From positions 310,001-374,000 of the forward strand of contig NZ_CP114905.1 in NCBI RefSeq assembly GCF_027497195.1: a stretch of DNA of 64,000 nt. Reading direction: 5' to 3'. This document shows positions 1 through 64,000 of this stretch, piece by piece. This stretch comes from Streptomyces sp. WMMC500 (GTDB lineage: Bacteria; Actinomycetota; Actinomycetes; Streptomycetales; Streptomycetaceae). The first letter of the stretch is position 1. Each line of letters starts with the position of its first letter. The position numbers were made by a program, and so were the translations under genes. The notes below the pieces were generated by a model that made no database searches, was not told the DNA's origin, and saw only the letters and a list, made by a program, of their open reading frames with translations.

Positions 1-2270
1 GGCCGGGGGCGGCGGAGCTGGTCGTCTGCACCATCGCCGGCCCGGCCGGGGTCGGCAAGACCGCCCTCGCCGTGCGCTGGGCGCACCGGGTCGAGGACAG
101 GTTCCCCGACGGCCAGCTCTACGTGAACCTGCGGGGCTACGCCGCCGGCGCGCCGTTACGGCCACTGGACGCACTGGCGAGGTTCCTCGGCGCGCTCGGC
201 GTACGGGCCGCCGAGGTCCCGGTGGAGCAGGAGGAGGCCGCCGCGCTGTACCGCAGTCTGCTGGCCGCCAAGCGGATGCTGGTGTTGCTGGACAACGCCC
301 AACACGCGGACCAGGTACGGCCCTTGCTCCCCGGCAGTGGCGACAGCCTGGTCCTCGTCACCAGCCGGGACCAGTTCGGCGGGCTGGTCGCACGGGAAGG
401 CGCGGTGCCGCTGACCCTCGACGTGCTGGCCGCGGCCGAGGCACGGGCCCTGCTGGTGCGCTTGCTTGGCCCGGACCGGGTGAGGGGGGAATCGGCGGCG
501 GTGGCGGAGCTGGCCCGGCTGTGCGGTCACCTTCCGCTGGCACTGCGCATCGCCGCCGCCAACATACTGACGCACCCCGGGCTGAGCATCGAGGACTTCA
601 CCGAGCGGCTGCGCACCGGCGACCGGCTCGCCATGCTGGAGGTGCACGGCGACGCACAGGCCGCCGTGCGCGGGACCTTCGACCTGTCGTACTTCGCCCT
701 GCAACCCGAGAGCCGGCGGCTGTTCCGGCTGCTGGGCCTGGTGCCGGGGCCCGACATCGCCGCCGAGGGCGCCGCCGCGCTGGCCGGCCTGACGCCGTCG
801 TCGGCGGCGCACCTGCTGAACGGGCTGGTCCGCACCCACCTGGTCGAGCAGCCGGTGCCCGGCCGGTACGCACTCCACGACCTGCTGCGCCTCTACGCCG
901 CGGAACGGGCCGCCGAGGAGGAGTCCGACGCCGACCGGCGGGCGGCACTCGGGCGGCTCTTCGGCCACTACCTGTCCCGGGTGGACGCGACGGCCCAGGT
1001 GCTCTACCCGGACAAGCTGCGGCTGCCGCCGCCCGAGACCGACCGCCCGCGGGCCGACGCCCCGTTCGCAGACCAGGACCGGGCGTCGGCCTGGATCGAG
1101 GCGGAGCGGCCCAATCTCACGGCCGCGGTGCACCACGCCGCCGGGCACGGTCCGCAGGCCGCCGGATGGCGGCTCGCCGACTCCCTGCGCGGCTACTTCG
1201 ACCTTCGGCGGGACACGGTGGACTGGCCGGCCGTCGCCCGCTCCGGGCTGCAGTGCGCCGAGGCCGACGGCGACCGGCGCGCCCAGGGCGCCGCGCATCT
1301 GAGCCTGGCGCTGTTCCACTGGAACCAGGCCCAGTACCGGCCGGCCATCGACCACTACACCCGGGCGAAGGACCTCGGCCGCGAGACCGGCTGGCTCGAC
1401 GGCCACGCGACCGCGCTGGCCAACCTCGGCATCGTCTACCACGAGCTGGGGCACCTGCAGCAGGCCGCGGAGCACTACCGCGAGGCCCTCGCGATCCACC
1501 AGCGGACCGGCTACCTCGCCGGACAGGGCAGCCACCTCGGCAACCTCGGCGAGTGCTACCACGTTCTCGGACGTCTGGACGACGCCCTGGCCGCGCTGAC
1601 CGAGGCCCGGGACCTGCGCCGGAAGGTGGGCGCCCGAGCGCCGGAGGCGGACGCGCTGCGGGTGCTCGCCGCGGTCCACCGGGACGCCGGGCGCCAGGCC
1701 CGGGCACTCGAACTCGCCGACGCCGCGGTCGCGCTCGCCCGCGGCATCGGCGACCTGCGCTTCCAGGCCGACGCCCTGAACACCCTGGCCACCATCCGCC
1801 ACCGCCTCGGCCACCATCCGCAGGCCATCGCCGACCACCGCGAAGCGCTGCGGATCGCCCGGGACATCGGCAGCGGCTACGCCGAGGCGGAGGCCCTGAT
1901 CGGCCTGGCCGCCGCGCACCGGCACACCGGCGACCCCCGGCGCGCGGCCGACGAGGCCGGCGAGGCCCTCGACATCGCCCGCCGGACGGAGTCGCGGCTG
2001 TTGGAGGGCCAGTGCCTCACCGGCCTCGCCGCCGTCCACCTCGACCGGGGCGACCACGAGGCGGCCGTCGACCACGCACGCCAGGCGCTGACGATCCACA
2101 CGGAGACGGGCCACCGCCTGGGACAGGCCCGCGCCCACCTCGTCGCACACCACGCGCTGCGCGCCTGCGAACGCCCGGACCAGAGCCACGAACACCGGGC
2201 CCTGGCACTGTTCACCGAGATCGGCGCGGACTGGCGGGACCACGCCAGAACACTGATCCGCCAGGCATAG
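1..2270 (+). CDS. AfsR/SARP-like NB-ARC and TPR regulator (5' end outside window)
   Basis: The reading frame is open to the left edge and ends with TAG at 2268-2270, so the N-terminus is missing. The first visible residues include a Walker A loop (GPAGVGKT, coded at about 39-62). An NB-ARC domain follows, with the VTSR sensor near 355-366 and a GHLPLAL motif near 525-543, then a winged-helix segment. From about base 1230 there are repeated helical units rich in A, L, Y and G (ANLGIVYHELGH, GNLGECYHVLGR) typical of TPRs. Proteins of this build (AfsR family) are ATP-binding cytoplasmic transcriptional regulators. The SARP/BTAD DNA-binding part would lie upstream, if present. A free-standing NB-ARC/TPR protein cannot be excluded. 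The next gene is convergent across a strong hairpin. Confidence 0.85.
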   Translation, partial: PGAAELVVCTIAGPAGVGKTALAVRWAHRVEDRFPDGQLYVNLRGYAAGAPLRPLDALARFLGALGVRAAEVPVEQEEAAALYRSLLAAKRMLVLLDNAQHADQVRPLLPGSGDSLVLVTSRDQFGGLVAREGAVPLTLDVLAAAEARALLVRLLGPDRVRGESAAVAELARLCGHLPLALRIAAANILTHPGLSIEDFTERLRTGDRLAMLEVHGDAQAAVRGTFDLSYFALQPESRRLFRLLGLVPGPDIAAEGAAALAGLTPSSAAHLLNGLVRTHLVEQPVPGRYALHDLLRLYAAERAAEEESDADRRAALGRLFGHYLSRVDATAQVLYPDKLRLPPPETDRPRADAPFADQDRASAWIEAERPNLTAAVHHAAGHGPQAAGWRLADSLRGYFDLRRDTVDWPAVARSGLQCAEADGDRRAQGAAHLSLALFHWNQAQYRPAIDHYTRAKDLGRETGWLDGHATALANLGIVYHELGHLQQAAEHYREALAIHQRTGYLAGQGSHLGNLGECYHVLGRLDDALAALTEARDLRRKVGARAPEADALRVLAAVHRDAGRQARALELADAAVALARGIGDLRFQADALNTLATIRHRLGHHPQAIADHREALRIARDIGSGYAEAEALIGLAAAHRHTGDPRRAADEAGEALDIARRTESRLLEGQCLTGLAAVHLDRGDHEAAVDHARQALTIHTETGHRLGQARAHLVAHHALRACERPDQSHEHRALALFTEIGADWRDHARTLIRQA

Positions 2271-2420
2271 CCCCGACGGGCGCCGCCGGGTGGGCGAGCC
2301 GTTCACGGGTCTCGGGCCGGGAGACCAGGTCGAGGAAGTCGCGGTATCGGAGCGGACGGCGGCGCGCTCCGGCAGGGTGTGACCGACGCCAACCGTGAGC
2401 TGTAAAAGCCCGCCGGCGGC

Positions 2421-2450
2421 GCCCCCGTGCTCCTTGAGGTGCACGGGGGC
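2421..2450. terminator. Bidirectional hairpin terminator
   Basis: Perfect 10-bp inverted repeat, GCCCCCGTGC (2421-2430) and GCACGGGGGC (2441-2450), with a 10-base loop. It lies between the 3' ends of the convergent NB-ARC regulator and subtilisin genes. There is no clear U-tract, as is usual in high-GC actinomycetes. Confidence 0.7.
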
Positions 2451-2469
2451 GGCGACTCCTGGTCGTCGG

Positions 2470-2700
2470 CTACTGGGCGAAGCAGAAAGCCTGGGTGGAG
2501 AAGCTCCAGCAGGTCAGGGGTTTGGTGACGGTGTCGGTGTGGCCGGACCCGTCGGTGACGGTCAGGTGGGCGGTGTAGTTCGCCTGCCGGTTGGGATAGG
2601 TGTGCGAGGCGGTCTCACCGGTGCCGCTCTGGCCATCGCCGAAGGCCCACGCGTACGAGGCGATGTCACCGTCCGCATCCGAGGAGCCGCCCGCGTCGAA
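2470..2700. repeat. Duplicated PKD/C-terminal module, copy 1
   Basis: Codes for the last PKD domain and tail of the subtilisin-like protease. It aligns without gaps to 4318-4548 (offset 1848 bases). By eye I count about ten mismatches over the first 190 bases, far closer than the two unrelated catalytic domains, so this is a recent duplication or gene conversion. Confidence 0.9.
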
Positions 2701-4257
2701 CTGACACGTCGCCCACTGGCACATCACCGTGAACGACGCCTCCGGCGGCTCACCGGCCGGCGGGACACCGGCCCGTACCGGCTTGGTGACCTCATCCGTG
2801 TTGCCCTCGTCATCCGTCACCATCAGCGTCACGTCGTACGTGCCCGCGGCGGCGTAGGAGTGCGAAGGTCGCACCCCCTGCCCCGTCGCGCCGTCGCCGA
2901 AGTCCCAGGCGTACGAGGAAATCGACCCGCCCTCATCCGAAGAACCCGAGGCATCGAACCCGCAGTCCAGCGACTCCGCACAGTCCGCCTCGAACGCCGC
3001 CGCCGGCACCCCCGGCTCACCGCCGCCCAGGTCGCCCACGTACAGCAGCTTGTTCGGGGAACCTCTGAGGTCGGTGATCTTGCCGGGCGTCGCGGAGTTC
3101 ACGATCGCGGCGTTGAGGTCCGTCACCGAGGCGCCCGGGTCCGCGCTCACCGCGAGGGCGAGCGCGCCGGCCACGTGCGGGCTGGCCATCGACGTTCCGC
3201 TGCTCCCGCCGCTGCCGCCGCCCATGGTGGTCGAGGTGATGCTGGTGCCCGGAGCGAACAGGTCCACGCACTGTCCCCAGTTGGATGCCTGGCCTCCGGT
3301 CCAGATGCTGCGGCGGTCCTGGTTGTCCGACGCGGCGACCGTCAGCGCGGACGGCGTGCTCGCCGGGCTCGTGTTGCAGGCGTCGGCGTTGGAGTTGCCC
3401 GCGGCGACCGCCCACGGGACGCCCGCCGCGGTCGAGTTGGTCACGGCCTCGTTCACCGCGGCGTCCCGGGGGCCGCCCAGGCTCATGTTGCCGACCGCGG
3501 CCTGCGGAGCGTTCTCGGTGACGTAGTCGATGCCGGCGATGACCGCTTCGTACGAGCCGTTGCCGCTGCAGTCGAGCACCCGTACCGCGACCAGGTCGGC
3601 GTTCTTCGCCACGCCCCAGGTCTGGCTGCCCACCGTGCCGCCGACGTGGGTGCCGTGGCCCTGGCAGTCGCTCGCGTCGGCGTCGTCGTCGATGAAGTCG
3701 TGGCCGCTGCTCGCCCGGCCACCGTAGTCCGGGTGGTCCAGGTCCATCCCGGTGTCGACGATGTACGCCGTGACGCCGGAGCCGTCGTTCGGCGCCGTGT
3801 AGGCGTTGTCCAGCGGCAGGTCGCGCTGGTCGATGCGGTCCAGGCCCCACGTCTCGGCGGCCTCGACCTTCGCGTTCTGCTCGACGTAGCGCACGGCCGG
3901 GTCGGCCGCGAGCCGCTTGGCCTGCGCGGCGCTCATCTCCACGGAGAAGCCGCGCAGCGCCGCCGCGTACACGTAGCCGACCTCGCCGCCGAAGCGGTCG
4001 GTCAGGGCGTCGGCCTTCGCCGCGACGGATGCCTGGGCGCTGGGCGCCTTGGACGGTGCGCCGTCGAGGACGACGATGTAGCTGCCCTTGATCGCCTCCG
4101 GGGCGCCGGCGTTGACGATCCGCACGTCTGCTGTGGCGCCGGTGGTGCCGGCGGCTTCGGCGGCGCCGAGGCCGCTCAGTACGAGGCCGAGGGGCGCGGC
4201 CACGCCGAGACAGACTCCGGCGAGCCGCCTTCTCTTCCTTCTTGCGGGTTGTGACAT
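2470..4257 (-). CDS. Secreted subtilisin-like serine protease (S8) with two PKD domains
   Basis: 595 aa; ATG at 4257 preceded by an AAGGAGA ribosome site. A Sec signal peptide covers about residues 1-36 (basic RRKRRR, hydrophobic stretch, AEAA end). An inhibitor-I9 propeptide runs about 57-128, then the S8 catalytic domain about 135-408. The catalytic triad is visible as Asp168 (YIVDTG), His201 (GHGTHV) and Ser356 (GTSMASPH), with the oxyanion Asn288 (AAGN). Two PKD repeats follow (AWDFGDG and AWAFGDG), and the protein ends in a Cys-containing tail (TCWSFSTQAFCFAQ). It is an extracellular endopeptidase, with PKD modules that in other proteases aid binding to insoluble substrates. The last PKD and tail are nearly identical to those of the next gene. 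Confidence 0.95.
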   Translation of the reverse strand: MSQPARRKRRRLAGVCLGVAAPLGLVLSGLGAAEAAGTTGATADVRIVNAGAPEAIKGSYIVVLDGAPSKAPSAQASVAAKADALTDRFGGEVGYVYAAALRGFSVEMSAAQAKRLAADPAVRYVEQNAKVEAAETWGLDRIDQRDLPLDNAYTAPNDGSGVTAYIVDTGMDLDHPDYGGRASSGHDFIDDDADASDCQGHGTHVGGTVGSQTWGVAKNADLVAVRVLDCSGNGSYEAVIAGIDYVTENAPQAAVGNMSLGGPRDAAVNEAVTNSTAAGVPWAVAAGNSNADACNTSPASTPSALTVAASDNQDRRSIWTGGQASNWGQCVDLFAPGTSITSTTMGGGSGGSSGTSMASPHVAGALALAVSADPGASVTDLNAAIVNSATPGKITDLRGSPNKLLYVGDLGGGEPGVPAAAFEADCAESLDCGFDASGSSDEGGSISSYAWDFGDGATGQGVRPSHSYAAAGTYDVTLMVTDDEGNTDEVTKPVRAGVPPAGEPPEASFTVMCQWATCQFDAGGSSDADGDIASYAWAFGDGQSGTGETASHTYPNRQANYTAHLTVTDGSGHTDTVTKPLTCWSFSTQAFCFAQ

Positions 4258-4317
4258 GGATGTCTCCTTGTGGGAGTGGTGGAGGGTGCTGCCCGGTCCG
4301 GGCTGCGGACGGCCTGC

Positions 4318-4548
4318 CTACTGGGCGAAGCAGAAGGCTTCGGTGGAGAAGCTCCAGCAGGTCAGGGGTTTGGTGACGGTGTCGGTGTGGCCGGACTCGT
4401 CGGTGACGGTCAGGTGGGCGGTGTAGTTCGCCTTCCGGTTGGGATAGGTGGGCGAGGCGGTCTCACCGGTCCCGCTCTGACCGTCGCCGAAGTCCCACGC
4501 GTACGAGGAAATCGAGCCGTCCTCATCCGAGGAGCCGGAGGCGTCGAA
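4318..4548. repeat. Duplicated PKD/C-terminal module, copy 2
   Basis: Partner of the repeat at 2470-2700, here forming the C-terminus of the chymotrypsin-fold protease. Both copies start at the stop codon and run upstream through the PKD domain. Confidence 0.9.
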
Positions 4549-5499
4549 CGCACAGGTGAGGGACTCCGCGCAGTCGGCCTCGAACGCGGCCGTCGGCGCA
4601 CCGGGGGTGGGGTTGCCGCCCCACTCGTCGATCATCTCGTTGGCCCAGTCGCCCATCTCGTTGGTGAGCCGGCCCCAGGCGCCATAGCTGTTGCAGCCGA
4701 CGCGCACCCATGAGGCGACCCCGACGATCACGCCGTCGACCAGCATCGGGCCGCCGCTGTCGCCCTGGCAGATGCCGTCGTGGCCGTCGGCGTACCCGCC
4801 GCACACCATGTACCGGCCGTTGAACGTGCCGAAGGACCCGCACGTGTTGCTGCCATCGACGAGGGGGTAGTCCTCCACCTTGCGCATGTGGCCGAACTCG
4901 TTCTCGCCGTCACTCACGCGGCCGTAGCCGAGGAGCAGCGAGGAGTTTCCCGGCTGGGTGAGGTGCGCGTCACCGGAGTCGGCGACCCTGGGGTACTCGA
5001 AGCCGGCCGGCACGGGGATGTCGGTCTTGGTGACCACGATGCCGACGTCCCAGCCCGTCTGCCAGCCGTTCGGCGGCTGGTAGTTCGGGTGCTGGAAGTA
5101 GTGCTCGACCTCGATTTCGGTGCCGCCGGGCTGCGTCAGGTCGTCCGAGCCGTACAGCATCGTCTTCGTTCCCGCGCCGTCCTTGCAGTGCGCCGCGGTG
5201 ACGATCACCCGGGGCGCGACCACGGCGGCGGTGCAGGTCTGGCCCTGCGGCCGGGGGCCGCCCTCGCGCAGCATCGCGATGACGAACGGGTGGTCGCGCA
5301 CGTACGCCGGCTCGCCGCCGATGATCTGTGCGCTCGGGCCGTCGTGCGGCTTGGCTTCCAGCGGTGTGACCGCCTCGGACGGCGGGTCGTCGGGTGGCAC
5401 GGCGGCCGCCGCCGACACCGCGGGGGCGAGTGTCAGCAGCACCAGGCCGGTGATCAGTCCGGCGATGCCGCCGGACCGCATTCGTCGTACGCCTCTCAT
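4318..5499 (-). CDS. Secreted chymotrypsin-fold (S1) serine protease with PKD domain
   Basis: 393 aa from the ATG at 5499, which has a GAGGAGAG ribosome site; an in-frame upstream start lacks one. A signal peptide spans about residues 1-32 and is followed by a propeptide up to the IIGG activation site (59-62). The triad is His104 (TAAHC), Asp151 (WDVGI) and Ser248 (GDSGGP). The residue six before the active Ser, which sets S1 specificity (Asp in trypsin), is Gly242, so trypsin-like Arg/Lys specificity is unlikely. One PKD domain and the tail TCWSFSTEAFCFAQ match the neighbouring subtilisin. The two proteases lie in tandem 60 bases apart. CTACGG-type sites upstream suggest control by the adjacent LAL regulator. 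Confidence 0.93.
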   Translation of the reverse strand: MRGVRRMRSGGIAGLITGLVLLTLAPAVSAAAAVPPDDPPSEAVTPLEAKPHDGPSAQIIGGEPAYVRDHPFVIAMLREGGPRPQGQTCTAAVVAPRVIVTAAHCKDGAGTKTMLYGSDDLTQPGGTEIEVEHYFQHPNYQPPNGWQTGWDVGIVVTKTDIPVPAGFEYPRVADSGDAHLTQPGNSSLLLGYGRVSDGENEFGHMRKVEDYPLVDGSNTCGSFGTFNGRYMVCGGYADGHDGICQGDSGGPMLVDGVIVGVASWVRVGCNSYGAWGRLTNEMGDWANEMIDEWGGNPTPGAPTAAFEADCAESLTCAFDASGSSDEDGSISSYAWDFGDGQSGTGETASPTYPNRKANYTAHLTVTDESGHTDTVTKPLTCWSFSTEAFCFAQ

Positions 5500-5595
5500 G
5501 CACTCTCCTCGCGTGGCAGGCCACGTCATCGGGGGTATGTGACCGTGCCCCGAGAGGATCGGCAGGCGTGGAGAGGTAAACAATCCGCATAAGTG

Positions 5596-5696
5596 CCCGT
5601 AGGTCTACGGGTTTTTGCACGGCGACGCCGTTGCCCGTGTTCTCCCGGGAGCCTACGGATTGCTTGGGGGATTTGATTGCGTGGCTCTACGGATTG
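5596..5696. promoter_or_regulatory. CTACGG repeat array upstream of the S1 protease
   Basis: The 206-base gap between the protease start (5499) and the LAL regulator stop (5706) contains a palindrome, CCCGTAG-GT-CTACGGG (5596-5611), and two exact direct copies of CTACGGATTG at 5653-5662 and 5687-5696, 34 bases apart. The inverted form CAATCCG also occurs at 5581. The arrangement looks like a multi-site operator for an activator, and the adjacent LAL protein is the obvious candidate. That link is inference from position. Confidence 0.55.
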
Positions 5697-5705
5697 TTCC
5701 CGCGG

Positions 5706-8618
5706 TCAGGGCGCCACGCTGATGTCGGACCGCGAGCGCACGCCCAGCTTGCGCAGCACCTTGGCGACGTGCTGCTCGAAGGTGCGCGGCGAGAGGAAGA
5801 GCACGTCGGCGATCTCCCGGTTGGTCAGTCCCCGCGACGCCAACCGGGCGACGTCCTGCTCCCGTGGCGACAGCGCGCCGCCGTAGCCCCGCCGGCCGCG
5901 CCGGGAGGGCGTGGTTCCGCCGTGGCTGCGCACGTCGTGCCGGCAGCGGGCGGCGTCGCGGGCGGCGCCGAGCTGCTCGAAGGCGTCGGCGAGCACCGCG
6001 AGTTCGTCGCCGACGCCGACGTCGCCGAGGGCGAGCCGGCACAGCGTCCCCCGCTCGGCGGCCAGCGCCGCCAGGTACGGCGCGGGCAGCCGCTCGTACG
6101 CCGCGTGCGCCGCCGCGTAGCAGCCGGCGGCCGCGGACAGGTCGCCGTCCGTCTCCGCTAGTTCGCCCCGGCACACCAGCAGGGCGGCGTGCACCAGCGG
6201 CGCGTCGCGGTCGGCCACCTCGGTGGCCAGCTCGGCGACGAACGCGCGGGCCGGATCCGTACCCCCGGCGGCGAGCAGTGCGCCGACCGAGACCGGCGCC
6301 AGGTCGGCCGCCCACGTCCACACGCCCTTGCGGCGCAGCACGGCGATGCCCTCCTCGGCCGCGCCGGCGGCGCCGGCCGCGTCGTCCCGGGCCAGTCGCA
6401 TCCGGGCCAGCCCGGCGAAGCCGGCGATGACCACGGGGGTGATCGCCTCGTTCGGCGCTTCGGTTCCCGTACGGACCAGGTGCTCCTCGGCCGCGCCCCA
6501 CTCGCCCCGCGCGATCGCCAGCAGCCCCAGCACGAGGGACAGCTCGCTGGCCACCGGCAGCAGGTCGCGGTAGTCGGCCAGCAGCCGGTGCGCGCGGTCG
6601 GCGAGCCCGGACCAGTCGCCGGTGTACCAGTCGAGCCGGACCTGCGTCGACCGCGCCGTACTGATCACGAACGGGCTGCCCGCCGACGCTGCGAGCTGCG
6701 TTCCCGTCGCCAGGAACTCCCGGGCCTGCGCGAAGTGGCCGACGGTGGTGCAGGCGTCGGCGAGGTTGCAGCGCGCCCGCGCGAGCTGGCGCCGCTCTCC
6801 GACGTCGTCCGCGGCGTACGGCAGGGAGAGCAGGTCGGCCTGCACGGCCGGGTCGCCGACGTGCAGGCGGGAGCCGAGCAGGTTCGCCAGCAGGGAGATC
6901 CGCAGCTCGCCGTCGTCGCACCGGGCGAGCCGGCGCTCGGCCTCGGCCAGCAGCACCCGCTGTTCGGCGAACGGCGCCCCGCCGATGAACGGGGTGCCGA
7001 GCAGCGCGATGCCCTTCGCCGCCAGCCCGGGCCGCTGCTCGGACAGGTCCGCGACCGCGCGGCGTATCTCGGCCCGCGCCGCCTCCACCCGGCCCTCCTG
7101 CCGCACCAGCAGCAGCCCCAGGAACAGCCGGACCTCGCCGCGCGCCGCCGTCGACAACCGCCGGTCGTTCAGCAGCCGTTCGAGGGTCGCCACCGGATCG
7201 TGCGGGTCCAGGCCGCTGTACGCGACGGTGCCGAGCTTGACCGCGAGGCGGTCGACGTCCGGGCCGCGCAGGTCCGGCTCGGCCACCAGCCGGCGCAGCA
7301 GGGCGGTGGCGGCGGACGGGTCACCGACCGCCGTCGCCAGGTCGGCCGCACGCTCGCCGTAGTTCAGCCAGTCCGCCGTGCGGCCGGCGCTGCGGCTGTG
7401 CTCGGCAAGCTGCACCAGCGGCGGCGGGTCCAGCCTCGCCAGCGCACCGATCGCGGCGGCGTGCAGGTCCTGCCGGACCGGACCGCTCAGCGCGTCGTAC
7501 ACCGCCTGCCGGGCGAGCGAGTGACGGAAGCCGTACCGGGCCGGCTCGATCTCGAACAACACCCCCCGCTCGGCCGCCTGGGTGAGGGCAAGCCACGCGG
7601 TGTCGGCGTCGATCGAGGCGACGGCCATGAGCTGCTCGACCCGCGACGGAACGCCCAGGACGGCAGCCGCGTGGATGAGGCGGCGCGTCGGCGCCGGCAG
7701 CCCGGCGAGCCGGTCGGCGATCGCGTCGCGCAGCAGGACCGGCACCTCGACGTCGTCGAAAAGACGGTCGGTGAGACGTCGTTCGGTTTCCGCGGAGCCG
7801 TCTGCCGGGCCCTCCAGGGCGGCCGTCGTGGACCAGGAGCGCAGCAACTCCTCCACCACGAACGGGATCCCCGCGGTGCGCTCGTGCAGCCGGGCGGCGA
7901 GGTCGGCGGGAACCTCGTCCGCCAGGATCGCCCCGGCCAGCTCGGCAACCCCGCCGACGTCCAGCGGCGCGAGCCGCAGCACCACCCGAGCCACGGTGTC
8001 GGGCGGACGACAGGCCGCACCCAGCGGCGGCCGGCCGGCCAGGTCCTCGCGGCGGTACGTGACCACGACCGACAGCCCCGGCGGCGGGTCGCTCATCACG
8101 AACCGCAGCATCTGCCGGGTACCGTCGTCGGCCCACTGCAGATCCTCCACCACCAGCAACACCGGCCCCAGCGCGCCGAGGAACTCCCGGACGGCCCGCA
8201 GCAACCGGTGCCGCTCGGCGTGCGGGTCACCGATCGGCACCGGCTCCGGCGGCAGCAGATGACCCAGTTCGGGCAGCAGCGGCCGCAACGCGCCGACCAC
8301 CGGACTCAGCTCCACGGCGGGCAGCCCGGCCGGCGCGCGCAGCGCCTCTATCAGCGCCCCGTACGGAAACGGCTCACGAACCTGCCGGCAGTGGCCGACC
8401 ATCACGCGCAGCCGGCCGATACGCGGCTGCACGAGCAGCTCATGCACGAGCAGCTCATGCACGAGCAGCGTCTTGCCCACCCCCGCCTCGCCCTCGATCA
8501 GCACCATCGTCGAGCGGCTCGGGACGGTGTCGAGCAGCGCACGCAACTCCGCGCCACGGCCGACGAGCACCGGCGAGCTGGTACGCACCACGTTCGCGCC
8601 ACGCCGTCCGCTGGCCAT
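5706..8618 (-). CDS. LuxR-family transcriptional regulator, LAL type
   Basis: 970 aa from the ATG at 8618 (AAAGGAG ribosome site; an in-frame ATG 39 bases upstream lacks one). An N-terminal AAA-type ATPase has Walker A GEAGVGKT (43-50), a Walker B-like LLVVEDLQWAD and a long helical TPR-like middle. The C-terminus carries a LuxR/GerE helix-turn-helix (LSPREQDVARLASRG, LTNREIADVLFLS). Size and layout fit the LAL (large ATP-binding LuxR) activators of actinomycetes. It lies downstream of the protease genes on the same strand and probably controls them through the CTACGG sites (inference). A 15-bp tandem repeat lies just after the P-loop. Confidence 0.92.
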   Translation of the reverse strand: MASGRRGANVVRTSSPVLVGRGAELRALLDTVPSRSTMVLIEGEAGVGKTLLVHELLVHELLVQPRIGRLRVMVGHCRQVREPFPYGALIEALRAPAGLPAVELSPVVGALRPLLPELGHLLPPEPVPIGDPHAERHRLLRAVREFLGALGPVLLVVEDLQWADDGTRQMLRFVMSDPPPGLSVVVTYRREDLAGRPPLGAACRPPDTVARVVLRLAPLDVGGVAELAGAILADEVPADLAARLHERTAGIPFVVEELLRSWSTTAALEGPADGSAETERRLTDRLFDDVEVPVLLRDAIADRLAGLPAPTRRLIHAAAVLGVPSRVEQLMAVASIDADTAWLALTQAAERGVLFEIEPARYGFRHSLARQAVYDALSGPVRQDLHAAAIGALARLDPPPLVQLAEHSRSAGRTADWLNYGERAADLATAVGDPSAATALLRRLVAEPDLRGPDVDRLAVKLGTVAYSGLDPHDPVATLERLLNDRRLSTAARGEVRLFLGLLLVRQEGRVEAARAEIRRAVADLSEQRPGLAAKGIALLGTPFIGGAPFAEQRVLLAEAERRLARCDDGELRISLLANLLGSRLHVGDPAVQADLLSLPYAADDVGERRQLARARCNLADACTTVGHFAQAREFLATGTQLAASAGSPFVISTARSTQVRLDWYTGDWSGLADRAHRLLADYRDLLPVASELSLVLGLLAIARGEWGAAEEHLVRTGTEAPNEAITPVVIAGFAGLARMRLARDDAAGAAGAAEEGIAVLRRKGVWTWAADLAPVSVGALLAAGGTDPARAFVAELATEVADRDAPLVHAALLVCRGELAETDGDLSAAAGCYAAAHAAYERLPAPYLAALAAERGTLCRLALGDVGVGDELAVLADAFEQLGAARDAARCRHDVRSHGGTTPSRRGRRGYGGALSPREQDVARLASRGLTNREIADVLFLSPRTFEQHVAKVLRKLGVRSRSDISVAP
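8431..8469. repeat. 15-bp tandem repeat inside the LAL regulator
   Basis: The unit ACGAGCAGCTCATGC occurs 2.6 times (8431-8445, 8446-8460, partial 8461-8469). On the coding strand it gives the repeated pentapeptide LLVHE directly after the Walker A motif. Being a multiple of three, copy-number changes would stay in frame. Confidence 0.9.
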
Positions 8619-9158
8619 CTCACTCCTTTGTGATCCCGCCCGACAGCACTCCCCCACCCTAGGACGAAATGGTCATGTACACGCCCCTGTGTGCGGGGGC
8701 CGCCTTCCGGCACACACGGGTCCCTCCGCCGGGTGCGCCGCCCTCCGGAGCGCGTCCTTGATCGGGGCGGCGCTGGCGGCTGCCCCTTCCGGTCCACCCC
8801 ACTACTCGGGCTCGCGTCCGGCGCCGGCCGGGCGGGCCTGTGTGAGCAGCAGCTCGCCCGGGCGCTCGACGTCGTCGAGGGCGACCTGGCGGTGCGTCAG
8901 GTACTCGGCACGGCGCGGCGCAGCGAGCTGTCCGTCCTCCACCGCATCGCGATGGCCGCGGCGACCTCGGGATCGTCGGGTTCGGCGGACTCGGCCGGGT
9001 GCTGCTCGCACGTACGAGGAGACGGCCCGCGGCGGCCTCGCGGTCAACGTGGCGGAGTGCCGAGGCCCACTCGGACCGAGCCGCGGCCTGGCCTCAGACC
9101 GCCACTCGCTGTCTCGCCGCCCTGTGCTGAACGATGCGGCCACCGGGTGACGGCGTGG
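8619..9158. other. 540-base stretch with no convincing gene; possible decayed coding sequence
   Basis: Nothing here has a ribosome site, a recognisable domain and an intact frame together. Short protein-like segments sit in different plus-strand frames, for example ARALDVVEGDLAVRQVL near 8860-8910 and TYEETARGGLAVNVAEC near 9017-9060. This would fit a frameshifted remnant. A minor hairpin (GTGTGC/GCACAC, 8689-8715) lies near its left end. It separates the protease/LAL block from the catabolic island. Confidence 0.4.
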
Positions 9159-9944
9159 TCAACGCCGCACCGCGGCCCCGCCGGTGAATCGGTCGATCAG
9201 CGCCGTCGCCTCGGCCGAACCCACGGCCTCCGCGATCGTGTCCACCTCGTCCCGGAGGCCGGCGGCCGGCGGCCGTCCGCCGGACGCGCGGATCATCCGC
9301 TTCGCCTCCGCCAGCGCGAACGGCGGCTGCGCGACCATGCCCTGGGCGATCTCCTCCGCTCGAGCGCCCGCGCTCCCCTCGTCCACCACCGCGGCGACCA
9401 GGCCCCAGTCGCGTGCCTCCGGCGCGGTGAGGACCCGCCCCGTGAGGGCGAGTTCAAGTGCACGCTGCCGGCCGACGGCCTGGGGCAGCAGGAAGGAGAC
9501 ACCGCAGTCGGGAGTCAGTCCCATCCCGGCGTAGGCCGACACGAACTTCGTGGAGCGCTCGGCAACGACGACGTCCGCGCTCAGCATGACCGCCAGGCCC
9601 GCGCCGGCGACCGCGCCGTGGACGCCGGCCACCACCGGCGCCGGGAGCGCCCGCAGCGCGCCCAGGGCGTCGCCGAGGACTGCGGCGAGTTCCCGGACGT
9701 AGCCTGACCGGTCCGCGGCCTCGGCCATGGAGCGCACGTCCCCGCCGGCACAGAAGCGCTCACCGTCACCGGTGAGCACGACGGCCCGGCACTCGTCCGT
9801 GGCGGCCCTGCGGACGGCCGCGGCGAGCGTATGCGCCGCCGCGAGATCGAGAGCGTTCGCCCGGCCGGTGCGGGCGAACGCGATGCGGGCGACGGCACCG
9901 TCGACGTCGTACCGGACATCCGTGCCGCGCGGGGCGATGCTCAC
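9159..9944 (-). CDS. Enoyl-CoA hydratase/isomerase family protein, PaaG-like
   Basis: 261 aa from GTG 9944 with an AAGGAG ribosome site 9 bases upstream. Crotonase fold: the oxyanion-hole segment GDGERFCAGGD and the GAVAGAGLAV loop are present. The two glutamates of classical enoyl-CoA hydratases are absent at the expected places. Instead the motif GLTPDCG keeps the Asp that serves as the base in PaaG-type ring-expanding or double-bond-shifting isomerases. A delta3-delta2 enoyl-CoA isomerase or related isomerase is therefore more likely than simple hydration. It is divergent from the MaoC/thiolase/SDR operon across AT-rich site 1. Confidence 0.85.
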   Translation of the reverse strand: MSIAPRGTDVRYDVDGAVARIAFARTGRANALDLAAAHTLAAAVRRAATDECRAVVLTGDGERFCAGGDVRSMAEAADRSGYVRELAAVLGDALGALRALPAPVVAGVHGAVAGAGLAVMLSADVVVAERSTKFVSAYAGMGLTPDCGVSFLLPQAVGRQRALELALTGRVLTAPEARDWGLVAAVVDEGSAGARAEEIAQGMVAQPPFALAEAKRMIRASGGRPPAAGLRDEVDTIAEAVGSAEATALIDRFTGGAAVRR

Positions 9945-10047
9945 GATCCGATCTCCTTCGGGAGGGGACGAGGGCGGCCCCGGGTGAACTTCCCTTCCCG
10001 GTCGGCCGGATGGCCTTCTGGATGAGCTCCGGTGCATGATAGACAGA

Positions 10048-10067
10048 GATTGTATATGATATTTGAA
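10048..10067. promoter_or_regulatory. AT-rich operator/promoter element, site 1
   Basis: GATTGTATATGATATTTGAA lies in the divergent gap between the PaaG-like crotonase (start 9944) and the MaoC gene (start 10080). It matches site 3 at 15 of the first 16 bases. Only 12 bases separate it from the MaoC start, so it probably overlaps the -10 region. Confidence 0.7.
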
Positions 10068-10079
10068 CTGGAGGCTCAC

Positions 10080-10532
10080 GTGCGTGTGCTCAACGGAATC
10101 GACGAACTGCGCGCAGCCGTCGGCGACCACCTCGGCTACAGCGGCTACAGAACGGTCACGCAGGCCGACATCGACGCGTTCGCCGCCCTGACCGGTGACC
10201 ACCAGTGGATCCACGTCGACCAGGAGCGGGCCGCGTCCGGGCCCTTCGGCACGACGATCGCGCACGGCCTGCTCACGCTCGCGCTGGGGCCGCGGCTGGT
10301 GGGCGACGTCTACCGGATCGAAGGGACGCGGATGGGCGTGAACTACGGCTACGACCGCATCCGCTTCCCCGCCCCCGTCCCGGTCGACTCCAAGGTCCGG
10401 GTGGGCGCGGTGTTGGAGGCGGTCGAGGATGTGCCCGGCGGCGTCCAGGTCCGCATGGCGTTCACCTGGGAGATCGAGGGCGGGGACAAGCCCGCGTGTG
10501 TGGCGGCCATGCTGCTGCGCTACAGCGCGTGA
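10080..10532 (+). CDS. MaoC-like single hot-dog (R)-enoyl-CoA hydratase
   Basis: 150 aa from GTG 10080 (GGAGG 5 bases upstream); in-frame starts further upstream would run through the AT-rich element. The hydratase 2 signature is visible as DAFAALTGDHQWIHVD, holding the catalytic Asp and His, followed by IAHGLLTLAL. Family members hydrate trans-2-enoyl-CoA to (3R)-hydroxyacyl-CoA in the cytoplasm. First gene of an operon with a thiolase (18 bases downstream) and an SDR, which gives hydration, oxidation and thiolysis in one transcript. Confidence 0.88.
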   Translation: MRVLNGIDELRAAVGDHLGYSGYRTVTQADIDAFAALTGDHQWIHVDQERAASGPFGTTIAHGLLTLALGPRLVGDVYRIEGTRMGVNYGYDRIRFPAPVPVDSKVRVGAVLEAVEDVPGGVQVRMAFTWEIEGGDKPACVAAMLLRYSA

Positions 10533-10549
10533 AGGAGAGTGGAGGACGG

Positions 10550-11764
10550 ATGCGTGAAGCGGTCATCTGCGAGCCGGTGCGTACACCCGTCGGCCGGTAC
10601 GGCGGTGCGCTGCGCGACGTACCCGCGGTCGGCCTGGCGGCGACCGTCCTGCGCGCGCTCCTCGGACGCACCGGTCTGACCTCGGACGACATCGACGAGG
10701 TACAACTCGGCCAGTGTTACCCGACCGCCGAGGCACCGGCCATCGGCCGGGTCGCCGCGCTGGACGCCGGTCTGGACGAGACCGTCACAGGTCTGCAGAT
10801 CGACCGACGGTGCGGCTCGGGGCTGCAGGCGGTGCTCAACGCCGCGATGCAGGTGCGTACGGGTGTCAGCGAGCTCGTGATCGCGGGCGGCACCGAGAGC
10901 ATGAGTTCCGCCGCGTTCTACTCGACGGAGGCCCGCTGGGGCACGAAGGGCGGGGCGCTCACCTTCCACGACGCCCTGGCGCGCGGGCGCACCACCGCGG
11001 GCGGGCAGTTCCATCCGGTGCCGGGCGGGATGCTGGAGACGGCGGAGAACCTGCGTCGCGCGTACGGCATCTCCCGGCTGGAGCAGGACGAGCTGGCGCT
11101 CACCTCCCATCTGCGTGCCGTCGAGGCCCAGCGCTCGGGCCGGTTCGCCGAGGAGCTCGTCCCGGTGGAGGTGGCCGGGCGCAGAGGCGCGACCGTGGTC
11201 GACACCGACGAGCATCCGCGGCCGGACGCGTCGTTGGAAGCGCTGGCACGGCTGCCCCCGGTCATGGGCGGGGACGACGACCAGGCGACGGTCACGGCCG
11301 GCAACGCCAGCGGCCAGAACGACGGCGGCGCGGTCTGCGTCGTCACCCACCCGGACAACGCCGAGCGACTCGGCCTGCGCCCGCTGGCCCGGCTGGTCTG
11401 CTGGGCGGTCGCCGGTGTGCCGCCCCGCACCATGGGCACGGGCCCCGTCCCCGCCACCCGGACCGCGCTGGAACGCGCGGGACTGAAGCTCGCAGACATC
11501 GACCTCATCGAGATCAACGAGGCCTTCGCCGCCCAGGTCCTGGCATGCGCGCGGGAGTGGGGCTTCGGGGCGCCCGACTGGGAGCGGACCAATGTCAACG
11601 GATCCGGGATCTCCCTCGGCCACCCCGTCGGCGCCACCGGCTGCCGCATCCTGGCCACGCTGCTCCGGGAACTCGACCGCCGCCAGGGCCGCTACGGCCT
11701 GGAGACGATGTGCATCGGCGGCGGCCAGGGCCTGACCGCGATCTTCGAACGGGTCACGGGCTAG
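10550..11764 (+). CDS. Thiolase (acetyl-CoA acyltransferase)
   Basis: 404 aa; ATG 10550 with GGAGGACGG just upstream. It has the full thiolase set: nucleophilic Cys88 (DRRCGSG), an NEAFA motif, His in GHPVGATG and the second Cys in CIGGGQG. It should cleave 3-oxoacyl-CoA with CoA to acetyl- or propionyl-CoA and a shortened acyl-CoA. Length is normal for the family. It lies between a MaoC hydratase and an SDR, so a beta-oxidation role is well supported; the substrate is unknown. Confidence 0.93.
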
Positions 11765-11921
11765 CAGTCATGTTAGGACAGGTGGGGGACGCGTGTGCCG
11801 GGCGCGCCGGCGAGCCCGTGCGCCGCCACGCACGCTCCGGTGCCACCGCCCACAGACCGACTGTCCGGAGATCTGGAAGAAACCGCCCAGCGCCGACCCG
11901 CCACAGGGCAAAGGAGCCTCG

Positions 11922-12665
11922 ATGAAACTTCTCGACGGGCGGACCGCGATCATCACCGGCGCCGGCCAGGGCATCGGCCTCGCCATCGCCGGGGTCTTCG
12001 CCGCCCACGGCGCACGGCTGGTCGTCGCCGACGTCAATCCCGACGCGGCCGACGCCGCCGCCGAGGCCCTGTCCGACAGCGGGGCACAGGCCGTGTCCGT
12101 ACGCTGCGACGTCACCGTCGAAGAGCAGGTGGAGGGGCTCGTCGGAACGGCTGTCGGACGGTACGGCGCCCTGGACGTCCTGGTCAGCAACGCGGGCATC
12201 ACCCGGGACGCCACGCTCCGCACGATGACCGCCGCTCAGTTCCGCGAGGTCATGGACGTCCATCTCCTCGGTACCTGGCTCGGCATGAAGTACGCCGCGC
12301 CACACATGCGCGAGCGGCGCAGCGGCGCCATCGTCAACATCTCGTCGATCTCCGGGAAGGTGGGCCTGCCCGGGCAGACCAACTACAGCGCGGCCAAGGC
12401 GGGCGTCGTCGGCATGACGAAGGCGGCGGCCAAGGAACTCGCGCACCGGGGGGTCCGGGTGAACGCCATCCAGCCCGGTCTGGTCCGCACCGCCATGACC
12501 GAGGCGCTGCGGCCGGAGGTCTGGCAGGAGAAGCTGGCGGGAGTCCCGATGGGCCGGGCGGCGGAGCCCGCGGAGATCGGCACGGTGGCGCTGTTCCTGG
12601 CCAGTGACCTGTCGAGCTATATGACCGGTGCCGTGCTCGAAGTCACGGGTGGCCGCCACATGTGA
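11922..12665 (+). CDS. Short-chain dehydrogenase/reductase, FabG-like
   Basis: 247 aa; ATG 11922 with an AAGGAG ribosome site. Rossmann motif TGAGQGIG (12-19), NAG (90-92), catalytic Ser142, Tyr155 and Lys159 (NYSAAK). FabG-like enzymes oxidise or reduce 3-hydroxyacyl thioesters with NAD(P). Third gene of the site 1 operon after MaoC and thiolase; the 157-base gap before it holds nothing I recognise. The likely role is dehydrogenation of the (3R)-hydroxyacyl-CoA made by the MaoC enzyme. Confidence 0.9.
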
Positions 12666-12693
12666 CGGCCACCCCGCACGGGGCGGAGCGCGA

Positions 12694-13110
12694 TCAGCCC
12701 GGGCGGACGATCCGTTCCGCCACCTGCCAGCCCCCGGCGGTACGCCGGAGGGTGTCCCGGTACGAGCCCAGCGAGGCGAGCACCGGCCGCCCTCCGGTGC
12801 CGATGAAGAACTGCCAGCACGACTCGGCGACCGCCTCGTCCCCGTGGGCGGTGACCGCGACCGTGCTGACCACGTGCCGGGTACCGGTGCCCGGCCCGGC
12901 GATCCTGGACGCCCTGCGCTCGGCGCCGGCCGCGCAGATCTCCGCGCGGCCCTTCCGCACCACCTGCCCCGGCATCTCCCAGCGCGCGTCCTGCGTGAAA
13001 CACGCACCGTACTCCTCGAGCGTGCCCGTGTCGGAGCTGTGCGCGATCCGTGCGAGCACGTTCCGGATCTCGAACTGGGCACGCGCCTGCGAACCGTCGG
13101 GCCCGGCCAT
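12694..13110 (-). CDS. SnoaL/NTF2-like protein
   Basis: 138 aa from ATG 13110 (GGGAGG upstream). Sequence features such as RNVLARIAHSSDTGTLEEYGACF, in which the helix leads into an F-T-x-D-A-x-W segment, together with a C-terminal WQVAERIVRPG, fit the NTF2/SnoaL cone fold. Members are small cyclases, isomerases (ketosteroid-isomerase type), dehydratases or ring-hydroxylating dioxygenase beta subunits. It lies in tandem behind the SDR at 13145, 34 bases after it, so both are probably transcribed from site 2. The actual reaction cannot be read from the sequence. Confidence 0.75.
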   Translation of the reverse strand: MAGPDGSQARAQFEIRNVLARIAHSSDTGTLEEYGACFTQDARWEMPGQVVRKGRAEICAAGAERRASRIAGPGTGTRHVVSTVAVTAHGDEAVAESCWQFFIGTGGRPVLASLGSYRDTLRRTAGGWQVAERIVRPG

Positions 13111-13144
13111 CGCCGTCACCTCCCTGTTCCCCACGACCGCCCGC

Positions 13145-14056
13145 CTACCGCAGCCCGGGCGCGCGGGTGCCGAACAGATCGGCCGCGATCGAGGCACCGA
13201 GGGCCGTGGCGTCCCAGCGCCTCTCACCGCTGCAGATGGTGCGCGCCTCGTGCCAGCCGCCCATGAGGTGGATCTTGTCGTGGATGGCGCGGATCACCTG
13301 CCCGGTCACATGCTGGGCCTCGTCGCTCGCCAGCCAGGCCACCAGTGGAGAACTGCCCGCCGGGTCCATCTGGTGGTACTCGTCCGCACCCAGTTCGTCG
13401 GGTTCGAACGCCACCAGGCCCCGGGCCATCGTGGCGGTGAGCCGGGTCATGCCGCCGGGCCCCACGGCGTTGACCGTCACACCGAGCCTGTACAGCTCGA
13501 GGCTGGTGGTGAGGGTGAGGCCGACGATCGCCGCCTTGGCCGTGGCGTAGTTCGACTGGCCCGTGTTGCCGCTCAGCCCCGCGCCGGAGGTCGTGTTGAT
13601 GACACGTCCGCACAGCCGCTCCCCCGCCTTCACCCGCTCTCGCCAGTGACGTGCCGCGTGGTGCGTCGTCAGCCAGGAACCGCGCACGTGGACGCGCAGC
13701 ACGGTGTCGAAGTCCTCCGGCGTCATGTTCCAGATCATCCGGTCACGGGCGATGCCCGCGTTGTTGACCACGATGTCCACCCGGCCGAACTCCGAGACGG
13801 TGCGCTCGAAGAGGGCTTCGACCCGGTCGGCGTCCGACACGTCCGAGTAGTCGGCGACGGCGATGCCGCCGCGCCGGGCGATGACGTCGACCACCTCGTC
13901 GGCGTCCTTCCCTTCCCCCTCGCCGCGCACGGACGCGCCCACGTCGTTCACCACGACGCGTGCGCCGTGTCCGGCCAGTTCCAGAGCATGGCCGCGGCCG
14001 ATCCCATGGGCCGCGCCCGTGACGATCGCGACCTTGTCCTCAAGAAGACGGGGCAT
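13145..14056 (-). CDS. Short-chain dehydrogenase, 17beta-HSD4/MFE-like
   Basis: 303 aa from ATG 14056 (GGGAGG with 5-base spacing; a GTG six bases earlier abuts the ribosome site). TGAAHGIG (13-20), NNAG (98-101), Ser157, Tyr170 and Lys174. The long form with VVVNDVG after the first strand resembles the (3R)-hydroxyacyl-CoA dehydrogenase domain of multifunctional enzyme 2. It starts 24 bases from AT-rich site 2 and is divergent from the FadD3-like ligase. Confidence 0.88.
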   Translation of the reverse strand: MPRLLEDKVAIVTGAAHGIGRGHALELAGHGARVVVNDVGASVRGEGEGKDADEVVDVIARRGGIAVADYSDVSDADRVEALFERTVSEFGRVDIVVNNAGIARDRMIWNMTPEDFDTVLRVHVRGSWLTTHHAARHWRERVKAGERLCGRVINTTSGAGLSGNTGQSNYATAKAAIVGLTLTTSLELYRLGVTVNAVGPGGMTRLTATMARGLVAFEPDELGADEYHQMDPAGSSPLVAWLASDEAQHVTGQVIRAIHDKIHLMGGWHEARTICSGERRWDATALGASIAADLFGTRAPGLR

Positions 14057-14079
14057 ACGCACCTCCCGAACTCATTGCA

Positions 14080-14095
14080 GATTATATATATTATC
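14080..14095. promoter_or_regulatory. AT-rich operator/promoter element, site 2
   Basis: GATTATATATATTATC, a near-palindrome, sits between the divergent SDR (start 14056) and FadD3-like ligase (start 14119). It shares the GATT start and ATAT core of the other island sites. Confidence 0.65.
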
Positions 14096-14118
14096 CATAA
14101 CTTGAGAGGGGGTACAGC

Positions 14119-15753
14119 ATGCCCACCACAGATCCGCGCGCCGATCTACGCTGGGGCACCACCGGAGGGCTGCTGAGCGACGCAGCCGCACGGCTGGGTC
14201 CCACAGAAGCCGTGGTCGACGGACCGGTCCGCTGGTCGTACGCCGAACTCGATGCCCAGGTCACCCGGCTGGCCCGGTCGTTCCTCGCGAAGGGACTGGC
14301 CAAGGGCGGCCGGGTGGCGGTCTGGGCCCCGAACTGCGGCAAGTGGATCGTCACGGCCCTCGCCCTGCAACGGGCCGGCGGGGTGCTGGTACCGCTCAAC
14401 ACCCGGTTCAAGCCGGCCGAAGCCGCCTACATCCTGGCCAGGAGCGAGGCCCAGATGCTCGTCGTCACCGGCGAGTTCCTCGGCCGTGACTACGCGGCCG
14501 GGCTCGCCGCCGAGGCGGGACCCGGTGAGGGCGGCCTCCCCTACGCCGCGTTGCCGTCCCTCACGACCGTGGTCGTGATGGACGGCGACGCGGCGGCCCC
14601 CCTCCTGTCCTGGGAGCGCTTCGTGGACCTGGGCGCGCGGGTGTCCGAGGCGGACGTGTCCCGGCGGGCGGGCGTCCTCGGACCCGACGACCTGTCCGAC
14701 ATGCTGTTCACCTCGGGCACCACCGGCCGCCCGAAGGGCGCGATGAGCACCCATGGCCAGACCCTGCGGGCGTACGCGGTCTGGGCCCAGGTCGTCGGGC
14801 TGCGCGAGCGAGATCGCTACCTCGTCGTGAATCCCTTCTTCCACGGCTTCGGCTACAAGGCCGGCTGGCTCGCCTCGTTGATCGTCGGGGCCACCGTCCT
14901 GCCCGAGCGCACCCTCGACGTACCGCACCTGCTCGAGGTCGTCCGGGACGAGCGTGTCACGGTCCTGCCCGGCACCCCGACGCTCTACCAGACCATGCTC
15001 GAGCACCCCGACTTCCACGCCGACGGCGTCGCGGACCTGCGGCTGGCGGTGACCGGTGCCGCCAGTGTGCCGCCCAGTCTGCTGGCGCGGATCAAGGAGG
15101 AGGTCGGCTTCGACCACGTCGTCACGGGCTACGGCCTCACCGAGTCCTGCACGATCGTCTCGATGTGCCGGTACGACGATCCCCCCGAGACCGTGGCGAC
15201 GACCTGCGGCCACCCCCTGCCCGGCCTCGAGGTCGCCGTGCACGACAGCGCCGGCGCGGCCCTGCCGCCGGGGCAGGAGGGCGAGATCGTCGTGCGCGGA
15301 TACACGGTCATGAAGGGGTACTTCGGCGAGGACTCCGAGACCGCGGCCGCCATCGACGCGGACGGCTGGCTGCACACCGGCGACATCGGCCTGCTCGACC
15401 CCGACGGCCGGCTGCGCATCACGGACCGGATGAAGGACATGTACATCGTCGGCGGGTTCAACGCCTACCCGGCGGAGATCGAACGCATCCTCGACGGCCA
15501 CCCCGGCATCGCGCGCTCAGCCGTCGTGGGGGTCCCCGACGTGCGCCTGGGCGAGGTGGGCGCGGCCTTCGTGATACCGCGGCGCGGTACGACGCTCGAG
15601 CCGGACGCGGTGATCGCGTGGGCCCGGGCGAACATGGCCAACTACAAGGTGCCCAGGCAGGTCCACGTGGTCGCGGACCTGCCGGTCAACGCCGCGGGGA
15701 AGGTCGTCAAGGGTGAACTGCGCGATCGCCTCTCCGCAACCGGACACGGCTGA
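14119..15753 (+). CDS. FadD3-like acyl-CoA synthetase (AMP-forming)
   Basis: 544 aa; ATG 14119 after GAGAGGGG. ATP-binding loop TSGTTGRPKG (198-207), YGLTES motif, GDIG, the hinge ITDRMKDMYIVGG and catalytic Lys528 (AAGK). The segment NPFFHGFGYKAGWLASL closely resembles the mycobacterial FadD3 subfamily, which activates the HIP propionate side chain of steroid ring remnants. The similarity is from memory of the family. A bulky alicyclic carboxylate is therefore a reasonable substrate guess. The stop codon abuts that of the convergent CoA-transferase within TGATCA (15751-15756). Confidence 0.88.
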   Translation: MPTTDPRADLRWGTTGGLLSDAAARLGPTEAVVDGPVRWSYAELDAQVTRLARSFLAKGLAKGGRVAVWAPNCGKWIVTALALQRAGGVLVPLNTRFKPAEAAYILARSEAQMLVVTGEFLGRDYAAGLAAEAGPGEGGLPYAALPSLTTVVVMDGDAAAPLLSWERFVDLGARVSEADVSRRAGVLGPDDLSDMLFTSGTTGRPKGAMSTHGQTLRAYAVWAQVVGLRERDRYLVVNPFFHGFGYKAGWLASLIVGATVLPERTLDVPHLLEVVRDERVTVLPGTPTLYQTMLEHPDFHADGVADLRLAVTGAASVPPSLLARIKEEVGFDHVVTGYGLTESCTIVSMCRYDDPPETVATTCGHPLPGLEVAVHDSAGAALPPGQEGEIVVRGYTVMKGYFGEDSETAAAIDADGWLHTGDIGLLDPDGRLRITDRMKDMYIVGGFNAYPAEIERILDGHPGIARSAVVGVPDVRLGEVGAAFVIPRRGTTLEPDAVIAWARANMANYKVPRQVHVVADLPVNAAGKVVKGELRDRLSATGHG

Positions 15754-17007
15754 TCAGGCGGTGCCGAAGGCGCCGGCCGCCCGCAGCTCCGCGATACGCG
15801 CCTCGCCGAGACCGAGGAGGTCACGCAGGATCTCCCCGGTGTGCTCGCCTGCCGACGGAGCCCTGCCGGACGCCGCCGGAGGGGGCTCGCCCACAACCCG
15901 TACGGGGAAGGGGAGCTGGTCCGCGCCCAGCCGGTCCGCGCCTTGCCAGGGCATGCGGTCGGCGAACTGCGGGTCCGCCGCGATACCCGCCGGCGTGTTG
16001 ACCGGGGCGATCGGGACGTCGTGCGCCAGCCCCAGCTCGACCCACTGCGCCGTCGTGCGCCGCCGGAAGACGCCGGCCAGCTCACGCCGCAGCCACAGGT
16101 CGCCGCGCGCGTGGTCGGCGAGTCGGGCGCCGGGCCGGGCGTCGTAGAGGTCGTCCCGGCCGGCGGCCGAGCAGAAGTTCTTCCAGAACTTCTGCTCGGA
16201 GGCCATGAACAGGATGTGGCCGTCGGCCGAGGCGTAGAACTGGTACCGCACGCCGTCCGCCATGCCCGCGGTGCCGGGCGGGCGGCGTTCGAACCCGTCG
16301 GACGGGTTGCCGGTCACCTCCTCGGCCGGGCGCTCGTAGGCCCGGTGGCCTTCGCTGCGCAGCCAGTCGAAGGCGGCGGCGGCGTCGGACTGGGCGACTT
16401 CGAGGTGGCAGCCGGCGCCGCTCTCCCGGGCGCGCAGCACCGCCGCCAGGATCGCGGCGGTGCCGAACAGCGGGCCCGCCGTGATGCCGATGGAGGTGTG
16501 GTCGGGGATCGAGGGCAGGCCCCCGGGTCCGGGCACCGGCGCGACGGTACCCGCCCACGCGTCGTAGGCGATGCCGTGACTGGGCAGATCGCGGTACGGC
16601 CCGGTCATGCCGTAGCCGGAGACGGTGAAGAGCACGACGCGCGGATTGGCCTCCCTGAGCCGTTCGTAGCCGAGCCCCCGGCGGTCGAGTCCGCCCGGGC
16701 GCATCGCCTCGACGACGACGTCGGCGCCGGCCACGAGCGCGAGGAAGACCTCGCGGCCCGCAGCCGTCCGCAGGTCCAGCACGATGCTGCTCTTGCCGCG
16801 GCTGATGTGCAGGTGCAGCAGCGAGTCCCCCTGCACGACGGGCCAGCTCATCTTCCGGATGTAGTCGCCGCCCGGCGGCTCCACTTTGATCACGTCCGCG
16901 CCCAGGTCGGCGAGCGGGGTGGACACCGCTCCCGGACCGAGCATCGAGCACTCCACGACCCTGAGTCCGGCAAGCAGCCCGGAACCCACCGGCGCGTCGT
17001 CTCTCAC
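15754..17007 (-). CDS. Family III CoA-transferase (CaiB/BaiF)
   Basis: 417 aa; GTG 17007, with a GGAGGG site somewhat far upstream. N-terminal VVECSMLGPGAVSTPLADLGADVIKVE is replaced by no other fold and is typical for the family; the nucleophilic Asp is in AQSDAAAAF. It should transfer CoA between acyl-CoA and a free acid, or epimerise a 2-methyl-acyl-CoA if racemase-like. It is divergent from the crotonase at 17067 across site 3. Either activation without ATP or handling of a 2-methyl branch would fit the island. Confidence 0.88.
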   Translation of the reverse strand: MRDDAPVGSGLLAGLRVVECSMLGPGAVSTPLADLGADVIKVEPPGGDYIRKMSWPVVQGDSLLHLHISRGKSSIVLDLRTAAGREVFLALVAGADVVVEAMRPGGLDRRGLGYERLREANPRVVLFTVSGYGMTGPYRDLPSHGIAYDAWAGTVAPVPGPGGLPSIPDHTSIGITAGPLFGTAAILAAVLRARESGAGCHLEVAQSDAAAAFDWLRSEGHRAYERPAEEVTGNPSDGFERRPPGTAGMADGVRYQFYASADGHILFMASEQKFWKNFCSAAGRDDLYDARPGARLADHARGDLWLRRELAGVFRRRTTAQWVELGLAHDVPIAPVNTPAGIAADPQFADRMPWQGADRLGADQLPFPVRVVGEPPPAASGRAPSAGEHTGEILRDLLGLGEARIAELRAAGAFGTA

Positions 17008-17039
17008 CTTGCGACTCCCTCCGTCGAAGCAGTAGCGTT

Positions 17040-17057
17040 GATTGTATATAATATTTG
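17040..17057. promoter_or_regulatory. AT-rich operator/promoter element, site 3
   Basis: GATTGTATATAATATTTG between the divergent CoA-transferase (start 17007) and crotonase (start 17067). It contains a TATAAT hexamer at 17047-17052. If that is the -10, transcription would begin inside or next to the ribosome site of the crotonase, giving an almost leaderless mRNA. Confidence 0.72.
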
Positions 17058-17066
17058 GGAGGCTGT

Positions 17067-17885
17067 GTGGGCTCGGACTACGTGTCGGTGCCGGGACTCG
17101 GCGTGCAGGTCGACGGTGTCGTCCTGCGCATCACCCTGGACAACCCGGAGCGCCGCAACGCGCTCGACGACACCTCCGTCGCGGCGTTCATCGCGGCGCT
17201 CGAACGGGCCGCGACGGACGAGCGGCTGCGCGCGGTGCTGCTTTCCGGCGCCGGCGGGACGTTCTGCAGCGGTTTCGACATCCTCGGCCGCAACGCCGGG
17301 CGCGGGGGTGACCCCAGGCCCCGGACCGGCAGCATCCAGCGCAGGCTGCCCACCCAGGCGGGCCGGCTCATCCCCCTGCTGTGGGAGGTCCAACTGCCGG
17401 TGGTCTGCGCGGTCCGGGGCGCGGCCGTCGGCATCGGGGCGCAGCTCGCCCTCGTCGCCGACTTCACCGTCGCCGCGGCCGACGCCCGCCTGTGGTATCC
17501 GTTCGTTCGCCGTGGCTTCACTCCGGACTCCGGCAGCACCTGGCTCCTCCCCCGCGCCGTCGGGCCGCTCAGGGCCCGGCAACTGCTCATGCTCGGCCGC
17601 GCCGTGACCGGCACCGAGGCGGAGGACTGGGGTCTCGCCCACGCCGCGGTCCCCGACGACGAGGTCATGGCCACCGCCGAGCGGCTCGCGGCGGAGCTGG
17701 CGGACGGCCCCACCGTGGCCCTGGGGCTGACCAAGGCCCTGCTCGCCGCCGGCGCCGATCACGACCTGCGCAGGCAGCTCGCCGACGAGGCGTACGCCAT
17801 GGAGCTGAGCAGTCGCAGCCCGGACTTCCGCGAGGGCCTGCGGGCCTTCGCGGAACGCCGCGCCCCCGGCTTTCAGGGCCGGTGA
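17067..17885 (+). CDS. Enoyl-CoA hydratase/isomerase family protein, PaaG-like
   Basis: 272 aa from GTG 17067 (GGGAGG 4 bases upstream); an upstream in-frame TTG lies in the AT-rich element. The crotonase fold has GAGGTFCSGFD and AAVGIGAQLAL. As in the protein at 9159, the classical Glu pair is missing, and GFTPDSG supplies the PaaG-type Asp ahead of the LLPR segment. Double-bond isomerisation or an unusual ring reaction is more likely than hydration. The last 13 bases overlap the convergent epimerase gene. Confidence 0.85.
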   Translation: MGSDYVSVPGLGVQVDGVVLRITLDNPERRNALDDTSVAAFIAALERAATDERLRAVLLSGAGGTFCSGFDILGRNAGRGGDPRPRTGSIQRRLPTQAGRLIPLLWEVQLPVVCAVRGAAVGIGAQLALVADFTVAAADARLWYPFVRRGFTPDSGSTWLLPRAVGPLRARQLLMLGRAVTGTEAEDWGLAHAAVPDDEVMATAERLAAELADGPTVALGLTKALLAAGADHDLRRQLADEAYAMELSSRSPDFREGLRAFAERRAPGFQGR

Positions 17886-18850
17886 CGGCGGAACCAGGCG
17901 ACCGCGTCGCGCACCGTGTCCTCGATCGGCCGCGGCGTCCAGCCCAGCTCCGTCCTCGCCCGGGAGTTGTCGTACGGGCCGAACCCGCAGGCCAGTTCGA
18001 CGGCTTCCGGGCGCAGGTCGACGTGGTGACCGCCCAGCCTGGCCGCGCTCGCGACGACCCGCGCGGCCGCCATGGCCCAGCGCACCGGCACGGGACGGGG
18101 TGGACGACGGCCCGACGCGCCTGCCGCCAGGGCGAAGAGGCGCTCGTGCGCGACCTGATCGGCGACCACGATGTAGCGCCGTCCGGGCCGTCCCCGCTCG
18201 GCCGCCAGGACCATCGCCTCGGCGGCGTCCCTGACGTCGACGCACGGCATCGTGGCGCTGAGCGCGAACCGCAGCCGGCCCGTGGCCGCCCGCCGGAGCA
18301 GCGCGCCCTGCGGGGTGGGTTGCGTGTCGCCGGGGCCGAAGGTGGTGCCGACGCACATGGAGACACCGCCGAGCCCGCGCTCGCGGCAGTAGCCGAGCAG
18401 GCGCCGCTCCCCTGCGACGCGCGACCTCACGTACGCCGGAGCCCCGGCCCAGTCGAACGCGTCCTCCTCCGTCGCCGGGCGGCTCCGGGGGCGGCCGACG
18501 GTCGCGATGCTGCCCGCGAGCACGAACCGGTGCACGTGGGCGCGTACCGCCGCGTCCATGGCGTTGGTCAGGCCCCGGACGTTGCACGCGAACAGCGGCG
18601 CCGGATCGCGCAGCAGCGCCCGGGTGTCCACCGCGCAGTGGAAGACGGTGTCACAGCCGGACGCCGCCGCCTCGAGGGACGCCGTGTCAAGCAGGTCGCC
18701 GTAGCGCAGGTCGGGGTCGAGGCCGCGCAGTCCGGCCAGGTCGCTGGTGGTACGCACCAGGGCACGCGGCCGGTAGCCCCCGGCGTGCAGCAGGCGGACC
18801 ACGTGCGAGCCCAGGTAGCCGCTGGCACCCGTCACGAGCACGGTCCTCAT
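17873..18850 (-). CDS. Extended SDR, NAD-dependent epimerase/dehydratase family
   Basis: 325 aa; ATG 18850 seven bases after the stop of the upstream crotonase. TGASGYLG near the N-terminus binds NAD(P), and HCAV and AGSIA are typical of extended SDRs (dihydroflavonol reductase or 3beta-HSD-like). The YxxxK active site appears as YVRSR, with Arg in place of Lys, which is uncommon and may alter or weaken catalysis. Last gene of a five-gene minus operon starting at 23554. Oxidation or reduction of a cyclic alcohol/ketone is a plausible role. Confidence 0.8.
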   Translation of the reverse strand: MRTVLVTGASGYLGSHVVRLLHAGGYRPRALVRTTSDLAGLRGLDPDLRYGDLLDTASLEAAASGCDTVFHCAVDTRALLRDPAPLFACNVRGLTNAMDAAVRAHVHRFVLAGSIATVGRPRSRPATEEDAFDWAGAPAYVRSRVAGERRLLGYCRERGLGGVSMCVGTTFGPGDTQPTPQGALLRRAATGRLRFALSATMPCVDVRDAAEAMVLAAERGRPGRRYIVVADQVAHERLFALAAGASGRRPPRPVPVRWAMAAARVVASAARLGGHHVDLRPEAVELACGFGPYDNSRARTELGWTPRPIEDTVRDAVAWFRRHRP

Positions 18851-18856
18851 GAGGCG

Positions 18857-19651
18857 TCAGTCGTCCTTCCACTCCGGCTCGCGCTTGGCGGCGAACGCGG
18901 CGGGGCCCTCGGTCTGGTCCGGATGCCCCCAGAGGCCGACCAACTCGGCCGCCCCCGCTCTGCACGCGTCCGTGAGCCCGTACTCGAGCGCGCCCCACAG
19001 CGCCCGCTTGGTGGCGCGCAGCGCGGCCGGCGAGTTCATCGCGATCTTCTCGGCCAGCGCCTGCGCCGCGTCGTGGAGCCGGTCCGGAGGGTCGACAAGT
19101 TCGCCGACCAGGCCGAGTTCCCAGGCCCGGCCGGCGGGCATGCGCTCGTACCGGCCGACCAGCGCCATGCGGAACACCGCCTCGGCCGGCATCTTGCGGA
19201 TCAGGCCGATCGTCTCGACGGCGCTGACCTGGCCGACGGAGACGTGCGGGTCGGTGAACGAGGCGTCGGCAGCGGCCAGCACGATGTCGGCGTCCGCCAC
19301 GAAGTGCAGGCCGCCGCCCGCGCAGACGCCGTTGACGGCCGCGATCACCGGCTTGTCGATGCCGAGGTGCCACGCGGTGAAACCGAGGTCGAAGTTCTCC
19401 AGCGAGTCGCGGTAGCGCTCCATGCCCTGGCCGTCGGTGGCCAACTCGACGACGTCCGCGCCCGTCTGGAAGTCACGGCCGTGTCCGGCGTTGACGATCA
19501 CCCGGACACCCGGGTCGGCCGCGAGCTCCCCCCAGGCGGCGCGCAGTTCGTCGCGCATCGCGCTGTTCATGGCGTTGCGGCGGTCGGGCCTGTTGAAGAC
19601 CAGCCAGCCGACCCGGCCTCGGCGGAACACGTCCAGGGTCGTGTAGCTCAT
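18857..19651 (-). CDS. Enoyl-CoA hydratase/isomerase family protein, DPH type
   Basis: 264 aa; ATG 19651 overlaps the stop of the upstream ligase in ATGA, so translation is probably coupled. NAGHGRDFQTGAD and GVCAGGGLHFVAD are the oxyanion-hole regions. The classical Glu residues are not in place; instead FTDPHVSVGQVSAVE is shared in form with the crotonases at 23620 and 52290. The three form a distinct subgroup in this island with unknown exact chemistry. It lies between ligase and epimerase in the site 4 minus operon. Confidence 0.85.
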   Translation of the reverse strand: MSYTTLDVFRRGRVGWLVFNRPDRRNAMNSAMRDELRAAWGELAADPGVRVIVNAGHGRDFQTGADVVELATDGQGMERYRDSLENFDLGFTAWHLGIDKPVIAAVNGVCAGGGLHFVADADIVLAAADASFTDPHVSVGQVSAVETIGLIRKMPAEAVFRMALVGRYERMPAGRAWELGLVGELVDPPDRLHDAAQALAEKIAMNSPAALRATKRALWGALEYGLTDACRAGAAELVGLWGHPDQTEGPAAFAAKREPEWKDD

Positions 19652-21144
19652 GCGGGGTCCGTCCCTCCGTGGTCCTCGCCGGTCAGGCGCGCGACGAGTG
19701 TGCGTCTCACGACCTTTCCGATCTCTGTTCTCGGGAAGTCGTCGACCAGGTGCACGGCGACCGGCACCTTGTAGCCGGCGAGCCGGCTGCGGACGAACGC
19801 CCGCAAATCCTCCGGTACGGGCGGGGGGGTACGGCCCGGGACCGGCCGTACCCACGCCACCGGCACCTCGCCGAGCCGTGCGTCTGGCACGCCGGCCACG
19901 CATGCGTCCGCCACCCCGGGGTGGTCGCGCAGGACCTCTTCGACCTCGTCGGGGACCACCTTCAGTCCACCGCGGTTGATCATGTCGGAGACCCTGCCTT
20001 CGATCCACAGGAAGCCCTCCGGGTCGAGCCGGCCGAGGTCGCCGGTGCGCAGGAAGCCGTCCCTCAGACGGTCCCGGGGCAGATCAGCCCCCGGTGAGGC
20101 GAACGGGGATCTGATCCAGATCTCGCCGACGGCGTCCGGCGCCGCCTCGACCCCGTCCTGGTCGAGTATGCGGACCTCGACCCCGCCGTGCGGTCTGCCG
20201 ACCGCACCCAGCTTCGCGGCGCCGTGCTCGCGCAGGTCCGCGGCGGTCCAGCCGACGACCTCTCCCCCGAGTTCTGTCTGCCCGTAGGAGTTGAGCACGC
20301 CGACGCCGAACCGCTCGTGGAAGCGGCGGGCCTGCGCCGGGGAGAGCGGGGCGGTGACCGACCGTACGTAGCGCAGGGGCCGGAGGTCGGTGACGCGGGG
20401 ATCGTCGCACAGCATGGTCATCATGGGGGGCGCGAGGATCGTCGAGCGGATCCCGAAGCGCTTGACCATCGCCGCGTAGTCCGCGGGGTCGAACGGGTCG
20501 AGGAGCACCACCTCCGCACCGAGGCGCAGGGCGAACAGCGTGTTCCAGATGCCCGCCCACAGGGCCAGCGAACTCGGCACGAGGTTCGGCATCGGACGCT
20601 CTGCACTCTGCTTCCCGGCTCCCCGGAGCCGGTCGACGACCGCGTCGATGCCCTTGCGGACCCCCTCGTGCTCCAGCACGACGGGCTTCGAGGCGCCGGT
20701 CGTCCCGGACGTGCGCATCACCAGTGCCACGTGCGGACCGAACCGGCCGCCGGACCGGGACCGGCCGGCCTCGCCGACGGTCCATCCGCCGTCGTGGACG
20801 AGCCGGCGGTAGTCCGCGGACACCCTGGCGGCCTGACCGCTGCTCGCGATGACCGCCGCCGGATCCGCGGCGGCCGTCTGCCCTGCGACCTCGGCGTCCG
20901 TCAGCCGGGCGTTGACCGGTACGTAGACGCCTCCGGCGAGCCACGTCGCGAACATCGCCGTGACCGCGAGCGGGCCACTGTCGACCACGCAGGCGACGGG
21001 TGCGCGCTCGACCGGCCCGAGCAGCCGCGCGAGGGTCTCGGCCCGGCCGGTCAGCTCACCGAGGGTGAAGGCGCCGTCGGGCCAGTGCACGACCGGCGCC
21101 CCCGGCGCGGCGGGGTGCTCCAGGAGGAACGAGCTGAGGCTCAC
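19648..21144 (-). CDS. AMP-dependent acyl-CoA synthetase/ligase
   Basis: 498 aa; GTG 21144 overlaps the TGA of the upstream dehydrogenase. It carries RTSGTTGASKP (ATP loop), SYGQTELGG, TGDLG, the hinge WIEGRVSDMINRGG and the C-terminal catalytic Lys in TEIGK. It is somewhat shorter than the other ligases of the island, with a compact N-terminal half. It should activate a carboxylic acid to its CoA ester through an acyl-AMP. It sits between ACAD and crotonase genes with overlapping codons on both sides. Confidence 0.88.
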   Translation of the reverse strand: MSLSSFLLEHPAAPGAPVVHWPDGAFTLGELTGRAETLARLLGPVERAPVACVVDSGPLAVTAMFATWLAGGVYVPVNARLTDAEVAGQTAAADPAAVIASSGQAARVSADYRRLVHDGGWTVGEAGRSRSGGRFGPHVALVMRTSGTTGASKPVVLEHEGVRKGIDAVVDRLRGAGKQSAERPMPNLVPSSLALWAGIWNTLFALRLGAEVVLLDPFDPADYAAMVKRFGIRSTILAPPMMTMLCDDPRVTDLRPLRYVRSVTAPLSPAQARRFHERFGVGVLNSYGQTELGGEVVGWTAADLREHGAAKLGAVGRPHGGVEVRILDQDGVEAAPDAVGEIWIRSPFASPGADLPRDRLRDGFLRTGDLGRLDPEGFLWIEGRVSDMINRGGLKVVPDEVEEVLRDHPGVADACVAGVPDARLGEVPVAWVRPVPGRTPPPVPEDLRAFVRSRLAGYKVPVAVHLVDDFPRTEIGKVVRRTLVARLTGEDHGGTDPA

Positions 21145-22298
21145 CGGGCGGCCACCAGGTGCTGCGCGAGGGGCTCCAGATGCTCCTCGGGTGTGCCGAG
21201 GAGCTCTCGGCTGGTCCACGCCCGTTTCAGGTACAGGTGGGCGTCGTGCTCCCAGGTGAAGCCGATCCCGCCGTGCACCTGGATGTTCTCCGCGGCGACG
21301 GCGACGAACGCGTCCGAACAGTAGACCTGGGCGACGGCCGCGGTGACCCGGAGATCCGGAACCGCGGCCGGCGCGCTCCCCTCGGGCGGGGGCGCGCTCG
21401 CACCTTCGCCCCCCAGATGCCCGGCGGCGGCGTACGCCGCGGCGATCGCGGCGGAGTTCGCCGACTCCACTCTGATCAGCAAGTCGGCGGCCTTCTGCTT
21501 GGTGGCCTGGAAGGAGCCGATGGCGCGGCCGAACTGGACGCGCTGCCCGGCGTACTCCACCAGTGTGTCCAGGCACTGCGCGGCGCCCCCGGCCTGCTCG
21601 CAGGCGAGCATGGCCCGTGCCACGTCGAAGGCACCCTCCAGCGCGCGGACCGGGTCACGGCCGGCCAGCAGGGTAGCCCGCACCCGGGTGAACGTCAGCC
21701 GGGCCTGACGGCGGGTCTGGTCGAGGCAGACGAGCGGCTGCCTGGTGAGCCCGCCGCGGTCCGCCTCGACGACGAACAGGGCCACGGCGCCTGCGAGTCG
21801 GGCCGGGACGAAAACGAGGTCGGCGGTATGACCGTCGATCACATGGTCCGCCACGCCGTCCAGTACGTAGCCGCCGTCCTCGATCCGCGCCTCGATCGGC
21901 CGGCCGGTCAGCACCGGCCGGCCGGTGCGGTCGCTCGTCACCACGGTCGCGGTGAGCGCGCCCGCGCACAGGCCCGGCAGGTGGCGCTTGCGCGCCGGGT
22001 CGTCGTCCGAGAGGAGCAGCAGCGGTATCGCCAGGCCCGCGGTCGCCAGCAGCGGGCCGCAGAGCATGCGCCGTCCGGCCTCCTCGAAGACGACGCCCTG
22101 CTCGACCGCGGAGAGGCCGGCACCGCCGTACTCCTCGGGAACGGCCAGGCCGGTGACACCGAGTTCGCCGCACAGGCGCAGCCACAGCGCCGGGTCCCAG
22201 CCGTCGGCCATCTGCCGGCGTACGCGGGCAGCGGACGAGAGGTCGCCCAGCGCCGCCCGCGCGGTCCGGCGGAGCGCCCTGAGGTCGTCTGCCGTCAT
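21141..22298 (-). CDS. Acyl-CoA dehydrogenase, small-subunit type
   Basis: 385 aa; ATG 22298 overlaps the stop of the MaoC-like gene (ATGA). It has the N-terminal helical domain (GVTGLAVPEEYGGAGL), RVQFGRAIGSFQATKQKAADL and the FAD/dimer segment IQVHGGIGFTWEHDAHLYLKRA. The usual Glu-containing YEGT motif is absent, as in the non-catalytic or FadE28-like subunits of heterotetrameric ACADs of actinobacteria. Its partner may be the 24318 or 25626 product from the divergent operon. That pairing is inference. Confidence 0.82.
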   Translation of the reverse strand: MTADDLRALRRTARAALGDLSSAARVRRQMADGWDPALWLRLCGELGVTGLAVPEEYGGAGLSAVEQGVVFEEAGRRMLCGPLLATAGLAIPLLLLSDDDPARKRHLPGLCAGALTATVVTSDRTGRPVLTGRPIEARIEDGGYVLDGVADHVIDGHTADLVFVPARLAGAVALFVVEADRGGLTRQPLVCLDQTRRQARLTFTRVRATLLAGRDPVRALEGAFDVARAMLACEQAGGAAQCLDTLVEYAGQRVQFGRAIGSFQATKQKAADLLIRVESANSAAIAAAYAAAGHLGGEGASAPPPEGSAPAAVPDLRVTAAVAQVYCSDAFVAVAAENIQVHGGIGFTWEHDAHLYLKRAWTSRELLGTPEEHLEPLAQHLVAAR

Positions 22299-23554
22299 GC
22301 GCGGCCTCCGGAGAAGGTCTCGATGGTGGCCTCGAACGCCGTGTCGAGGGTGCCGCCGGGTGGGTCGGGCAGCCGGACCGGCCCGTGTGTGCGGCTCGGC
22401 AGCAGGATCGTGGCGCTCGCCGGCGAGGTGGTCTCCCACCGCTGGTTGCGGGTGCGCAGGTCGAGGTCCACGGCGGGCCGGTCGCCTTCGGCGAGGTAGC
22501 GCCGGGTCACCTCCCCCTCCGCCCACTGCACGTCGCCCACGTAGTTGAACCTGCGGAACTCCACGCGCAGCCGCCACAGCCAGGCGTCGTCGCCCATCCA
22601 GTCCGTGCACGCGTGGATGAGCCAGGTCTCGCGCATCCGCCCGTAGTCGAAGGTCGTGGGGTTGCCGGACTTCCGGGCGAAGGCGGGGTCCCAGTGCACG
22701 CGCTGCATGACGTCGGGGATCCCGAGGTCGTCGCGGTGGTAGAAGCGCGGAATCCGGCGGCGGTTGCGGTGGGCCAGGCGCAGCGGGGCCACGCCGTACA
22801 CGCCCATTCCCATCCCGACGTGCCAGCAGACCATGTCGGTCACGGTCAGCGGCCCTTTGACGAGCGGACCCACCGGGTCGCCCACCCGTACGTCCTCCCA
22901 CCAGCGCGGCTCGCCGCCCCGCGGGCGCTCGGCCGCCACCTGCTCGTCGAGTGCGGCGATGCGGTCCTCTGTCCACGACTCGGCCTCGATGTCCGCGTAC
23001 TTCCCGCGCTCGCGCGCCTTGCCGCGTTCGGTGCGGTACATCATGCGGTGCTGGGCGCCGAGGAGCACTCCCGCCGCGGTGCGGTAGACCTGGGACGTCC
23101 ACTCCTGCACGCCGCGCCCGCCGAACTCGCCGGGCTTGTCGACCACTCCGACCAGGGCGGTCCTGCGGAAGATCCGCTGATCGGCGGTCAGCGGTGCCCA
23201 CCACTCACGCTCGCTCGCCGCGTAGAAGGCGTGCACCCCGCGCAGCGGGTCGCCGCGCAGCCCCTCCTGGCGGGCCGTGTCGGCTTCGGTGAGCAGGTCC
23301 TCGCCGATGAGGCTGTCACCGCCGACGAGCGGCGGGGGCGCGATTCCCTCCTTCCACCGCGTCGCCGGCGCGTATGAGGGGTCGCACCACAGGGGGTTGT
23401 CGTCACCGTACGCCACCGCCACGTGGCGGAAGGCGTCCGCGCCGGGCCGCAGGTAGTGCGGCGGCACCGGATACGCCTGTGGCACGCCGATCCTCGCGCG
23501 GAGCCGGGCGACCCCCTCGTCCGTGATCGTTCCGGCTGCCGCCGACTCCGACAT
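22295..23554 (-). CDS. Double hot-dog MaoC-type dehydratase
   Basis: 419 aa; ATG 23554 with an AAGGAGG ribosome site; a longer in-frame reading crosses the AT-rich element and lacks one. The N-terminal half (YGDDNPLWCDPSYA, PPPLVGGDSLIGED) fits a MaoC N-type hot-dog. The C-terminal half has GPLTVTDMVCWHVGMG. The active-site-like segment D-N-P-L-W resembles mycobacterial two-domain dehydratases acting on bulky enoyl-CoAs. First gene of the minus operon MaoC, ACAD, ligase, crotonase, epimerase, all with overlapping or nearly touching codons. Confidence 0.78.
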   Translation of the reverse strand: MSESAAAGTITDEGVARLRARIGVPQAYPVPPHYLRPGADAFRHVAVAYGDDNPLWCDPSYAPATRWKEGIAPPPLVGGDSLIGEDLLTEADTARQEGLRGDPLRGVHAFYAASEREWWAPLTADQRIFRRTALVGVVDKPGEFGGRGVQEWTSQVYRTAAGVLLGAQHRMMYRTERGKARERGKYADIEAESWTEDRIAALDEQVAAERPRGGEPRWWEDVRVGDPVGPLVKGPLTVTDMVCWHVGMGMGVYGVAPLRLAHRNRRRIPRFYHRDDLGIPDVMQRVHWDPAFARKSGNPTTFDYGRMRETWLIHACTDWMGDDAWLWRLRVEFRRFNYVGDVQWAEGEVTRRYLAEGDRPAVDLDLRTRNQRWETTSPASATILLPSRTHGPVRLPDPPGGTLDTAFEATIETFSGGRA

Positions 23555-23590
23555 CCCCGGCCTCCTTCGCGGCTCACAGTCAGGGGAAAC

Positions 23591-23618
23591 TTGTATCATC
23601 GATATGATATACAATCAA
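23591..23618. promoter_or_regulatory. AT-rich operator/promoter element, site 4
   Basis: Read on the minus strand it begins GATTGTATATCATAT and shares TTGATTGTATAT-ATAT with site 3. It is bounded by a perfect inverted repeat, TTGTAT (23591-23596) and ATACAA (23609-23614). It lies in the gap between starts at 23554 and 23620. A TATGAT hexamer at 23603-23608 would place transcription start within a few bases of the GTG at 23620. Confidence 0.72.
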
Positions 23619-23619
23619 C

Positions 23620-24321
23620 GTGCGCAGTGACGATCCCCTCCTCCTCGACAGACGAGGGCCCGTGGGCTGGCTCGTCTTCAACCGGCCCGACACCGGCAAC
23701 GCGATGGACGCCGCGATGATGGAGCGCCTCCCGCAGGCCTGGGCGGAGCTCGCGGCCGACAACTCCGTCGCCGCGATCGTGGTCACGGGCAGCGGCCGCT
23801 CCTTCCAGACGGGCCTCGACGTGCGCCAGCTCAGCCGGGACCCGCAGGCCCTGCGTGCGATGTCGCGCCGCACCCGGCAGGCCGACCTGCGGCTGACGGG
23901 ATGGCACCTGGGTGTCGGCAAGCCGGTCGTCACGGCGGTGAACGGCGTCTGTGCGGGCGGTGGGCTGCACTTCGTCGCCGACTCCGATGTCGTCCTGGCC
24001 TCCGAGACGGCCACGTTCCTCGATCCGCACGTCAGCCTCGGGCAGGTCAGCGCCTTCGAATCGATCGGCATGGCCCGCCGCGCCGCGTTCGGGACGGTCG
24101 CCCGCATGGCCCTGACCGGCGCCCAGGAGCGGATCCGCGCGCGGGAGGCACGACGCCTGGGCTGGGTCAGCGAAGTCGTCGCCGCGGAACGGCTGGCCGG
24201 CCGGGCCCAGGAGCTGGCCGAAGCCGCGGCCCGCCATCCGCGCTCGGCCACGGCGCGCAAGACGGCGTTGTGGCACGCGCTGGAGACGGGCCTGACGGAG
24301 GCGAAGGAGACGAGGGGATGA
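23620..24321 (+). CDS. Enoyl-CoA hydratase/isomerase family protein, DPH type, C-terminally short
   Basis: 233 aa; GTG 23620 has no ribosome site in front of it and directly follows AT-rich site 4, so the message may be leaderless. TGSGRSFQTGLD, GVCAGGGLHFVAD and FLDPHVSLGQVSAFE make it a close relative of the crotonase at 18857. It stops about 35 residues earlier than that paralogue, losing the C-terminal helices, and its TGA overlaps the ATG of the next gene. It may be a shortened but working subunit or a degrading one. Confidence 0.8.
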   Translation: MRSDDPLLLDRRGPVGWLVFNRPDTGNAMDAAMMERLPQAWAELAADNSVAAIVVTGSGRSFQTGLDVRQLSRDPQALRAMSRRTRQADLRLTGWHLGVGKPVVTAVNGVCAGGGLHFVADSDVVLASETATFLDPHVSLGQVSAFESIGMARRAAFGTVARMALTGAQERIRAREARRLGWVSEVVAAERLAGRAQELAEAAARHPRSATARKTALWHALETGLTEAKETRG

Positions 24322-25616
24322 CCGAGAGGAAGGGGGACCAGACGATGAAGGCCGATCTGGCCGACTGCCGCACCACCGACCAGGCGAGGGCCGCCGCACG
24401 GGACTGGCTGACGCGCCGCGTACCCGGCGCGTGGCGCACCGCGGCCGAATCGGGCGGCCGCAGTGCGGTACGGCGGATACGGACACCGGACGAGTACCGC
24501 GCCTGGTACCCGGAGTTCGCCCGCAGCGGCCTGGTCGTACCGCGATGGCCCCTCGACTACGGCGGCCTCGGCTGGCCGGGCGAACTCGCCCGGGCGGCCG
24601 AGGCCGAGCTCCGCCCGTACCACCTGCCGCGGCTCAACCCCCTCGGTCTGAACCTCACGGCCCCGGCGCTGTTCGCCCACGGCACCCACGAGCAGCGGCT
24701 GCGCTTCCTGCCGGCGCTGGTCTCCAACGAGGAGGTCTGGTGCCAGTTGTTCAGCGAACCGGGCGCGGGCAGCGACCTCGCGTCCCTCGCGACGTCGGCG
24801 GTGCGCGACGGCGAGGTCTGGCGGATCACGGGGCAGAAGGTGTGGACCACCTGGGCCCACCTGGCCGACTTCGGTGTTCTGCTCGCCAGGACCGATCCGG
24901 ACGTACCCAAGCGCGAGGGGATCACGTACTTCCTCCTCGACATGCACCAGCCGGGCGTGGACGTCCGGCCGCTGCGGCACCTCGGCGGCGAGGCCGAGTT
25001 CAACGAGGTCTTCCTCGACGGCGCCGAGGTGCCGGACGCCCAGCGGGTCGGCGAGGCCGGTGCGGGCTGGACGGTGGCCCGCGCCACGCTGAGCGGGGAG
25101 CGGCAGATGGTCTCCGGCGCGGGCTCCGGAGGAGTCGACCGTATCGGAGGCACCGGAGCCGGACGTCTCATCCGCCTCGCCGAGGACCGCAGCGCGCAGG
25201 GACTCCCCCACGGCTGGGACGACACGGCGACGCGCCACGCCCTCGTCCGGCTGTGGTGCGAGGAGCAGATCCGGTCGTGGACGAACGCCCGGGTCCGCGC
25301 CGGTGTCGCCGCCGGATTCCCGCCCGGCCCCGAGAGCTCCATCGGCAAGCTCCACGGGTCCGAGCTGAACCAGCGGCTGCAGGAGACGGCCGCCCGGATG
25401 CTCGGCCTGGGCGCGACGGCCTGGACGGGAGACCCCGCCGGCTACGCCGAGGAGATGCCCCCCGAGGTCGGCGCCATGCTGCGCAGCCGCGCGAACACGA
25501 TCGAGGGCGGCACCAGCGAGGTCAACAAGAACATCCTCGCCGAGCGCGTGCTCGGCCTTCCCAAGGAGGCCGACCCGTGGGAGGGCCGGCCCTGGCGCGA
25601 GGTACCCCGAGGCTGA
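24318..25616 (+). CDS. Acyl-CoA dehydrogenase, large FadE type
   Basis: 432 aa from ATG 24318, overlapping the upstream stop; an alternative ATG at 24345 has a GAGGAAGGGGG site. Flavin-domain motifs QLFSEPGAGSDLASL and KVWTTWAH are clear. The C-terminal segment is NTIEGGTSEVNKNILAERVLGLPK, where the position of the catalytic Glu of MCAD-type enzymes is Gly. This is typical of one partner in heteromeric actinobacterial ACADs, or of enzymes whose base lies elsewhere. Second gene of the site 4 plus operon. Confidence 0.88.
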   Translation: MTERKGDQTMKADLADCRTTDQARAAARDWLTRRVPGAWRTAAESGGRSAVRRIRTPDEYRAWYPEFARSGLVVPRWPLDYGGLGWPGELARAAEAELRPYHLPRLNPLGLNLTAPALFAHGTHEQRLRFLPALVSNEEVWCQLFSEPGAGSDLASLATSAVRDGEVWRITGQKVWTTWAHLADFGVLLARTDPDVPKREGITYFLLDMHQPGVDVRPLRHLGGEAEFNEVFLDGAEVPDAQRVGEAGAGWTVARATLSGERQMVSGAGSGGVDRIGGTGAGRLIRLAEDRSAQGLPHGWDDTATRHALVRLWCEEQIRSWTNARVRAGVAAGFPPGPESSIGKLHGSELNQRLQETAARMLGLGATAWTGDPAGYAEEMPPEVGAMLRSRANTIEGGTSEVNKNILAERVLGLPKEADPWEGRPWREVPRG

Positions 25617-25625
25617 GGAGGCGGC

Positions 25626-26789
25626 ATGGACGACGAGGACTTCGAGGAGATGCTCCGCACCACCAGGCAACTGGTCAGGGAGTTCGTCGTGCCCGCGGAG
25701 GCGGAGATCGACGACACCGACCGCATGCCGCAGCACCTGAGGGACCTGGCGGCGCAGATCGGACTGTACGGCTTCGCGCTGCCCGAGGAGTACGACGGAT
25801 TCGGGCTCAGCATGGCGCACGAGGCGCGGCTGGTCATGGAACTGGGCTATACGACCCCCGCCTTCCGGTCGATGTTCGGCACCAACAACGGCATCGCCGG
25901 ACACGTCCTCATGCTCGGCGGGACGGCGGAGCAGAAGAAGGAGTACCTGCCGAGGATGGCCTCGGGCGAGTGGACGGCCTCCTTCGCCCTCACGGAGGAC
26001 GAGGCCGGATCCGACCCGTCGGGACTGCGCACGACGGCCCGGCGGATCCCGGAGGGCTACTCGCTCTCCGGGACCAAGCGCTACATCACCAACGCCCCGG
26101 TCGCCGACCTCTTCATGGTCTTCGCCCGGCATGGCGACGCGGAACGTCCCACCGGGGACATCTCGGTCTTCCTCGTCCCCGCCGACGCTCCGGGCCTCTC
26201 CGTCGGTCCGCGGGACGCCAAGATGGGCCAGCACGGCGCCTGGACCGCCGAGGTGCACCTCGACGGTGTCGAGGTGCACGACCACGCCCTGGTCGGCGGT
26301 GCCGGCGGCAAGGGCCGCGGTTATCTCACCGCGATGGCCTGCCTGGCCCACGGCCGCCTGCACATCGCCGCGCTGTGCGTGGGCCTGGCCGAGCGCCTCC
26401 TGGACGAGACGACCGCCTACGCGCTGGCCCGCACCCAGTCCGGCCGTCCCATCGCCGAGTTCCAGCTCGTCCAGGGCCTGATCGCCGACTCCCAGACCGA
26501 GGTGTACGCCGGCCGCGCCCTCGTCCTGGCCGCGGCCGAGGCGTACGACCGCGGCACCGACACCCGGCTGGGCCCCTCGTGTGCCAAGTACTTCGCCAGC
26601 GAGATGGTCGGCCGGGTCGCCGATCGCGCCGTCCAGGTGCACGGCGGCGCCGGCTACATGCGCGGAGTCGCGGTCGAGCGCTTCTACCGCGACGCCCGCC
26701 TGTTCCGCATCTACGAGGGCACCAGCCAGGTCCAGCAGGTGGTCATCGCCAAGCAGGCGCTCAACGCCGCGCGGGATCGCGGTCCCTGA
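25626..26789 (+). CDS. Acyl-CoA dehydrogenase with catalytic glutamate
   Basis: 387 aa; ATG 25626 after GAGGAGGC. A complete ACAD with FALTEDEAGSDPSGL, KRYITNAP, AVQVHGGAGYMRG and RIYEGTSQVQQ, where Glu364 is the expected alpha-proton base. Length and motifs are those of a standard FAD-dependent acyl-CoA dehydrogenase that passes electrons to ETF. Last gene of the site 4 plus operon; a strong bidirectional hairpin follows. Confidence 0.94.
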   Translation: MDDEDFEEMLRTTRQLVREFVVPAEAEIDDTDRMPQHLRDLAAQIGLYGFALPEEYDGFGLSMAHEARLVMELGYTTPAFRSMFGTNNGIAGHVLMLGGTAEQKKEYLPRMASGEWTASFALTEDEAGSDPSGLRTTARRIPEGYSLSGTKRYITNAPVADLFMVFARHGDAERPTGDISVFLVPADAPGLSVGPRDAKMGQHGAWTAEVHLDGVEVHDHALVGGAGGKGRGYLTAMACLAHGRLHIAALCVGLAERLLDETTAYALARTQSGRPIAEFQLVQGLIADSQTEVYAGRALVLAAAEAYDRGTDTRLGPSCAKYFASEMVGRVADRAVQVHGGAGYMRGVAVERFYRDARLFRIYEGTSQVQQVVIAKQALNAARDRGP

Positions 26790-26808
26790 CCGTGCCCGGA
26801 GGCGGGCA

Positions 26809-26846
26809 GGGCGGTTGCCACCGGCTCCTGTCGGCGGCAACCGCCC
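26809..26846. terminator. Bidirectional hairpin terminator
   Basis: Perfect 11-bp stem, GGGCGGTTGCC (26809-26819) and GGCAACCGCCC (26836-26846), with a 16-base loop. It lies between the convergent ACAD (stop 26789) and the secreted SGNH hydrolase (stop 26899). Confidence 0.8.
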
Positions 26847-26898
26847 CGGACGTACCCGGACCCGTCCCACGCGGGACCGGGCGTCCGCCGCGGGCCGC

Positions 26899-28173
26899 CT
26901 ACAGGAACAGATCCTCGGCGGCGTCGGCCATCGCGGCGTATCCCCTGTCGTTCGGATGGATGTGGTCGCCGCTGTCGTAGGCGGGCAGGAGGCGCGACGG
27001 GTTCGCCGGGTCGCGGATCACCGCGTCGAAGTCGGCCACCTTGTCGAAGCCTCCGGGCTTGCCGGCGGTCGAGCGCAGCCACTCGTTGACCTCGTCGCGC
27101 TTCTTCTGAGCTGTGGGGTTGTCGTAGATGTAGCCGCCCACCGGCGTCAGGGTCCCGCCGTAGGCCCGGAGGCCCCGCGCGTGTGCACGCTCGATGAGCG
27201 TCTGGTATCCCTCGATGATCTGCCGGCTGGTCACGTTCTCGCTCGGGTCGAGGAAGTCGGCCACGCCGATGTCGTTGATACCGATCTGGACCAGGACGTA
27301 CTTGACGGAGGGTACGGACAGCACGTCCCTGTCGAACCGGTCCAAGGCCCTCGGTCCGATGCGGTCGTGCAGCAGCCGGCCGCCTCCGATACCGGCGTTG
27401 ACCACGGCCAGGTCCCTGGTGGCGGACTGACCCGCCAGTTCGGTTGCCAGGTGGTCGGGATAGCGGTTGTTGGCGTCGGCGGTCGACTGCGTGCCGTCGG
27501 TGATCGAGTCGCCGAACGTCACCACGCCGGCCCTGGTCGCGTCCAGCACGTCGATGCGGCTCAGGAAGAACCAGCTCCCGGTGGCGCGGCTGACCGGCAG
27601 CGACGCCGCTCCGGCATGGTCACCCGCCGTCGAGACATAGGACGTCTGCCGTGCTTCGAGGTGACCCGTGGGGATGCCGGTCGGCTGCGGAAGGTGGAGG
27701 TCCACCGCCACGTCCTGCCCGGCGGGCAGCGAGAACAGCACGGGATCCGACGTGATCTCGGCACCGCGCGCCACGGTCACGGACGTCCGGCCGGCGAACG
27801 TCAGCGGGCGGACCGAAGACGTGTCCACGGCGGGCCCGGTGGTGCGGCGGGCGATCGTCGCCCGTCCGATGGTGAGCGGCCGGTCGCCGAAGGCGTTCGA
27901 CAACCGTACGCGCACCGTCGAGCCGCCGGTGTGGGGATGCACGACGAGCCGCAGCGTCTGGTTCTCCAGCGAGGCGGCAGGCGGCATTCCGGGGATACCG
28001 GTGTCGCCCGGCTGTGGACTCGCCCCCCAGGCGCCCACCCACCCGGAGCCGGCCGCCGTGGCGGTGGGTACGCCGGCCGGGGCCGGGACGCCGCCTGCAA
28101 CCACGAAGGCCGTTGCCAGGGCGACCAGCGCCGTCACCGTACGCCGCCACCTGCGTGGCGCCATGTCAGTCAT
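26899..28173 (-). CDS. Secreted SGNH/GDSL-family esterase
   Basis: 424 aa; ATG 28173 with a GAGAGGA ribosome site. A basic start (APRRWRR) and hydrophobic stretch ending PTATAAG give a Sec signal peptide. An N-terminal beta-rich region of about 180 residues precedes the SGNH domain with block I GDSITDG (nucleophile Ser), Gly in GIGGGR, Asn in GIND and the Asp-x-x-His block DHIHPN. It probably cleaves ester or acetyl groups outside the cell. It faces the quinone-reductase operon across site 5, so it may supply the island with its substrate from an ester; that is inference. Confidence 0.9.
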   Translation of the reverse strand: MTDMAPRRWRRTVTALVALATAFVVAGGVPAPAGVPTATAAGSGWVGAWGASPQPGDTGIPGMPPAASLENQTLRLVVHPHTGGSTVRVRLSNAFGDRPLTIGRATIARRTTGPAVDTSSVRPLTFAGRTSVTVARGAEITSDPVLFSLPAGQDVAVDLHLPQPTGIPTGHLEARQTSYVSTAGDHAGAASLPVSRATGSWFFLSRIDVLDATRAGVVTFGDSITDGTQSTADANNRYPDHLATELAGQSATRDLAVVNAGIGGGRLLHDRIGPRALDRFDRDVLSVPSVKYVLVQIGINDIGVADFLDPSENVTSRQIIEGYQTLIERAHARGLRAYGGTLTPVGGYIYDNPTAQKKRDEVNEWLRSTAGKPGGFDKVADFDAVIRDPANPSRLLPAYDSGDHIHPNDRGYAAMADAAEDLFL

Positions 28174-28228
28174 GATCCGTTCCTCTCCGGGGGAGATCTG
28201 CCGGCACGCATGGACGAAACTTCGAATA

Positions 28229-28248
28229 CTTGATTTCATATACAAATC
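28229..28248. promoter_or_regulatory. AT-rich operator/promoter element, site 5
   Basis: On the minus strand it reads GATTTGTATATGAAATCAAG. It lies in the 138-base gap between the SGNH hydrolase (start 28173) and the MDR reductase (start 28312). It is the most diverged of the GATT-starting sites. Confidence 0.6.
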
Positions 28249-28311
28249 TAGAGGTCCCTCGCGGCGGTTGGCCACCCTCATGCACCACCCCGCCGAGAAT
28301 CAGGAGATCGC

Positions 28312-29280
28312 ATGCGTGCGTTCCAGCTGACGCAGTACGCGGGCCCCGCCGGGCTCCGGCCGGCCGAGGTCCCCGCGCCCGAGCCGGGAGTGGAGGGCGT
28401 CCTGGTCGACGTACGGGCGATCGGCGTGAACTTCCCCGACCTCCTCATGACGAAGGGGCTGTACCAGTACCGCCCCGACCTGCCGGCCATCCCGGGCTGT
28501 GAAGTCGCCGGTGTCGTGGAGCGCGCCCCCGACGGCTCGGGCTGGACCGCCGGCGACCGGGTGGCGGGCTTCGTCTGGCACGGCGGCTTCGCGGAACAGG
28601 CGGTCCTCGCGCCGAACTCGATGGTGCGCATACCCGACGACGTCGGCTTCGCCTCGGCCGCCGCGATGGTCGTCAACTATCACACGGTCCACTTCGCACT
28701 CGCCCGGCGTGGACGGGTGCAGCGGGGCGAGACCGTGCTCGTGATGGGCGCCGGCGGCGGTATCGGCACGGCGGCGGTCCAGGTCGCCCTCGGTCTGGGG
28801 GCCTCGGTCGTCGCCGGCGTCGCCGACGAGGGGCAGGCCGAGATCGCACGGGCCGCGGGAGGGGCCGACGTGGTCGTGCTCGGCAAGGGATTCGCGGAGC
28901 GGGTCACGGAACTGACCGGCGGGCAGGGCGTGGACCTGGTGCTCGACCCGCTCGGCGACTGGCTCTTCGGCGAGGGGCTGAGGGCCCTCGCACCCGAGGG
29001 CAGGATCCTGGTCGTCGGCTTCGCCGCCGGGGGGATCCCCGAGGTGAAGGTCAACCGCCTGCTGATGCGCAACGCGTCCGTGGTCGGCGTCGCCTTCGGC
29101 GCTTTCCTGGAGCGCGCTCCCGGTCTGATGGCCGAACAGGGCCGGTCGCTGGACCGGATGACCGCCGCCGGCACCGTGCGACCGCAGATCGGCGCCCGCT
29201 TCACCTTCGAGGAGCTGCCCGACGCACTCACCCGTCTCGAGCAGGGGTCCATCCCGGGCAAGGGCGTCGTCGTGCTCTGA
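28312..29280 (+). CDS. NADPH:quinone reductase-like MDR enzyme
   Basis: 322 aa; ATG 28312 with AGGAGATCGC upstream. Medium-chain reductase fold without zinc ligands: GVNFPDLLMTKG, PGCEVAGVV, and the NADPH loop GAGGGIGTAAVQVA. It is the usual length for the QOR group. It may reduce an enone, enoyl-CoA or quinone with NADPH. First gene of the site 5 plus operon with an acyl-CoA ligase, the APH-type kinase and an ACAD, so reduction of an alpha,beta-unsaturated intermediate is a reasonable guess. Confidence 0.88.
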   Translation: MRAFQLTQYAGPAGLRPAEVPAPEPGVEGVLVDVRAIGVNFPDLLMTKGLYQYRPDLPAIPGCEVAGVVERAPDGSGWTAGDRVAGFVWHGGFAEQAVLAPNSMVRIPDDVGFASAAAMVVNYHTVHFALARRGRVQRGETVLVMGAGGGIGTAAVQVALGLGASVVAGVADEGQAEIARAAGGADVVVLGKGFAERVTELTGGQGVDLVLDPLGDWLFGEGLRALAPEGRILVVGFAAGGIPEVKVNRLLMRNASVVGVAFGAFLERAPGLMAEQGRSLDRMTAAGTVRPQIGARFTFEELPDALTRLEQGSIPGKGVVVL

Positions 29281-29335
29281 GCCCGATGGACGCCCACTCC
29301 CGCATCGTCGTGGTCTTCGAGGTAATGGAGGTGTC

Positions 29336-31000
29336 GTGCGCGAAGCCCCGCGGCCCTGGCAGAGGTGGTACCCGGCATCCGTCGAGGGCCGGCTCCCGGG
29401 CTCCTTCCCGACGCTGCTGTCCGCGTGGGACGAGCACGTTCGCCGGCGCCCGGACGCGCCGGCGGTCCACTACTTCGACGCATCGCTCAGCTTCGCCACG
29501 GTCGACCACACGGCCGACGCGCTGGCGTGCTGGTTCAGGGACCTGGGCGTCCAGCGCTCCGACCGGGTGGCCTGCTACCTCCAGAACGACCCGCAGTGGC
29601 TGGTCGTCATGCTCGCCGCGTGGAAGGCGGGAGCGGTCCCGGTGGCGGTGAACCCGATGCTGCGCCACGAGGAACTGGCCCATCACCTCGCGGACTCCGG
29701 CGCGGTCGTCCTCGTCTGCCTCGACCACCTGTACGGCGAGGTCGCCGCGGAGGTCGTCCCCCGCACGGCGGTCCGGCATGTCCTGACCACGCACCCGGTC
29801 GACATGACGCCCGGGGTGCGGATTCCCGGCGCGGTGGCCCGGCACGTACCGGACCGCAGCACGTTCGGCACGACCACCGGGTGGCGGGAGGTCGTCGCCC
29901 GCTACGGCGGACGCCGCCCCGAGGCCGCGGTGCCCCGGCCGGACGACGTGGCGATGCTGACGTACACCTCCGGGACGACGGGACGCGCGAAGGGGGCGAT
30001 GAACCTCCACTCGGCGATGGTGCACAGTTCGACCGTGTACGGCACGTGGTGGGACCTGCGGCCCGGCCGGGACGTGGTGCTGTGCGTGGCGCCGGTGTTC
30101 CACATCACCGGGGCGGTCGCGGGCCTGGGCGCCGCCATCGTCGCCGGCGTCCCGGTGGTGCTGCTGCACCGCTTCGACCCGGAGGTGGTGCTGCGGGCCG
30201 TCGACCGGTGGCGCCCCACCTTCACCGTCGCTGCGAGCACCGCGTTCATCGCCCTGGTCAGCCATCCCTCGCTGCCCCGCTACGACGTGACCTCGCTGGC
30301 CAAGACGCTCTCCGGCGGCGCGCCCGTGAGCGCGGCGCTCGTGCGCCGCGTGCGCGACGCCACCGGCTGGACACTCCACGGCGTCTACGGGATGACCGAG
30401 ACCACCTCACCCACGCACCTGGCGCCCCCGGGAGTGCCGCCGCCGGTCGACCCCGAGTCCGGGGCCCTGTCCGTCGGCATCCCGGTGCCCGGCTGCGCGG
30501 TGCGGATCGTCGACCCCGTCGACGGCCGGGCCCTGCCGCCCGGGGAGGCCGGCGAGATCGTCGTGTCCGGCCCCATGGTGGTGCCGGGGTACTGGAGGCT
30601 GCCGGACGAGTCCGCGCGCGCCGTTCGGGAGGGGTGGCTGCACACCGGAGACATCGGCAAGGAGACGGAGGAGGGCTGGCTGTTCGTGGTGGACCGGTTG
30701 AAGGACCTGATCAACGCCGGCGGCTACAAGATCTTTCCGCGCGACGTCGAGGACGTACTCCACCGGCATCCCGCCGTGCGCGAGGCGGCGGTCGTCGGTG
30801 TACCGGACGAGTACCGCGGCGAGACGGTGAAGGCGTTCGTCTCGCTCGTTCCGGGCCACCGCGTCGATCCCGGGGAACTGATCGCGCACTGCAAGGAGCG
30901 CATGGCGGCCTACAAGTACCCGCGCGACGTCGAGATCCTCGACGAGTTGCCGAAGAACGCCGGCGGCAAAGTGCTCAGGCGAGAACTCCGGGGGCGCTGA
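29336..31000 (+). CDS. AMP-forming acyl-CoA/benzoate-CoA ligase-like enzyme
   Basis: 554 aa; GTG 29336 after GGAGGTGTC. Motifs: TYTSGTTGRAKG, YGMTETTS, TGDIGKE, VVDRLKDLINAGG and catalytic Lys in KNAGGK. The N-terminal QRWYP and length are typical of medium-chain or aryl/cyclic acid CoA ligases. It is followed two bases later by the kinase gene, so a CoA ester made here could be the direct substrate for the kinase/ACAD pair. Confidence 0.9.
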   Translation: MREAPRPWQRWYPASVEGRLPGSFPTLLSAWDEHVRRRPDAPAVHYFDASLSFATVDHTADALACWFRDLGVQRSDRVACYLQNDPQWLVVMLAAWKAGAVPVAVNPMLRHEELAHHLADSGAVVLVCLDHLYGEVAAEVVPRTAVRHVLTTHPVDMTPGVRIPGAVARHVPDRSTFGTTTGWREVVARYGGRRPEAAVPRPDDVAMLTYTSGTTGRAKGAMNLHSAMVHSSTVYGTWWDLRPGRDVVLCVAPVFHITGAVAGLGAAIVAGVPVVLLHRFDPEVVLRAVDRWRPTFTVAASTAFIALVSHPSLPRYDVTSLAKTLSGGAPVSAALVRRVRDATGWTLHGVYGMTETTSPTHLAPPGVPPPVDPESGALSVGIPVPGCAVRIVDPVDGRALPPGEAGEIVVSGPMVVPGYWRLPDESARAVREGWLHTGDIGKETEEGWLFVVDRLKDLINAGGYKIFPRDVEDVLHRHPAVREAAVVGVPDEYRGETVKAFVSLVPGHRVDPGELIAHCKERMAAYKYPRDVEILDELPKNAGGKVLRRELRGR

Positions 31001-31001
31001 A

Positions 31002-32033
31002 GTGGACACCGGCCCGGACGCGCTGCGGCGCTGGCTCGACACACATGCCGGCGGCGGTGTCGGCGAGCTGTCCGTCGAACCTATCGCCGGCGGCCGGTCC
31101 AACCCGACGTACCGGCTGACCGACGGCCGCCGCCGCTGGGTGCTGCGACGCCCGCCGTTCGGCCACATCCTGCCGAGCGCCCACGACATGGGCCGCGAGC
31201 ACCGCGTGCTGACGGCCCTCGCAGCAACCGGCGTGCCCGTGCCGCGGACCGTGGGTCTGTGCCGCGACGAGTCCGTGATCGGGGCCCCGTTCTACGTGAT
31301 GGACATGATCGACGGTGTCGCCCTGCGCACCCGGCAGGACACCGCGCGGCTGACGGCCGGGCAGCGCGCCGGTCTGGCCGACGGGATGGTCGGCACGCTG
31401 GCACGGCTCCACGAGGTGGACCCCGCCGCCGTCGGGCTCGCCGGCTGGGGCCGTCCCGCGGGGTACCTGGAACGGCAGCTCCGGCGGTGGTCCGCGCAGT
31501 GGGAGGCGTCGGTGACCCGGCCGCGGCCCCAGGTCGCGGAGCTGCTGCGGCGGCTCGGCGCGACCGCACCCGGCTGCAGGCACCCGGGGATCGTCCACGG
31601 TGACTTCAAGATCGACAATCTGCTGGTGGACCGGGACGACCCGACGCGCATCCTCGGCGTACTCGACTGGGAGCTGTCGACCCTCGGCGACACCCTCACC
31701 GATCTGGGCATCCTGTGCTCCTTCTGGGACCAGGAAGGCGAGTTCCACAACCCGATCACCGCCGGAGCCACGGCGCTCCCCGGCTTCCCGACCCGCCAGG
31801 AGGTCGTGCAGGCGTACGCCGCCGCCCGGGATGTCGAGATCGAAGGGCTCGACTGGTACGTCGTCTTCGCCGATTTCAAGATCGCCGTCATTCTCGAGGG
31901 CATCCATGCCCGGCATCTGCCGGGCCACACGGACGACGCACGCTTCGAAGGTCTCGACGCGACGGTGGACGTGCTCCTCGACCGGGCCCTCGAACGCGCC
32001 TCCTGCTCGGTCGTCGCCGGACTGCGCGGGTGA
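31002..32033 (+). CDS. APH-type phosphotransferase, ACAD10/11 N-domain and LvaA-like
   Basis: 343 aa; GTG 31002, one base after the ligase stop. Kinase features: GGRSNPTYRL nucleotide loop, HGDFKIDN with catalytic Asp201 and Asn206, and LDWELSTLGD with metal-binding Asp222. It belongs to the aminoglycoside phosphotransferase-like family fused to ACADs in human ACAD10/11 and free-standing in bacteria. In the Pseudomonas levulinate pathway LvaA phosphorylates 4-hydroxyacyl-CoA so that phosphate can leave during isomerisation to 3-hydroxyacyl-CoA. The ACAD directly downstream makes the same role likely here. No link to antibiotic resistance is implied. Confidence 0.85.
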   Translation: MDTGPDALRRWLDTHAGGGVGELSVEPIAGGRSNPTYRLTDGRRRWVLRRPPFGHILPSAHDMGREHRVLTALAATGVPVPRTVGLCRDESVIGAPFYVMDMIDGVALRTRQDTARLTAGQRAGLADGMVGTLARLHEVDPAAVGLAGWGRPAGYLERQLRRWSAQWEASVTRPRPQVAELLRRLGATAPGCRHPGIVHGDFKIDNLLVDRDDPTRILGVLDWELSTLGDTLTDLGILCSFWDQEGEFHNPITAGATALPGFPTRQEVVQAYAAARDVEIEGLDWYVVFADFKIAVILEGIHARHLPGHTDDARFEGLDATVDVLLDRALERASCSVVAGLRG

Positions 32034-32040
32034 GGACGCC

Positions 32041-33318
32041 GTGATCCGTGAGCCCAGTGCGCCGGCGCTCGTCGCCGCCGGGCCGGATGCCGATCTCCTC
32101 GACCTGCGGCCCTCACCGAGGGGGCTGCGACTCACCGAGAGACTCGTCGACTTCATGCACACCCACGTGTTCCCGGCGGAGCGCGCCTACGAGGATCACC
32201 GCGCGGCGGCCGGGCCGCGGGACCACAGCGTTCCGCCGGTCGTCGAGGAGCTGAAGACGCTGGCACGCGCACGCGGGCTGTGGAACCTCTTCCTTCCCGC
32301 CGTCTCCGGCCTCAGCCAGCTCGACTACGCGGGCCTGGCGGAGATCACGGGCTGGAGCATGCACCTCGCGCCCGAGGCGACGAACGGATCCGCCCCTGAC
32401 ACCGGCAACATGGAACTGCTGCACCTGTTCGGCACCGATGAGCAGAAGAAACACTGGCTGGTGCCGCTGCTGGCCGGGGAGATCCGGTCCGCGTTCTCGA
32501 TGACCGAGAAGGACGTGGCGAGTTCGGACGCGACCACCATCAGGACCCGGATCGAGCGGGACGGCGACACCTATGTCATCAACGGCCGCAAATGGTGGAC
32601 CAGCGGGGCGGCGGACCCGCGCTGCGCGGTGCTCATCGTCATGGGCAGGACGGACCCCACCGCGGCGCGGCACCGGCAGCAGTCCATGATCCTGGTCCCG
32701 GTGGGCACCCCCGGTGTCACGATCCTGCGCGATGTCCCGGTCTTCGGCCGCCACGACCAGCACGGCCACTGCGAGATCGTCTACGACGACGTCCGGGTGC
32801 CGGCCGGCAACCTGCTCGGTGCGGAGGGAGAGGGGTTCGCCATCGCCCAGGCCCGGCTCGGGCCGGGACGCATCCACCACTGCATGCGTGCGCTCGGCGC
32901 CGCGGAGCGGGCCCTCGCGCTGATGACCGCCCGTGCGGCGTCGCGGGTCGCGTTCGGCAGGCCGCTCGCCGAGCAGGGCGTGGTACGGCAGCAGATCGCC
33001 GAGTCCCGTATCGCCGTCGACCAGGCGCGGCTGCTGTGCCGGCTGGCGGCCCGGGCGATCGACGTGCACGGCAACAAGGCGGCGGGCCCGTACGTGTCGG
33101 CGGCCAAGGTGGCCGTGCCCCGGGTCACGCTCGACGTCGTCGACCGGGCCATCCAGGTCCACGGCGGGGCCGGCGTGAGCGACGACGTACCGCTGACGGC
33201 CATGTACGGCTGGCACCGGGCGATGCGGATCTTCGACGGTCCCGACGAGGTGCACCTGCGGACGATCGCCAAGGCCGAGCTCGACCGCTCCGCGGCCCCG
33301 TCCTCCGGCGATGCGTGA
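32041..33318 (+). CDS. Acyl-CoA dehydrogenase, ACAD10/11-like
   Basis: 425 aa; GTG 32041 with its GAGGA site overlapping the TGA of the kinase gene. [13 protein letters not shown] and [11 protein letters not shown] are the flavin-domain motifs of the ACAD10/11 group. The C-terminus has [15 protein letters not shown] and [16 protein letters not shown], where Asp-Gly-Pro-Asp-Glu replaces the usual Tyr-Glu-Gly-Thr. With the adjacent kinase it forms the split equivalent of ACAD10/11, expected to turn 4-phospho-acyl-CoA into an enoyl- or 3-hydroxyacyl-CoA. Confidence 0.88.
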
Positions 33319-33361
33319 GGAGAGGCGACCGGTGCGATCGCCACACCTCGCCGGACGGACG

Positions 33362-34111
33362 TCAGCAGCGGACGATCTGGCCGCCGTCCGTCGCGAGGAT
33401 CTGACCGGTGACCCACGCCGCCGCGTCGGAGAGCAGGAAGAGCAGAGCGCCGACGTGGTCGTCGGGCGTGCCGAGCCGCTTGATCATCAGCGAGTTGACC
33501 AGCGGCTCGAGGAAGGGCTCGGGTACGACGGAGCGCGTGGCGGCGGTGTCCGTCGGCCCGGGCGCTATCGCGTTGACCCGGATGTTGCTGCCGCCCAGCT
33601 CCGCGGCGAGGTTCACGGTGAGCGCGTTCAGCGCGGCCTTGGCTATCGAGTAGTAGCCGCCCGCCATCCAGGCGGCGGTCGACGACTGGTTCACGATCGC
33701 CCCGCCGCCGCGTTCGGCCATGGACGGGTAGCAGGCGCGTGCGCAGTGGAGCGCGCCGTTCAGGTTCACGGACAGGAAGCGGTAGTAGTAGTCGAGGTCC
33801 ACGGTCAGCAGCGGTTCCGTCCTCATCCCGCCGTAGATGGCCGCGTTGTTGACCAGCAGGTCGATGCCGCCCCACGCGGACGTCACGGACTCGGCCATGG
33901 TGTGCGTGCTCGCGGGGTCGGCCACGTCGACCTTGACGCTCAGGGCGGTGCCGCCGCTCGACTCGACCTCCTTGGCGACACGGTCGGCCTGCTCGGAGTT
34001 GAGGTCCGCGACGGCGACCCGCGCTCCCTCGGCGGCCAGCGACTTGGCGTAGGCCTCACCGATCCCCTGCCCCGCTCCCGTCACGATGGCGATCCTGTCC
34101 TTGAAGCGCAT
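33362..34111 (-). CDS. Short-chain dehydrogenase/reductase
   Basis: 249 aa from ATG 34111 (GAGGAGG upstream). [12 protein letters not shown], Ser in QSSTAAW and YSIAK give a complete classical SDR. It ends in GGQIVRC after the usual TDGG. It is divergent from the LLM oxidoreductase across site 6. An NAD(P)-linked alcohol dehydrogenase or ketoreductase on an island intermediate is likely; the substrate is not readable. Confidence 0.9.
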   Translation of the reverse strand: MRFKDRIAIVTGAGQGIGEAYAKSLAAEGARVAVADLNSEQADRVAKEVESSGGTALSVKVDVADPASTHTMAESVTSAWGGIDLLVNNAAIYGGMRTEPLLTVDLDYYYRFLSVNLNGALHCARACYPSMAERGGGAIVNQSSTAAWMAGGYYSIAKAALNALTVNLAAELGGSNIRVNAIAPGPTDTAATRSVVPEPFLEPLVNSLMIKRLGTPDDHVGALLFLLSDAAAWVTGQILATDGGQIVRC

Positions 34112-34156
34112 GGTGCGGCCTCCTCGATTCCGTCCGGGCTCACGGGCCCAGATTTT

Positions 34157-34177
34157 GAATACTATATATAACATTTG
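34157..34177. promoter_or_regulatory. AT-rich operator/promoter element, site 6
   Basis: The core ATACTATATATAACAT (34159-34174) is a palindrome if purine/pyrimidine alternatives are allowed (ATRYTATATATARYAT). It lies between the divergent SDR (start 34111) and LLM gene (start 34203). It begins GAAT rather than GATT. Confidence 0.65.
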
Positions 34178-34202
34178 CATGGCTGGGGAAAGGAGCCCAC
34201 GG

Positions 34203-35255
34203 GTGCGCATCGGGATGCCGCTGGCCTACAGCGGCGGATTCACGCAGACCGCCGACCGGCTCGTCGACTACGAGCGGGCGGGGCTGGACGTCGTCCTGCT
34301 GCCCGAGGTCTACAGCTTCGACTCGGTCAGCCAGCTCGGCTACCTCGCCGCCAGGACCACCACGGTCGAGATCGCCTCCAACATCCTCAACATCTACTCC
34401 AGGACCCCCGCCCTGCTGGCCATGACGGCCGCGGGACTCGACTACGTCTCCGGCGGGCGGTTCACGCTCGGCATCGGCGCCTCGGGCCCGCAGGTCGTGG
34501 AGGGTTTCCACGGGCTGCCCTACCGGGCACCGCTGGCCCGCACCCGCGAGGTGGCCGAGATCTGCCGCAAGGTCTGGAGCCGGCAGCCGGTCGAGCACAG
34601 CGGTGCGCACTTCCACCTGCCGCTGGATCCCGAACACGGCGGCTCGGGCCTCGGGAAGCCGCTCAAGCTGATCAACGAGCCGGTGCGCCCACGCATCCCG
34701 ATCGTGCTCGCCGCGCTCGGACCCAGGAACGTCGCCCTGGCAGCCGAGCTGTTCGAGGGCTGGGAGCCCATCTTCTACTACCCCGAGGGCGCCCGCGCGG
34801 CCTTCGCCGACGCCCTCGACGACGGCCTGGCCCGCCGCGACGCCGCGCTCGGTCCCCTCCGGATAGCCGTCGACACCCAGGTCGCGGTGACCGAGGACCC
34901 CGCCGAACTCCAGGCGGCGACGGACCGGGTCCGCGAACAGCTCGCGCTGTACATCGGCGGGATGGGCGCTCGCGGCAGGAACTTCTACAACGACCTGGCC
35001 CGACGCTACGGGTTCGAGGAAGCGGCCGAGAACGTCCAGGACCTCTACCTCTCCGGCCGCAGGGCGGAGGCGGCCGCCGCGGTGCCCGACGCCCTCGTCC
35101 ACGGGGTCTCGCTGATCGGCCCCCTCGGCTGGGTCAAGGAGCGCGTCGCGGCATTCGCCGAGGCCGGCGTCACCACGCTCAACGCCAGGCCCCTGGCCGC
35201 CGGCCACGAGCGACGGGTACGCGACATCGCCCTGCTCAAAGAGGCCGGCGTATGA
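34203..35255 (+). CDS. LLM-class, probably F420-dependent oxidoreductase
   Basis: 350 aa from GTG 34203 (AAAGGAG, 7-base spacer); an ATG at 34179 lies against the AT-rich site and lacks a ribosome site. Luciferase-like TIM barrel: PLAYSGGF, LLPEVYSFDSVSQLGYLAARTTT, GRFTLGIGASGPQVVEGFHG. The pattern matches mycobacterial F420-dependent LLM proteins often found in steroid and hydrophobic-substrate clusters. It could act as a dehydrogenase/reductase or monooxygenase using F420H2 or FMNH2. A single-gene unit. Confidence 0.85.
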   Translation: MRIGMPLAYSGGFTQTADRLVDYERAGLDVVLLPEVYSFDSVSQLGYLAARTTTVEIASNILNIYSRTPALLAMTAAGLDYVSGGRFTLGIGASGPQVVEGFHGLPYRAPLARTREVAEICRKVWSRQPVEHSGAHFHLPLDPEHGGSGLGKPLKLINEPVRPRIPIVLAALGPRNVALAAELFEGWEPIFYYPEGARAAFADALDDGLARRDAALGPLRIAVDTQVAVTEDPAELQAATDRVREQLALYIGGMGARGRNFYNDLARRYGFEEAAENVQDLYLSGRRAEAAAAVPDALVHGVSLIGPLGWVKERVAAFAEAGVTTLNARPLAAGHERRVRDIALLKEAGV

Positions 35256-35343
35256 CGGCCGACCCGCTCTCGGTGCCATAACACCCCCTCTCGCCGCGGA
35301 CGTTACGGCACCGTCACCATCAGCGGAAGATTTCGGTGACATT

Positions 35344-35372
35344 TTGTCTGGACAGCCGACTGCTCGTATGGT
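35344..35372 (+). promoter_or_regulatory. Promoter with TGTC-TG-GACA dyad ahead of the BVMO operon
   Basis: TTGTCT (35344-35349) and TATGGT (35367-35372) are 17 bases apart, a fair housekeeping-sigma promoter, with the ATG at 35384 only 12 bases past the -10. The dyad TGTC-TG-GACA (35345-35354) overlaps the -35, and a further GACA-TTT-TGTC runs into it. This looks like a repressor site. The TetR gene inside this operon is the natural candidate. Confidence 0.6.
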
Positions 35373-35383
35373 CTGCTGTCGCC

Positions 35384-36904
35384 ATGTCAGAAGACACAGT
35401 GGTTGATGACATACAGCGGGACGTACGGGTCGCCGTCATCGGAGCCGGCCTCTCCGGCCTCGCGATGGGGCTGCGGCTGCTCCGCAAGGGACTGCACGAC
35501 TTCGTGATCCTCGAACGGGCCGCCGAGGTCGGCGGGGTCTGGCGGGACAACACCTATCCCGGAGTCGGCGTGGACACCCCGTCGAAGCTCTACTCGCTGT
35601 CCACGGATCCCAACCCCCACTGGTCACGGCTCTTCGCCACGGGGGACGAACTCTTCGACTACACCCGCCGGGTGACGGCGCGAAACAACCTGCTCCCCCA
35701 CATCCGCTTCGAGCACCGGGTGGACGAGGCGCGCTGGAACGCCGGCGAGCGACTGTGGGCCATCGCCACCTCCCGGGGGGTCTACCGGGCGCGCTTCCTG
35801 ATCAGCGCGGCCGGCGTGGTGGCCGATCCCAGCTACCCCGACGTGCCCGGGCTCGCGGACTTCCCCGGGGAGTGCTTCCACTCCGCACGCTGGAACCACG
35901 AACGCGACCTGCGTGGCCGCCGCGTCGCCGTGATCGGCACCGGCTCGTCGTCTGTCCAGTTCGTCCCGCTCATCCAGCCTCAGGTGGCCGAACTGCACGT
36001 CGTGCAGCGCACGGCGGCCTGGGTCAGGCCCAAGGCGGACAAGCCGGTATCGGAGCGGGCCCAGCGCCGCCTGCGCGGGACTCCCGGCCTGATGGCCGCC
36101 GAACGAGGACTCTTCTACCTCATCACCGAGGTACTCGCCGGCGCGCGCCGCCACCGGGTGCTGCGCAACGCATTCCAGAAGACCTGCCTGAAGCACCTCG
36201 ACGCGCAGGTTCGCGACCCCGAGCTGCGACGCAAGCTCCTGCCCGACTTCCAGTACATGTGCAAGCGGCCGCTGATCTCCAATGACTACCTGCCCGCCCT
36301 GTGCGAGCCCAACGTCACGCTGCACACCGGCGGGCTCGTCGAGGTGCGCGGCTCCACCGTGCTGGCCGGCGACGGCACCAAGGCCGAGGTCGACACGCTG
36401 ATCCTCAACACCGGCTTCGACATCGGCGTGACCAGCCCCATCGCGCAGCGCCTCCACGGCCGGGGCGGTGTGTCCCTGGCCGACTACTGGGGCGACGATC
36501 CCCGCGGCTACAAGGGGATCACGGTGCCGGACTTCCCCAACCTGTTCATGCTGCAGGGCCCGAACGCGACCAGCGGGGTCAGCTCCGCGCTGATGTTCAG
36601 CGAGGCGCAGGCCGGCTACATCGCCGACGCCCTGCAGCGGTTCGCCGAGGCGGACGTGGAGACGGTCGAGGTACGGCCGGAGCGGGCCGGCGCCTGGACC
36701 CGGTGGGTCCGGCGCATGTCGACGCGGACGGTCTACGAAGTGGGCGGCTGCCGCAGCTACTACCTCAACCGCAAGGGTGAGAACGTGGTCATGTGGCCCG
36801 CCTGGAGCGCGGGTTACCAGTTGCGCACCCGGCGCTTCGACGCCGGTGCGTACCGCCTGGGCCACGCCGGCGCCGCCCGCGTACCGGCGGAGGCGGCGAC
36901 GTGA
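35384..36904 (+). CDS. Baeyer-Villiger-type flavin monooxygenase
   Basis: 506 aa; ATG 35384 has no ribosome site and lies close to the promoter, so the mRNA may be nearly leaderless. FAD loop GAGLSG (20-25), NADPH loop GTGSSS (185-190), and between them a BVMO-like fingerprint F160-x-G162-x3-H166-x3-W170 followed by Asn rather than Pro or Asp. Type I BVMOs and close relatives insert oxygen beside a carbonyl using NADPH and O2. The stop overlaps the start of an esterase (GTGA), which suggests ketone to ester to acid plus alcohol. First gene of an eight-gene operon. Confidence 0.88.
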   Translation: MSEDTVVDDIQRDVRVAVIGAGLSGLAMGLRLLRKGLHDFVILERAAEVGGVWRDNTYPGVGVDTPSKLYSLSTDPNPHWSRLFATGDELFDYTRRVTARNNLLPHIRFEHRVDEARWNAGERLWAIATSRGVYRARFLISAAGVVADPSYPDVPGLADFPGECFHSARWNHERDLRGRRVAVIGTGSSSVQFVPLIQPQVAELHVVQRTAAWVRPKADKPVSERAQRRLRGTPGLMAAERGLFYLITEVLAGARRHRVLRNAFQKTCLKHLDAQVRDPELRRKLLPDFQYMCKRPLISNDYLPALCEPNVTLHTGGLVEVRGSTVLAGDGTKAEVDTLILNTGFDIGVTSPIAQRLHGRGGVSLADYWGDDPRGYKGITVPDFPNLFMLQGPNATSGVSSALMFSEAQAGYIADALQRFAEADVETVEVRPERAGAWTRWVRRMSTRTVYEVGGCRSYYLNRKGENVVMWPAWSAGYQLRTRRFDAGAYRLGHAGAARVPAEAAT

Positions 36905-37893
36905 CCCTCCCGCTGCGAGCCCGCCTGCTCACCGCACCGCAGCGGTGGTCGTCTGCCAGTACGGTCGTGGGCAAGTCCGCGGCCGACATCCCGGCGCTGC
37001 GTCGCCGGCTCACGCCTCCCCGGCGAGGACCGGCAACGTTGCTGACGGGCAGGGCGCCCGGGTCGGTGGTCGCGGACTGGATCGCGGCCGAGCTGCCGGG
37101 CCGCCGGCTGCGCGTACGCCGCTACCGTCCGCGGCAGGACGCCGGGGCACCGCGGCCGGTGCTCGTCGACTTCCACGGCGGCGGATTCGTGATCGGCGAC
37201 CCCGCGCTCAAGGAGTGGTTCAACGCCCGGCTGGCCGCTCGTCTCGACGCGGTGGTCGTCTCCGTGGCCTACCGGCTCGCCCCCGAGCATCCGTTCCCCG
37301 CCGCCTTCGAGGACGCCGTCGACGCCGCGCGCTGGGCCTCTGTGACAGCTCCGTCCTGGGGAGGCGACCCGGACCGGATGGTCCTCGTCGGCGACAGCGC
37401 AGGGGCCAACCTGGCCGCGGGGGTCGCGCTGGCCGGGCGGGACGGCTCACGTCCCCGCTGGTGCGCGCAGGTGCTGCTCTACCCCCCGGTGGACCTGGCC
37501 GGCGACTATCCGTCCGCGGTGGAGCACGCGGTCACCCCCATGCTGACCCTCGCGGAGTCCGAGGCGTACCTCGCCCACTACCTGGGCGCGGCGGACAGGT
37601 CCGACCCGCGGATCTCGCCGCTGCTGGCACCCGACCACCGCGGCCTTCCCCCCGCGGTGATCATCGCCGCCGAGCATGATCCGCATCGCGACCAGGGGCC
37701 CGCGTACGCCGAGGTGCTGCGCGCCGCCGGCGTGCCGGTGCGGCAGACCACGTACGCGGGCGCCGCGCACGGCTTCCTGTCGGTCCCCCGCCTCTTCCCG
37801 GTCTCCCTGCACGCGCTGACCGAAGTGGCCGACGCCCTGCGCCGGCTGCTGCCACCGGCCGCCGCACCCGGCGCACGGCCGGAGGTCGCATGA
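36901..37893 (+). CDS. Alpha/beta-hydrolase, HSL-type esterase
   Basis: 330 aa from GTG 36901 overlapping the monooxygenase stop. HGGGF oxyanion motif, nucleophile in GDSAGA, acid in EHDPHRDQ and His in AAHGF, all typical of hormone-sensitive-lipase-family carboxylesterases. It has no signal peptide, so it works in the cytoplasm. The direct coupling to a BVMO-type enzyme indicates that its substrate is the ester or lactone made by that enzyme. A second such pair is at 40682-43327. Confidence 0.92.
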   Translation: MTLPLRARLLTAPQRWSSASTVVGKSAADIPALRRRLTPPRRGPATLLTGRAPGSVVADWIAAELPGRRLRVRRYRPRQDAGAPRPVLVDFHGGGFVIGDPALKEWFNARLAARLDAVVVSVAYRLAPEHPFPAAFEDAVDAARWASVTAPSWGGDPDRMVLVGDSAGANLAAGVALAGRDGSRPRWCAQVLLYPPVDLAGDYPSAVEHAVTPMLTLAESEAYLAHYLGAADRSDPRISPLLAPDHRGLPPAVIIAAEHDPHRDQGPAYAEVLRAAGVPVRQTTYAGAAHGFLSVPRLFPVSLHALTEVADALRRLLPPAAAPGARPEVA

Positions 37894-38591
37894 GGCCCGC
37901 ACCGCCCGGTTGGCAGACTTCCGCTGACAGCGCCGAGACGACCGACGGCGAGAGGCGACGAGCAGATGAGTCGAGACGTATGAGCAGGGAACGACGCCCC
38001 AGTATCCGCGAGGAACAGAAGAAGCTGACCCGAGAACGGCTCCTCGACGCGGCCGTCGAGGTGTTCGCCGGGCGCTCCGCGCTGGACACGAACATGGACG
38101 ACATCGCCCGGGCGGCCGGCGTGGCCCGGGCGACCGTGTACGCGCACTTCACCAACAAGTCGGACGTGGTGCTCGCACTGGCACAGCGCCAGTACGCGCT
38201 CGCGGACGAGGTGTACGCCGAACTGGCGGCAATCGAACGCTGGACCCGCCCTGCCCTCCACACCTGGCTGGAGGGCGTCGAGGCGCGGTGGCGGGAGCAG
38301 GCCGCCAGCATCCGCGCACTCACGATGGCCGGACCGGCGCTCGCCTCCGACGGTGCCGCGGAGGCGCACGAGCGCTTCGTCACCAAGCTGGCGGACGACC
38401 GCGCACGGTGGCACGCGGTATCGCCGGCGGAGGCCCGGCAGCGGGTGCTGATGGCGCTCGGGCAGATCGAGTCGTTCTTCTCGGCCTGGGTCGTCGCCGA
38501 CTGGAAGCCCGCCCTGGAAGAGCCGCTCGATCTGGTCACCGACGTCGTCTGCCATCTGCTCGCACCCGCCCTCGCCGAAGAGCCGGGGTAG
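37890..38591 (+). CDS. TetR-family regulator inside the BVMO operon
   Basis: 233 aa from ATG 37890, which overlaps the esterase stop and has GGAGG 5 bases upstream. A start at ATG 37980 would remove a 30-residue unstructured extension but has a poor ribosome site. HTH: TRERLLDAAVEVFAG, then NMDDIARAAGVARATVYAHFTNK. The C-terminal ligand domain ends APALAEEPG. It probably represses its own operon through the TGTC-TG-GACA dyad at 35345-35354, with a pathway intermediate as inducer; this is inference. Confidence 0.9.
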   Translation: MRPAPPGWQTSADSAETTDGERRRADESRRMSRERRPSIREEQKKLTRERLLDAAVEVFAGRSALDTNMDDIARAAGVARATVYAHFTNKSDVVLALAQRQYALADEVYAELAAIERWTRPALHTWLEGVEARWREQAASIRALTMAGPALASDGAAEAHERFVTKLADDRARWHAVSPAEARQRVLMALGQIESFFSAWVVADWKPALEEPLDLVTDVVCHLLAPALAEEPG

Positions 38592-38607
38592 TCACGGAGG
38601 GAACACC

Positions 38608-39726
38608 ATGCGCGCTGCGATCTTCCACCGCGGGGAATTCACGGTCGGCGACTTCCCGTTGCCGCCGCTGCAGGCCGGGCAGATCCGGGTGCGCCCGATC
38701 GCAAACGGGATATGCGGCACCGACCTGTCGGCCTGGGCGCACACCGACGACTTCCTCGCCGCGGCAGCGGAGACGAACCAGGAGCTGTACCGGTTCGACG
38801 CGCAGCGCCCGGTGGTGTTCGGGCACGAGTTCACCGCCGAGGTCACCGCGCTCGGGCCCGGGGCGGAGGAGTTCGCCGTCGGCCAGGAAGTCTTCGTCCT
38901 GCCCGCGGTCTTCGACGACGCCGGAGCCCTGCACGGCGTGGGGTTCTCCAACCGCTACCCGGGCGGGATGAGCACGGACGTGATCGTCATGGCGGCGATG
39001 CACGTGCCGCTCGACGGCGTCGACCCGGTCCTCGCCGCCACGCTCGAGCCGGTCGCCACCGGGACGAACGGCGCTCGCCAGTCCGGTCTGCGGGAAGGCG
39101 GCGCGGCGCTGGTCACCGGTGCGGGGCCGGTGGGCCTGGGTGCGGTCGTCGAGTTCGCGGCGGCCGGCGCGCGCACGATCGTGGTCTCCGACCCCTCGGC
39201 GAAACGACGGGAGATCGCGCTGGCGTACGGGGCCACGGTCGCGGTCGACCCGCGCGAGAACGATCCCGTGGAGGTGTGGCGGGGGCTCGCGCCGGCAGGC
39301 GGCCGCCTGCACGTCGTGGAGGCGTCCGGAGCCCCCGGGCTGCTGACGGAGCTGCTCGGGACCGTCCCGCCGTACACCGTGATCGCCGTGGTCGGCGGAG
39401 CGACCGGGAAGGAGTCGCTGCGGCCGATCGCCGCGGTGATGAAGAACGTCTCCCTCGTCTTCGCTTCCGGCCCCGCGCACGGCGAGATCCGTTACGAGGC
39501 GGTGTGGCGGGCGTACGGGCACCTCCGCGAGGGCCGCTACGACCCGGCGCTCATGGTCACCGGCTACACCGGCCTGGCCGGTGTGCAGAAGGCGTTCGAC
39601 GCACTCCGTCCCCGTGCCGGGGCGACCGAGCAGGTCAAGATCCTCATCCTGCCGGGCCTCGACACCGACGAGCTCCTCACCGCCGAGCAGGCCGGGTACG
39701 CATCGGCCGCAGCCGCCCGCGGGTGA
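38608..39726 (+). CDS. Zinc-dependent medium-chain alcohol dehydrogenase
   Basis: 372 aa; ATG 38608 after GGAGGGAAC. Catalytic zinc ligands are visible as Cys36 (GICGTD), the His-Glu of FGHEFT and Glu of LEPVATG; NAD loop GAGPVGLG. The four-Cys structural zinc loop of horse-liver-type ADHs is absent. It should oxidise a secondary alcohol, or the alcohol released by the esterase, to a ketone or aldehyde. It sits 16 bases after the TetR gene in the BVMO operon. Confidence 0.9.
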   Translation: MRAAIFHRGEFTVGDFPLPPLQAGQIRVRPIANGICGTDLSAWAHTDDFLAAAAETNQELYRFDAQRPVVFGHEFTAEVTALGPGAEEFAVGQEVFVLPAVFDDAGALHGVGFSNRYPGGMSTDVIVMAAMHVPLDGVDPVLAATLEPVATGTNGARQSGLREGGAALVTGAGPVGLGAVVEFAAAGARTIVVSDPSAKRREIALAYGATVAVDPRENDPVEVWRGLAPAGGRLHVVEASGAPGLLTELLGTVPPYTVIAVVGGATGKESLRPIAAVMKNVSLVFASGPAHGEIRYEAVWRAYGHLREGRYDPALMVTGYTGLAGVQKAFDALRPRAGATEQVKILILPGLDTDELLTAEQAGYASAAAARG

Positions 39727-39758
39727 GCTCTTCCGCACCTCGACAGAAAGGCGAGACC

Positions 39759-40685
39759 GTGCTTCATTTCGACGGCCAGGTCGCGGTGGTCACCGGCGCG
39801 GGCCGGGGCATCGGCGCCGCGCACGCCGCACTCCTCGCCGGCCGCGGGGCCAAGGTCGTGGTCAACGACATCGGGACCGCGATGGACGGCGCGGGATCCG
39901 ACGCCACCCCGGCCGCACTGCAGGCCGAGCGGATCCGGCGGGCGGGCGGCAGCGCGGTGCCCGACACCTCGGACATCGCCACACCCGAGGGCGCCCAGAG
40001 CCTGGTGGACCGCGCGATCGGCACCTTCGGCCGCCTGGACATCGTGGTCAACAACGCCGGCATCTACTGGTACGACGCGTTCCCCGCCGTCGAACCGGCG
40101 CAGGTGCAGGCCCAGTTCGCCCTGCACGTCGGGGGCAGCTTCAACGTCACGCGCGCGGCGTGGCCGCACTTCGAGTCCGCGGGCTACGGCCGCGTCGTGA
40201 TGACCACGTCCACCGGTGCACTCGGCTCCGCGACCCTGACGTCCTACGGATCGGCGAAGGCCGGCGTGATCGGGCTGGGCCGCGCCCTCGCCATGGCCGG
40301 CGAACCGCTGGGCGTCAAGGTCAACATGGTCGCCCCGATGGCCATGACCAGGATGATGAACGCGCACACCGGCGAAGCGGAAGTGCCCGACGACCCGGAA
40401 CGCGCCCCGTCCCTCGTCTCACCGCTGGTGGCGATCCTCTGCCACCGCGACTGCCCGGTCAGCGGGGAGACGTACGTCAGCGGGATGCGCAGGGTGACCC
40501 GCCTGTTCATCGCCGAGACGCACGGATACACCCACCCCGGTCTCGACCTGACCCCGGAGCACCTGCTCGAGAACTGGGACGCGATCAGCGACCTGGGCCG
40601 GCAGGACCTGGCCAGGGACACGAAGTCCTGGGCGGCCACGAACAGGCGGCACCTGGGCGCCGCGACCGAGGCGGGCACACGATGA
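39759..40685 (+). CDS. Short-chain dehydrogenase, MFE/17beta-HSD4-like
   Basis: 308 aa from GTG 39759 (AAAGG upstream). TGAGRGIG, VVVNDIG, NNAG, TTSTGALGS and YGSAK. It has the same long architecture as the SDR at 13145, with a C-terminal extension of about 50 residues. Its TGA overlaps the ATG of the BVMO, so it may deliver the ketone that the BVMO uses. Confidence 0.88.
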   Translation: MLHFDGQVAVVTGAGRGIGAAHAALLAGRGAKVVVNDIGTAMDGAGSDATPAALQAERIRRAGGSAVPDTSDIATPEGAQSLVDRAIGTFGRLDIVVNNAGIYWYDAFPAVEPAQVQAQFALHVGGSFNVTRAAWPHFESAGYGRVVMTTSTGALGSATLTSYGSAKAGVIGLGRALAMAGEPLGVKVNMVAPMAMTRMMNAHTGEAEVPDDPERAPSLVSPLVAILCHRDCPVSGETYVSGMRRVTRLFIAETHGYTHPGLDLTPEHLLENWDAISDLGRQDLARDTKSWAATNRRHLGAATEAGTR

Positions 40686-42307
40686 GAGGGGACGCCGCAT
40701 TCGACGCCGTGGTGGTCGGGGCCGGCTTCGGCGGCCTGTACGCCCTGCACCGGCTGAGCGGCCTCGGCCTGGACGCGGTGTGCCTGGAGGCGGGCGACGG
40801 CGTCGGGGGCACCTGGTACTGGAATCGCTATCCCGGCGCGCGTGTCGACATCGAGAGCATGCAGTACTCGTACTCGTTCGACGAGGAACTCCAGCAGGAC
40901 TGGACGTGGCCGGAGCACTTCTCCCCGCAGCCGGACCTGGAGGCGTACGCGAATCATGTCGCGGACCGGTTCGGGCTCCGCGAGAGGATCCGGTTCGGCA
41001 CGCGCGTGAACCGGCTCGGGTTCGACGCGCAGACGTCCCGCTGGCACCTGGCCGCGGAGGACGGGTTCGCCGCCACCGCCAAGTACGTGATCGCGGCGAC
41101 GGGAAGCCTCCACGCCCACAACGTCCCCGACGTTCCGGGCCTCGGCTCGTTCGGGGGAACCTGGCACCACACCTCACGATGGCCGGCCGAAGGCGTCGAC
41201 CTGACGGGCAAGCGCGTCGGCCTGATCGGTACCGGCTCCACCGGAATCCAGATCGCGCCGGTCGCGGCGGAGTCGGCCGAGCACCTCACCGTGTTCCAGC
41301 GCACCCCGGCCTTCAGCGTTCCCGCCGTCCACCGCGCACTGGACGCCGCGTACGAGCAGGAGTGGAAGGCGCGGTACGCCGAGCGCCGCGCGACCATGCG
41401 CGCCAACCCGTCCGCCGTCTTTCCGACGGTCCCGCGCTTCGGCTCCGTCTTCGACCACTCCCCCGAGGCCCGGCAGGAGATCCTCGAGCGGGCCTGGTCG
41501 GCACGTAACGGGCTGCTCTTTCTGCAGGCGTTCACCGACACCATGGTGGACCCGGCGGCGAACGAGGTCGTGGCCGAGTTCATCCGCGGCAAGATCCGCC
41601 GGATCGTCCGCGATCCCGACGTGGCGGAGCTCCTCTGCCCGAAGACCTATCCCGTGGGGACCAAGCGGATCTGCATGGACACGGGCTACTACGAGACGTT
41701 CAACCGCGACAACGTGACGCTCGTGGACGTCCGCACCCACCCCATCACCCGGATCACGGAGTCGGGGCTGCAGACCACGAACGCCGCGTACGACCTCGAC
41801 GTGATCGTCTTCGCCACCGGATTCGACGGTGTGACCGGCTCGTTCACCGCCATGAACGTCACGGGCCTGAACGGGCTCGATCTGCGCGAGAAGTGGGCGG
41901 ACGGCCCGACGTCGTACCTGGGCCTGCTCGTGGCCGGCTTTCCGAACCTCTTCATGGTGCACGGCCCGGGCAGCCCGGGCGTGCTCGCCCAGATGATCAC
42001 CGGGGGTGAGTGGCAGGTCGACTGGATCACCCGGTTCATCGACCACATGGAAGCCGAGGGCCACCAGCGGGTCGACACGACGACGGAGTGGGAGCGCCGC
42101 TGGGGCGCGGAGGTGGACGGAGCAGCCGACCACACGCTCTACAAGCGGGCCGACTCCTGGTACATGGGCGCGAACATCCCTGGGAAACCACGGGTGTTCA
42201 TGATCTACGTCGGCGGCTTCGACCGCTACGTACGGCGCTGCACCGAGCAAGTCGACGCCGGATACGAGGGTTTCGTCTTCGACGGGACGGCCCGCACGGC
42301 CCCCTGA
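40682..42307 (+). CDS. Type I Baeyer-Villiger monooxygenase, cyclohexanone-monooxygenase-like
   Basis: 541 aa; ATG 40682 overlaps the SDR stop. FAD loop GAGFGG (13-18), full type I fingerprint F157-x-G159-x3-H163-x3-W167-P168, NADPH loop GTGSTG (183-188), GGTWYWNRYPGARVD near residue 42 and a conserved ATGF near the C-terminal third. Length matches CHMO-like enzymes. It converts ketones to esters or cyclic ketones to lactones with NADPH and O2. An HSL-type esterase follows 54 bases downstream. Confidence 0.94.
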   Translation: MRGDAAFDAVVVGAGFGGLYALHRLSGLGLDAVCLEAGDGVGGTWYWNRYPGARVDIESMQYSYSFDEELQQDWTWPEHFSPQPDLEAYANHVADRFGLRERIRFGTRVNRLGFDAQTSRWHLAAEDGFAATAKYVIAATGSLHAHNVPDVPGLGSFGGTWHHTSRWPAEGVDLTGKRVGLIGTGSTGIQIAPVAAESAEHLTVFQRTPAFSVPAVHRALDAAYEQEWKARYAERRATMRANPSAVFPTVPRFGSVFDHSPEARQEILERAWSARNGLLFLQAFTDTMVDPAANEVVAEFIRGKIRRIVRDPDVAELLCPKTYPVGTKRICMDTGYYETFNRDNVTLVDVRTHPITRITESGLQTTNAAYDLDVIVFATGFDGVTGSFTAMNVTGLNGLDLREKWADGPTSYLGLLVAGFPNLFMVHGPGSPGVLAQMITGGEWQVDWITRFIDHMEAEGHQRVDTTTEWERRWGAEVDGAADHTLYKRADSWYMGANIPGKPRVFMIYVGGFDRYVRRCTEQVDAGYEGFVFDGTARTAP

Positions 42308-42361
42308 TCTCCCGCGCCGTCGCACCCGGCACTGCCCGGCCCCCGTTGCCGAGGAGGCACG

Positions 42362-43327
42362 ATGTCCTACGCGTACGATCCCGAGCTCGCCCCGTTGATC
42401 TCCCTGCTCCCGGTCTTCGGCCCCGCCGACCTGCCGACGCTCCGCGCCCAGTCGGTGACCGGAGACTCCGGGCCGCCGTACGACCCGCCCGTCCCCGTCG
42501 ACATCCGGGACCGGACCATCCCGGGCCCCGCGGACGCCCCCGACGTGGCCGTGCGGGTCTACACCCCGGAGGGCGGAGGCGACGGGCCACGTCCCGGTGT
42601 TCTCTATCTCCACGGCGGCGGGTTCCTCTTCGGAGCCCCGCAGACGTTCGACGCCTCGACGACCCGTACGGCGGCGGAGGCCGGCGCGGTCGTGGTGTCG
42701 GTGGACTACCGCCTCGCGCCCGAGAACCCGTACCCCGCGGGCCTGGACGACTGCTACGCCGCACTGCTGTGGGTCGCGAAGTCGGCGACGGAGCTGGGCA
42801 TCGACCCGGACCGGGTGGCGGTCTACGGCGAGAGCGCGGGCGCCGGCCTGGCCGCGGCCCTGACCCTCCTCACCCGCGACCGCGGCGGTCCGCCCCTGTG
42901 CTACCAGTACCTCGGCATCCCGGAACTCGACGACCGGCTCGACACTCCCTCGATGCGCGCCTACGTCGACACTCCGCTGTGGAACCGCCCGATGGCGGAG
43001 TTCAGCTGGGACTCCTACCTGGGCCCGGGGCGCCGCGGCGCCTCCGACGTCTCCGGGTATGCGGCCCCCGCCCGCGCGGGGGACCTCTCCGGCCTGCCGC
43101 CCGCAACCGTGGTCACCTGCCACTACGACCCGATGCGCGACGAGGGCATCGACTACGCGCAGCGTCTGGCGCAGGCGGACGTGCCGGTGGAGCTCAGGCT
43201 GTACCCCGGCACGTTCCACGGCTCGGTGCTGGCGCACGGGGCGGCGGTCTCGAAACAGATGATCGCGGAGGCTCTGGCCTCGCTGAGACGAGGGCTCGGG
43301 GTGTCCTCGGCGAACAGGGAGAGCTGA
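42362..43327 (+). CDS. Alpha/beta-hydrolase, HSL-type esterase
   Basis: 321 aa; ATG 42362 after GAGGAGGC. HGGGF, GESAGA, DPMRDEG and FHGS give the oxyanion hole and Ser-Asp-His triad of the hormone-sensitive-lipase family. It is cytoplasmic. Directly behind the CHMO-like enzyme, it is the expected lactone or ester hydrolase for its product. Last gene of the BVMO operon; 34 bases separate it from the convergent ACAD gene and hold no clear terminator. Confidence 0.92.
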   Translation: MSYAYDPELAPLISLLPVFGPADLPTLRAQSVTGDSGPPYDPPVPVDIRDRTIPGPADAPDVAVRVYTPEGGGDGPRPGVLYLHGGGFLFGAPQTFDASTTRTAAEAGAVVVSVDYRLAPENPYPAGLDDCYAALLWVAKSATELGIDPDRVAVYGESAGAGLAAALTLLTRDRGGPPLCYQYLGIPELDDRLDTPSMRAYVDTPLWNRPMAEFSWDSYLGPGRRGASDVSGYAAPARAGDLSGLPPATVVTCHYDPMRDEGIDYAQRLAQADVPVELRLYPGTFHGSVLAHGAAVSKQMIAEALASLRRGLGVSSANRES

Positions 43328-43361
43328 CCGGCGGCAGCCCTGCTCGGCCACGGCGACCCGG

Positions 43362-44369
43362 TCACCCGCCACCGTCGGGGGGCGGTGCGTCGGGCAGGGT
43401 CGCCGCCACGCGCAGTGCGTGCTCGTCCGCGGTACCGAACGCGGTCTCCTGGACCCACGCCCGCTTGAGGTACAGGTGGGCGAGCACTTCCCAGGTGAAG
43501 CCCATGCCGCCGTGTACCTGGACGCAGGTGCGCCCGTTGGTGCCGGCGGCGTCGTCGGCGAGGACCTTGGCCGCCGCCACGGCCTCGTCCCCGGCCTCGT
43601 CCACGTTCCGCGCGCCGTCCTCGTCGAGGGTCAGCGCGGCGACGAGGACGGCGGCGCGGGCGAGGTCGACCCGGACCAGCGCCTCGGCCAGCAGGTGCTT
43701 GACCGCCTGGAACGAGCCGATCACGCCCCCGAACTGGACGCGCTCGGTCGCGTACCGCGTGGCGAGTTCGAGCGCCCCGCGCGCCACCCCCGTCTGCAGG
43801 GCCGCCGTGAGGAGCGCCCCCCGCTCCCGCCACCGCCCGGCGTCCTCGGCGGTGCCGATGCGCTCGCCGGCGCCCCGGTACTCGACGACGGCGGCCACCG
43901 GTGTGAGCGGGTCGAGGGGGGTCTCGGCGACCGCCGCCGCCACCTCGTCCACCGGGTGCAGGGTCAGTCCCGAATCCGCGACCACGACCAGGTGGGTGGC
44001 ACCGGGCAGGTGCTCGGCCAGCGCCGCCGGATCACGTCCGTCCACCAGGGCGACCACGCGCTCACCGGTCAGGACGCCCGGCACGCGCTCTGCGGCCAGC
44101 AGGCTCGGCACCAGCGGGCCGGGCACGAGGAAGCGGCCCAGTTCCTCGCACAGGATCGCCGCGTCGGCCCAGCCGAGACCCATACCTCCGGCGCGCTCCG
44201 GGACGGCCACACCGAAGAGGCCGAGCTCCGCGAGCCTGCGCCACGCCGGCCGGTCGAGTGCCGGGGCGGACGCGGCGGCGCGCAGCCGCCCGGGGGTCCA
44301 CTCCGCGGCGAGGAAGCCGACGAGGCCGGAGCGGAGATCGAGCTGATCGGGGCTCAGCGCGAGGTCCAT
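43362..44369 (-). CDS. Acyl-CoA dehydrogenase, small FadE28-like subunit
   Basis: 335 aa; ATG 44369 lies inside the 3' end of the upstream ACAD (16-base overlap). Short for an ACAD and lacking the catalytic Glu motif; it keeps RVQFGGVIGSFQAVKHLLAEAL and VQVHGGMGFTWEVLAHLYLKRA. This is the pattern of the smaller subunit in alpha2beta2 ACADs such as the actinobacterial ChsE enzymes of steroid side-chain oxidation. Its partner should be the 44354 product. Confidence 0.87.
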   Translation of the reverse strand: MDLALSPDQLDLRSGLVGFLAAEWTPGRLRAAASAPALDRPAWRRLAELGLFGVAVPERAGGMGLGWADAAILCEELGRFLVPGPLVPSLLAAERVPGVLTGERVVALVDGRDPAALAEHLPGATHLVVVADSGLTLHPVDEVAAAVAETPLDPLTPVAAVVEYRGAGERIGTAEDAGRWRERGALLTAALQTGVARGALELATRYATERVQFGGVIGSFQAVKHLLAEALVRVDLARAAVLVAALTLDEDGARNVDEAGDEAVAAAKVLADDAAGTNGRTCVQVHGGMGFTWEVLAHLYLKRAWVQETAFGTADEHALRVAATLPDAPPPDGGG

Positions 44370-45559
44370 CGGGGCTCCTTGGGCAGGCCGAGCGCGCGCT
44401 CGGCCAGGATGTTCTTCTGGATCTGCGAGGTTCCCGCGGCGATGGTGTACGCGAGGCTGGTGAGCCGGTCTTCGACGATACGGGCATTGTCCGCGCCGGG
44501 CAGGGCGCTGACCGACAGCGCGGCGCGGCCCAGTACGTGTGCGGCGAGGTCGCCGATCCGCTGCCGGTTCTCCGTGAACCTCAGCTTGAACACCGACGCG
44601 CCCTGCACCGGCACCCTCCCGGCGGACGCCTCGGAGACGTTCTTGCGGACGAGCGACCAGAGCCCCACGACCTCGGTGGTGAGGCGGCCGACGTCACGGC
44701 GCAGGCCGGGGTCGGCCCACAGTGGCTCCCCCCGGGGGCCGGGGGTCGTGCGCGCGATCCTGGCGATCTCGGTGAGGAGGTTGCGGGACTCGACGACGTC
44801 GGCGATGAACGCGGTGCCCCGTTCGAAGGAGAACGTCACCATCGCCACCCGCCAACCGTCGTGCTCGCCGCCGACCAGGTTCTGTGCGGGGACACGCACC
44901 TCGTCCAGGACCAGCTCGGCGAACTCGCTGCTCCCCACGGCGGTGCGCAGCGGTCTGACCTGGACGCCGGGGGTGTCCATCGGCAGGATGAGCCAGCTGA
45001 TCCCCTGATGCGCCGGCGCCCGCGGATCGGTCCGTACGAGGAGTTCGCAGTAGTCGGCGACCTGGGCGAAGGACGTCCACACCTTGCGGCCGTCGACCAC
45101 GTACGTGTCGCCGTCACGCACCGCCGACGTCCGCAGGGAGGCGAGGTCGGAACCGGCGTCGGGCTCGGAGAAGCCCTGGCACCAGATCTCCTCGCCCCGC
45201 AGGATGCGCGGCAGATGACGGGCCCGCTGCCGTTCGGTGCCCTCCGCGATCAGCGTGGGTCCGGCGTGCAGCAGGCCGACGAACCCGGCGCCGACGCCGG
45301 GCGCCCGCATGCGGGCGCTCTCCTCGAGGAAGATCAGTTGCTCGGTAGGTGACGCTCCCAGCCCGCCGTGCTCGGCGGGCCAGTCCACCCCGGCGTATCC
45401 GGCCTGGTGCAGCCGGCGCTGCCACGCGCAGTCGTAGGCCCTGCGGGCGCGCCAGTCGTCGCGGTCCGGCGCGGGCGGCAGCGTGGGGAGCGTCTCGGTG
45501 AGCCAGCTACGCAGCGACTCACGAAACCTCAGCTCAGCCTCGGTATAGCGCAGTTCCAT
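44354..45559 (-). CDS. Acyl-CoA dehydrogenase, large heteromeric subunit
   Basis: 401 aa; ATG 45559 with GAGGAGCC upstream. QGFSEPDAGSDLASL, GRKVWTSFAQVADYCELLVRTD and TIAAGTSQIQKNILAERALGLPK; Ala stands where the MCAD-type catalytic Glu would be. It overlaps the small ACAD gene, so the two are almost certainly one heterotetrameric enzyme acting on a bulky acyl-CoA. Transcribed behind the crotonase at 45611, thus from the site 7 promoter. Confidence 0.88.
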   Translation of the reverse strand: MELRYTEAELRFRESLRSWLTETLPTLPPAPDRDDWRARRAYDCAWQRRLHQAGYAGVDWPAEHGGLGASPTEQLIFLEESARMRAPGVGAGFVGLLHAGPTLIAEGTERQRARHLPRILRGEEIWCQGFSEPDAGSDLASLRTSAVRDGDTYVVDGRKVWTSFAQVADYCELLVRTDPRAPAHQGISWLILPMDTPGVQVRPLRTAVGSSEFAELVLDEVRVPAQNLVGGEHDGWRVAMVTFSFERGTAFIADVVESRNLLTEIARIARTTPGPRGEPLWADPGLRRDVGRLTTEVVGLWSLVRKNVSEASAGRVPVQGASVFKLRFTENRQRIGDLAAHVLGRAALSVSALPGADNARIVEDRLTSLAYTIAAGTSQIQKNILAERALGLPKEPRWTSR

Positions 45560-45610
45560 AGCGGCTCCTCGCCTGCTCGCAGCGTGATCTGTGCACGTCC
45601 TTCGACCGCC

Positions 45611-46426
45611 TTACCAGCCACGGAACTCCGGGTCGCGCCGTTCCACGAAGGCGCGCAGGCCCTCCTGCCCGTCGACGCTGCGCATGTTGATCTCGGCGGC
45701 GAGCGCTTCGTGTGCGAAGGCCGTCCCGCGGTCTCCGTCCAGCGCCTGGTTGACCAGCCGCTTCCCGAGGCCGAGAGCCACGGTCGGCCCGGCCGCCAAC
45801 CGCCTGGCCCACCTCGCCGTCTCGGCGGCCAGCTCCTCCGTTGGCACGATCTTGTTGACCAGGCCCATGCGGTGGGCGTCCGCCGCGGAGAGATCGTCGG
45901 CGAAGAAGATCAGCTCCTTGGCCCGCTGGGGTCCGACCAGCCGGGCCAGAAGGTACGCCCCGCCGCCGTCGACGACCAAGCCGCGCCGCGCGAACACCTC
46001 CACGAACTTCCCTCCCTCCACCGCGAGCACCAGGTCACATGCGTACGCGAGGTGGCAGCCTATGCCTGCCGCCGTCCCGTTCACGGCCGCGACGACCGGT
46101 TTCTCGCAGTCGAGGACCGCCGCGATCAGGCGCTGGGCCCCCGTCGCGACGGCCCGCGCCACCGATCCGGCCGGCTGCGCGGGGGCGCCCTGGGGCGGGT
46201 CGTCGCCGGCGGGCGAGGCACCCAGGTCCGCGCCCGTGCAGAAGTGCCGGTTGCCCGCGCCGCGTACGACCACCACCCGGACGCCCTGGTCGGCGCCGGC
46301 CTGTCCGAGCCTGTCGATGACGTGCTCGCGCATGGCGGGCGTCAGCGCGTTGCCCGCCTGCGGGCGGTTCAGAGTGAGCAGGGCGACACCATCTGCGCCG
46401 ACATCCCAGAGCACGTCCTCCGTCAC
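45611..46426 (-). CDS. Enoyl-CoA hydratase/isomerase family protein, PaaG-like
   Basis: 271 aa from GTG 46426 (GAGGGGT site; another GTG at 46435 abuts that site). Crotonase motifs GAGNRHFCTGAD and GTAAGIGCHLAYACD. GLVVDGGGAYLL carries the Asp typical of PaaG-like isomerases. First gene of a three-gene minus operon with the paired ACADs, beginning 20 bases from AT-rich site 7. Confidence 0.86.
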   Translation of the reverse strand: MTEDVLWDVGADGVALLTLNRPQAGNALTPAMREHVIDRLGQAGADQGVRVVVVRGAGNRHFCTGADLGASPAGDDPPQGAPAQPAGSVARAVATGAQRLIAAVLDCEKPVVAAVNGTAAGIGCHLAYACDLVLAVEGGKFVEVFARRGLVVDGGGAYLLARLVGPQRAKELIFFADDLSAADAHRMGLVNKIVPTEELAAETARWARRLAAGPTVALGLGKRLVNQALDGDRGTAFAHEALAAEINMRSVDGQEGLRAFVERRDPEFRGW

Positions 46427-46445
46427 AGCGACCACCCCTCGCGTC

Positions 46446-46465
46446 GATTTGCATATTATATATAC
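46446..46465. promoter_or_regulatory. AT-rich operator/promoter element, site 7
   Basis: GATTTGCATATTATATATAC lies between the divergent crotonase (start 46426) and the TetR gene (start 46592). A TetR gene facing one of the shared sites is what an autoregulated island repressor would look like. Confidence 0.68.
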
Positions 46466-46591
46466 CACCGTTATCCAGCGACCCGCCCGACGCCGATTCA
46501 CCCTTGCGGATCCGACTACGATGTTCCCGTTCACTCCCGCCCTTCGCGGGCGCACGCTCGGGAAACGAGCAGAGAGGTCAGCGACGCACCC

Positions 46592-47224
46592 ATGACCCAT
46601 CGCAGCCCCCGCGACGAGCGGCGCGCTCGGCTCCGGGAACTGGGCAGGGGCCAGATCCTGGACGTCGCCGAGCAGGTCTTCGCCAGGGAAGGCTTCCACG
46701 ACGCGGCACTTCGGGAGATAGCCGAACTCGCCGAGTACTCCGTCGGATCGGTCTACACCTTCTTCCCGGGCGGGAAGGACGACCTGTACCGCGAGACCTT
46801 TCGCCGCCGCGGCGCGGAGTTCATGCCGCAGATGCGGAGCATCCTCACTTCCGGCGGCCAGCCGCGCGAGCAGCTTATCGCCCTGGCCGACTGGCAGGTG
46901 GGATTCTTCCGCGCCCACCGCAACTTCGGGCGGCTGGTGCTGCGCGGCGGCGCGATCGCGCCGCCGCTGGCCGAGCCCACCGGTGATCCGCAGATCACGA
47001 AGAACTTCCACGAGGCGCAGCAACTGCAGGCGGGCCTCTTCCTGCGCGGCCAGGACTCCGGGGACCTGGTCTCCGGCCCGCCTGCCGTTCTGGCCCTCAT
47101 GTTCTCGGGACTTGTCGCCGCCTACCAGACGGCCGAGCTCACCGAAGCCGACGCGGGCGGGCCGCCCCTGCCGGTCGAGGACTTCCACGCCCTGCTCGCG
47201 AGGACCTTCTTCGCCGCGGAGTGA
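46592..47224 (+). CDS. TetR-family regulator, candidate island regulator
   Basis: 210 aa; ATG 46592, with AGAGAGG rather far upstream. HTH: RGQILDVAEQVFAREGFHDAALREIAELAEYSVGSVYTFFPG in form, split over the recognition helix SVGSVYTFF. A helical ligand domain ends with DFHALLARTFFAAE. It is divergent from a crotonase/ACAD operon across AT-rich site 7 and is one of only two regulators inside the island. That makes it the first candidate for binding all ten AT-rich sites, probably released by an acyl-CoA. Binding itself is not shown by the sequence. Confidence 0.9.
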   Translation: MTHRSPRDERRARLRELGRGQILDVAEQVFAREGFHDAALREIAELAEYSVGSVYTFFPGGKDDLYRETFRRRGAEFMPQMRSILTSGGQPREQLIALADWQVGFFRAHRNFGRLVLRGGAIAPPLAEPTGDPQITKNFHEAQQLQAGLFLRGQDSGDLVSGPPAVLALMFSGLVAAYQTAELTEADAGGPPLPVEDFHALLARTFFAAE

Positions 47225-47314
47225 TCCGTCTGCGCGAGGACCCGACGGACCCTGCACCGCTCCGGCTCCGGAACAGTTTCGACGAGTTCGTGCGCGCACC
47301 CTTGCGGCGAGCAC

Positions 47315-47328
47315 TGAACCGTAGTTCA
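47315..47328. promoter_or_regulatory. TGAAC-CGTA-GTTCA dyad upstream of the amidohydrolase
   Basis: A perfect 5-bp inverted repeat with a 4-base spacer, followed by a further half-site GGTTCA at 47342-47347. It lies in the 150-base gap between the TetR stop and the amidohydrolase start, the one catabolic unit here without an AT-rich site. It may be a separate operator. Confidence 0.45.
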
Positions 47329-47374
47329 CTCCGCTGAAATCTGGTTCATAGCCCGCACACGCTGGGAGAGTTCC

Positions 47375-48652
47375 ATGAACCCCGAAGACCTGATCCTCAT
47401 CAGCGTCGACGACCACGTGGTCGAACCACCGAGCCTCTTCGACGGCCGCATCCCGGCCAGGTACCGCGACCAGGCCCCGAAGGTGGTGCGCAAGGACGAC
47501 GGCCTGGACGTGTGGATGTTCAACGGCACCGAGATCCCCAACATCGGTCTCAACGCCGTCGCCGGCCGCCCCAAGGAGGAGTACGGCGTCGATCCGACCT
47601 CGTTCGAGGAGATCCGGCCCGGCTGCTACGACATCCACGAACGGGTCAAGGACATGAGCGCCGGCGGGATGCTGGCGTCCATGAACTTCCCCTCCTTCCC
47701 CGGCTTCAGCGGCCGCATCATCGCGGCCGCCGACGACAAGGACCTCGCCCTCGCCGTCGTCCGCGCCTACAACGACTGGCACATCGACGAGTGGGCCGGC
47801 ACCTACCCGGGCCGGATCATCCCGATGGCCCTGCCGATCCTGTGGGACGCCGAGGCCTGCGCCGCGGAGGTACGCCGGGTGGCCGCCAAGGGCTGCCGCT
47901 CCATGACGTTCACCGAGAACCCCGCGACCCTCGGCCATCCGAGCTTCCACAGCGACTACTGGGACCCGCTGTGGGAGGCGCTCAGTGACGAGGGCGTCGT
48001 GCTGTCGATCCATCTCGGATCGTCCGGCAAGCTCGCGGTGACGGCTCCCGACGCGCCCATGGACGTGATGATCACGCTCCAGCCGATCAACATCTGCCAG
48101 GCGGCAGCCGACCTGCTCTGGTCGCGAGTGATCAAGGAGTTCCCGCGGATCAGGTTCGCCCTGTCCGAGGGCGGCACGGGGTGGATCCCGTACTTCCTCG
48201 ACCGCATCGACCGCACGTACGACATGCACCGGCTGTGGACCGGGCAGGACTTCGGCGGGAAGCTGCCCAGCGAGGTCTTCCGCGAGCACTTCCTCACGTG
48301 CTTCATCTCCGACCCGATCGGCATCAGGCTGAGGCATGACATCGGGCTGGACAACATCGCCTGGGAGTGCGACTACCCGCACTCCGACTCGACCTGGCCG
48401 GGAGCCGCGGAGGAACTCCTCACCGCGGCAGCAGACGTGCCCGACGACGAGCTCAACAAGATCACGTATCAGAACGCCATGCGCTGGTACTCCTTCGACC
48501 CGTTCGTGGCCGGCCGTACACCGCAGACCGCGACCGTGGGTGCCCTGCGCGCCGAGGTCGCCGGCCACGACGTCTCGATCAAGTCGCACGGCAAGGGGCG
48601 CAGCGGGCCCGGGACCTCCCTGGCCGAACTGGCCGCGAACGCCACGGCCTGA
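47375..48652 (+). CDS. Amidohydrolase-family (PF04909-like) hydrolase/decarboxylase
   Basis: 425 aa; ATG 47375 after GGGAGAG. A TIM-barrel metal enzyme with N-terminal SVDDHVVEP (D-x-H-type first strand), SIHLGSSG, and the late-strand Asp in ECDYPHSDSTWPG. Members in actinobacterial catabolic clusters are annotated as amidohydrolase 2 and include decarboxylases and ring- or C-C-bond hydrolases. The substrate cannot be told. It is followed by a hairpin terminator and preceded by its own dyad. Confidence 0.87.
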   Translation: MNPEDLILISVDDHVVEPPSLFDGRIPARYRDQAPKVVRKDDGLDVWMFNGTEIPNIGLNAVAGRPKEEYGVDPTSFEEIRPGCYDIHERVKDMSAGGMLASMNFPSFPGFSGRIIAAADDKDLALAVVRAYNDWHIDEWAGTYPGRIIPMALPILWDAEACAAEVRRVAAKGCRSMTFTENPATLGHPSFHSDYWDPLWEALSDEGVVLSIHLGSSGKLAVTAPDAPMDVMITLQPINICQAAADLLWSRVIKEFPRIRFALSEGGTGWIPYFLDRIDRTYDMHRLWTGQDFGGKLPSEVFREHFLTCFISDPIGIRLRHDIGLDNIAWECDYPHSDSTWPGAAEELLTAAADVPDDELNKITYQNAMRWYSFDPFVAGRTPQTATVGALRAEVAGHDVSIKSHGKGRSGPGTSLAELAANATA

Positions 48653-48661
48653 CGCCGACGC

Positions 48662-48702
48662 GGGCTGCGGGGCCGCCGGGCCGTCCCCCGGCCCGGCAGC
48701 CC
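48662..48702 (+). terminator. Hairpin terminator after the amidohydrolase
   Basis: Outer stem GGGCTGC (48662-48668) with GCAGCCC (48696-48702), inner stem CGGGCCG (48677-48683) with CGGCCCG (48689-48695). It starts ten bases after the amidohydrolase stop and precedes site 8. Confidence 0.72.
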
Positions 48703-48750
48703 GCCCGCACACCCGGTCGCCGCCGTCCGGAAAGGTTGCCGGTCGACGAG

Positions 48751-48771
48751 GATAAGATATATAAAATAATC
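48751..48771. promoter_or_regulatory. AT-rich operator/promoter element, site 8
   Basis: On the minus strand it begins GATTATTTTATATATC. It lies 20 bases before the ALDH start (48791). It is the only site of the set not between divergent genes, and it serves the six-gene ALDH-P450-SDR operon. Confidence 0.65.
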
Positions 48772-48790
48772 TCTGCCCTAGGAAGGCTCG

Positions 48791-50260
<1,470 letters not shown>

Positions 50261-50265
50261 GAGCG

Positions 50266-51090
50266 ATGACATCTGCGAACCACAGCTCGCCAGGTCCGCT
50301 CGGCGGCAGCCGCGTCCTGCTGGTGGGAGCGTCCGCGGGCATCGGCCGCGCCCTTGCGGTCAGGCTGGTGGACGCCGGCGCCCGGGTGGTCGTGGCGGCC
50401 CGGCGGATGACCGAGCTGGAGAAGACCGTCGCGGAGGCGGCCGGCGGCCACCCGGTCCGCGTCGACGTACGCGACGAGGCCGACTGCGGCCGGCTCGCGC
50501 GGGAGACGGCGGACCGGCTCGGTCAGGTCGACTTCCTGATCTCCTGCGCCGGGGCGGCGCGCCTGCGGCCCATCGCCGAGACCAGTCTGGCGGACTGGCA
50601 ATGGGCGATGGAGACCAACACCGTCGGATTCCACCACGTCCTGCGCGCCTGTCTGCCCTTCCTGGCACCGCACGCCCTGGCCGCAGCCCTCTCCTCGGAG
50701 GCCGTCGGCCAGCCCCGGGCCGCGCTCGGCGCGTACGCGACGAGCAAGGTCGCGCTCGAGCGCACCCTGCAGGCGTGGCAGGCGGAGCACCCGGAGCTGA
50801 GGATCTGCCGGATACGGGTCGGCCAGACCGCCCCCACCGACTTCGGCAGCGACTTCGACGACGAGGCGCTCGGCGCCGCCTTCGAATCATGGGCTGCCCA
50901 GGGCCTGCTGGTGGACCGCTACATGTCGCCCGACGAGGTGGCGGGCGCGCTGGTCGGCATGCTGGCGGTCGCGGCGGCCTTCCCCTCCGTGAACGTCGAG
51001 GAGCTGACCGTGACGCCGTCCGCCGCGGCGGCCTCGTTCAGCGAATCGGCTCCGGTGGCCGCGCCCTCCGCGGCAGCACCGAGCGACTAG
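50266..51090 (+). CDS. Short-chain dehydrogenase/reductase
   Basis: 274 aa; ATG 50266, six bases after the ALDH stop with a weak ribosome site, so coupled translation is likely. VGASAGIG, CAGAARL, Ser in LSSEA and YATSK. The C-terminus has an Ala/Ser/Pro-rich tail of about 25 residues that is unusual for the family. An alcohol or 3-hydroxyacyl dehydrogenase is likely. It lies between ALDH and P450. Confidence 0.88.
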   Translation: MTSANHSSPGPLGGSRVLLVGASAGIGRALAVRLVDAGARVVVAARRMTELEKTVAEAAGGHPVRVDVRDEADCGRLARETADRLGQVDFLISCAGAARLRPIAETSLADWQWAMETNTVGFHHVLRACLPFLAPHALAAALSSEAVGQPRAALGAYATSKVALERTLQAWQAEHPELRICRIRVGQTAPTDFGSDFDDEALGAAFESWAAQGLLVDRYMSPDEVAGALVGMLAVAAAFPSVNVEELTVTPSAAAASFSESAPVAAPSAAAPSD

Positions 51091-51098
51091 GAGAACCG

Positions 51099-52286
51099 AT
51101 GGTGGAGTACGACCCCTTCGACCGGCTGACCGCGCACAACCCGTTTCCGGTGTACCGGCGTCTGCGGGACGAGGCACCCGTTTACCACAACAGCAAGCAC
51201 GACTTCTGGGCGCTGTCCCGCTACGAGGACGTCGTCGCCGGGCACCTCGCCCCGGAGGTCTACTCCAGCGCCCACGGCGTCACCCTGGAGGGGCAGGACC
51301 GCGGGCTGCCGTTCCTCATCGTCAAGGACCCGCCGGAACACACCTACCACCGCAAGGTGGCCATGCGGATGTTCACCCCCAGGCGCGTGAACAAGCTGGA
51401 GGGCTTCGTCCGCGAGACCGCCGGCCGGCTCCTCGACGACGTCGTGGGCCGGGACTCCTTCGACCTGGTGCACGAGTTCTCCTTCCGCCTCCCCCTGGAC
51501 GTCATCAGCGAACTCGTCGGGATCCCGGCCGGCATGCGCGAGCAGGTCCACCTGCTGAGCGACCGCTTCGCCCACCGCGGCGCGGACGGTTCGGTGTCCG
51601 AGGACGCCCTCAACGCCCACGTCGAGTTGGTCGGCATCTTCGCGGAGCTGATCGCCGAGCGCCGCCGCCGGCCCGGCGACGACGTGATGTCGCTGCTCAT
51701 GACCACCCCGGTCGAGGAGCCGGACGGCAGCACCCGCCTCCTCGACGACGGCGAGCTGGCCCTGCGCTTCCTCGAACTGGCCTTCGCGGGCCATGAGACG
51801 GTCGCCCGGCTGATCCCCAACGGCGTGGTCGCGCTGTACTGGTATCCCGACCAGCGCCGCCAACTGGTCGCCGATCCCGGCCTGATCCCGGGCGCCGTCG
51901 AGGAGATGCTGCGCTGGGACCCTCCGTCCCACTTCCAGGGTCGCTGGACGACGCGGGACGTCGAACTGCACGGGACCGTCATCCCGGCCGACTCGCGCGT
52001 CATCCTGCTCACCGGGTCGGCCGTGCACGACGAGCGCAAGTACCCGGACCCCGAGATCTTCGACATCCACCGGGACGTCGACCGGCACGTGGCGTTCGGC
52101 TTCGGCCGCCATCTGTGCCTCGGCGCCCCCCTGGCGCGGCTCGAGGTCCGGGTGGCCTTCGAGGAACTGCTCAAGCGCTTCCCGGACTTCGCCATCGACG
52201 AGACCGGAGTCACCCGGATGTACAACAGCAACGTACGCGGGCTCTCCGGCCTCCCGCTGGTCGTGAGCGCGACCGTGGGCGGCTGA
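51099..52286 (+). CDS. Cytochrome P450
   Basis: 395 aa; ATG 51099 after TAGGAGA. I-helix AFAGHETVARL, with Glu-Thr in the oxygen-activation pair; K-helix EEMLRW; heme loop FGFGRHLCLGAP with the axial Cys340. A soluble bacterial class I P450 that needs a ferredoxin and reductase, neither of which is in this window. It probably hydroxylates the substrate or an early intermediate. The family cannot be assigned by eye. Confidence 0.94.
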   Translation: MVEYDPFDRLTAHNPFPVYRRLRDEAPVYHNSKHDFWALSRYEDVVAGHLAPEVYSSAHGVTLEGQDRGLPFLIVKDPPEHTYHRKVAMRMFTPRRVNKLEGFVRETAGRLLDDVVGRDSFDLVHEFSFRLPLDVISELVGIPAGMREQVHLLSDRFAHRGADGSVSEDALNAHVELVGIFAELIAERRRRPGDDVMSLLMTTPVEEPDGSTRLLDDGELALRFLELAFAGHETVARLIPNGVVALYWYPDQRRQLVADPGLIPGAVEEMLRWDPPSHFQGRWTTRDVELHGTVIPADSRVILLTGSAVHDERKYPDPEIFDIHRDVDRHVAFGFGRHLCLGAPLARLEVRVAFEELLKRFPDFAIDETGVTRMYNSNVRGLSGLPLVVSATVGG

Positions 52287-52289
52287 GCC

Positions 52290-53111
52290 GTGCCCGGTTA
52301 CGAGACACTGCGCTACGAGGAGCGCGGCTGCGTCGCATGGGTCACCCTGGACCGCCCGGAGGTGCTGAACTCCTTCGACACGGTGATGATGCGCGAGATC
52401 CACCGGTGCTGGTCGGGCCTGCGGGCCAACGACGACGTCAACGCCGTCGTACTGACGGCCGCCGGCGACCGCGCCTTCTGCACCGGCGTCGACCGGGCCG
52501 CGGCGGCGATCGGCGACGACGAGGGCCCCCGCGACATCGGCCAGCAGGGGGCCACCCCGCTCCATTTCGACGACCCCGGCGACTGGCTTCCGCCGAAGAC
52601 CGCGGGCCGGCTGTGGAAGCCGGTCATCGCGGCGGTCAACGGAATGGCCTGCGGGGGCGCCTTCTATCTGCTGGCCGAGGCGGACATCATCATCGCCGCG
52701 GAGCACGCGACGTTCTTCGACCCGCACACCAGCTACGGGATGGCCGCGGTGTTCGAGCCGATGATGATGCTCCAGCGCATGCCCCTCGGAGAGGTCCTGC
52801 GGATCTCCCTCATGGGGGCGCACGAGCGGATGACCGCCCGCCGGGCCCGTGAGATCGGGCTGGTCCAGGAGGTCGTACCGGGCGCCGATCTCGCCGCCAC
52901 GGCCGCCGTCGTCGCCGAGGCGATCGCGTCGCAGCCGGCCAGGGCGGTTCAGGCCACCGTCCGGGCCGTCTGGTACGCGCAGGACCTCGGGTACCGGCAG
53001 GCCCTCGACGTGGGCAAGACGCTGGTGCGGCTCGGCACCGACGACGACGACCTCGCCGAGGGACAGGCCCTGTTCGCCTCCGGCCGTCGGATCCCTTGGC
53101 AGGCGCGCTGA
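52290..53111 (+). CDS. Enoyl-CoA hydratase/isomerase family protein, DPH type
   Basis: 273 aa from GTG 52290, three bases after the P450 stop. Crotonase motifs AGDRAFCTGVD and GMACGGAFYLLAEAD; FFDPHTSYGMAAVFE places it in the same DPH subgroup as the crotonases at 18857 and 23620. Classical catalytic Glu residues are not seen. The C-terminus ends GRRIPWQAR. Fourth gene of the site 8 operon. Confidence 0.86.
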   Translation: MPGYETLRYEERGCVAWVTLDRPEVLNSFDTVMMREIHRCWSGLRANDDVNAVVLTAAGDRAFCTGVDRAAAAIGDDEGPRDIGQQGATPLHFDDPGDWLPPKTAGRLWKPVIAAVNGMACGGAFYLLAEADIIIAAEHATFFDPHTSYGMAAVFEPMMMLQRMPLGEVLRISLMGAHERMTARRAREIGLVQEVVPGADLAATAAVVAEAIASQPARAVQATVRAVWYAQDLGYRQALDVGKTLVRLGTDDDDLAEGQALFASGRRIPWQAR

Positions 53112-53153
53112 CCGGCTCGGCCGGCACGTGGCGCGGACGTATCGGAGGTGAGG

Positions 53154-53966
53154 GTGGATCTCGGTTTGCGGGGGGCCGCGGTGGTCGTCAGCGGCGGCTC
53201 CAAGGGCATGGGCCGCGCGGCCGCGGAGGTGATCGCCGCCGAAGGCGCGAAGGTGGCGGTGCTCGCCCGCGGACTGGCGCCCCTGGAAGAGACCGTACGG
53301 GCCCTGCGCGATCTCGGCGCGGCCGACGCGGTGGGACTGCGCGCCGACCTCGGCGACCGGGCCGCCGTGGATGCCGCCTTCGAGGAGGTGGGAGGACGCT
53401 GGGGCCGCCTCGAGGTACTGATCAACGCCGCGGGCCCGACGGATGTGGGTGTCGGCCGCACCTTCGACGAACTCGACGACGCCGAGTGGCACGCCACCCT
53501 CGACATCGGTCTCGTCGCCGCGGCCCGCTGTGCCCGGGCCGCCCTGCCCTGGCTGCGCCGCGCCGAGTGGGCGCGGATCATCAACGTGTCGGCGCACTCG
53601 GTACGGCGCCAGTCGCCCGGGCTCGTCGCCTACACGGCGGCCAAGGCTGCGCTGACCAGCTTCAGCAAGAACCTGTCACAGACGCTGGCCCCGGAAGGGA
53701 TCCTGGTGAACACCGTCTCACCGGGCTCGTTCCTCTCGGAGGGGATGAAGAACTATCTCGCCGCCCTGCCGCCGGAGCGCACGGTCGCCGACGGCGATCT
53801 CGTCGCGGCGATGCGGATCATCGGCGAGGACTTCGGGCACCCGGCCCGGCTGGGCCGGGTTGCTCTGCCCACGGAGATCGGTCCGGTCATCGCCTTTCTC
53901 GCCTCGCGCTCCAACACGTACATGACGGGTGCCGACATCAACGTCGACGGCGGCTCGGACTTCTGA
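53154..53966 (+). CDS. Short-chain dehydrogenase/reductase
   Basis: 270 aa from GTG 53154 (GGAGG with 5-base spacing; a GTG at 53148 sits inside that site). SGGSKGMG replaces the usual TGxxxGIG, with NAAG, Ser in VSAHS and YTAAK; VDGGSDF at the end. A complete NAD(P)-dependent SDR of unknown substrate in the site 8 operon. Confidence 0.88.
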   Translation: MDLGLRGAAVVVSGGSKGMGRAAAEVIAAEGAKVAVLARGLAPLEETVRALRDLGAADAVGLRADLGDRAAVDAAFEEVGGRWGRLEVLINAAGPTDVGVGRTFDELDDAEWHATLDIGLVAAARCARAALPWLRRAEWARIINVSAHSVRRQSPGLVAYTAAKAALTSFSKNLSQTLAPEGILVNTVSPGSFLSEGMKNYLAALPPERTVADGDLVAAMRIIGEDFGHPARLGRVALPTEIGPVIAFLASRSNTYMTGADINVDGGSDF

Positions 53967-54012
53967 TCCGCGCCGGCGGTCCCGTCCGTCCATTCCTTCG
54001 AGAGGTGCTCCC

Positions 54013-54846
54013 GTGAGTCAAGAAGTGCTGGTCGTGGTCGGTGCGGGCGGTATGGGCCGGGTGATCGCCCGGCGTCAGGGTGCCGGCCGGGTCGTGCTGC
54101 TCGCCGACCAGGACGACTCCGCGCTCGACGCCGCCGCCCGGACGCTGACCGAGGACGGGCACCGGGTGCACACCCGGCAGCTCGACGTGTCCGACCGGGA
54201 TGCCGTCGCCGAACTCGCCGCAACGGCGGAGAAGCTGGGGCGGGTCGCACAGGTGGTGCACACGGCGGGCCTGTCCCCCGTCCAGGCACCCGTGGCCGCC
54301 ATCCTGAGGGTGGACCTCCTGGGAGTCGCACTGGTCCTCGACGCCTTCGGTGCCGTGATCGCGCCGGGTGGCGCCGGCGTGGTGCTCGCCAGCATGGCCG
54401 GGCACCTGGCCGGCGCGCTCCCGCCCGAGCAGGAGGCGGCACTCGCCCACACCCCCGGCGACCAGTTGCTGGCGCTGCCGTTCCTCGGCCCGGAGGCGAT
54501 CACCGACACCTCGCAGGCGTACTGCCTCGCCAAGCGCGCGAACCAGCTACGCGTCCGCGCCGCGAGCACGGCCTGGGGCGAACGTGGCGCTCGCGTCAAC
54601 TCGATCAGCCCGGGCGTCATCTCCACCCCCATGGGCAGAAGCGAGCTTGCCGCCGACACCGGTGCCTTCATGCAGGCGATGGTCGACGCCTCCGGTACCG
54701 GCCGGCTCGGCAGCCCCGACGACATCGCGGCGGCGACGGCGTACCTGCTCGGTCCGGAGGCGAGCTTCGTCACGGGCAGCGATCTGCTGGTGGACGGGGG
54801 TGCGGTCGCCGCGCTGCTCTCCGGGCGGGTGGAGATGTCGGGCTGA
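54013..54846 (+). CDS. Atypical short-chain dehydrogenase
   Basis: 277 aa from GTG 54013. The nucleotide loop is VVGAGGMG, without the second conserved spacing of classical SDRs. HTAG replaces NNAG, and the catalytic pair is YCLAK; SPGVISTP and VDGG are normal. The divergent cofactor loop recalls the SDRs annotated as putative or FabG-like in actinobacterial P450 clusters. Last gene of the operon, ending in a hairpin shared with the convergent Liv genes. Confidence 0.82.
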   Translation: MSQEVLVVVGAGGMGRVIARRQGAGRVVLLADQDDSALDAAARTLTEDGHRVHTRQLDVSDRDAVAELAATAEKLGRVAQVVHTAGLSPVQAPVAAILRVDLLGVALVLDAFGAVIAPGGAGVVLASMAGHLAGALPPEQEAALAHTPGDQLLALPFLGPEAITDTSQAYCLAKRANQLRVRAASTAWGERGARVNSISPGVISTPMGRSELAADTGAFMQAMVDASGTGRLGSPDDIAAATAYLLGPEASFVTGSDLLVDGGAVAALLSGRVEMSG

Positions 54847-54874
54847 CGGCAGGCGAGCGGCGGCGCGCCTGCCG
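54847..54874. terminator. Bidirectional hairpin terminator
   Basis: Perfect 9-bp stem CGGCAGGCG (54847-54855) and CGCCTGCCG (54866-54874), immediately after the SDR stop (54846) and just before the stop of the convergent LivG-like gene (54878). Confidence 0.78.
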
Positions 54875-54877
54875 CGG

Positions 54878-55618
54878 TCAGCCCAGATATGCGGCCCTGA
54901 CCACCGGGTCCGCTCGGATCTCGGCGGGCCTGCCGTCCGCGATCACCCTGCCCAGGTTGAGCACGACCACCCGTTCGCTCAGGCCCATGACGAACTGCAC
55001 GTCGTGCTCCACGAGGAGAACCGTCGTGTCCAGCGTGCGGATCACCTCGGCGAACCGCGCGGTCTGCTCGGCGTCCAGACCCGAGGTGGGCTCGTCGAGG
55101 AGGAGGACGGCGGGGTCGTCCACGATGGCGCGCGCGAGTTCGACCATCCGGCGCCTGCCGATCGGCAGTTCCGCGGCGTGGACGCCCGCGAGGTCGTCGA
55201 TCCCGCAACGCCGCAGCGCGTCCACGGCGCGCGCGCGACGCCCGTGTGCCAGACGGCGCCGAGGGCGCCAGCCGACGAGGTCGGCGGCGAGGCCGCCGCC
55301 TCCGCCGTGCCATTCGAGCGCCGCCAGGACGTTGTCGAGCACGGTCAGCCGGCCGAACACCTGCGGGCGCTGGAAGGTCCGGCGCACCCCCAGGTGGGAC
55401 CGGTGCAGCGCGCCGGCACCCGTGACGTCCCTGCCGCGCAGCCGCACCGTGCCGGACGTGGGCCGGCGCAGCCCGCTGACCACGTCGAACAGCGTGGTCT
55501 TACCGGCACCGTTGGGCCCGATCAGGCCGCAGACAGCGCCCTCGGGGATGGTCAGGCCGATGTCCGTCAGGGCGTGCACACCGCCGAAGCGGACGTTGAC
55601 TCCGTCAATGCTGATCAC
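54878..55618 (-). CDS. Branched-chain-type ABC transporter ATPase (LivG-like)
   Basis: 246 aa; GTG 55618 lies within the end of the upstream fusion gene (14-base overlap). Walker A GPNGAGKT, signature LPIGRRR, Walker B LLLDEPTSGLD and H-loop VEHD. The long insert of about 35 residues after the Q-loop is typical of LivG. It is the second ATPase of the importer; the first is fused to the permeases. Confidence 0.93.
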   Translation of the reverse strand: MISIDGVNVRFGGVHALTDIGLTIPEGAVCGLIGPNGAGKTTLFDVVSGLRRPTSGTVRLRGRDVTGAGALHRSHLGVRRTFQRPQVFGRLTVLDNVLAALEWHGGGGGLAADLVGWRPRRRLAHGRRARAVDALRRCGIDDLAGVHAAELPIGRRRMVELARAIVDDPAVLLLDEPTSGLDAEQTARFAEVIRTLDTTVLLVEHDVQFVMGLSERVVVLNLGRVIADGRPAEIRADPVVRAAYLG

Positions 55619-58292
55619 TGGTCAGCTCCGTTTCGGCGAGTCCCAGGTAGGCCGATGCCAGGCGCTCGTCGTCGACGTCGGACCGTGGCCCGAGCCAGGC
55701 CACCCGCCCCAGGCGCATGAACGCCACGGTGTCGGCCAGCCGGAGGGCTTCGGTGGCCTTCTCCTCCACGATGACGATGGCGGCACCCCTGTCCCGCAGC
55801 TCACCGAAGAGCTGGAAGACCTGGTCGACGACGAGGGGCGCCAGGCCGAGCGAAGGCTCGTCCGCGATCAGCACCTTCGGCGGGTGTACGAGGAGCGGGG
55901 CCAGCGCCAGGATCTGCTGCTCGCCGCCCGACAGGGCGCCCGCGGCGATGGCGCGGCGCTCCTTGAGGCGGGGCAGCCGCTCGTACACCGACTGCCTGTC
56001 CGCGTCCCGGGGAAGGGAGACGGCGAGATTCTCCTCGACCGTCAGCGCCGGGAAGACGCCGCGCCCCTCGGGGGCGAGGAACACCCCCGCGCGTGCCCTG
56101 CGGTGGGCCGGCCAGGCGGTGATGTCCCGGCCGTCCAGCAGTACCCGGCCGCCCACCGGCCGTAGCGTGCCGGCGGCTGCCGCGCACAGGGTGGTCTTCC
56201 CCCCGCCGTTGGCGCCGAGGAGCGCCACGACGCTGCCGGCCGGTACGTCGAGGTCGACGCCGCGCAGGACGGTGGTGTCGCCGTACCCGGCGACGATCGA
56301 CTCCAGCCGCAGCAGGGCGCGCGGCCGGTCGGGGACCGGGTGCCGGGGTGGCGGAGCCCCGGCCGCCTGCTCTTCGCGGCGCTCGCGCCTGTGCCTGTGG
56401 TAGCGGCGCTCGGCGAACTGGGCGAGGAGACCGTCCGGGTGCTTGGCCAGCAGGATGCCGCCCAGCCCGAAGAGCACGGCACCCAGGTGGGGAGATTCGG
56501 TGACCAGCGCGAGCAGCTCCGGGAACAGCGCGACCATCAGCCCGGCGAGCACCGCGCCGCCGATGCGCCGGACGCCCTGCAGCACCACGACCGCCAGCCA
56601 GACGAACCCCGACATCGCCGGCAGGTCGGTGACCGTGATCCGGCCGGCGACCGTCCCGTACAGTACGCCGCCGAGTCCGGCGATGCAGGACGACAGGGCG
56701 AAGAGGGTGAGCTTGGCCCGGGTGGCGGAGATGCCGGCCGACAGCGCGGCCGTCGGCGCCGACCGGACCGCCAGGATGGCGCGGCCGGAACTCGAGCGCT
56801 CGAGGTTGCGGACCATCAGCATGACCAGGCCGATGAGCGCGAGCAGCAGCACGATCTGCACCCGGTGATCGCTCGTGTCGGCGAAGCCCAGTGACAGGGG
56901 AGGCAGTTCCCAGCCGACGCTGCCGTTGCTGAAGGAGTCGATCTGGAAGAGCACCTGGTCGGCGATCAGTGCCAGCGCGAACGTGGCGAGGGCCAGGACA
57001 CGTCCGCCGAGCCGCAGCGCGGGCAGCGCCACGACCAGTCCCGCGACCGTCGCGGCCAGCACGCCGAGCGCCATGGCGACGGCGTACGGAAGGCCGCTGT
57101 GGAAGGCGTAGCCGACGGTGAGGGCGGCGAGCGCGGCGAACGACGCCTGCGCCAGGTTGATCATCCCGCCGATCCCGGTGACGACGACGAACGAGCTGAA
57201 GATCAGGGCGAGTACGAGGCCGTGCGCGACGAGGCCGGTCCAGTACGCATCCCCCACGGTGAACGCCCACACCACCAGAGCGGCCGTGCCCACCGACCAC
57301 GGCAGCGCGCGGCGCAGCCGGGGCACGTCGGCGAGGTAGTCGGGCGGGGGTGTGTCCTCGGCGATCGATCCGGCGAGGCGTTCGCGCGACCGGTTGAACA
57401 CGAGCAGGCCGGCGAACAGGAGCAGGGCCGGTATCGCACTGCGCAGACCGGTGATGTCCTCGGCGAAGCCGGCGTATCCGACGACCAGGTTCTGTACGAC
57501 TCCGAGGGCGAGGCCCGCCGCGAAGGTCACCGGTATCGACTGCAGCCGCCCGAAGACCGCGGCGGTTGCGGACGCGAACAGCAGCAAGGTGAAGGCCGAG
57601 GCGTCGACGCCGAGGACGGGGATCGCGAGCACGCCGGCCAGCGCGGCGAGCGTAGAGCTGAGCATCCAGGCCTGCGCCGATGCGGCGTCGGCGTCGATGC
57701 CGCGCAGCGTCGCGAGGTTCCTGCGGTCCACGGTCGCCCGCATGCGCAGGCCGAGAGGCGTGTGCCGCATCACCGCCCACAGTGCCACGGCGGCGACGGC
57801 GGCGAACGCGAAGGTCGTGACCTGGTCGGAGTCCAGCGTGAGCCAGGAGGACGGATGCCAGTTCTCCACCGGCCTCGGTCCGATCCCGCGGGCGCTCCTG
57901 CCCTCGGTCATGGCCGGGACGTCCGCGCCGGCGGAGATCAGCAGATCGACGATCCACATGCCCAGGGCGGGCAGGGCGATGCTGAGTCCGATGGTCGCGA
58001 CGATCTGCGCGATCTCCCCGGAGGTGGACAGGCCCTTGAACATGACCCGGTGCAGAACGTAGCCCAGGAGCGGCGCCACGACGCCCACGGCGACGAGGGC
58101 GGCGAGCCACGGCGGCCAGCCCGCTCCGGTGGTCAGCTGGAAGAAGAGCAGCGCGCTGACGAAACCGATGGCGCCGTGCGCGAAGTTCAGCACGCCGGTC
58201 GCCGCGTACGAGAGCGTCAGCCCGGACGCCATCACCGCGAAGATCGCACCTGTCACCAGCCCGCTCAGCACATAGCCGACAAGCTCCGTCAT
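55605..58292 (-). CDS. LivH-LivM-LivF fusion: two permeases and one ATPase in one chain
   Basis: 895 aa from ATG 58292. Residues 1-300 are a LivH-type permease (GLTLSYAATGVLNFAHGAIG). About 330-625 are a LivM-type permease (GLVLALIFSSFVVVTGIGGMINLAQASFAA). A basic, Pro-rich linker spans about 626-660, and residues about 661-895 are a LivF-type ATPase with Walker A 693-700 (GANGGGKT), signature 787-793 (LSGGEQQ) and Walker B VLIADEP. The three are separate genes in the classical system. The frame is open throughout, with no sign of readthrough errors. It imports a branched-chain-like or carboxylate substrate across the membrane with the SBP at 58352 and LivG at 54878. Confidence 0.93.
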   Translation of the reverse strand: MTELVGYVLSGLVTGAIFAVMASGLTLSYAATGVLNFAHGAIGFVSALLFFQLTTGAGWPPWLAALVAVGVVAPLLGYVLHRVMFKGLSTSGEIAQIVATIGLSIALPALGMWIVDLLISAGADVPAMTEGRSARGIGPRPVENWHPSSWLTLDSDQVTTFAFAAVAAVALWAVMRHTPLGLRMRATVDRRNLATLRGIDADAASAQAWMLSSTLAALAGVLAIPVLGVDASAFTLLLFASATAAVFGRLQSIPVTFAAGLALGVVQNLVVGYAGFAEDITGLRSAIPALLLFAGLLVFNRSRERLAGSIAEDTPPPDYLADVPRLRRALPWSVGTAALVVWAFTVGDAYWTGLVAHGLVLALIFSSFVVVTGIGGMINLAQASFAALAALTVGYAFHSGLPYAVAMALGVLAATVAGLVVALPALRLGGRVLALATFALALIADQVLFQIDSFSNGSVGWELPPLSLGFADTSDHRVQIVLLLALIGLVMLMVRNLERSSSGRAILAVRSAPTAALSAGISATRAKLTLFALSSCIAGLGGVLYGTVAGRITVTDLPAMSGFVWLAVVVLQGVRRIGGAVLAGLMVALFPELLALVTESPHLGAVLFGLGGILLAKHPDGLLAQFAERRYHRHRRERREEQAAGAPPPRHPVPDRPRALLRLESIVAGYGDTTVLRGVDLDVPAGSVVALLGANGGGKTTLCAAAAGTLRPVGGRVLLDGRDITAWPAHRRARAGVFLAPEGRGVFPALTVEENLAVSLPRDADRQSVYERLPRLKERRAIAAGALSGGEQQILALAPLLVHPPKVLIADEPSLGLAPLVVDQVFQLFGELRDRGAAIVIVEEKATEALRLADTVAFMRLGRVAWLGPRSDVDDERLASAYLGLAETELTSDQH

Positions 58293-58315
58293 GCGGGGTC
58301 TCCCAAGAGACTAGG

Positions 58316-58343
58316 GCCCGTCGGTCCGGCCGCGCCGACGGGC
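58316..58343 (-). terminator. Intra-operon hairpin between SBP and permease genes
   Basis: Perfect 9-bp stem GCCCGTCGG (58316-58324) and CCGACGGGC (58335-58343). It lies between the substrate-binding protein stop (58352) and the permease start (58292). Such hairpins commonly reduce read-through or stabilise the upstream SBP message so that binding protein exceeds transporter. Confidence 0.65.
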
Positions 58344-58351
58344 GAAGTGGA

Positions 58352-59620
58352 TCACTTCTCGAAGCACTCGAGCGGCTGTGCCTCGACGAACTCGCCTTGG
58401 CGCACCTGAACCAGCGCCGAGCAGGGGCTCGGCTCCGTCCTGCTCCGTGGGAAGCTGAGTTTGCCGACGGCCGGGTTCTCGTACTGCAGCTTGTCGAGCG
58501 CGGCGCGGTACCTCTCGGCGGTGACGTCCTTGCCCGCCTCCTCCAGCGCCGTCAGGAACATGTCGGCCGCCCAGTAGCCCATCGCCGTGGCCTGCGTGAA
58601 GACGTGCTCGGGCTCCTCCTTGCGGACGTCGTCCATCATCTGCTCGACCTCGGGGATGTCCGCCTCGAAGGGAGCGAAGGAGACCCCCGTGTAGACGCCT
58701 TCCATGACCTGTGCCCCCTGGGGGTCGGCGAGCAGCCTGGGGTCGTAGCTCGTGGCGTCGACGATGATCCCCTCGTACCCCGCCTTGCGCAGAGCGCCGT
58801 ACAGGCCCAGGTTCGTCGCACCGGACATGATCGAGAACACGACGTCGGGCGGGCCACCGCCGTCGGACTTCATGATCTTGTTGAGGTACGGGAGCCAGTC
58901 CTGCGGCGGGGCGGCCGCGGGGACCGACGCGGACGCACCAGCCACCTCGTAGCCGGCGGCGGCCCACAGCTCGTCGGCCTGCCGCACCCCGTTCGAGCTG
59001 TCACTGTTGTCGATGCCCTGGATCCAGACCGACTGCCCGTCGGCCCTGCCGTCCTTGCCGCCGAGCACGTCCGCTATCTGGTGCTGCGTGTATCCGCGGC
59101 TCCACAGCAGATCCTCGTCCTCGGTGTCCTCCGGCTGCAGGCAGCCGCTCACCCCGTACGAGAGCTTTGACGTACACCAGCCCCTGCTGACCCCCCAGCC
59201 GAACCTCGTGACGCCGGCGTCCTCCGCGACGGGCGAGGTCCCGGCGCCGAACGCGACCCACGGGACGATGGCGAAGACCTCCTCCCGCTGCACCAGCTTC
59301 TTGACGGCCGCATCGGCGGCTGCTGCGGTCATCGTGTCGTCCTCGGCGCCGATGAAGTCGATCGTGCGGCCGTCCACCCCGCCTTCGGCGTTGGCCCTCG
59401 CGAACCGGGCCGCGGCACCGACCTCCGCCTCGGCCGTCGTGTAGCCGACCGGGCTGGTCTTGGTGACCAGCCCGCCTACCTTGATGGTGTCGCCCAGGAC
59501 ATCGCCCTCGTCGGACCCCCCGGACCCGTCGCTCTCCGCGGCGCAGCCCGCCGACAGCGTGATCAGCGCCACCGCCGCGGCCAGCCACGACCTGGCCTTG
59601 GCGACCTTGTAACCGTGCAT
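58352..59620 (-). CDS. Liv-type substrate-binding lipoprotein
   Basis: 422 aa from ATG 59620 (CGGGAG upstream). A signal peptide ends in LSAGC with the lipidated Cys26, followed by an acidic Ser/Gly-rich linker. The mature part is a type I periplasmic binding fold (VGGLVTKTSPVGYTTAEAEVGA near the start). It catches the ligand outside the membrane for the fused Liv permease. First gene of a three-gene minus operon, divergent from the 59773 gene across site 9. Its ligand is unknown; the context favours a catabolic substrate over amino acids. Confidence 0.92.
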   Translation of the reverse strand: MHGYKVAKARSWLAAAVALITLSAGCAAESDGSGGSDEGDVLGDTIKVGGLVTKTSPVGYTTAEAEVGAAARFARANAEGGVDGRTIDFIGAEDDTMTAAAADAAVKKLVQREEVFAIVPWVAFGAGTSPVAEDAGVTRFGWGVSRGWCTSKLSYGVSGCLQPEDTEDEDLLWSRGYTQHQIADVLGGKDGRADGQSVWIQGIDNSDSSNGVRQADELWAAAGYEVAGASASVPAAAPPQDWLPYLNKIMKSDGGGPPDVVFSIMSGATNLGLYGALRKAGYEGIIVDATSYDPRLLADPQGAQVMEGVYTGVSFAPFEADIPEVEQMMDDVRKEEPEHVFTQATAMGYWAADMFLTALEEAGKDVTAERYRAALDKLQYENPAVGKLSFPRSRTEPSPCSALVQVRQGEFVEAQPLECFEK

Positions 59621-59707
59621 GCGACGCTCCCGCTTCGTCTGTGAGTGGGTGCGTGTACCGCGCCCAGCGGGAGCGTATGAAGGCCTCATCAGAGTGTCAA
59701 TAAAGAA

Positions 59708-59727
59708 AACAATATATAAGATACATG
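59708..59727. promoter_or_regulatory. AT-rich operator/promoter element, site 9
   Basis: AACAATATATAAGATACATG lies between the divergent SBP (start 59620) and the 59773 gene. It has the AT-rich core and shares ATAAGATA with sites 8 and 10 but lacks the GATT start, so it is the weakest member. Confidence 0.5.
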
Positions 59728-59772
59728 GAACCGTAGACGATGGCGCTGTGCCGTGAGAGAGGGGTGTGCCAG

Positions 59773-60498
59773 ATGAACACCAAGGTCTACATCCACGAGT
59801 TCATCAACGTGGTCGGACACAACCGCGCACGCTACATGCAGCACATGGCGGCCAACTGGAGCCCGCTCGCCCAGGAGGAGCGCGGCCAGCTCTGTTACGG
59901 GATCTGGGGCGTGGTCGGTTCGACGGGACGGTGGCCGCAGGTGGTCAACATCTGGGAGGAGGACGGGTTCGACGGCCTCGCCGACTCGCTCCGGCACGAG
60001 CTCGGCCACCGCGACCTGCAGGATCCGGCCCTGGCCCGGTGGTGGGCCGCGGCGGCGGGCATGCGCTCGGGCGGCTTCGACCGGATCCTGGTGCCGCATC
60101 CGGAGATGCCCACCATCGAGGAGCTGGTGCGAGGCGAGCACCGGGGCGTGGCGTACGCGCACGAGGTCCTCACCACCGGCCCCGGCTCGGCCCGGTGGTT
60201 CCTCGACGCGACGTGGGAGGACGCGGAGAAGGCCGGCGCCAACCGCGGCTGGCGGCTGACCGGGGCCTGGTGCACCGCCATGCGGAACCGCGACGAGTGC
60301 GTCCTGCTGTGGACGGTACCCACCTGGGAGTCCTGGGCCGGCGCCGAGTCGGACGCCGCCCAGGGCCGCGAACTGCTGCCGCGCGCCGAGGTGTTCGTCC
60401 GCACCCGGCAGCGCATCCTGCTGGCCGACGCGCCCCTGTCGCCGACGCGGACGGGGCGGCAGCCGTCCCGGGACGACCGCGTCGACTGGACCGACTGA
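59773..60498 (+). CDS. NIPSNAP-like protein of unknown function
   Basis: 241 aa from ATG 59773 (GAGGGGTG upstream). Two alpha-beta ferredoxin-like halves seem present: YIHEFINVVGHNRARYMQHMAANW and AYAHEVLTTGPGSARWFLDATW. Both start with an aromatic-x-H-E strand followed by a helix, as in NIPSNAP or dimeric alpha-beta-barrel proteins. No catalytic motif is certain. It faces the importer genes across site 9 and lies tail to tail with the thiolase at 60536, so it very probably serves the same pathway. The fold call is by eye. Confidence 0.65.
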   Translation: MNTKVYIHEFINVVGHNRARYMQHMAANWSPLAQEERGQLCYGIWGVVGSTGRWPQVVNIWEEDGFDGLADSLRHELGHRDLQDPALARWWAAAAGMRSGGFDRILVPHPEMPTIEELVRGEHRGVAYAHEVLTTGPGSARWFLDATWEDAEKAGANRGWRLTGAWCTAMRNRDECVLLWTVPTWESWAGAESDAAQGRELLPRAEVFVRTRQRILLADAPLSPTRTGRQPSRDDRVDWTD

Positions 60499-60535
60499 AC
60501 CCGTCTCCCGCCGGGCCGCCTGCCCCCGGGTGCGG

Positions 60536-61726
60536 TCACCCTGTCCCGAAGACCCCGACGAAGCTCACCATCTCCCCCGGATAGCCGCCGAGATTGTGGG
60601 TCAGCGCGAGTGACCGCTTCCCGTACGTGCCGACGCGTCGCCCGGCGGGCGCCTCGTCCCGCAGTTGCAGCCACGCCTCGAACACCATGCGCAGGCCCGA
60701 CGCCCCGACGGGGTGGCCGAAGGACTTCAGCCCGCCGTCGGGGTTGACGGGCACCTCGCCGTCGAGGTCGAAGGCCCCCTCCCGGACGAGGCGGTGGGCG
60801 GTGCCGCGCTCGGCCAGCCCGAGGTCTTCCAGGAGCACGAGCTCCGCGGGCGTGAAGCAGTCGTGGACCTCCGCGAGCGCGAGCTCCGCCCGCGGGTCGC
60901 GGATGCCGGCCTGGCGGTACGCCTCCTGCGCCGCGGCCGTCACCTCCGGGAACGTGGTGTAGTCGTAGTCCGGGTCCATCAGCCCGGAGCCGTCCCCGGA
61001 CACGAACGACAGCGCCTTGACCAGCAGCGGCTTGTCCGTGTACCGATGGGCGTCCTCCGCCCGCACCACGACCGCCGCCGCCGCGCCGTCGGCCACGCCC
61101 GCGCAGTCGAGTACGGACAGCCGCCCAGCGACCGGAGGCATCGCGCACAGTCGCTCGACGGAGATCTCCTTGCGGAACTGGGCCCGCGGGTTCCGGGCGC
61201 CGTTGGCATGGTTCTTCGACGCGATGCGCGCAAGGGCCGTCCGCAGCTCCTCCTCGGCGACCTCGTAGCGCGCGGCGTATGCGGGGACGATCATCGAGAA
61301 CATGGCGGCGGCGGTGAGCGAGCGCGCGGTACCGTCCCCCGGGATCGGGAAGGCGTTGAGACCCTGGTGACCGGAGTCCTTGACCTTCTCGCAGCCGATG
61401 GCCACGGCGACGTCGTAGGCTCCGCTGGTGACGGCGTAGGCCGCCTGGCGCAGCGCCTCGGATCCGGTCGCGCAGTAGTTCTCGACCCTCGTCACCGGCT
61501 TGTTCGCAAGGCGCAGCGGGCGCGACAGGGCGAGCCCGCTCATGCCGGACTGCACCGTGCCGAGCCAGAAGGCGTCCACCTCGCCCTTGCCGATTCCGGC
61601 CGACGTGAAGGCATCCTGGGCCGCCTCGATCAGCAGGTCGTCGAAGCCCATGTCCCAGCGCTCGCCGAAGCGCGTGCACCCCATGCCGACGATCGCGACC
61701 CGGTCGGTGATTCCGTGTGATCCCAT
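60536..61726 (-). CDS. SCPx/Ltp-type thiolase
   Basis: 396 aa; ATG 61726, one base after the stop of the upstream HMGCS-like gene. Nucleophile in ENYCATGSEA, His in EVHDCFTPAE and second His in KSFGHPVGASG, the SCP2-thiolase arrangement. It should cleave 3-oxoacyl-CoA, or act as a retro-aldolase as the related Ltp2 does with a DUF35 partner. The DUF35-containing partner is coded directly upstream, which strongly suggests a complex. Confidence 0.9.
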   Translation of the reverse strand: MGSHGITDRVAIVGMGCTRFGERWDMGFDDLLIEAAQDAFTSAGIGKGEVDAFWLGTVQSGMSGLALSRPLRLANKPVTRVENYCATGSEALRQAAYAVTSGAYDVAVAIGCEKVKDSGHQGLNAFPIPGDGTARSLTAAAMFSMIVPAYAARYEVAEEELRTALARIASKNHANGARNPRAQFRKEISVERLCAMPPVAGRLSVLDCAGVADGAAAAVVVRAEDAHRYTDKPLLVKALSFVSGDGSGLMDPDYDYTTFPEVTAAAQEAYRQAGIRDPRAELALAEVHDCFTPAELVLLEDLGLAERGTAHRLVREGAFDLDGEVPVNPDGGLKSFGHPVGASGLRMVFEAWLQLRDEAPAGRRVGTYGKRSLALTHNLGGYPGEMVSFVGVFGTG

Positions 61727-61727
61727 G

Positions 61728-63098
61728 TCAGACGCCCTTCTCGCGGACGGGCCGCGCCTTCCAGAAGTAGTTGTGCACGCCGTCGGCGGTGTGCAGCCGG
61801 CGGAAGGTCATCTCGACCCGGTCACCGATCGCCGGCTCCTCGCCGTCGACGTCGGTCAGCTCCACCGGGAGCCGTCCGCCGCCGTCGAAGTCGACGACCG
61901 CGAACAGCACCGGCGGGCTGGGCGAGTAGGCGAGGCGGTCGACGGTGCAGGTGACGACCGTCCCCCGGCGTCCGGCCATCGGGACCGCCGTCGAGTCGAG
62001 GGGCGACGGCGGGAGGCTGACCGTTCCGCCTTCGTCCGCGGAGCCCACGAACCCGAACTTCCAGTCCTGGTTGCGCAGCGCCGCCGAGGCCGAGGCGCGA
62101 GCCGGCTCGGGCCGGCGCGGCGGTTCGGGGGCCACCATCCCGCGCCAGGCCAGGAAGGTCAGATACGGCACGCCGCGGCCGTGGTCGAGCTGGTCCGCCA
62201 TCGGAAGCGGGTGCGGATGCTCCCGCAGGGCGGGCGTCGTACGCCACACGAACGCGTCCGCACCGTCGGCGAGCGAGACGAGCACCACCACCTGGCCGGG
62301 GGCCGCCCGCTCCAACGCGGCCGCGAGCAGGAACGCCGGCTGCGCCGCTCCGGGGTTCCCGACCCGTCCGTCCAGCCGGTCGGTGACGGCCCCGGCCGGT
62401 ACGCCCGAGCGCGCCGCGACCGCCTCGGCGGACTTCGCGTGCAGTCCCGCCACGACGAGGGCACCGACCTCGCCGGGGGCGACCCCGGCCGCGTCGAGGA
62501 CGGACGTGACCACCTCGTGCCCCAGGTCGGCGTAGACCTTCTCGCCGAACCTCTCCTCCCACAGCCGCGACACCGGCTCCCCGGGGATGCGCCACCGGTC
62601 CAGGAACTCCGCGGTGACCGACGCCGTGGCCACCAGTTCGGCCAGCACGGGGCCGTCGTCGTCGGAGCCGAGGACGAGTGCGGCGGCGGCATCGCCGCCG
62701 GCGGCTTCGTCGGGCCCGCCGGGGCGGCCGGTTCGCAGGTCGGAGACCACCACGAGCGTCGGCCCCGCCGCGGTCAGGCCGGTACGCAGCGCTCCCGTCG
62801 CGGAGCGCACCGAGCCGATCGCGTCGTAGGCGGTGCAGGTCCGGTCCAGGCGCAAGGCCGCATGCACGGCCGTCGCGTTGGTCCGGTCCAGATAGGGCGG
62901 ATCAGCGGTGGCGAACCAGAGTTCGGTCGGCGCCGCCCGGGCGTGGCGGAGTGCCAGGCGCGCCGCCGCCACCCCCATCGTCGTCGCGTCCTCGTCGTAT
63001 CCGGCAACCGACCGCGCCCCGGACCGCGCCGGTGTGATCCGGCCCCGGTCAAGGCGCCAGAAGGGGACGTAGGTGCCCCAGCCAAGGATTCCTCGCAT
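61728..63098 (-). CDS. HMG-CoA-synthase-like domain fused to DUF35 OB-fold
   Basis: 456 aa; ATG 63098, with only a distant GGAG upstream. Residues about 1-300 follow the HMG-CoA synthase/KAS III fold (GTYVPFWRLDR, EDATTMGVAAARLAL). At the active-site loop the sequence is AIGSVRSATGAL, with no Cys where the nucleophile is expected. Residues about 340-456 form a DUF35 OB-fold (CTVDRLAYSPSPP, GDRVEMTFRRL), but the paired Cys of a zinc ribbon are absent. In archaea HMGCS, DUF35 and thiolase form one complex; here two parts are fused and the thiolase follows. It may be a CoA-channelling scaffold rather than a synthase. Confidence 0.83.
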   Translation of the reverse strand: MRGILGWGTYVPFWRLDRGRITPARSGARSVAGYDEDATTMGVAAARLALRHARAAPTELWFATADPPYLDRTNATAVHAALRLDRTCTAYDAIGSVRSATGALRTGLTAAGPTLVVVSDLRTGRPGGPDEAAGGDAAAALVLGSDDDGPVLAELVATASVTAEFLDRWRIPGEPVSRLWEERFGEKVYADLGHEVVTSVLDAAGVAPGEVGALVVAGLHAKSAEAVAARSGVPAGAVTDRLDGRVGNPGAAQPAFLLAAALERAAPGQVVVLVSLADGADAFVWRTTPALREHPHPLPMADQLDHGRGVPYLTFLAWRGMVAPEPPRRPEPARASASAALRNQDWKFGFVGSADEGGTVSLPPSPLDSTAVPMAGRRGTVVTCTVDRLAYSPSPPVLFAVVDFDGGGRLPVELTDVDGEEPAIGDRVEMTFRRLHTADGVHNYFWKARPVREKGV

Positions 63099-63117
63099 GA
63101 CGTCAGGTTAACTCCAT

Positions 63118-63137
63118 CTTGTATAAGATATCTAATC
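63118..63137. promoter_or_regulatory. AT-rich operator/promoter element, site 10
   Basis: On the minus strand it reads GATTAGATATCTTATACAAG, with the palindromic core AGATATCT. It lies in the 56-base gap between divergent starts at 63098 and 63155. Confidence 0.65.
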
Positions 63138-63154
63138 TGCGATTGACTGGGCAC

Positions 63155-64000
63155 ATGACCCCGAGCACAGCGAGCACGTCCAGGGGACCTCTGACCGGCG
63201 TCCGGATCCTCGCGCTGGAGCAGATGCAGGCCCTTCCCTACGCCACCCAGCTCCTCGGCCGGCTCGGCGCCGACGTCGTCAAGATCGAGCCACCGGGCGG
63301 CGGCGACTCCGGGCGCGGCTCGCGGCCCGCGATGACCGACCCGTACGGGCGCAGCGTCGGCGCCACGTTCCTGCGCAACAACCTCGGCAAGCGCAGCGCC
63401 TGCATCGACCTCAAGGATCCGCGGGGCCGCGACCTCGTGCTGCGCCTCGCCCCCCGCTTCGACGTGATCGCCGAGAACTCCCGGCCCGGGCGTATGGCCC
63501 GGCTCGGTCTGGGCTACGAGGACATCCGGCGGGTCCACCCGCCAGGCGTCTACGTCTCCGTCTCCGGGTTCGGCAACACCGCGCCCTCGCCGTACCGTGA
63601 GTGGCCCGCGTACGCCCCCGTCGTGGAGGCCATGTCCGGCATCTACGAGATGAAGCGTGCGCAGGACGCACCGCCCACCGTCGCCCCGGTGGGCGCGCTC
63701 GGGGACATCGGCGCGGCCCTGTTCGCCGCGGTCGGCATCCTCGCCGCCCTCCGCCACCGGGGGGCGACAGGCCGCGGCCAGTACGTCGACATCGCGATGT
63801 TCGACGCGATGATCGCGATGACGGACATCGTCACGAACTTCTGGTCCATGGGCCTGCGCCACGGTGGCCTGGGACCGCTGATCATGCACGGCTTCCGTGC
63901 CAGGGACGGATGGTTCGTGCTCCAGGTGGGGCGCGAACCGCACTTCGCGAAGCTGGCCGAACTCGTCGGCCGCCCGGAGTGGACCACCGATCCCCGCCTC
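63155..64000 (+). CDS. Family III CoA-transferase (3' end outside window)
   Basis: 282 codons from ATG 63155 to the right edge. There is no ribosome site; the start lies 17 bases after site 10, so a very short leader is likely. ALEQMQALPYATQLLGRLGADVVKIE and the nucleophilic Asp in DIAMFDAMIAM identify the CaiB/BaiF family. It differs from the CoA-transferase at 15754. It should transfer CoA between acyl-CoA and a free acid. Confidence 0.9.
   Translation, partial: MTPSTASTSRGPLTGVRILALEQMQALPYATQLLGRLGADVVKIEPPGGGDSGRGSRPAMTDPYGRSVGATFLRNNLGKRSACIDLKDPRGRDLVLRLAPRFDVIAENSRPGRMARLGLGYEDIRRVHPPGVYVSVSGFGNTAPSPYREWPAYAPVVEAMSGIYEMKRAQDAPPTVAPVGALGDIGAALFAAVGILAALRHRGATGRGQYVDIAMFDAMIAMTDIVTNFWSMGLRHGGLGPLIMHGFRARDGWFVLQVGREPHFAKLAELVGRPEWTTDPRL

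What the first reader, a model, noticed from the sequence alone, without database searches (positions are those of the whole stretch)
10048..63137. Ten related AT-rich elements mark one large catabolic regulon
In a very GC-rich window, ten gaps in the island contain 16-28-base AT-rich elements. Eight begin GATT and contain ATAT cores: GATTGTATATGATATT (10048), GATTATATATATTATC (14080), GATTGTATATAATATT (17040), GATTGTATATCATAT (23604-23618, minus), GATTTGTATATGAAAT (28229-28248, minus), GATTTGCATATTATAT (46446), GATTATTTTATATATC (48751-48771, minus) and GATTAGATATCTTATA (63118-63137, minus). Two weaker ones lie at 34157 and 59708. Nine lie between divergent genes. Together they head almost every catabolic unit from 9159 to the edge. 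None occurs in the left flank. I do not recognise the motif as a described actinobacterial operator such as KstR or KstR2.
Basis: partly seen in the sequence, partly recalled or inferred. Interest (0 to 1): 0.88.

Follow-up and report, generated by a model that had tools for sequence, protein, structure and literature searches.

The report
GntR regulon on a transferred island
A roughly 65,000-base block of degradation genes, apparently acquired from distant relatives, carries at its control regions copies of one short AT-rich DNA site that most likely binds a GntR-type switch protein encoded in the same block, so one regulator would control the whole transferred pathway.

Summary
The ten elements are the only strongly AT-rich spots in the window. 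In the complete 8.61 Mb genome all ten matches to TGTATATNATAT with at most one mismatch fall in one stretch, genome 320-384 kb. The series runs past the right edge of the window: 14 elements in a ~65 kb island, in 10 of 10 divergent and 4 of 18 tandem gaps. Trained only on seven orthologous islands from other genera, a motif model finds the 17-bp palindrome TTGNAT-N5-ATNCAA and scores the 14 elements at 9.6-16.8 bits; shuffled elements average 1.1, and 400 kb of the same genome hold no site at 8 bits or more. The best candidate regulator is not one of the TetRs but a GntR/FCD (VanR-type) protein just right of the window (genome 377396-378142). Sites recur around its orthologs even without the island and around 40%-identical relatives, but are absent upstream of 9 of 9 orthologs of the TetR at 46592. 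Binding, expression and effector are untested. Verdict: a real, apparently undescribed, island-confined regulon; a variant of a known kind.

The parts
10050..10066 (.). operator A, TTGTATATGATATTTGA, between divergent enoyl-CoA hydratase and MaoC-like/thiolase/FabG unit
   Evidence: 12.1 bits with model trained on orthologous islands only
14082..14098 (.). operator B, between SDR/SnoaL unit (-) and FadD3-like acyl-CoA ligase (+)
   Evidence: 16.7 bits
17042..17058 (.). operator C, TTGTATATAATATTTGG, between CoA-transferase III (-) and enoyl-CoA hydratase (+)
   Evidence: 13.0 bits; right half abuts a GGGAGG string just before the start codon
23598..23614 (.). operator D, between five-gene minus operon and ECH/acyl-CoA dehydrogenase plus operon
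   Evidence: 12.9 bits
28229..28245 (.). operator E, between GDSL lipase (-) and quinone oxidoreductase/acyl-CoA ligase unit (+)
   Evidence: 13.1 bits
   Evidence: 16.0 bits, one of the three strongest; one mismatch to TTGNAT-N5-ATNCAA
46449..46465 (.). operator G, between ECH/acyl-CoA dehydrogenase unit (-) and TetR gene (+)
   Evidence: 13.2 bits
48748..48764 (.). operator H, upstream of aldehyde dehydrogenase/P450 unit (only tandem gap in the window with a site)
   Evidence: 10.2 bits
   Evidence: 10.9 bits
63119..63135 (.). operator J, between thiolase/OB-fold unit (-) and CoA-transferase III (+)
   Evidence: 15.9 bits; one mismatch to TTGNAT-N5-ATNCAA
9159..9944 (-). enoyl-CoA hydratase family; first gene of the island
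10086..12665 (+). MaoC-like dehydratase, thiolase, FabG-type SDR
14212..15753 (+). FadD3-family acyl-CoA ligase
   Evidence: above NCBIfam cutoff
17873..23554 (-). five-gene operon: epimerase-like, ECH, acyl-CoA ligase, acyl-CoA dehydrogenase, a protein with a weak (below cutoff) FAS1-DH match
34203..43327 (+). F420 LLM oxidoreductase, two BVMO-like proteins, two HSL-type lipases, TetR (37980-38591), zinc-type alcohol dehydrogenase, SDR
46592..47224 (+). TetR regulator; conserved in orthologous islands but not followed by the motif (rejected as main binder)
48791..54846 (+). aldehyde dehydrogenase, SDRs, cytochrome P450, ECH
54878..59620 (-). Liv-type ABC transporter (LivG-like, fused permease/LivF-like, substrate-binding protein)
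60536..62978 (-). thiolase-domain protein plus HMG-CoA-synthase-like/OB-fold (ChsH2-type) protein

Best explanation
The elements are operators of one FCD-subfamily (VanR-type) GntR regulator encoded inside the same horizontally acquired catabolic island (genome 377396-378142 minus, 3.4 kb right of the window). A dimer would bind the 17-bp palindrome TTGNAT-N5-ATNCAA. One operator sits in every divergent promoter gap of the island and upstream of four further units, including the regulator's own gene. In 12 of 14 cases the operator centre is 14-65 bases from the nearer start codon (75 and 122 in the other two), so bound protein should block the -10 or start region and repress the flanking units. 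A pathway intermediate, most likely an acyl-CoA or acid, would bind the FCD domain, release the protein and switch on ~58 genes together. Shown here: the motif, its confinement, its conservation, and its co-occurrence with this regulator. Inferred: binding, repression, effector.
For: Motif confined to the island in the complete genome at <=1 mismatch. The same palindrome emerges in four data sets run separately: orthologous islands, this island alone, GntR loci without the island, and 40%-identical GntR relatives. TTGNAT/ATNCAA pairs peak at a spacer of exactly 5 in all four sets (12, 29, 21, 10 hits; medians over 13 spacers 2, 9, 5, 2) but not in 540 kb of controls (8, range 3-12). Sites >=10 bits per 10 kb: 1.97 in the island, 1.07 near GntR orthologs without island (23 sites; 10 of 11 loci have one), 1.59 near 40% relatives (23 sites; 7 of 7 loci), 0 in 400 kb of own genome, 140 kb of relatives' genomes and 84 kb of flanks; several of these loci are close relatives of one another, so counts are not independent. 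Upstream of gntR the best score exceeds its own 95% shuffle level (mononucleotide) in 18 of 21 loci, 12 of 14 outside the training set. 10 of 10 divergent gaps of the island carry a site against 0 of 7 in the flanks. Only one close GntR in the genome (the next ten are 26-39% over parts). Model folds like VanR-type Atu1419. FadR-subfamily sites are typically A/T-rich palindromes (PMC4494728, passages and one section read).
Against: No binding or expression data. Among 19 short (2.1-3.7 kb) GntR loci from a class-wide sample, 8 have a site >=9 bits and 11 have none: 6 of 6 with >=50% identity (two of these from a training genome), 2 of 10 at 45-49%, 0 of 3 below. 3 of 21 loci show no site upstream of gntR, and 13 more score only 4.1-8.4 bits. 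The GntR ortholog locus L045 has no site >=9 bits. A family-wide count of TTGNATWWNWWATNCAA was unspecific: 196 of 200 genomes match. The spacing differs from the FadR-subfamily consensus (TKGT-N2/3-ACMA). One-base-spaced direct repeats of TTGNAT are also enriched (18, 44, 31, 12 hits; control 12), so the true recognition unit may not be a simple dimer palindrome. Five of the seven training islands carry a second GntR (52-57% identical) that could share sites there.
Confidence: 0.82

Rival explanations
1. The operators belong to the TetR regulator at 46592 (or the one at 37980), as the reader proposed to test.
For: Site G lies upstream of the TetR gene at 46592 (centre 135 bases from its start). 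Its orthologs (55-67%) are conserved in the orthologous islands, and TetR-type palindromes of this size are common (recalled).
Against: Within 350 bases upstream of 9 of 9 distinct TetR orthologs there is no site (best score -0.1 bits or less). In 200 family genomes the TetR occurs in 8 (E <= 1e-25), all of which also have the GntR, while 5 of 13 GntR genomes (E <= 1e-60) lack it; sites are still present near gntR in 4 of those 5 (L039, L136, L137, L140). No ortholog of the TetR at 37980 was found in the orthologous loci, which are at most 20.7 kb long.
Confidence: 0.07
2. The elements are not operators but AT-rich promoter cores (-10 boxes) or nucleation sites for an Lsr2-like silencer, which would gather on any acquired island.
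For: A TATAAT string lies inside elements such as C; Lsr2-type proteins prefer AT-rich gaps (recalled); the island's GntR and TetR are foreign to the genus and order samples.
Against: Shuffles with the same composition score 1.1 instead of 12.95 bits. The motif is palindromic with a preferred 5-base spacer. 20 other AT runs sampled from the genome lack it. The same motif returns around the GntR in other genera, with or without the island.
Confidence: 0.06
3. The GntR binds the sites but activates, or represses only part of the units, with TetR and local regulators superimposed.
For: Two TetRs lie in the island; 14 of 18 tandem gaps have no site; site strength varies from 9.6 to 16.8 bits.
Against: Operator centres lie close to start codons in 12 of 14 cases, which fits repression. 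The FCD regulator Atu1419 is a repressor whose palindromes overlap -10 boxes (PMC7797058, passages).
Confidence: 0.25

Closest known systems
VanR-type FCD GntR regulators (Atu1419 of Agrobacterium, AlkR 9isw)
   Same: Best fold matches (Atu1419 Foldseek E about 1e-8, 23-25% identity); winged helix plus FCD domain; sites in divergent gaps of catabolic genes, own gene included.
   Different: Atu1419 binds the 10-bp ATGTATACAT (PMC7797058, passages); here a 17-bp palindrome with half-sites 5 bases apart. The FCD domain lacks histidines in its last two helices, so the usual metal site appears incomplete (ligand set recalled).
FadR/NanR/FarR-type GntR operators
   Same: Half-site TTGTATA resembles NanR TGGTATAW and FarR TGTATTAWTT (both quoted in PMC4494728); A/T-rich; often in divergons.
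   Different: Consensus FadR-subfamily box is TKGT-N2/3-ACMA; here the most conserved bases are AT...AT and the spacer is wider.
KstR / KstR2 steroid regulons of actinobacteria
   Same: One regulator over a large, gene-rich acyl-CoA catabolic region (recalled).
   Different: TetR family, different operators (recalled); the motif here does not follow the TetR at 46592.

Membership tests
GntR family, FCD (FadR/VanR) subfamily | N-terminal GntR winged helix | tested here: met
   PF00392, E 2.9e-15
GntR family, FCD (FadR/VanR) subfamily | C-terminal all-helical FCD domain | tested here: met
   PF07729, 41 bits over a cutoff of 24; model with six effector-domain helices, PDB matches Atu1419 and TM0439
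GntR family, FCD (FadR/VanR) subfamily | A/T-rich palindromic operator with TKGT/ACMA boxes 2-3 nt apart | tested here: not met
   palindromic and A/T-rich, but TTGNAT-N5-ATNCAA (consensus from PMC4494728). A common, not an obligatory feature; exceptions such as NanR and BioR are listed there
VanR-type FCD regulators | metal site of one Asp and three His in the FCD domain (recalled) | tested here: not met
   His156 is the only invariant His of the effector domain (His105 nearly so); the protein has no His in the last two helices 190-206 and 210-234. Judged by sequence and model only
one regulon | shared motif upstream of most units, conserved in orthologous loci | tested here: met
   10 of 10 divergent and 4 of 18 tandem gaps of at least 40 bases; sites in all 7 orthologous islands
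one regulon | co-regulated expression | not testable with these tools
   no expression data
   0 of 9 orthologs, present only in this genome

The most novel reading that the evidence does not exclude
A self-contained, portable regulon: a single metal-site-less FCD GntR that reads a wide-spaced, almost G/C-free palindrome controls a complete ~58-gene degradation pathway through 14 operators. Because such operators are very unlikely by chance in a ~73% GC genome, the whole circuit stays private to the island and works after transfer between orders. The same regulator clade would govern other acyl-CoA pathways across actinomycetes.
Probability: 0.4. Interest if true: 0.65.

Novelty: new variant of a known kind. 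Interest (0 to 1): 0.55.

Why it matters
It names a testable regulator and operator for a large uncharacterised catabolic island, so one gene deletion or one inducer should switch on the whole pathway and reveal its substrate. It also gives a clean case of how a horizontally moved pathway may keep its own control: the operator is so A/T-rich that the host genome offers almost no competing sites. The operator geometry differs from the published FadR-subfamily consensus and defines a searchable signature for a clade of actinobacterial GntR proteins.

Tried and rejected
TetR as binder: rejected. Non-specific AT-richness: rejected by shuffles and control AT runs. RNA elements: no Rfam match in the window at gathering thresholds; no tRNA. 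Specificity argument from the HTH residue at the FadR Arg35 position: dropped, because the published correlations give Asp as G/C-preferring too. Family-wide pattern count: the 13 GntR-positive genomes sum to 94 matches against 41 for the reversed control, but 196 of 200 genomes match, so I do not use it; the sums for the other 187 were not computed. Loose 17-mer TTGNAT-N5-ATNCAA with <=2 mismatches: 102 places against 89 for the reversed control in the own genome, so not specific alone; of 7 places with <=1 mismatch 5 lie in the island. The last of the 14 elements (383948) has two overlapping candidate 17-mers (9.2 and 10.2 bits). The degraded compound was not pursued. Literature: four searches. 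One search, for motif strings, found 0 papers; two searches listed 14 and 3; one search listed 20 of 207. No listed title or abstract start points to this island or regulator; I read no more than that, so 'undescribed' rests on these searches. Two papers were read in passages (PMC4494728, PMC7797058), plus one section of PMC4494728.
Full report
What is there. The window is genome positions 310001-374000 of a single-contig 8,614,341-base genome. The only stretches in the window with at least 14 A/T in 20 bases are the ten reported elements. Reading on to the right adds elements at genome 377339, 378180, 381126 and 383958/383971 and then stops; genome 280-430 kb holds no AT run outside 320-384 kb apart from one 14/20 run at 398968. 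The island therefore runs from about genome 319.16 to 384.0 kb. By my composition-based gene calls it has about 58 genes: acyl-CoA ligases, acyl-CoA dehydrogenases, enoyl-CoA hydratases, thiolases, CoA-transferases III, SDRs, two Baeyer-Villiger-like monooxygenases, an F420-type oxidoreductase, a P450, lipases, two amidohydrolases and a Liv-type ABC transporter. Gene starts are approximate.

Is it more than chance? TGTATATNATAT with at most one mismatch occurs ten times in the genome, all in the island (nine elements, one hit twice), and zero times for the reversed control. With two mismatches allowed there are 34 places, 21 of them in the island, against 23 for the control. In the other 294 genomes of the genus sample the count at one mismatch is 0-2 except in G274 (4), G276 (3), G290 (12) and G190 (42); in the last two the reversed control is about as frequent (15 and 36).

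The motif. I took 56 AT-rich elements from seven orthologous islands in other genera (L037, L038, L040, L041, L043, L047, L049) and ran expectation-maximisation against a background of the elements' own composition. The palindromic model of width 17 reads TTGNATANNNTATNCAA; unconstrained models gave related, less symmetric strings. This model, which never saw the window, scores the 14 island elements at 9.6-16.8 bits (mean 12.95); 500 dinucleotide shuffles average 1.08 (sd 0.87, maximum 3.71). Twenty AT runs found in 400 kb of control sequence score at most 6.5, and those 400 kb contain no site at 8 bits or more. Separate width-17 runs give TTGTATATNATATACAA on this island alone, TTGTATA...TATACAA on GntR loci without the island, and TTTGATAAATTATCAAA on 40%-identical GntR relatives. 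Pairs of TTGNAT and ATNCAA within two mismatches are most frequent at a spacer of exactly five in all four GntR-linked sets (12, 29, 21 and 10 hits); spacers of 0 and 12 are raised in the first three sets and 4 in the third, while 540 kb of control are flat (3-12 per spacer). Direct repeats of TTGNAT with one base between are enriched too (18, 44, 31, 12; control 12), so overlapping half-sites may matter.

Who binds it. The only GntR in the island is a 248-residue GntR/FCD protein at genome 377396-378142 minus; the next ten GntR-like matches in the genome are 26-39% over parts. No other of the 295 genomes in the genus sample has it at E <= 1e-40, but there are 65-74% orthologs in Actinocorallia, Actinomadura, Thermomonospora and uncultured relatives. 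Its best database match (84%) is named from a Streptomyces isolate. Seven of these loci carry orthologous islands, with proteins mostly 60-87% identical in a partly shuffled order. Sites at 10 bits or more occur at 1.97 per 10 kb in the island, 1.5 in two further island loci not used for training (6 sites, one of them in L131 and five in L135), 1.07 around GntR orthologs without the island (23 sites, 10 of 11 loci) and 1.59 around seven 40%-identical relatives in Amycolatopsis and Actinomycetospora (23 sites, 7 of 7 loci). They number zero in 400 kb of own control, 140 kb of control stretches from relatives, 84 kb of flanks and the two unrelated loci L059-L060. Several loci are near-copies of each other, so these counts are not independent events. 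Upstream of gntR the best score exceeds its own 95% mononucleotide-shuffle level in 18 of 21 loci (12 of 14 outside the training set), though only five exceed 9.5 bits.

Why not the TetR. The TetR at 46592 is conserved in the orthologous islands and has a site next to it here, but none of nine distinct ortholog loci has a site within 350 bases upstream of tetR. All eight TetR-positive genomes of a 200-genome family sample also have the GntR, whereas five of thirteen GntR genomes lack the TetR. In four of those five a site lies within about 2.4 kb of gntR (L039, L136, L137, L140); the fifth (L045) shows none at 9 bits or more in 12 kb.

Results against. In a class-wide sample, short loci (2.1-3.7 kb) around more distant GntR relatives often show no site: 8 of 19 do (6 of 6 with at least 50% identity, of which two come from a training genome; 2 of 10 at 45-49%; 0 of 3 below). 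A family-wide genome count of a related pattern was unspecific. The spacing does not fit the published FadR-subfamily consensus, and FCD metal ligands appear to be missing, so a standard VanR-type mechanism should not be assumed.

How it probably works. Each of the ten divergent gaps of the island has an operator against none of seven in the flanks; four of 18 tandem gaps and neither of two convergent gaps have one (gaps of at least 40 bases). In 12 of 14 cases the operator centre is 14-65 bases from the nearer start codon; it is 75 and 122 for operators E and B. This suits repression of the flanking units. [quoted passage not shown] The predicted structure (mean pLDDT 78.5) is closest to Atu1419 and other FCD proteins. 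Around GntR loci without the island the sites stand next to other oxidative and acyl-CoA genes: a P450/luciferase-like unit and an acyl-CoA ligase in L044, an aldehyde dehydrogenase and thiolases in L055, acyl-CoA dehydrogenases in L136. An acyl-CoA or acid as inducer is my inference.

Judgement. The regulator is reassigned from TetR to a GntR/FCD protein outside the window. It is an apparently undescribed regulon with an unusual operator geometry within a well-known regulator family.

Noticed in passing
L037 5489-6169, L038 3411-4070, L041 3767-4444, L043 4097-4825, L047 3422-4081: A second GntR, 52-57% identical to the first, sits in five of seven orthologous island loci but no such close paralog exists in the window's genome; the two may share or divide the operators.
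   Followed up: partly
L044 29-60: Two head-to-tail CTTGATA units after a GATA and before CAAG: a direct-repeat version of the half-site with a 7-base period, reminiscent of the repeated NanR operator.
   Followed up: partly
window 31002-32033: An aminoglycoside-phosphotransferase-fold (APH) kinase lies inside the acyl-CoA ligase/dehydrogenase operon; a similar kinase neighbours a site in L044. Probably a small-molecule kinase of the pathway.
   Followed up: no
window 47375-48652 and genome 378192-379382: Two Amidohydro_2 proteins are among the best conserved island proteins (79-87% identity in the other genera), suggesting a central step of the pathway.
   Followed up: no
window 61728-62978: HMG-CoA-synthase-like protein with a ChsH2-type OB-fold domain next to a thiolase-domain protein, an arrangement resembling side-chain retro-aldol systems (recalled).
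   Followed up: no
window 59764-60498: 244-residue protein beside operator I, found in several orthologous islands (63-68%), with no NCBIfam or Pfam match.
   Followed up: no
genome 408293-417502 (right of window): Very long open reading frame (3069 aa) followed by others of 1760 and, cut by the fetched end, 1288 aa; perhaps a large biosynthetic cluster, not annotated.
   Followed up: no
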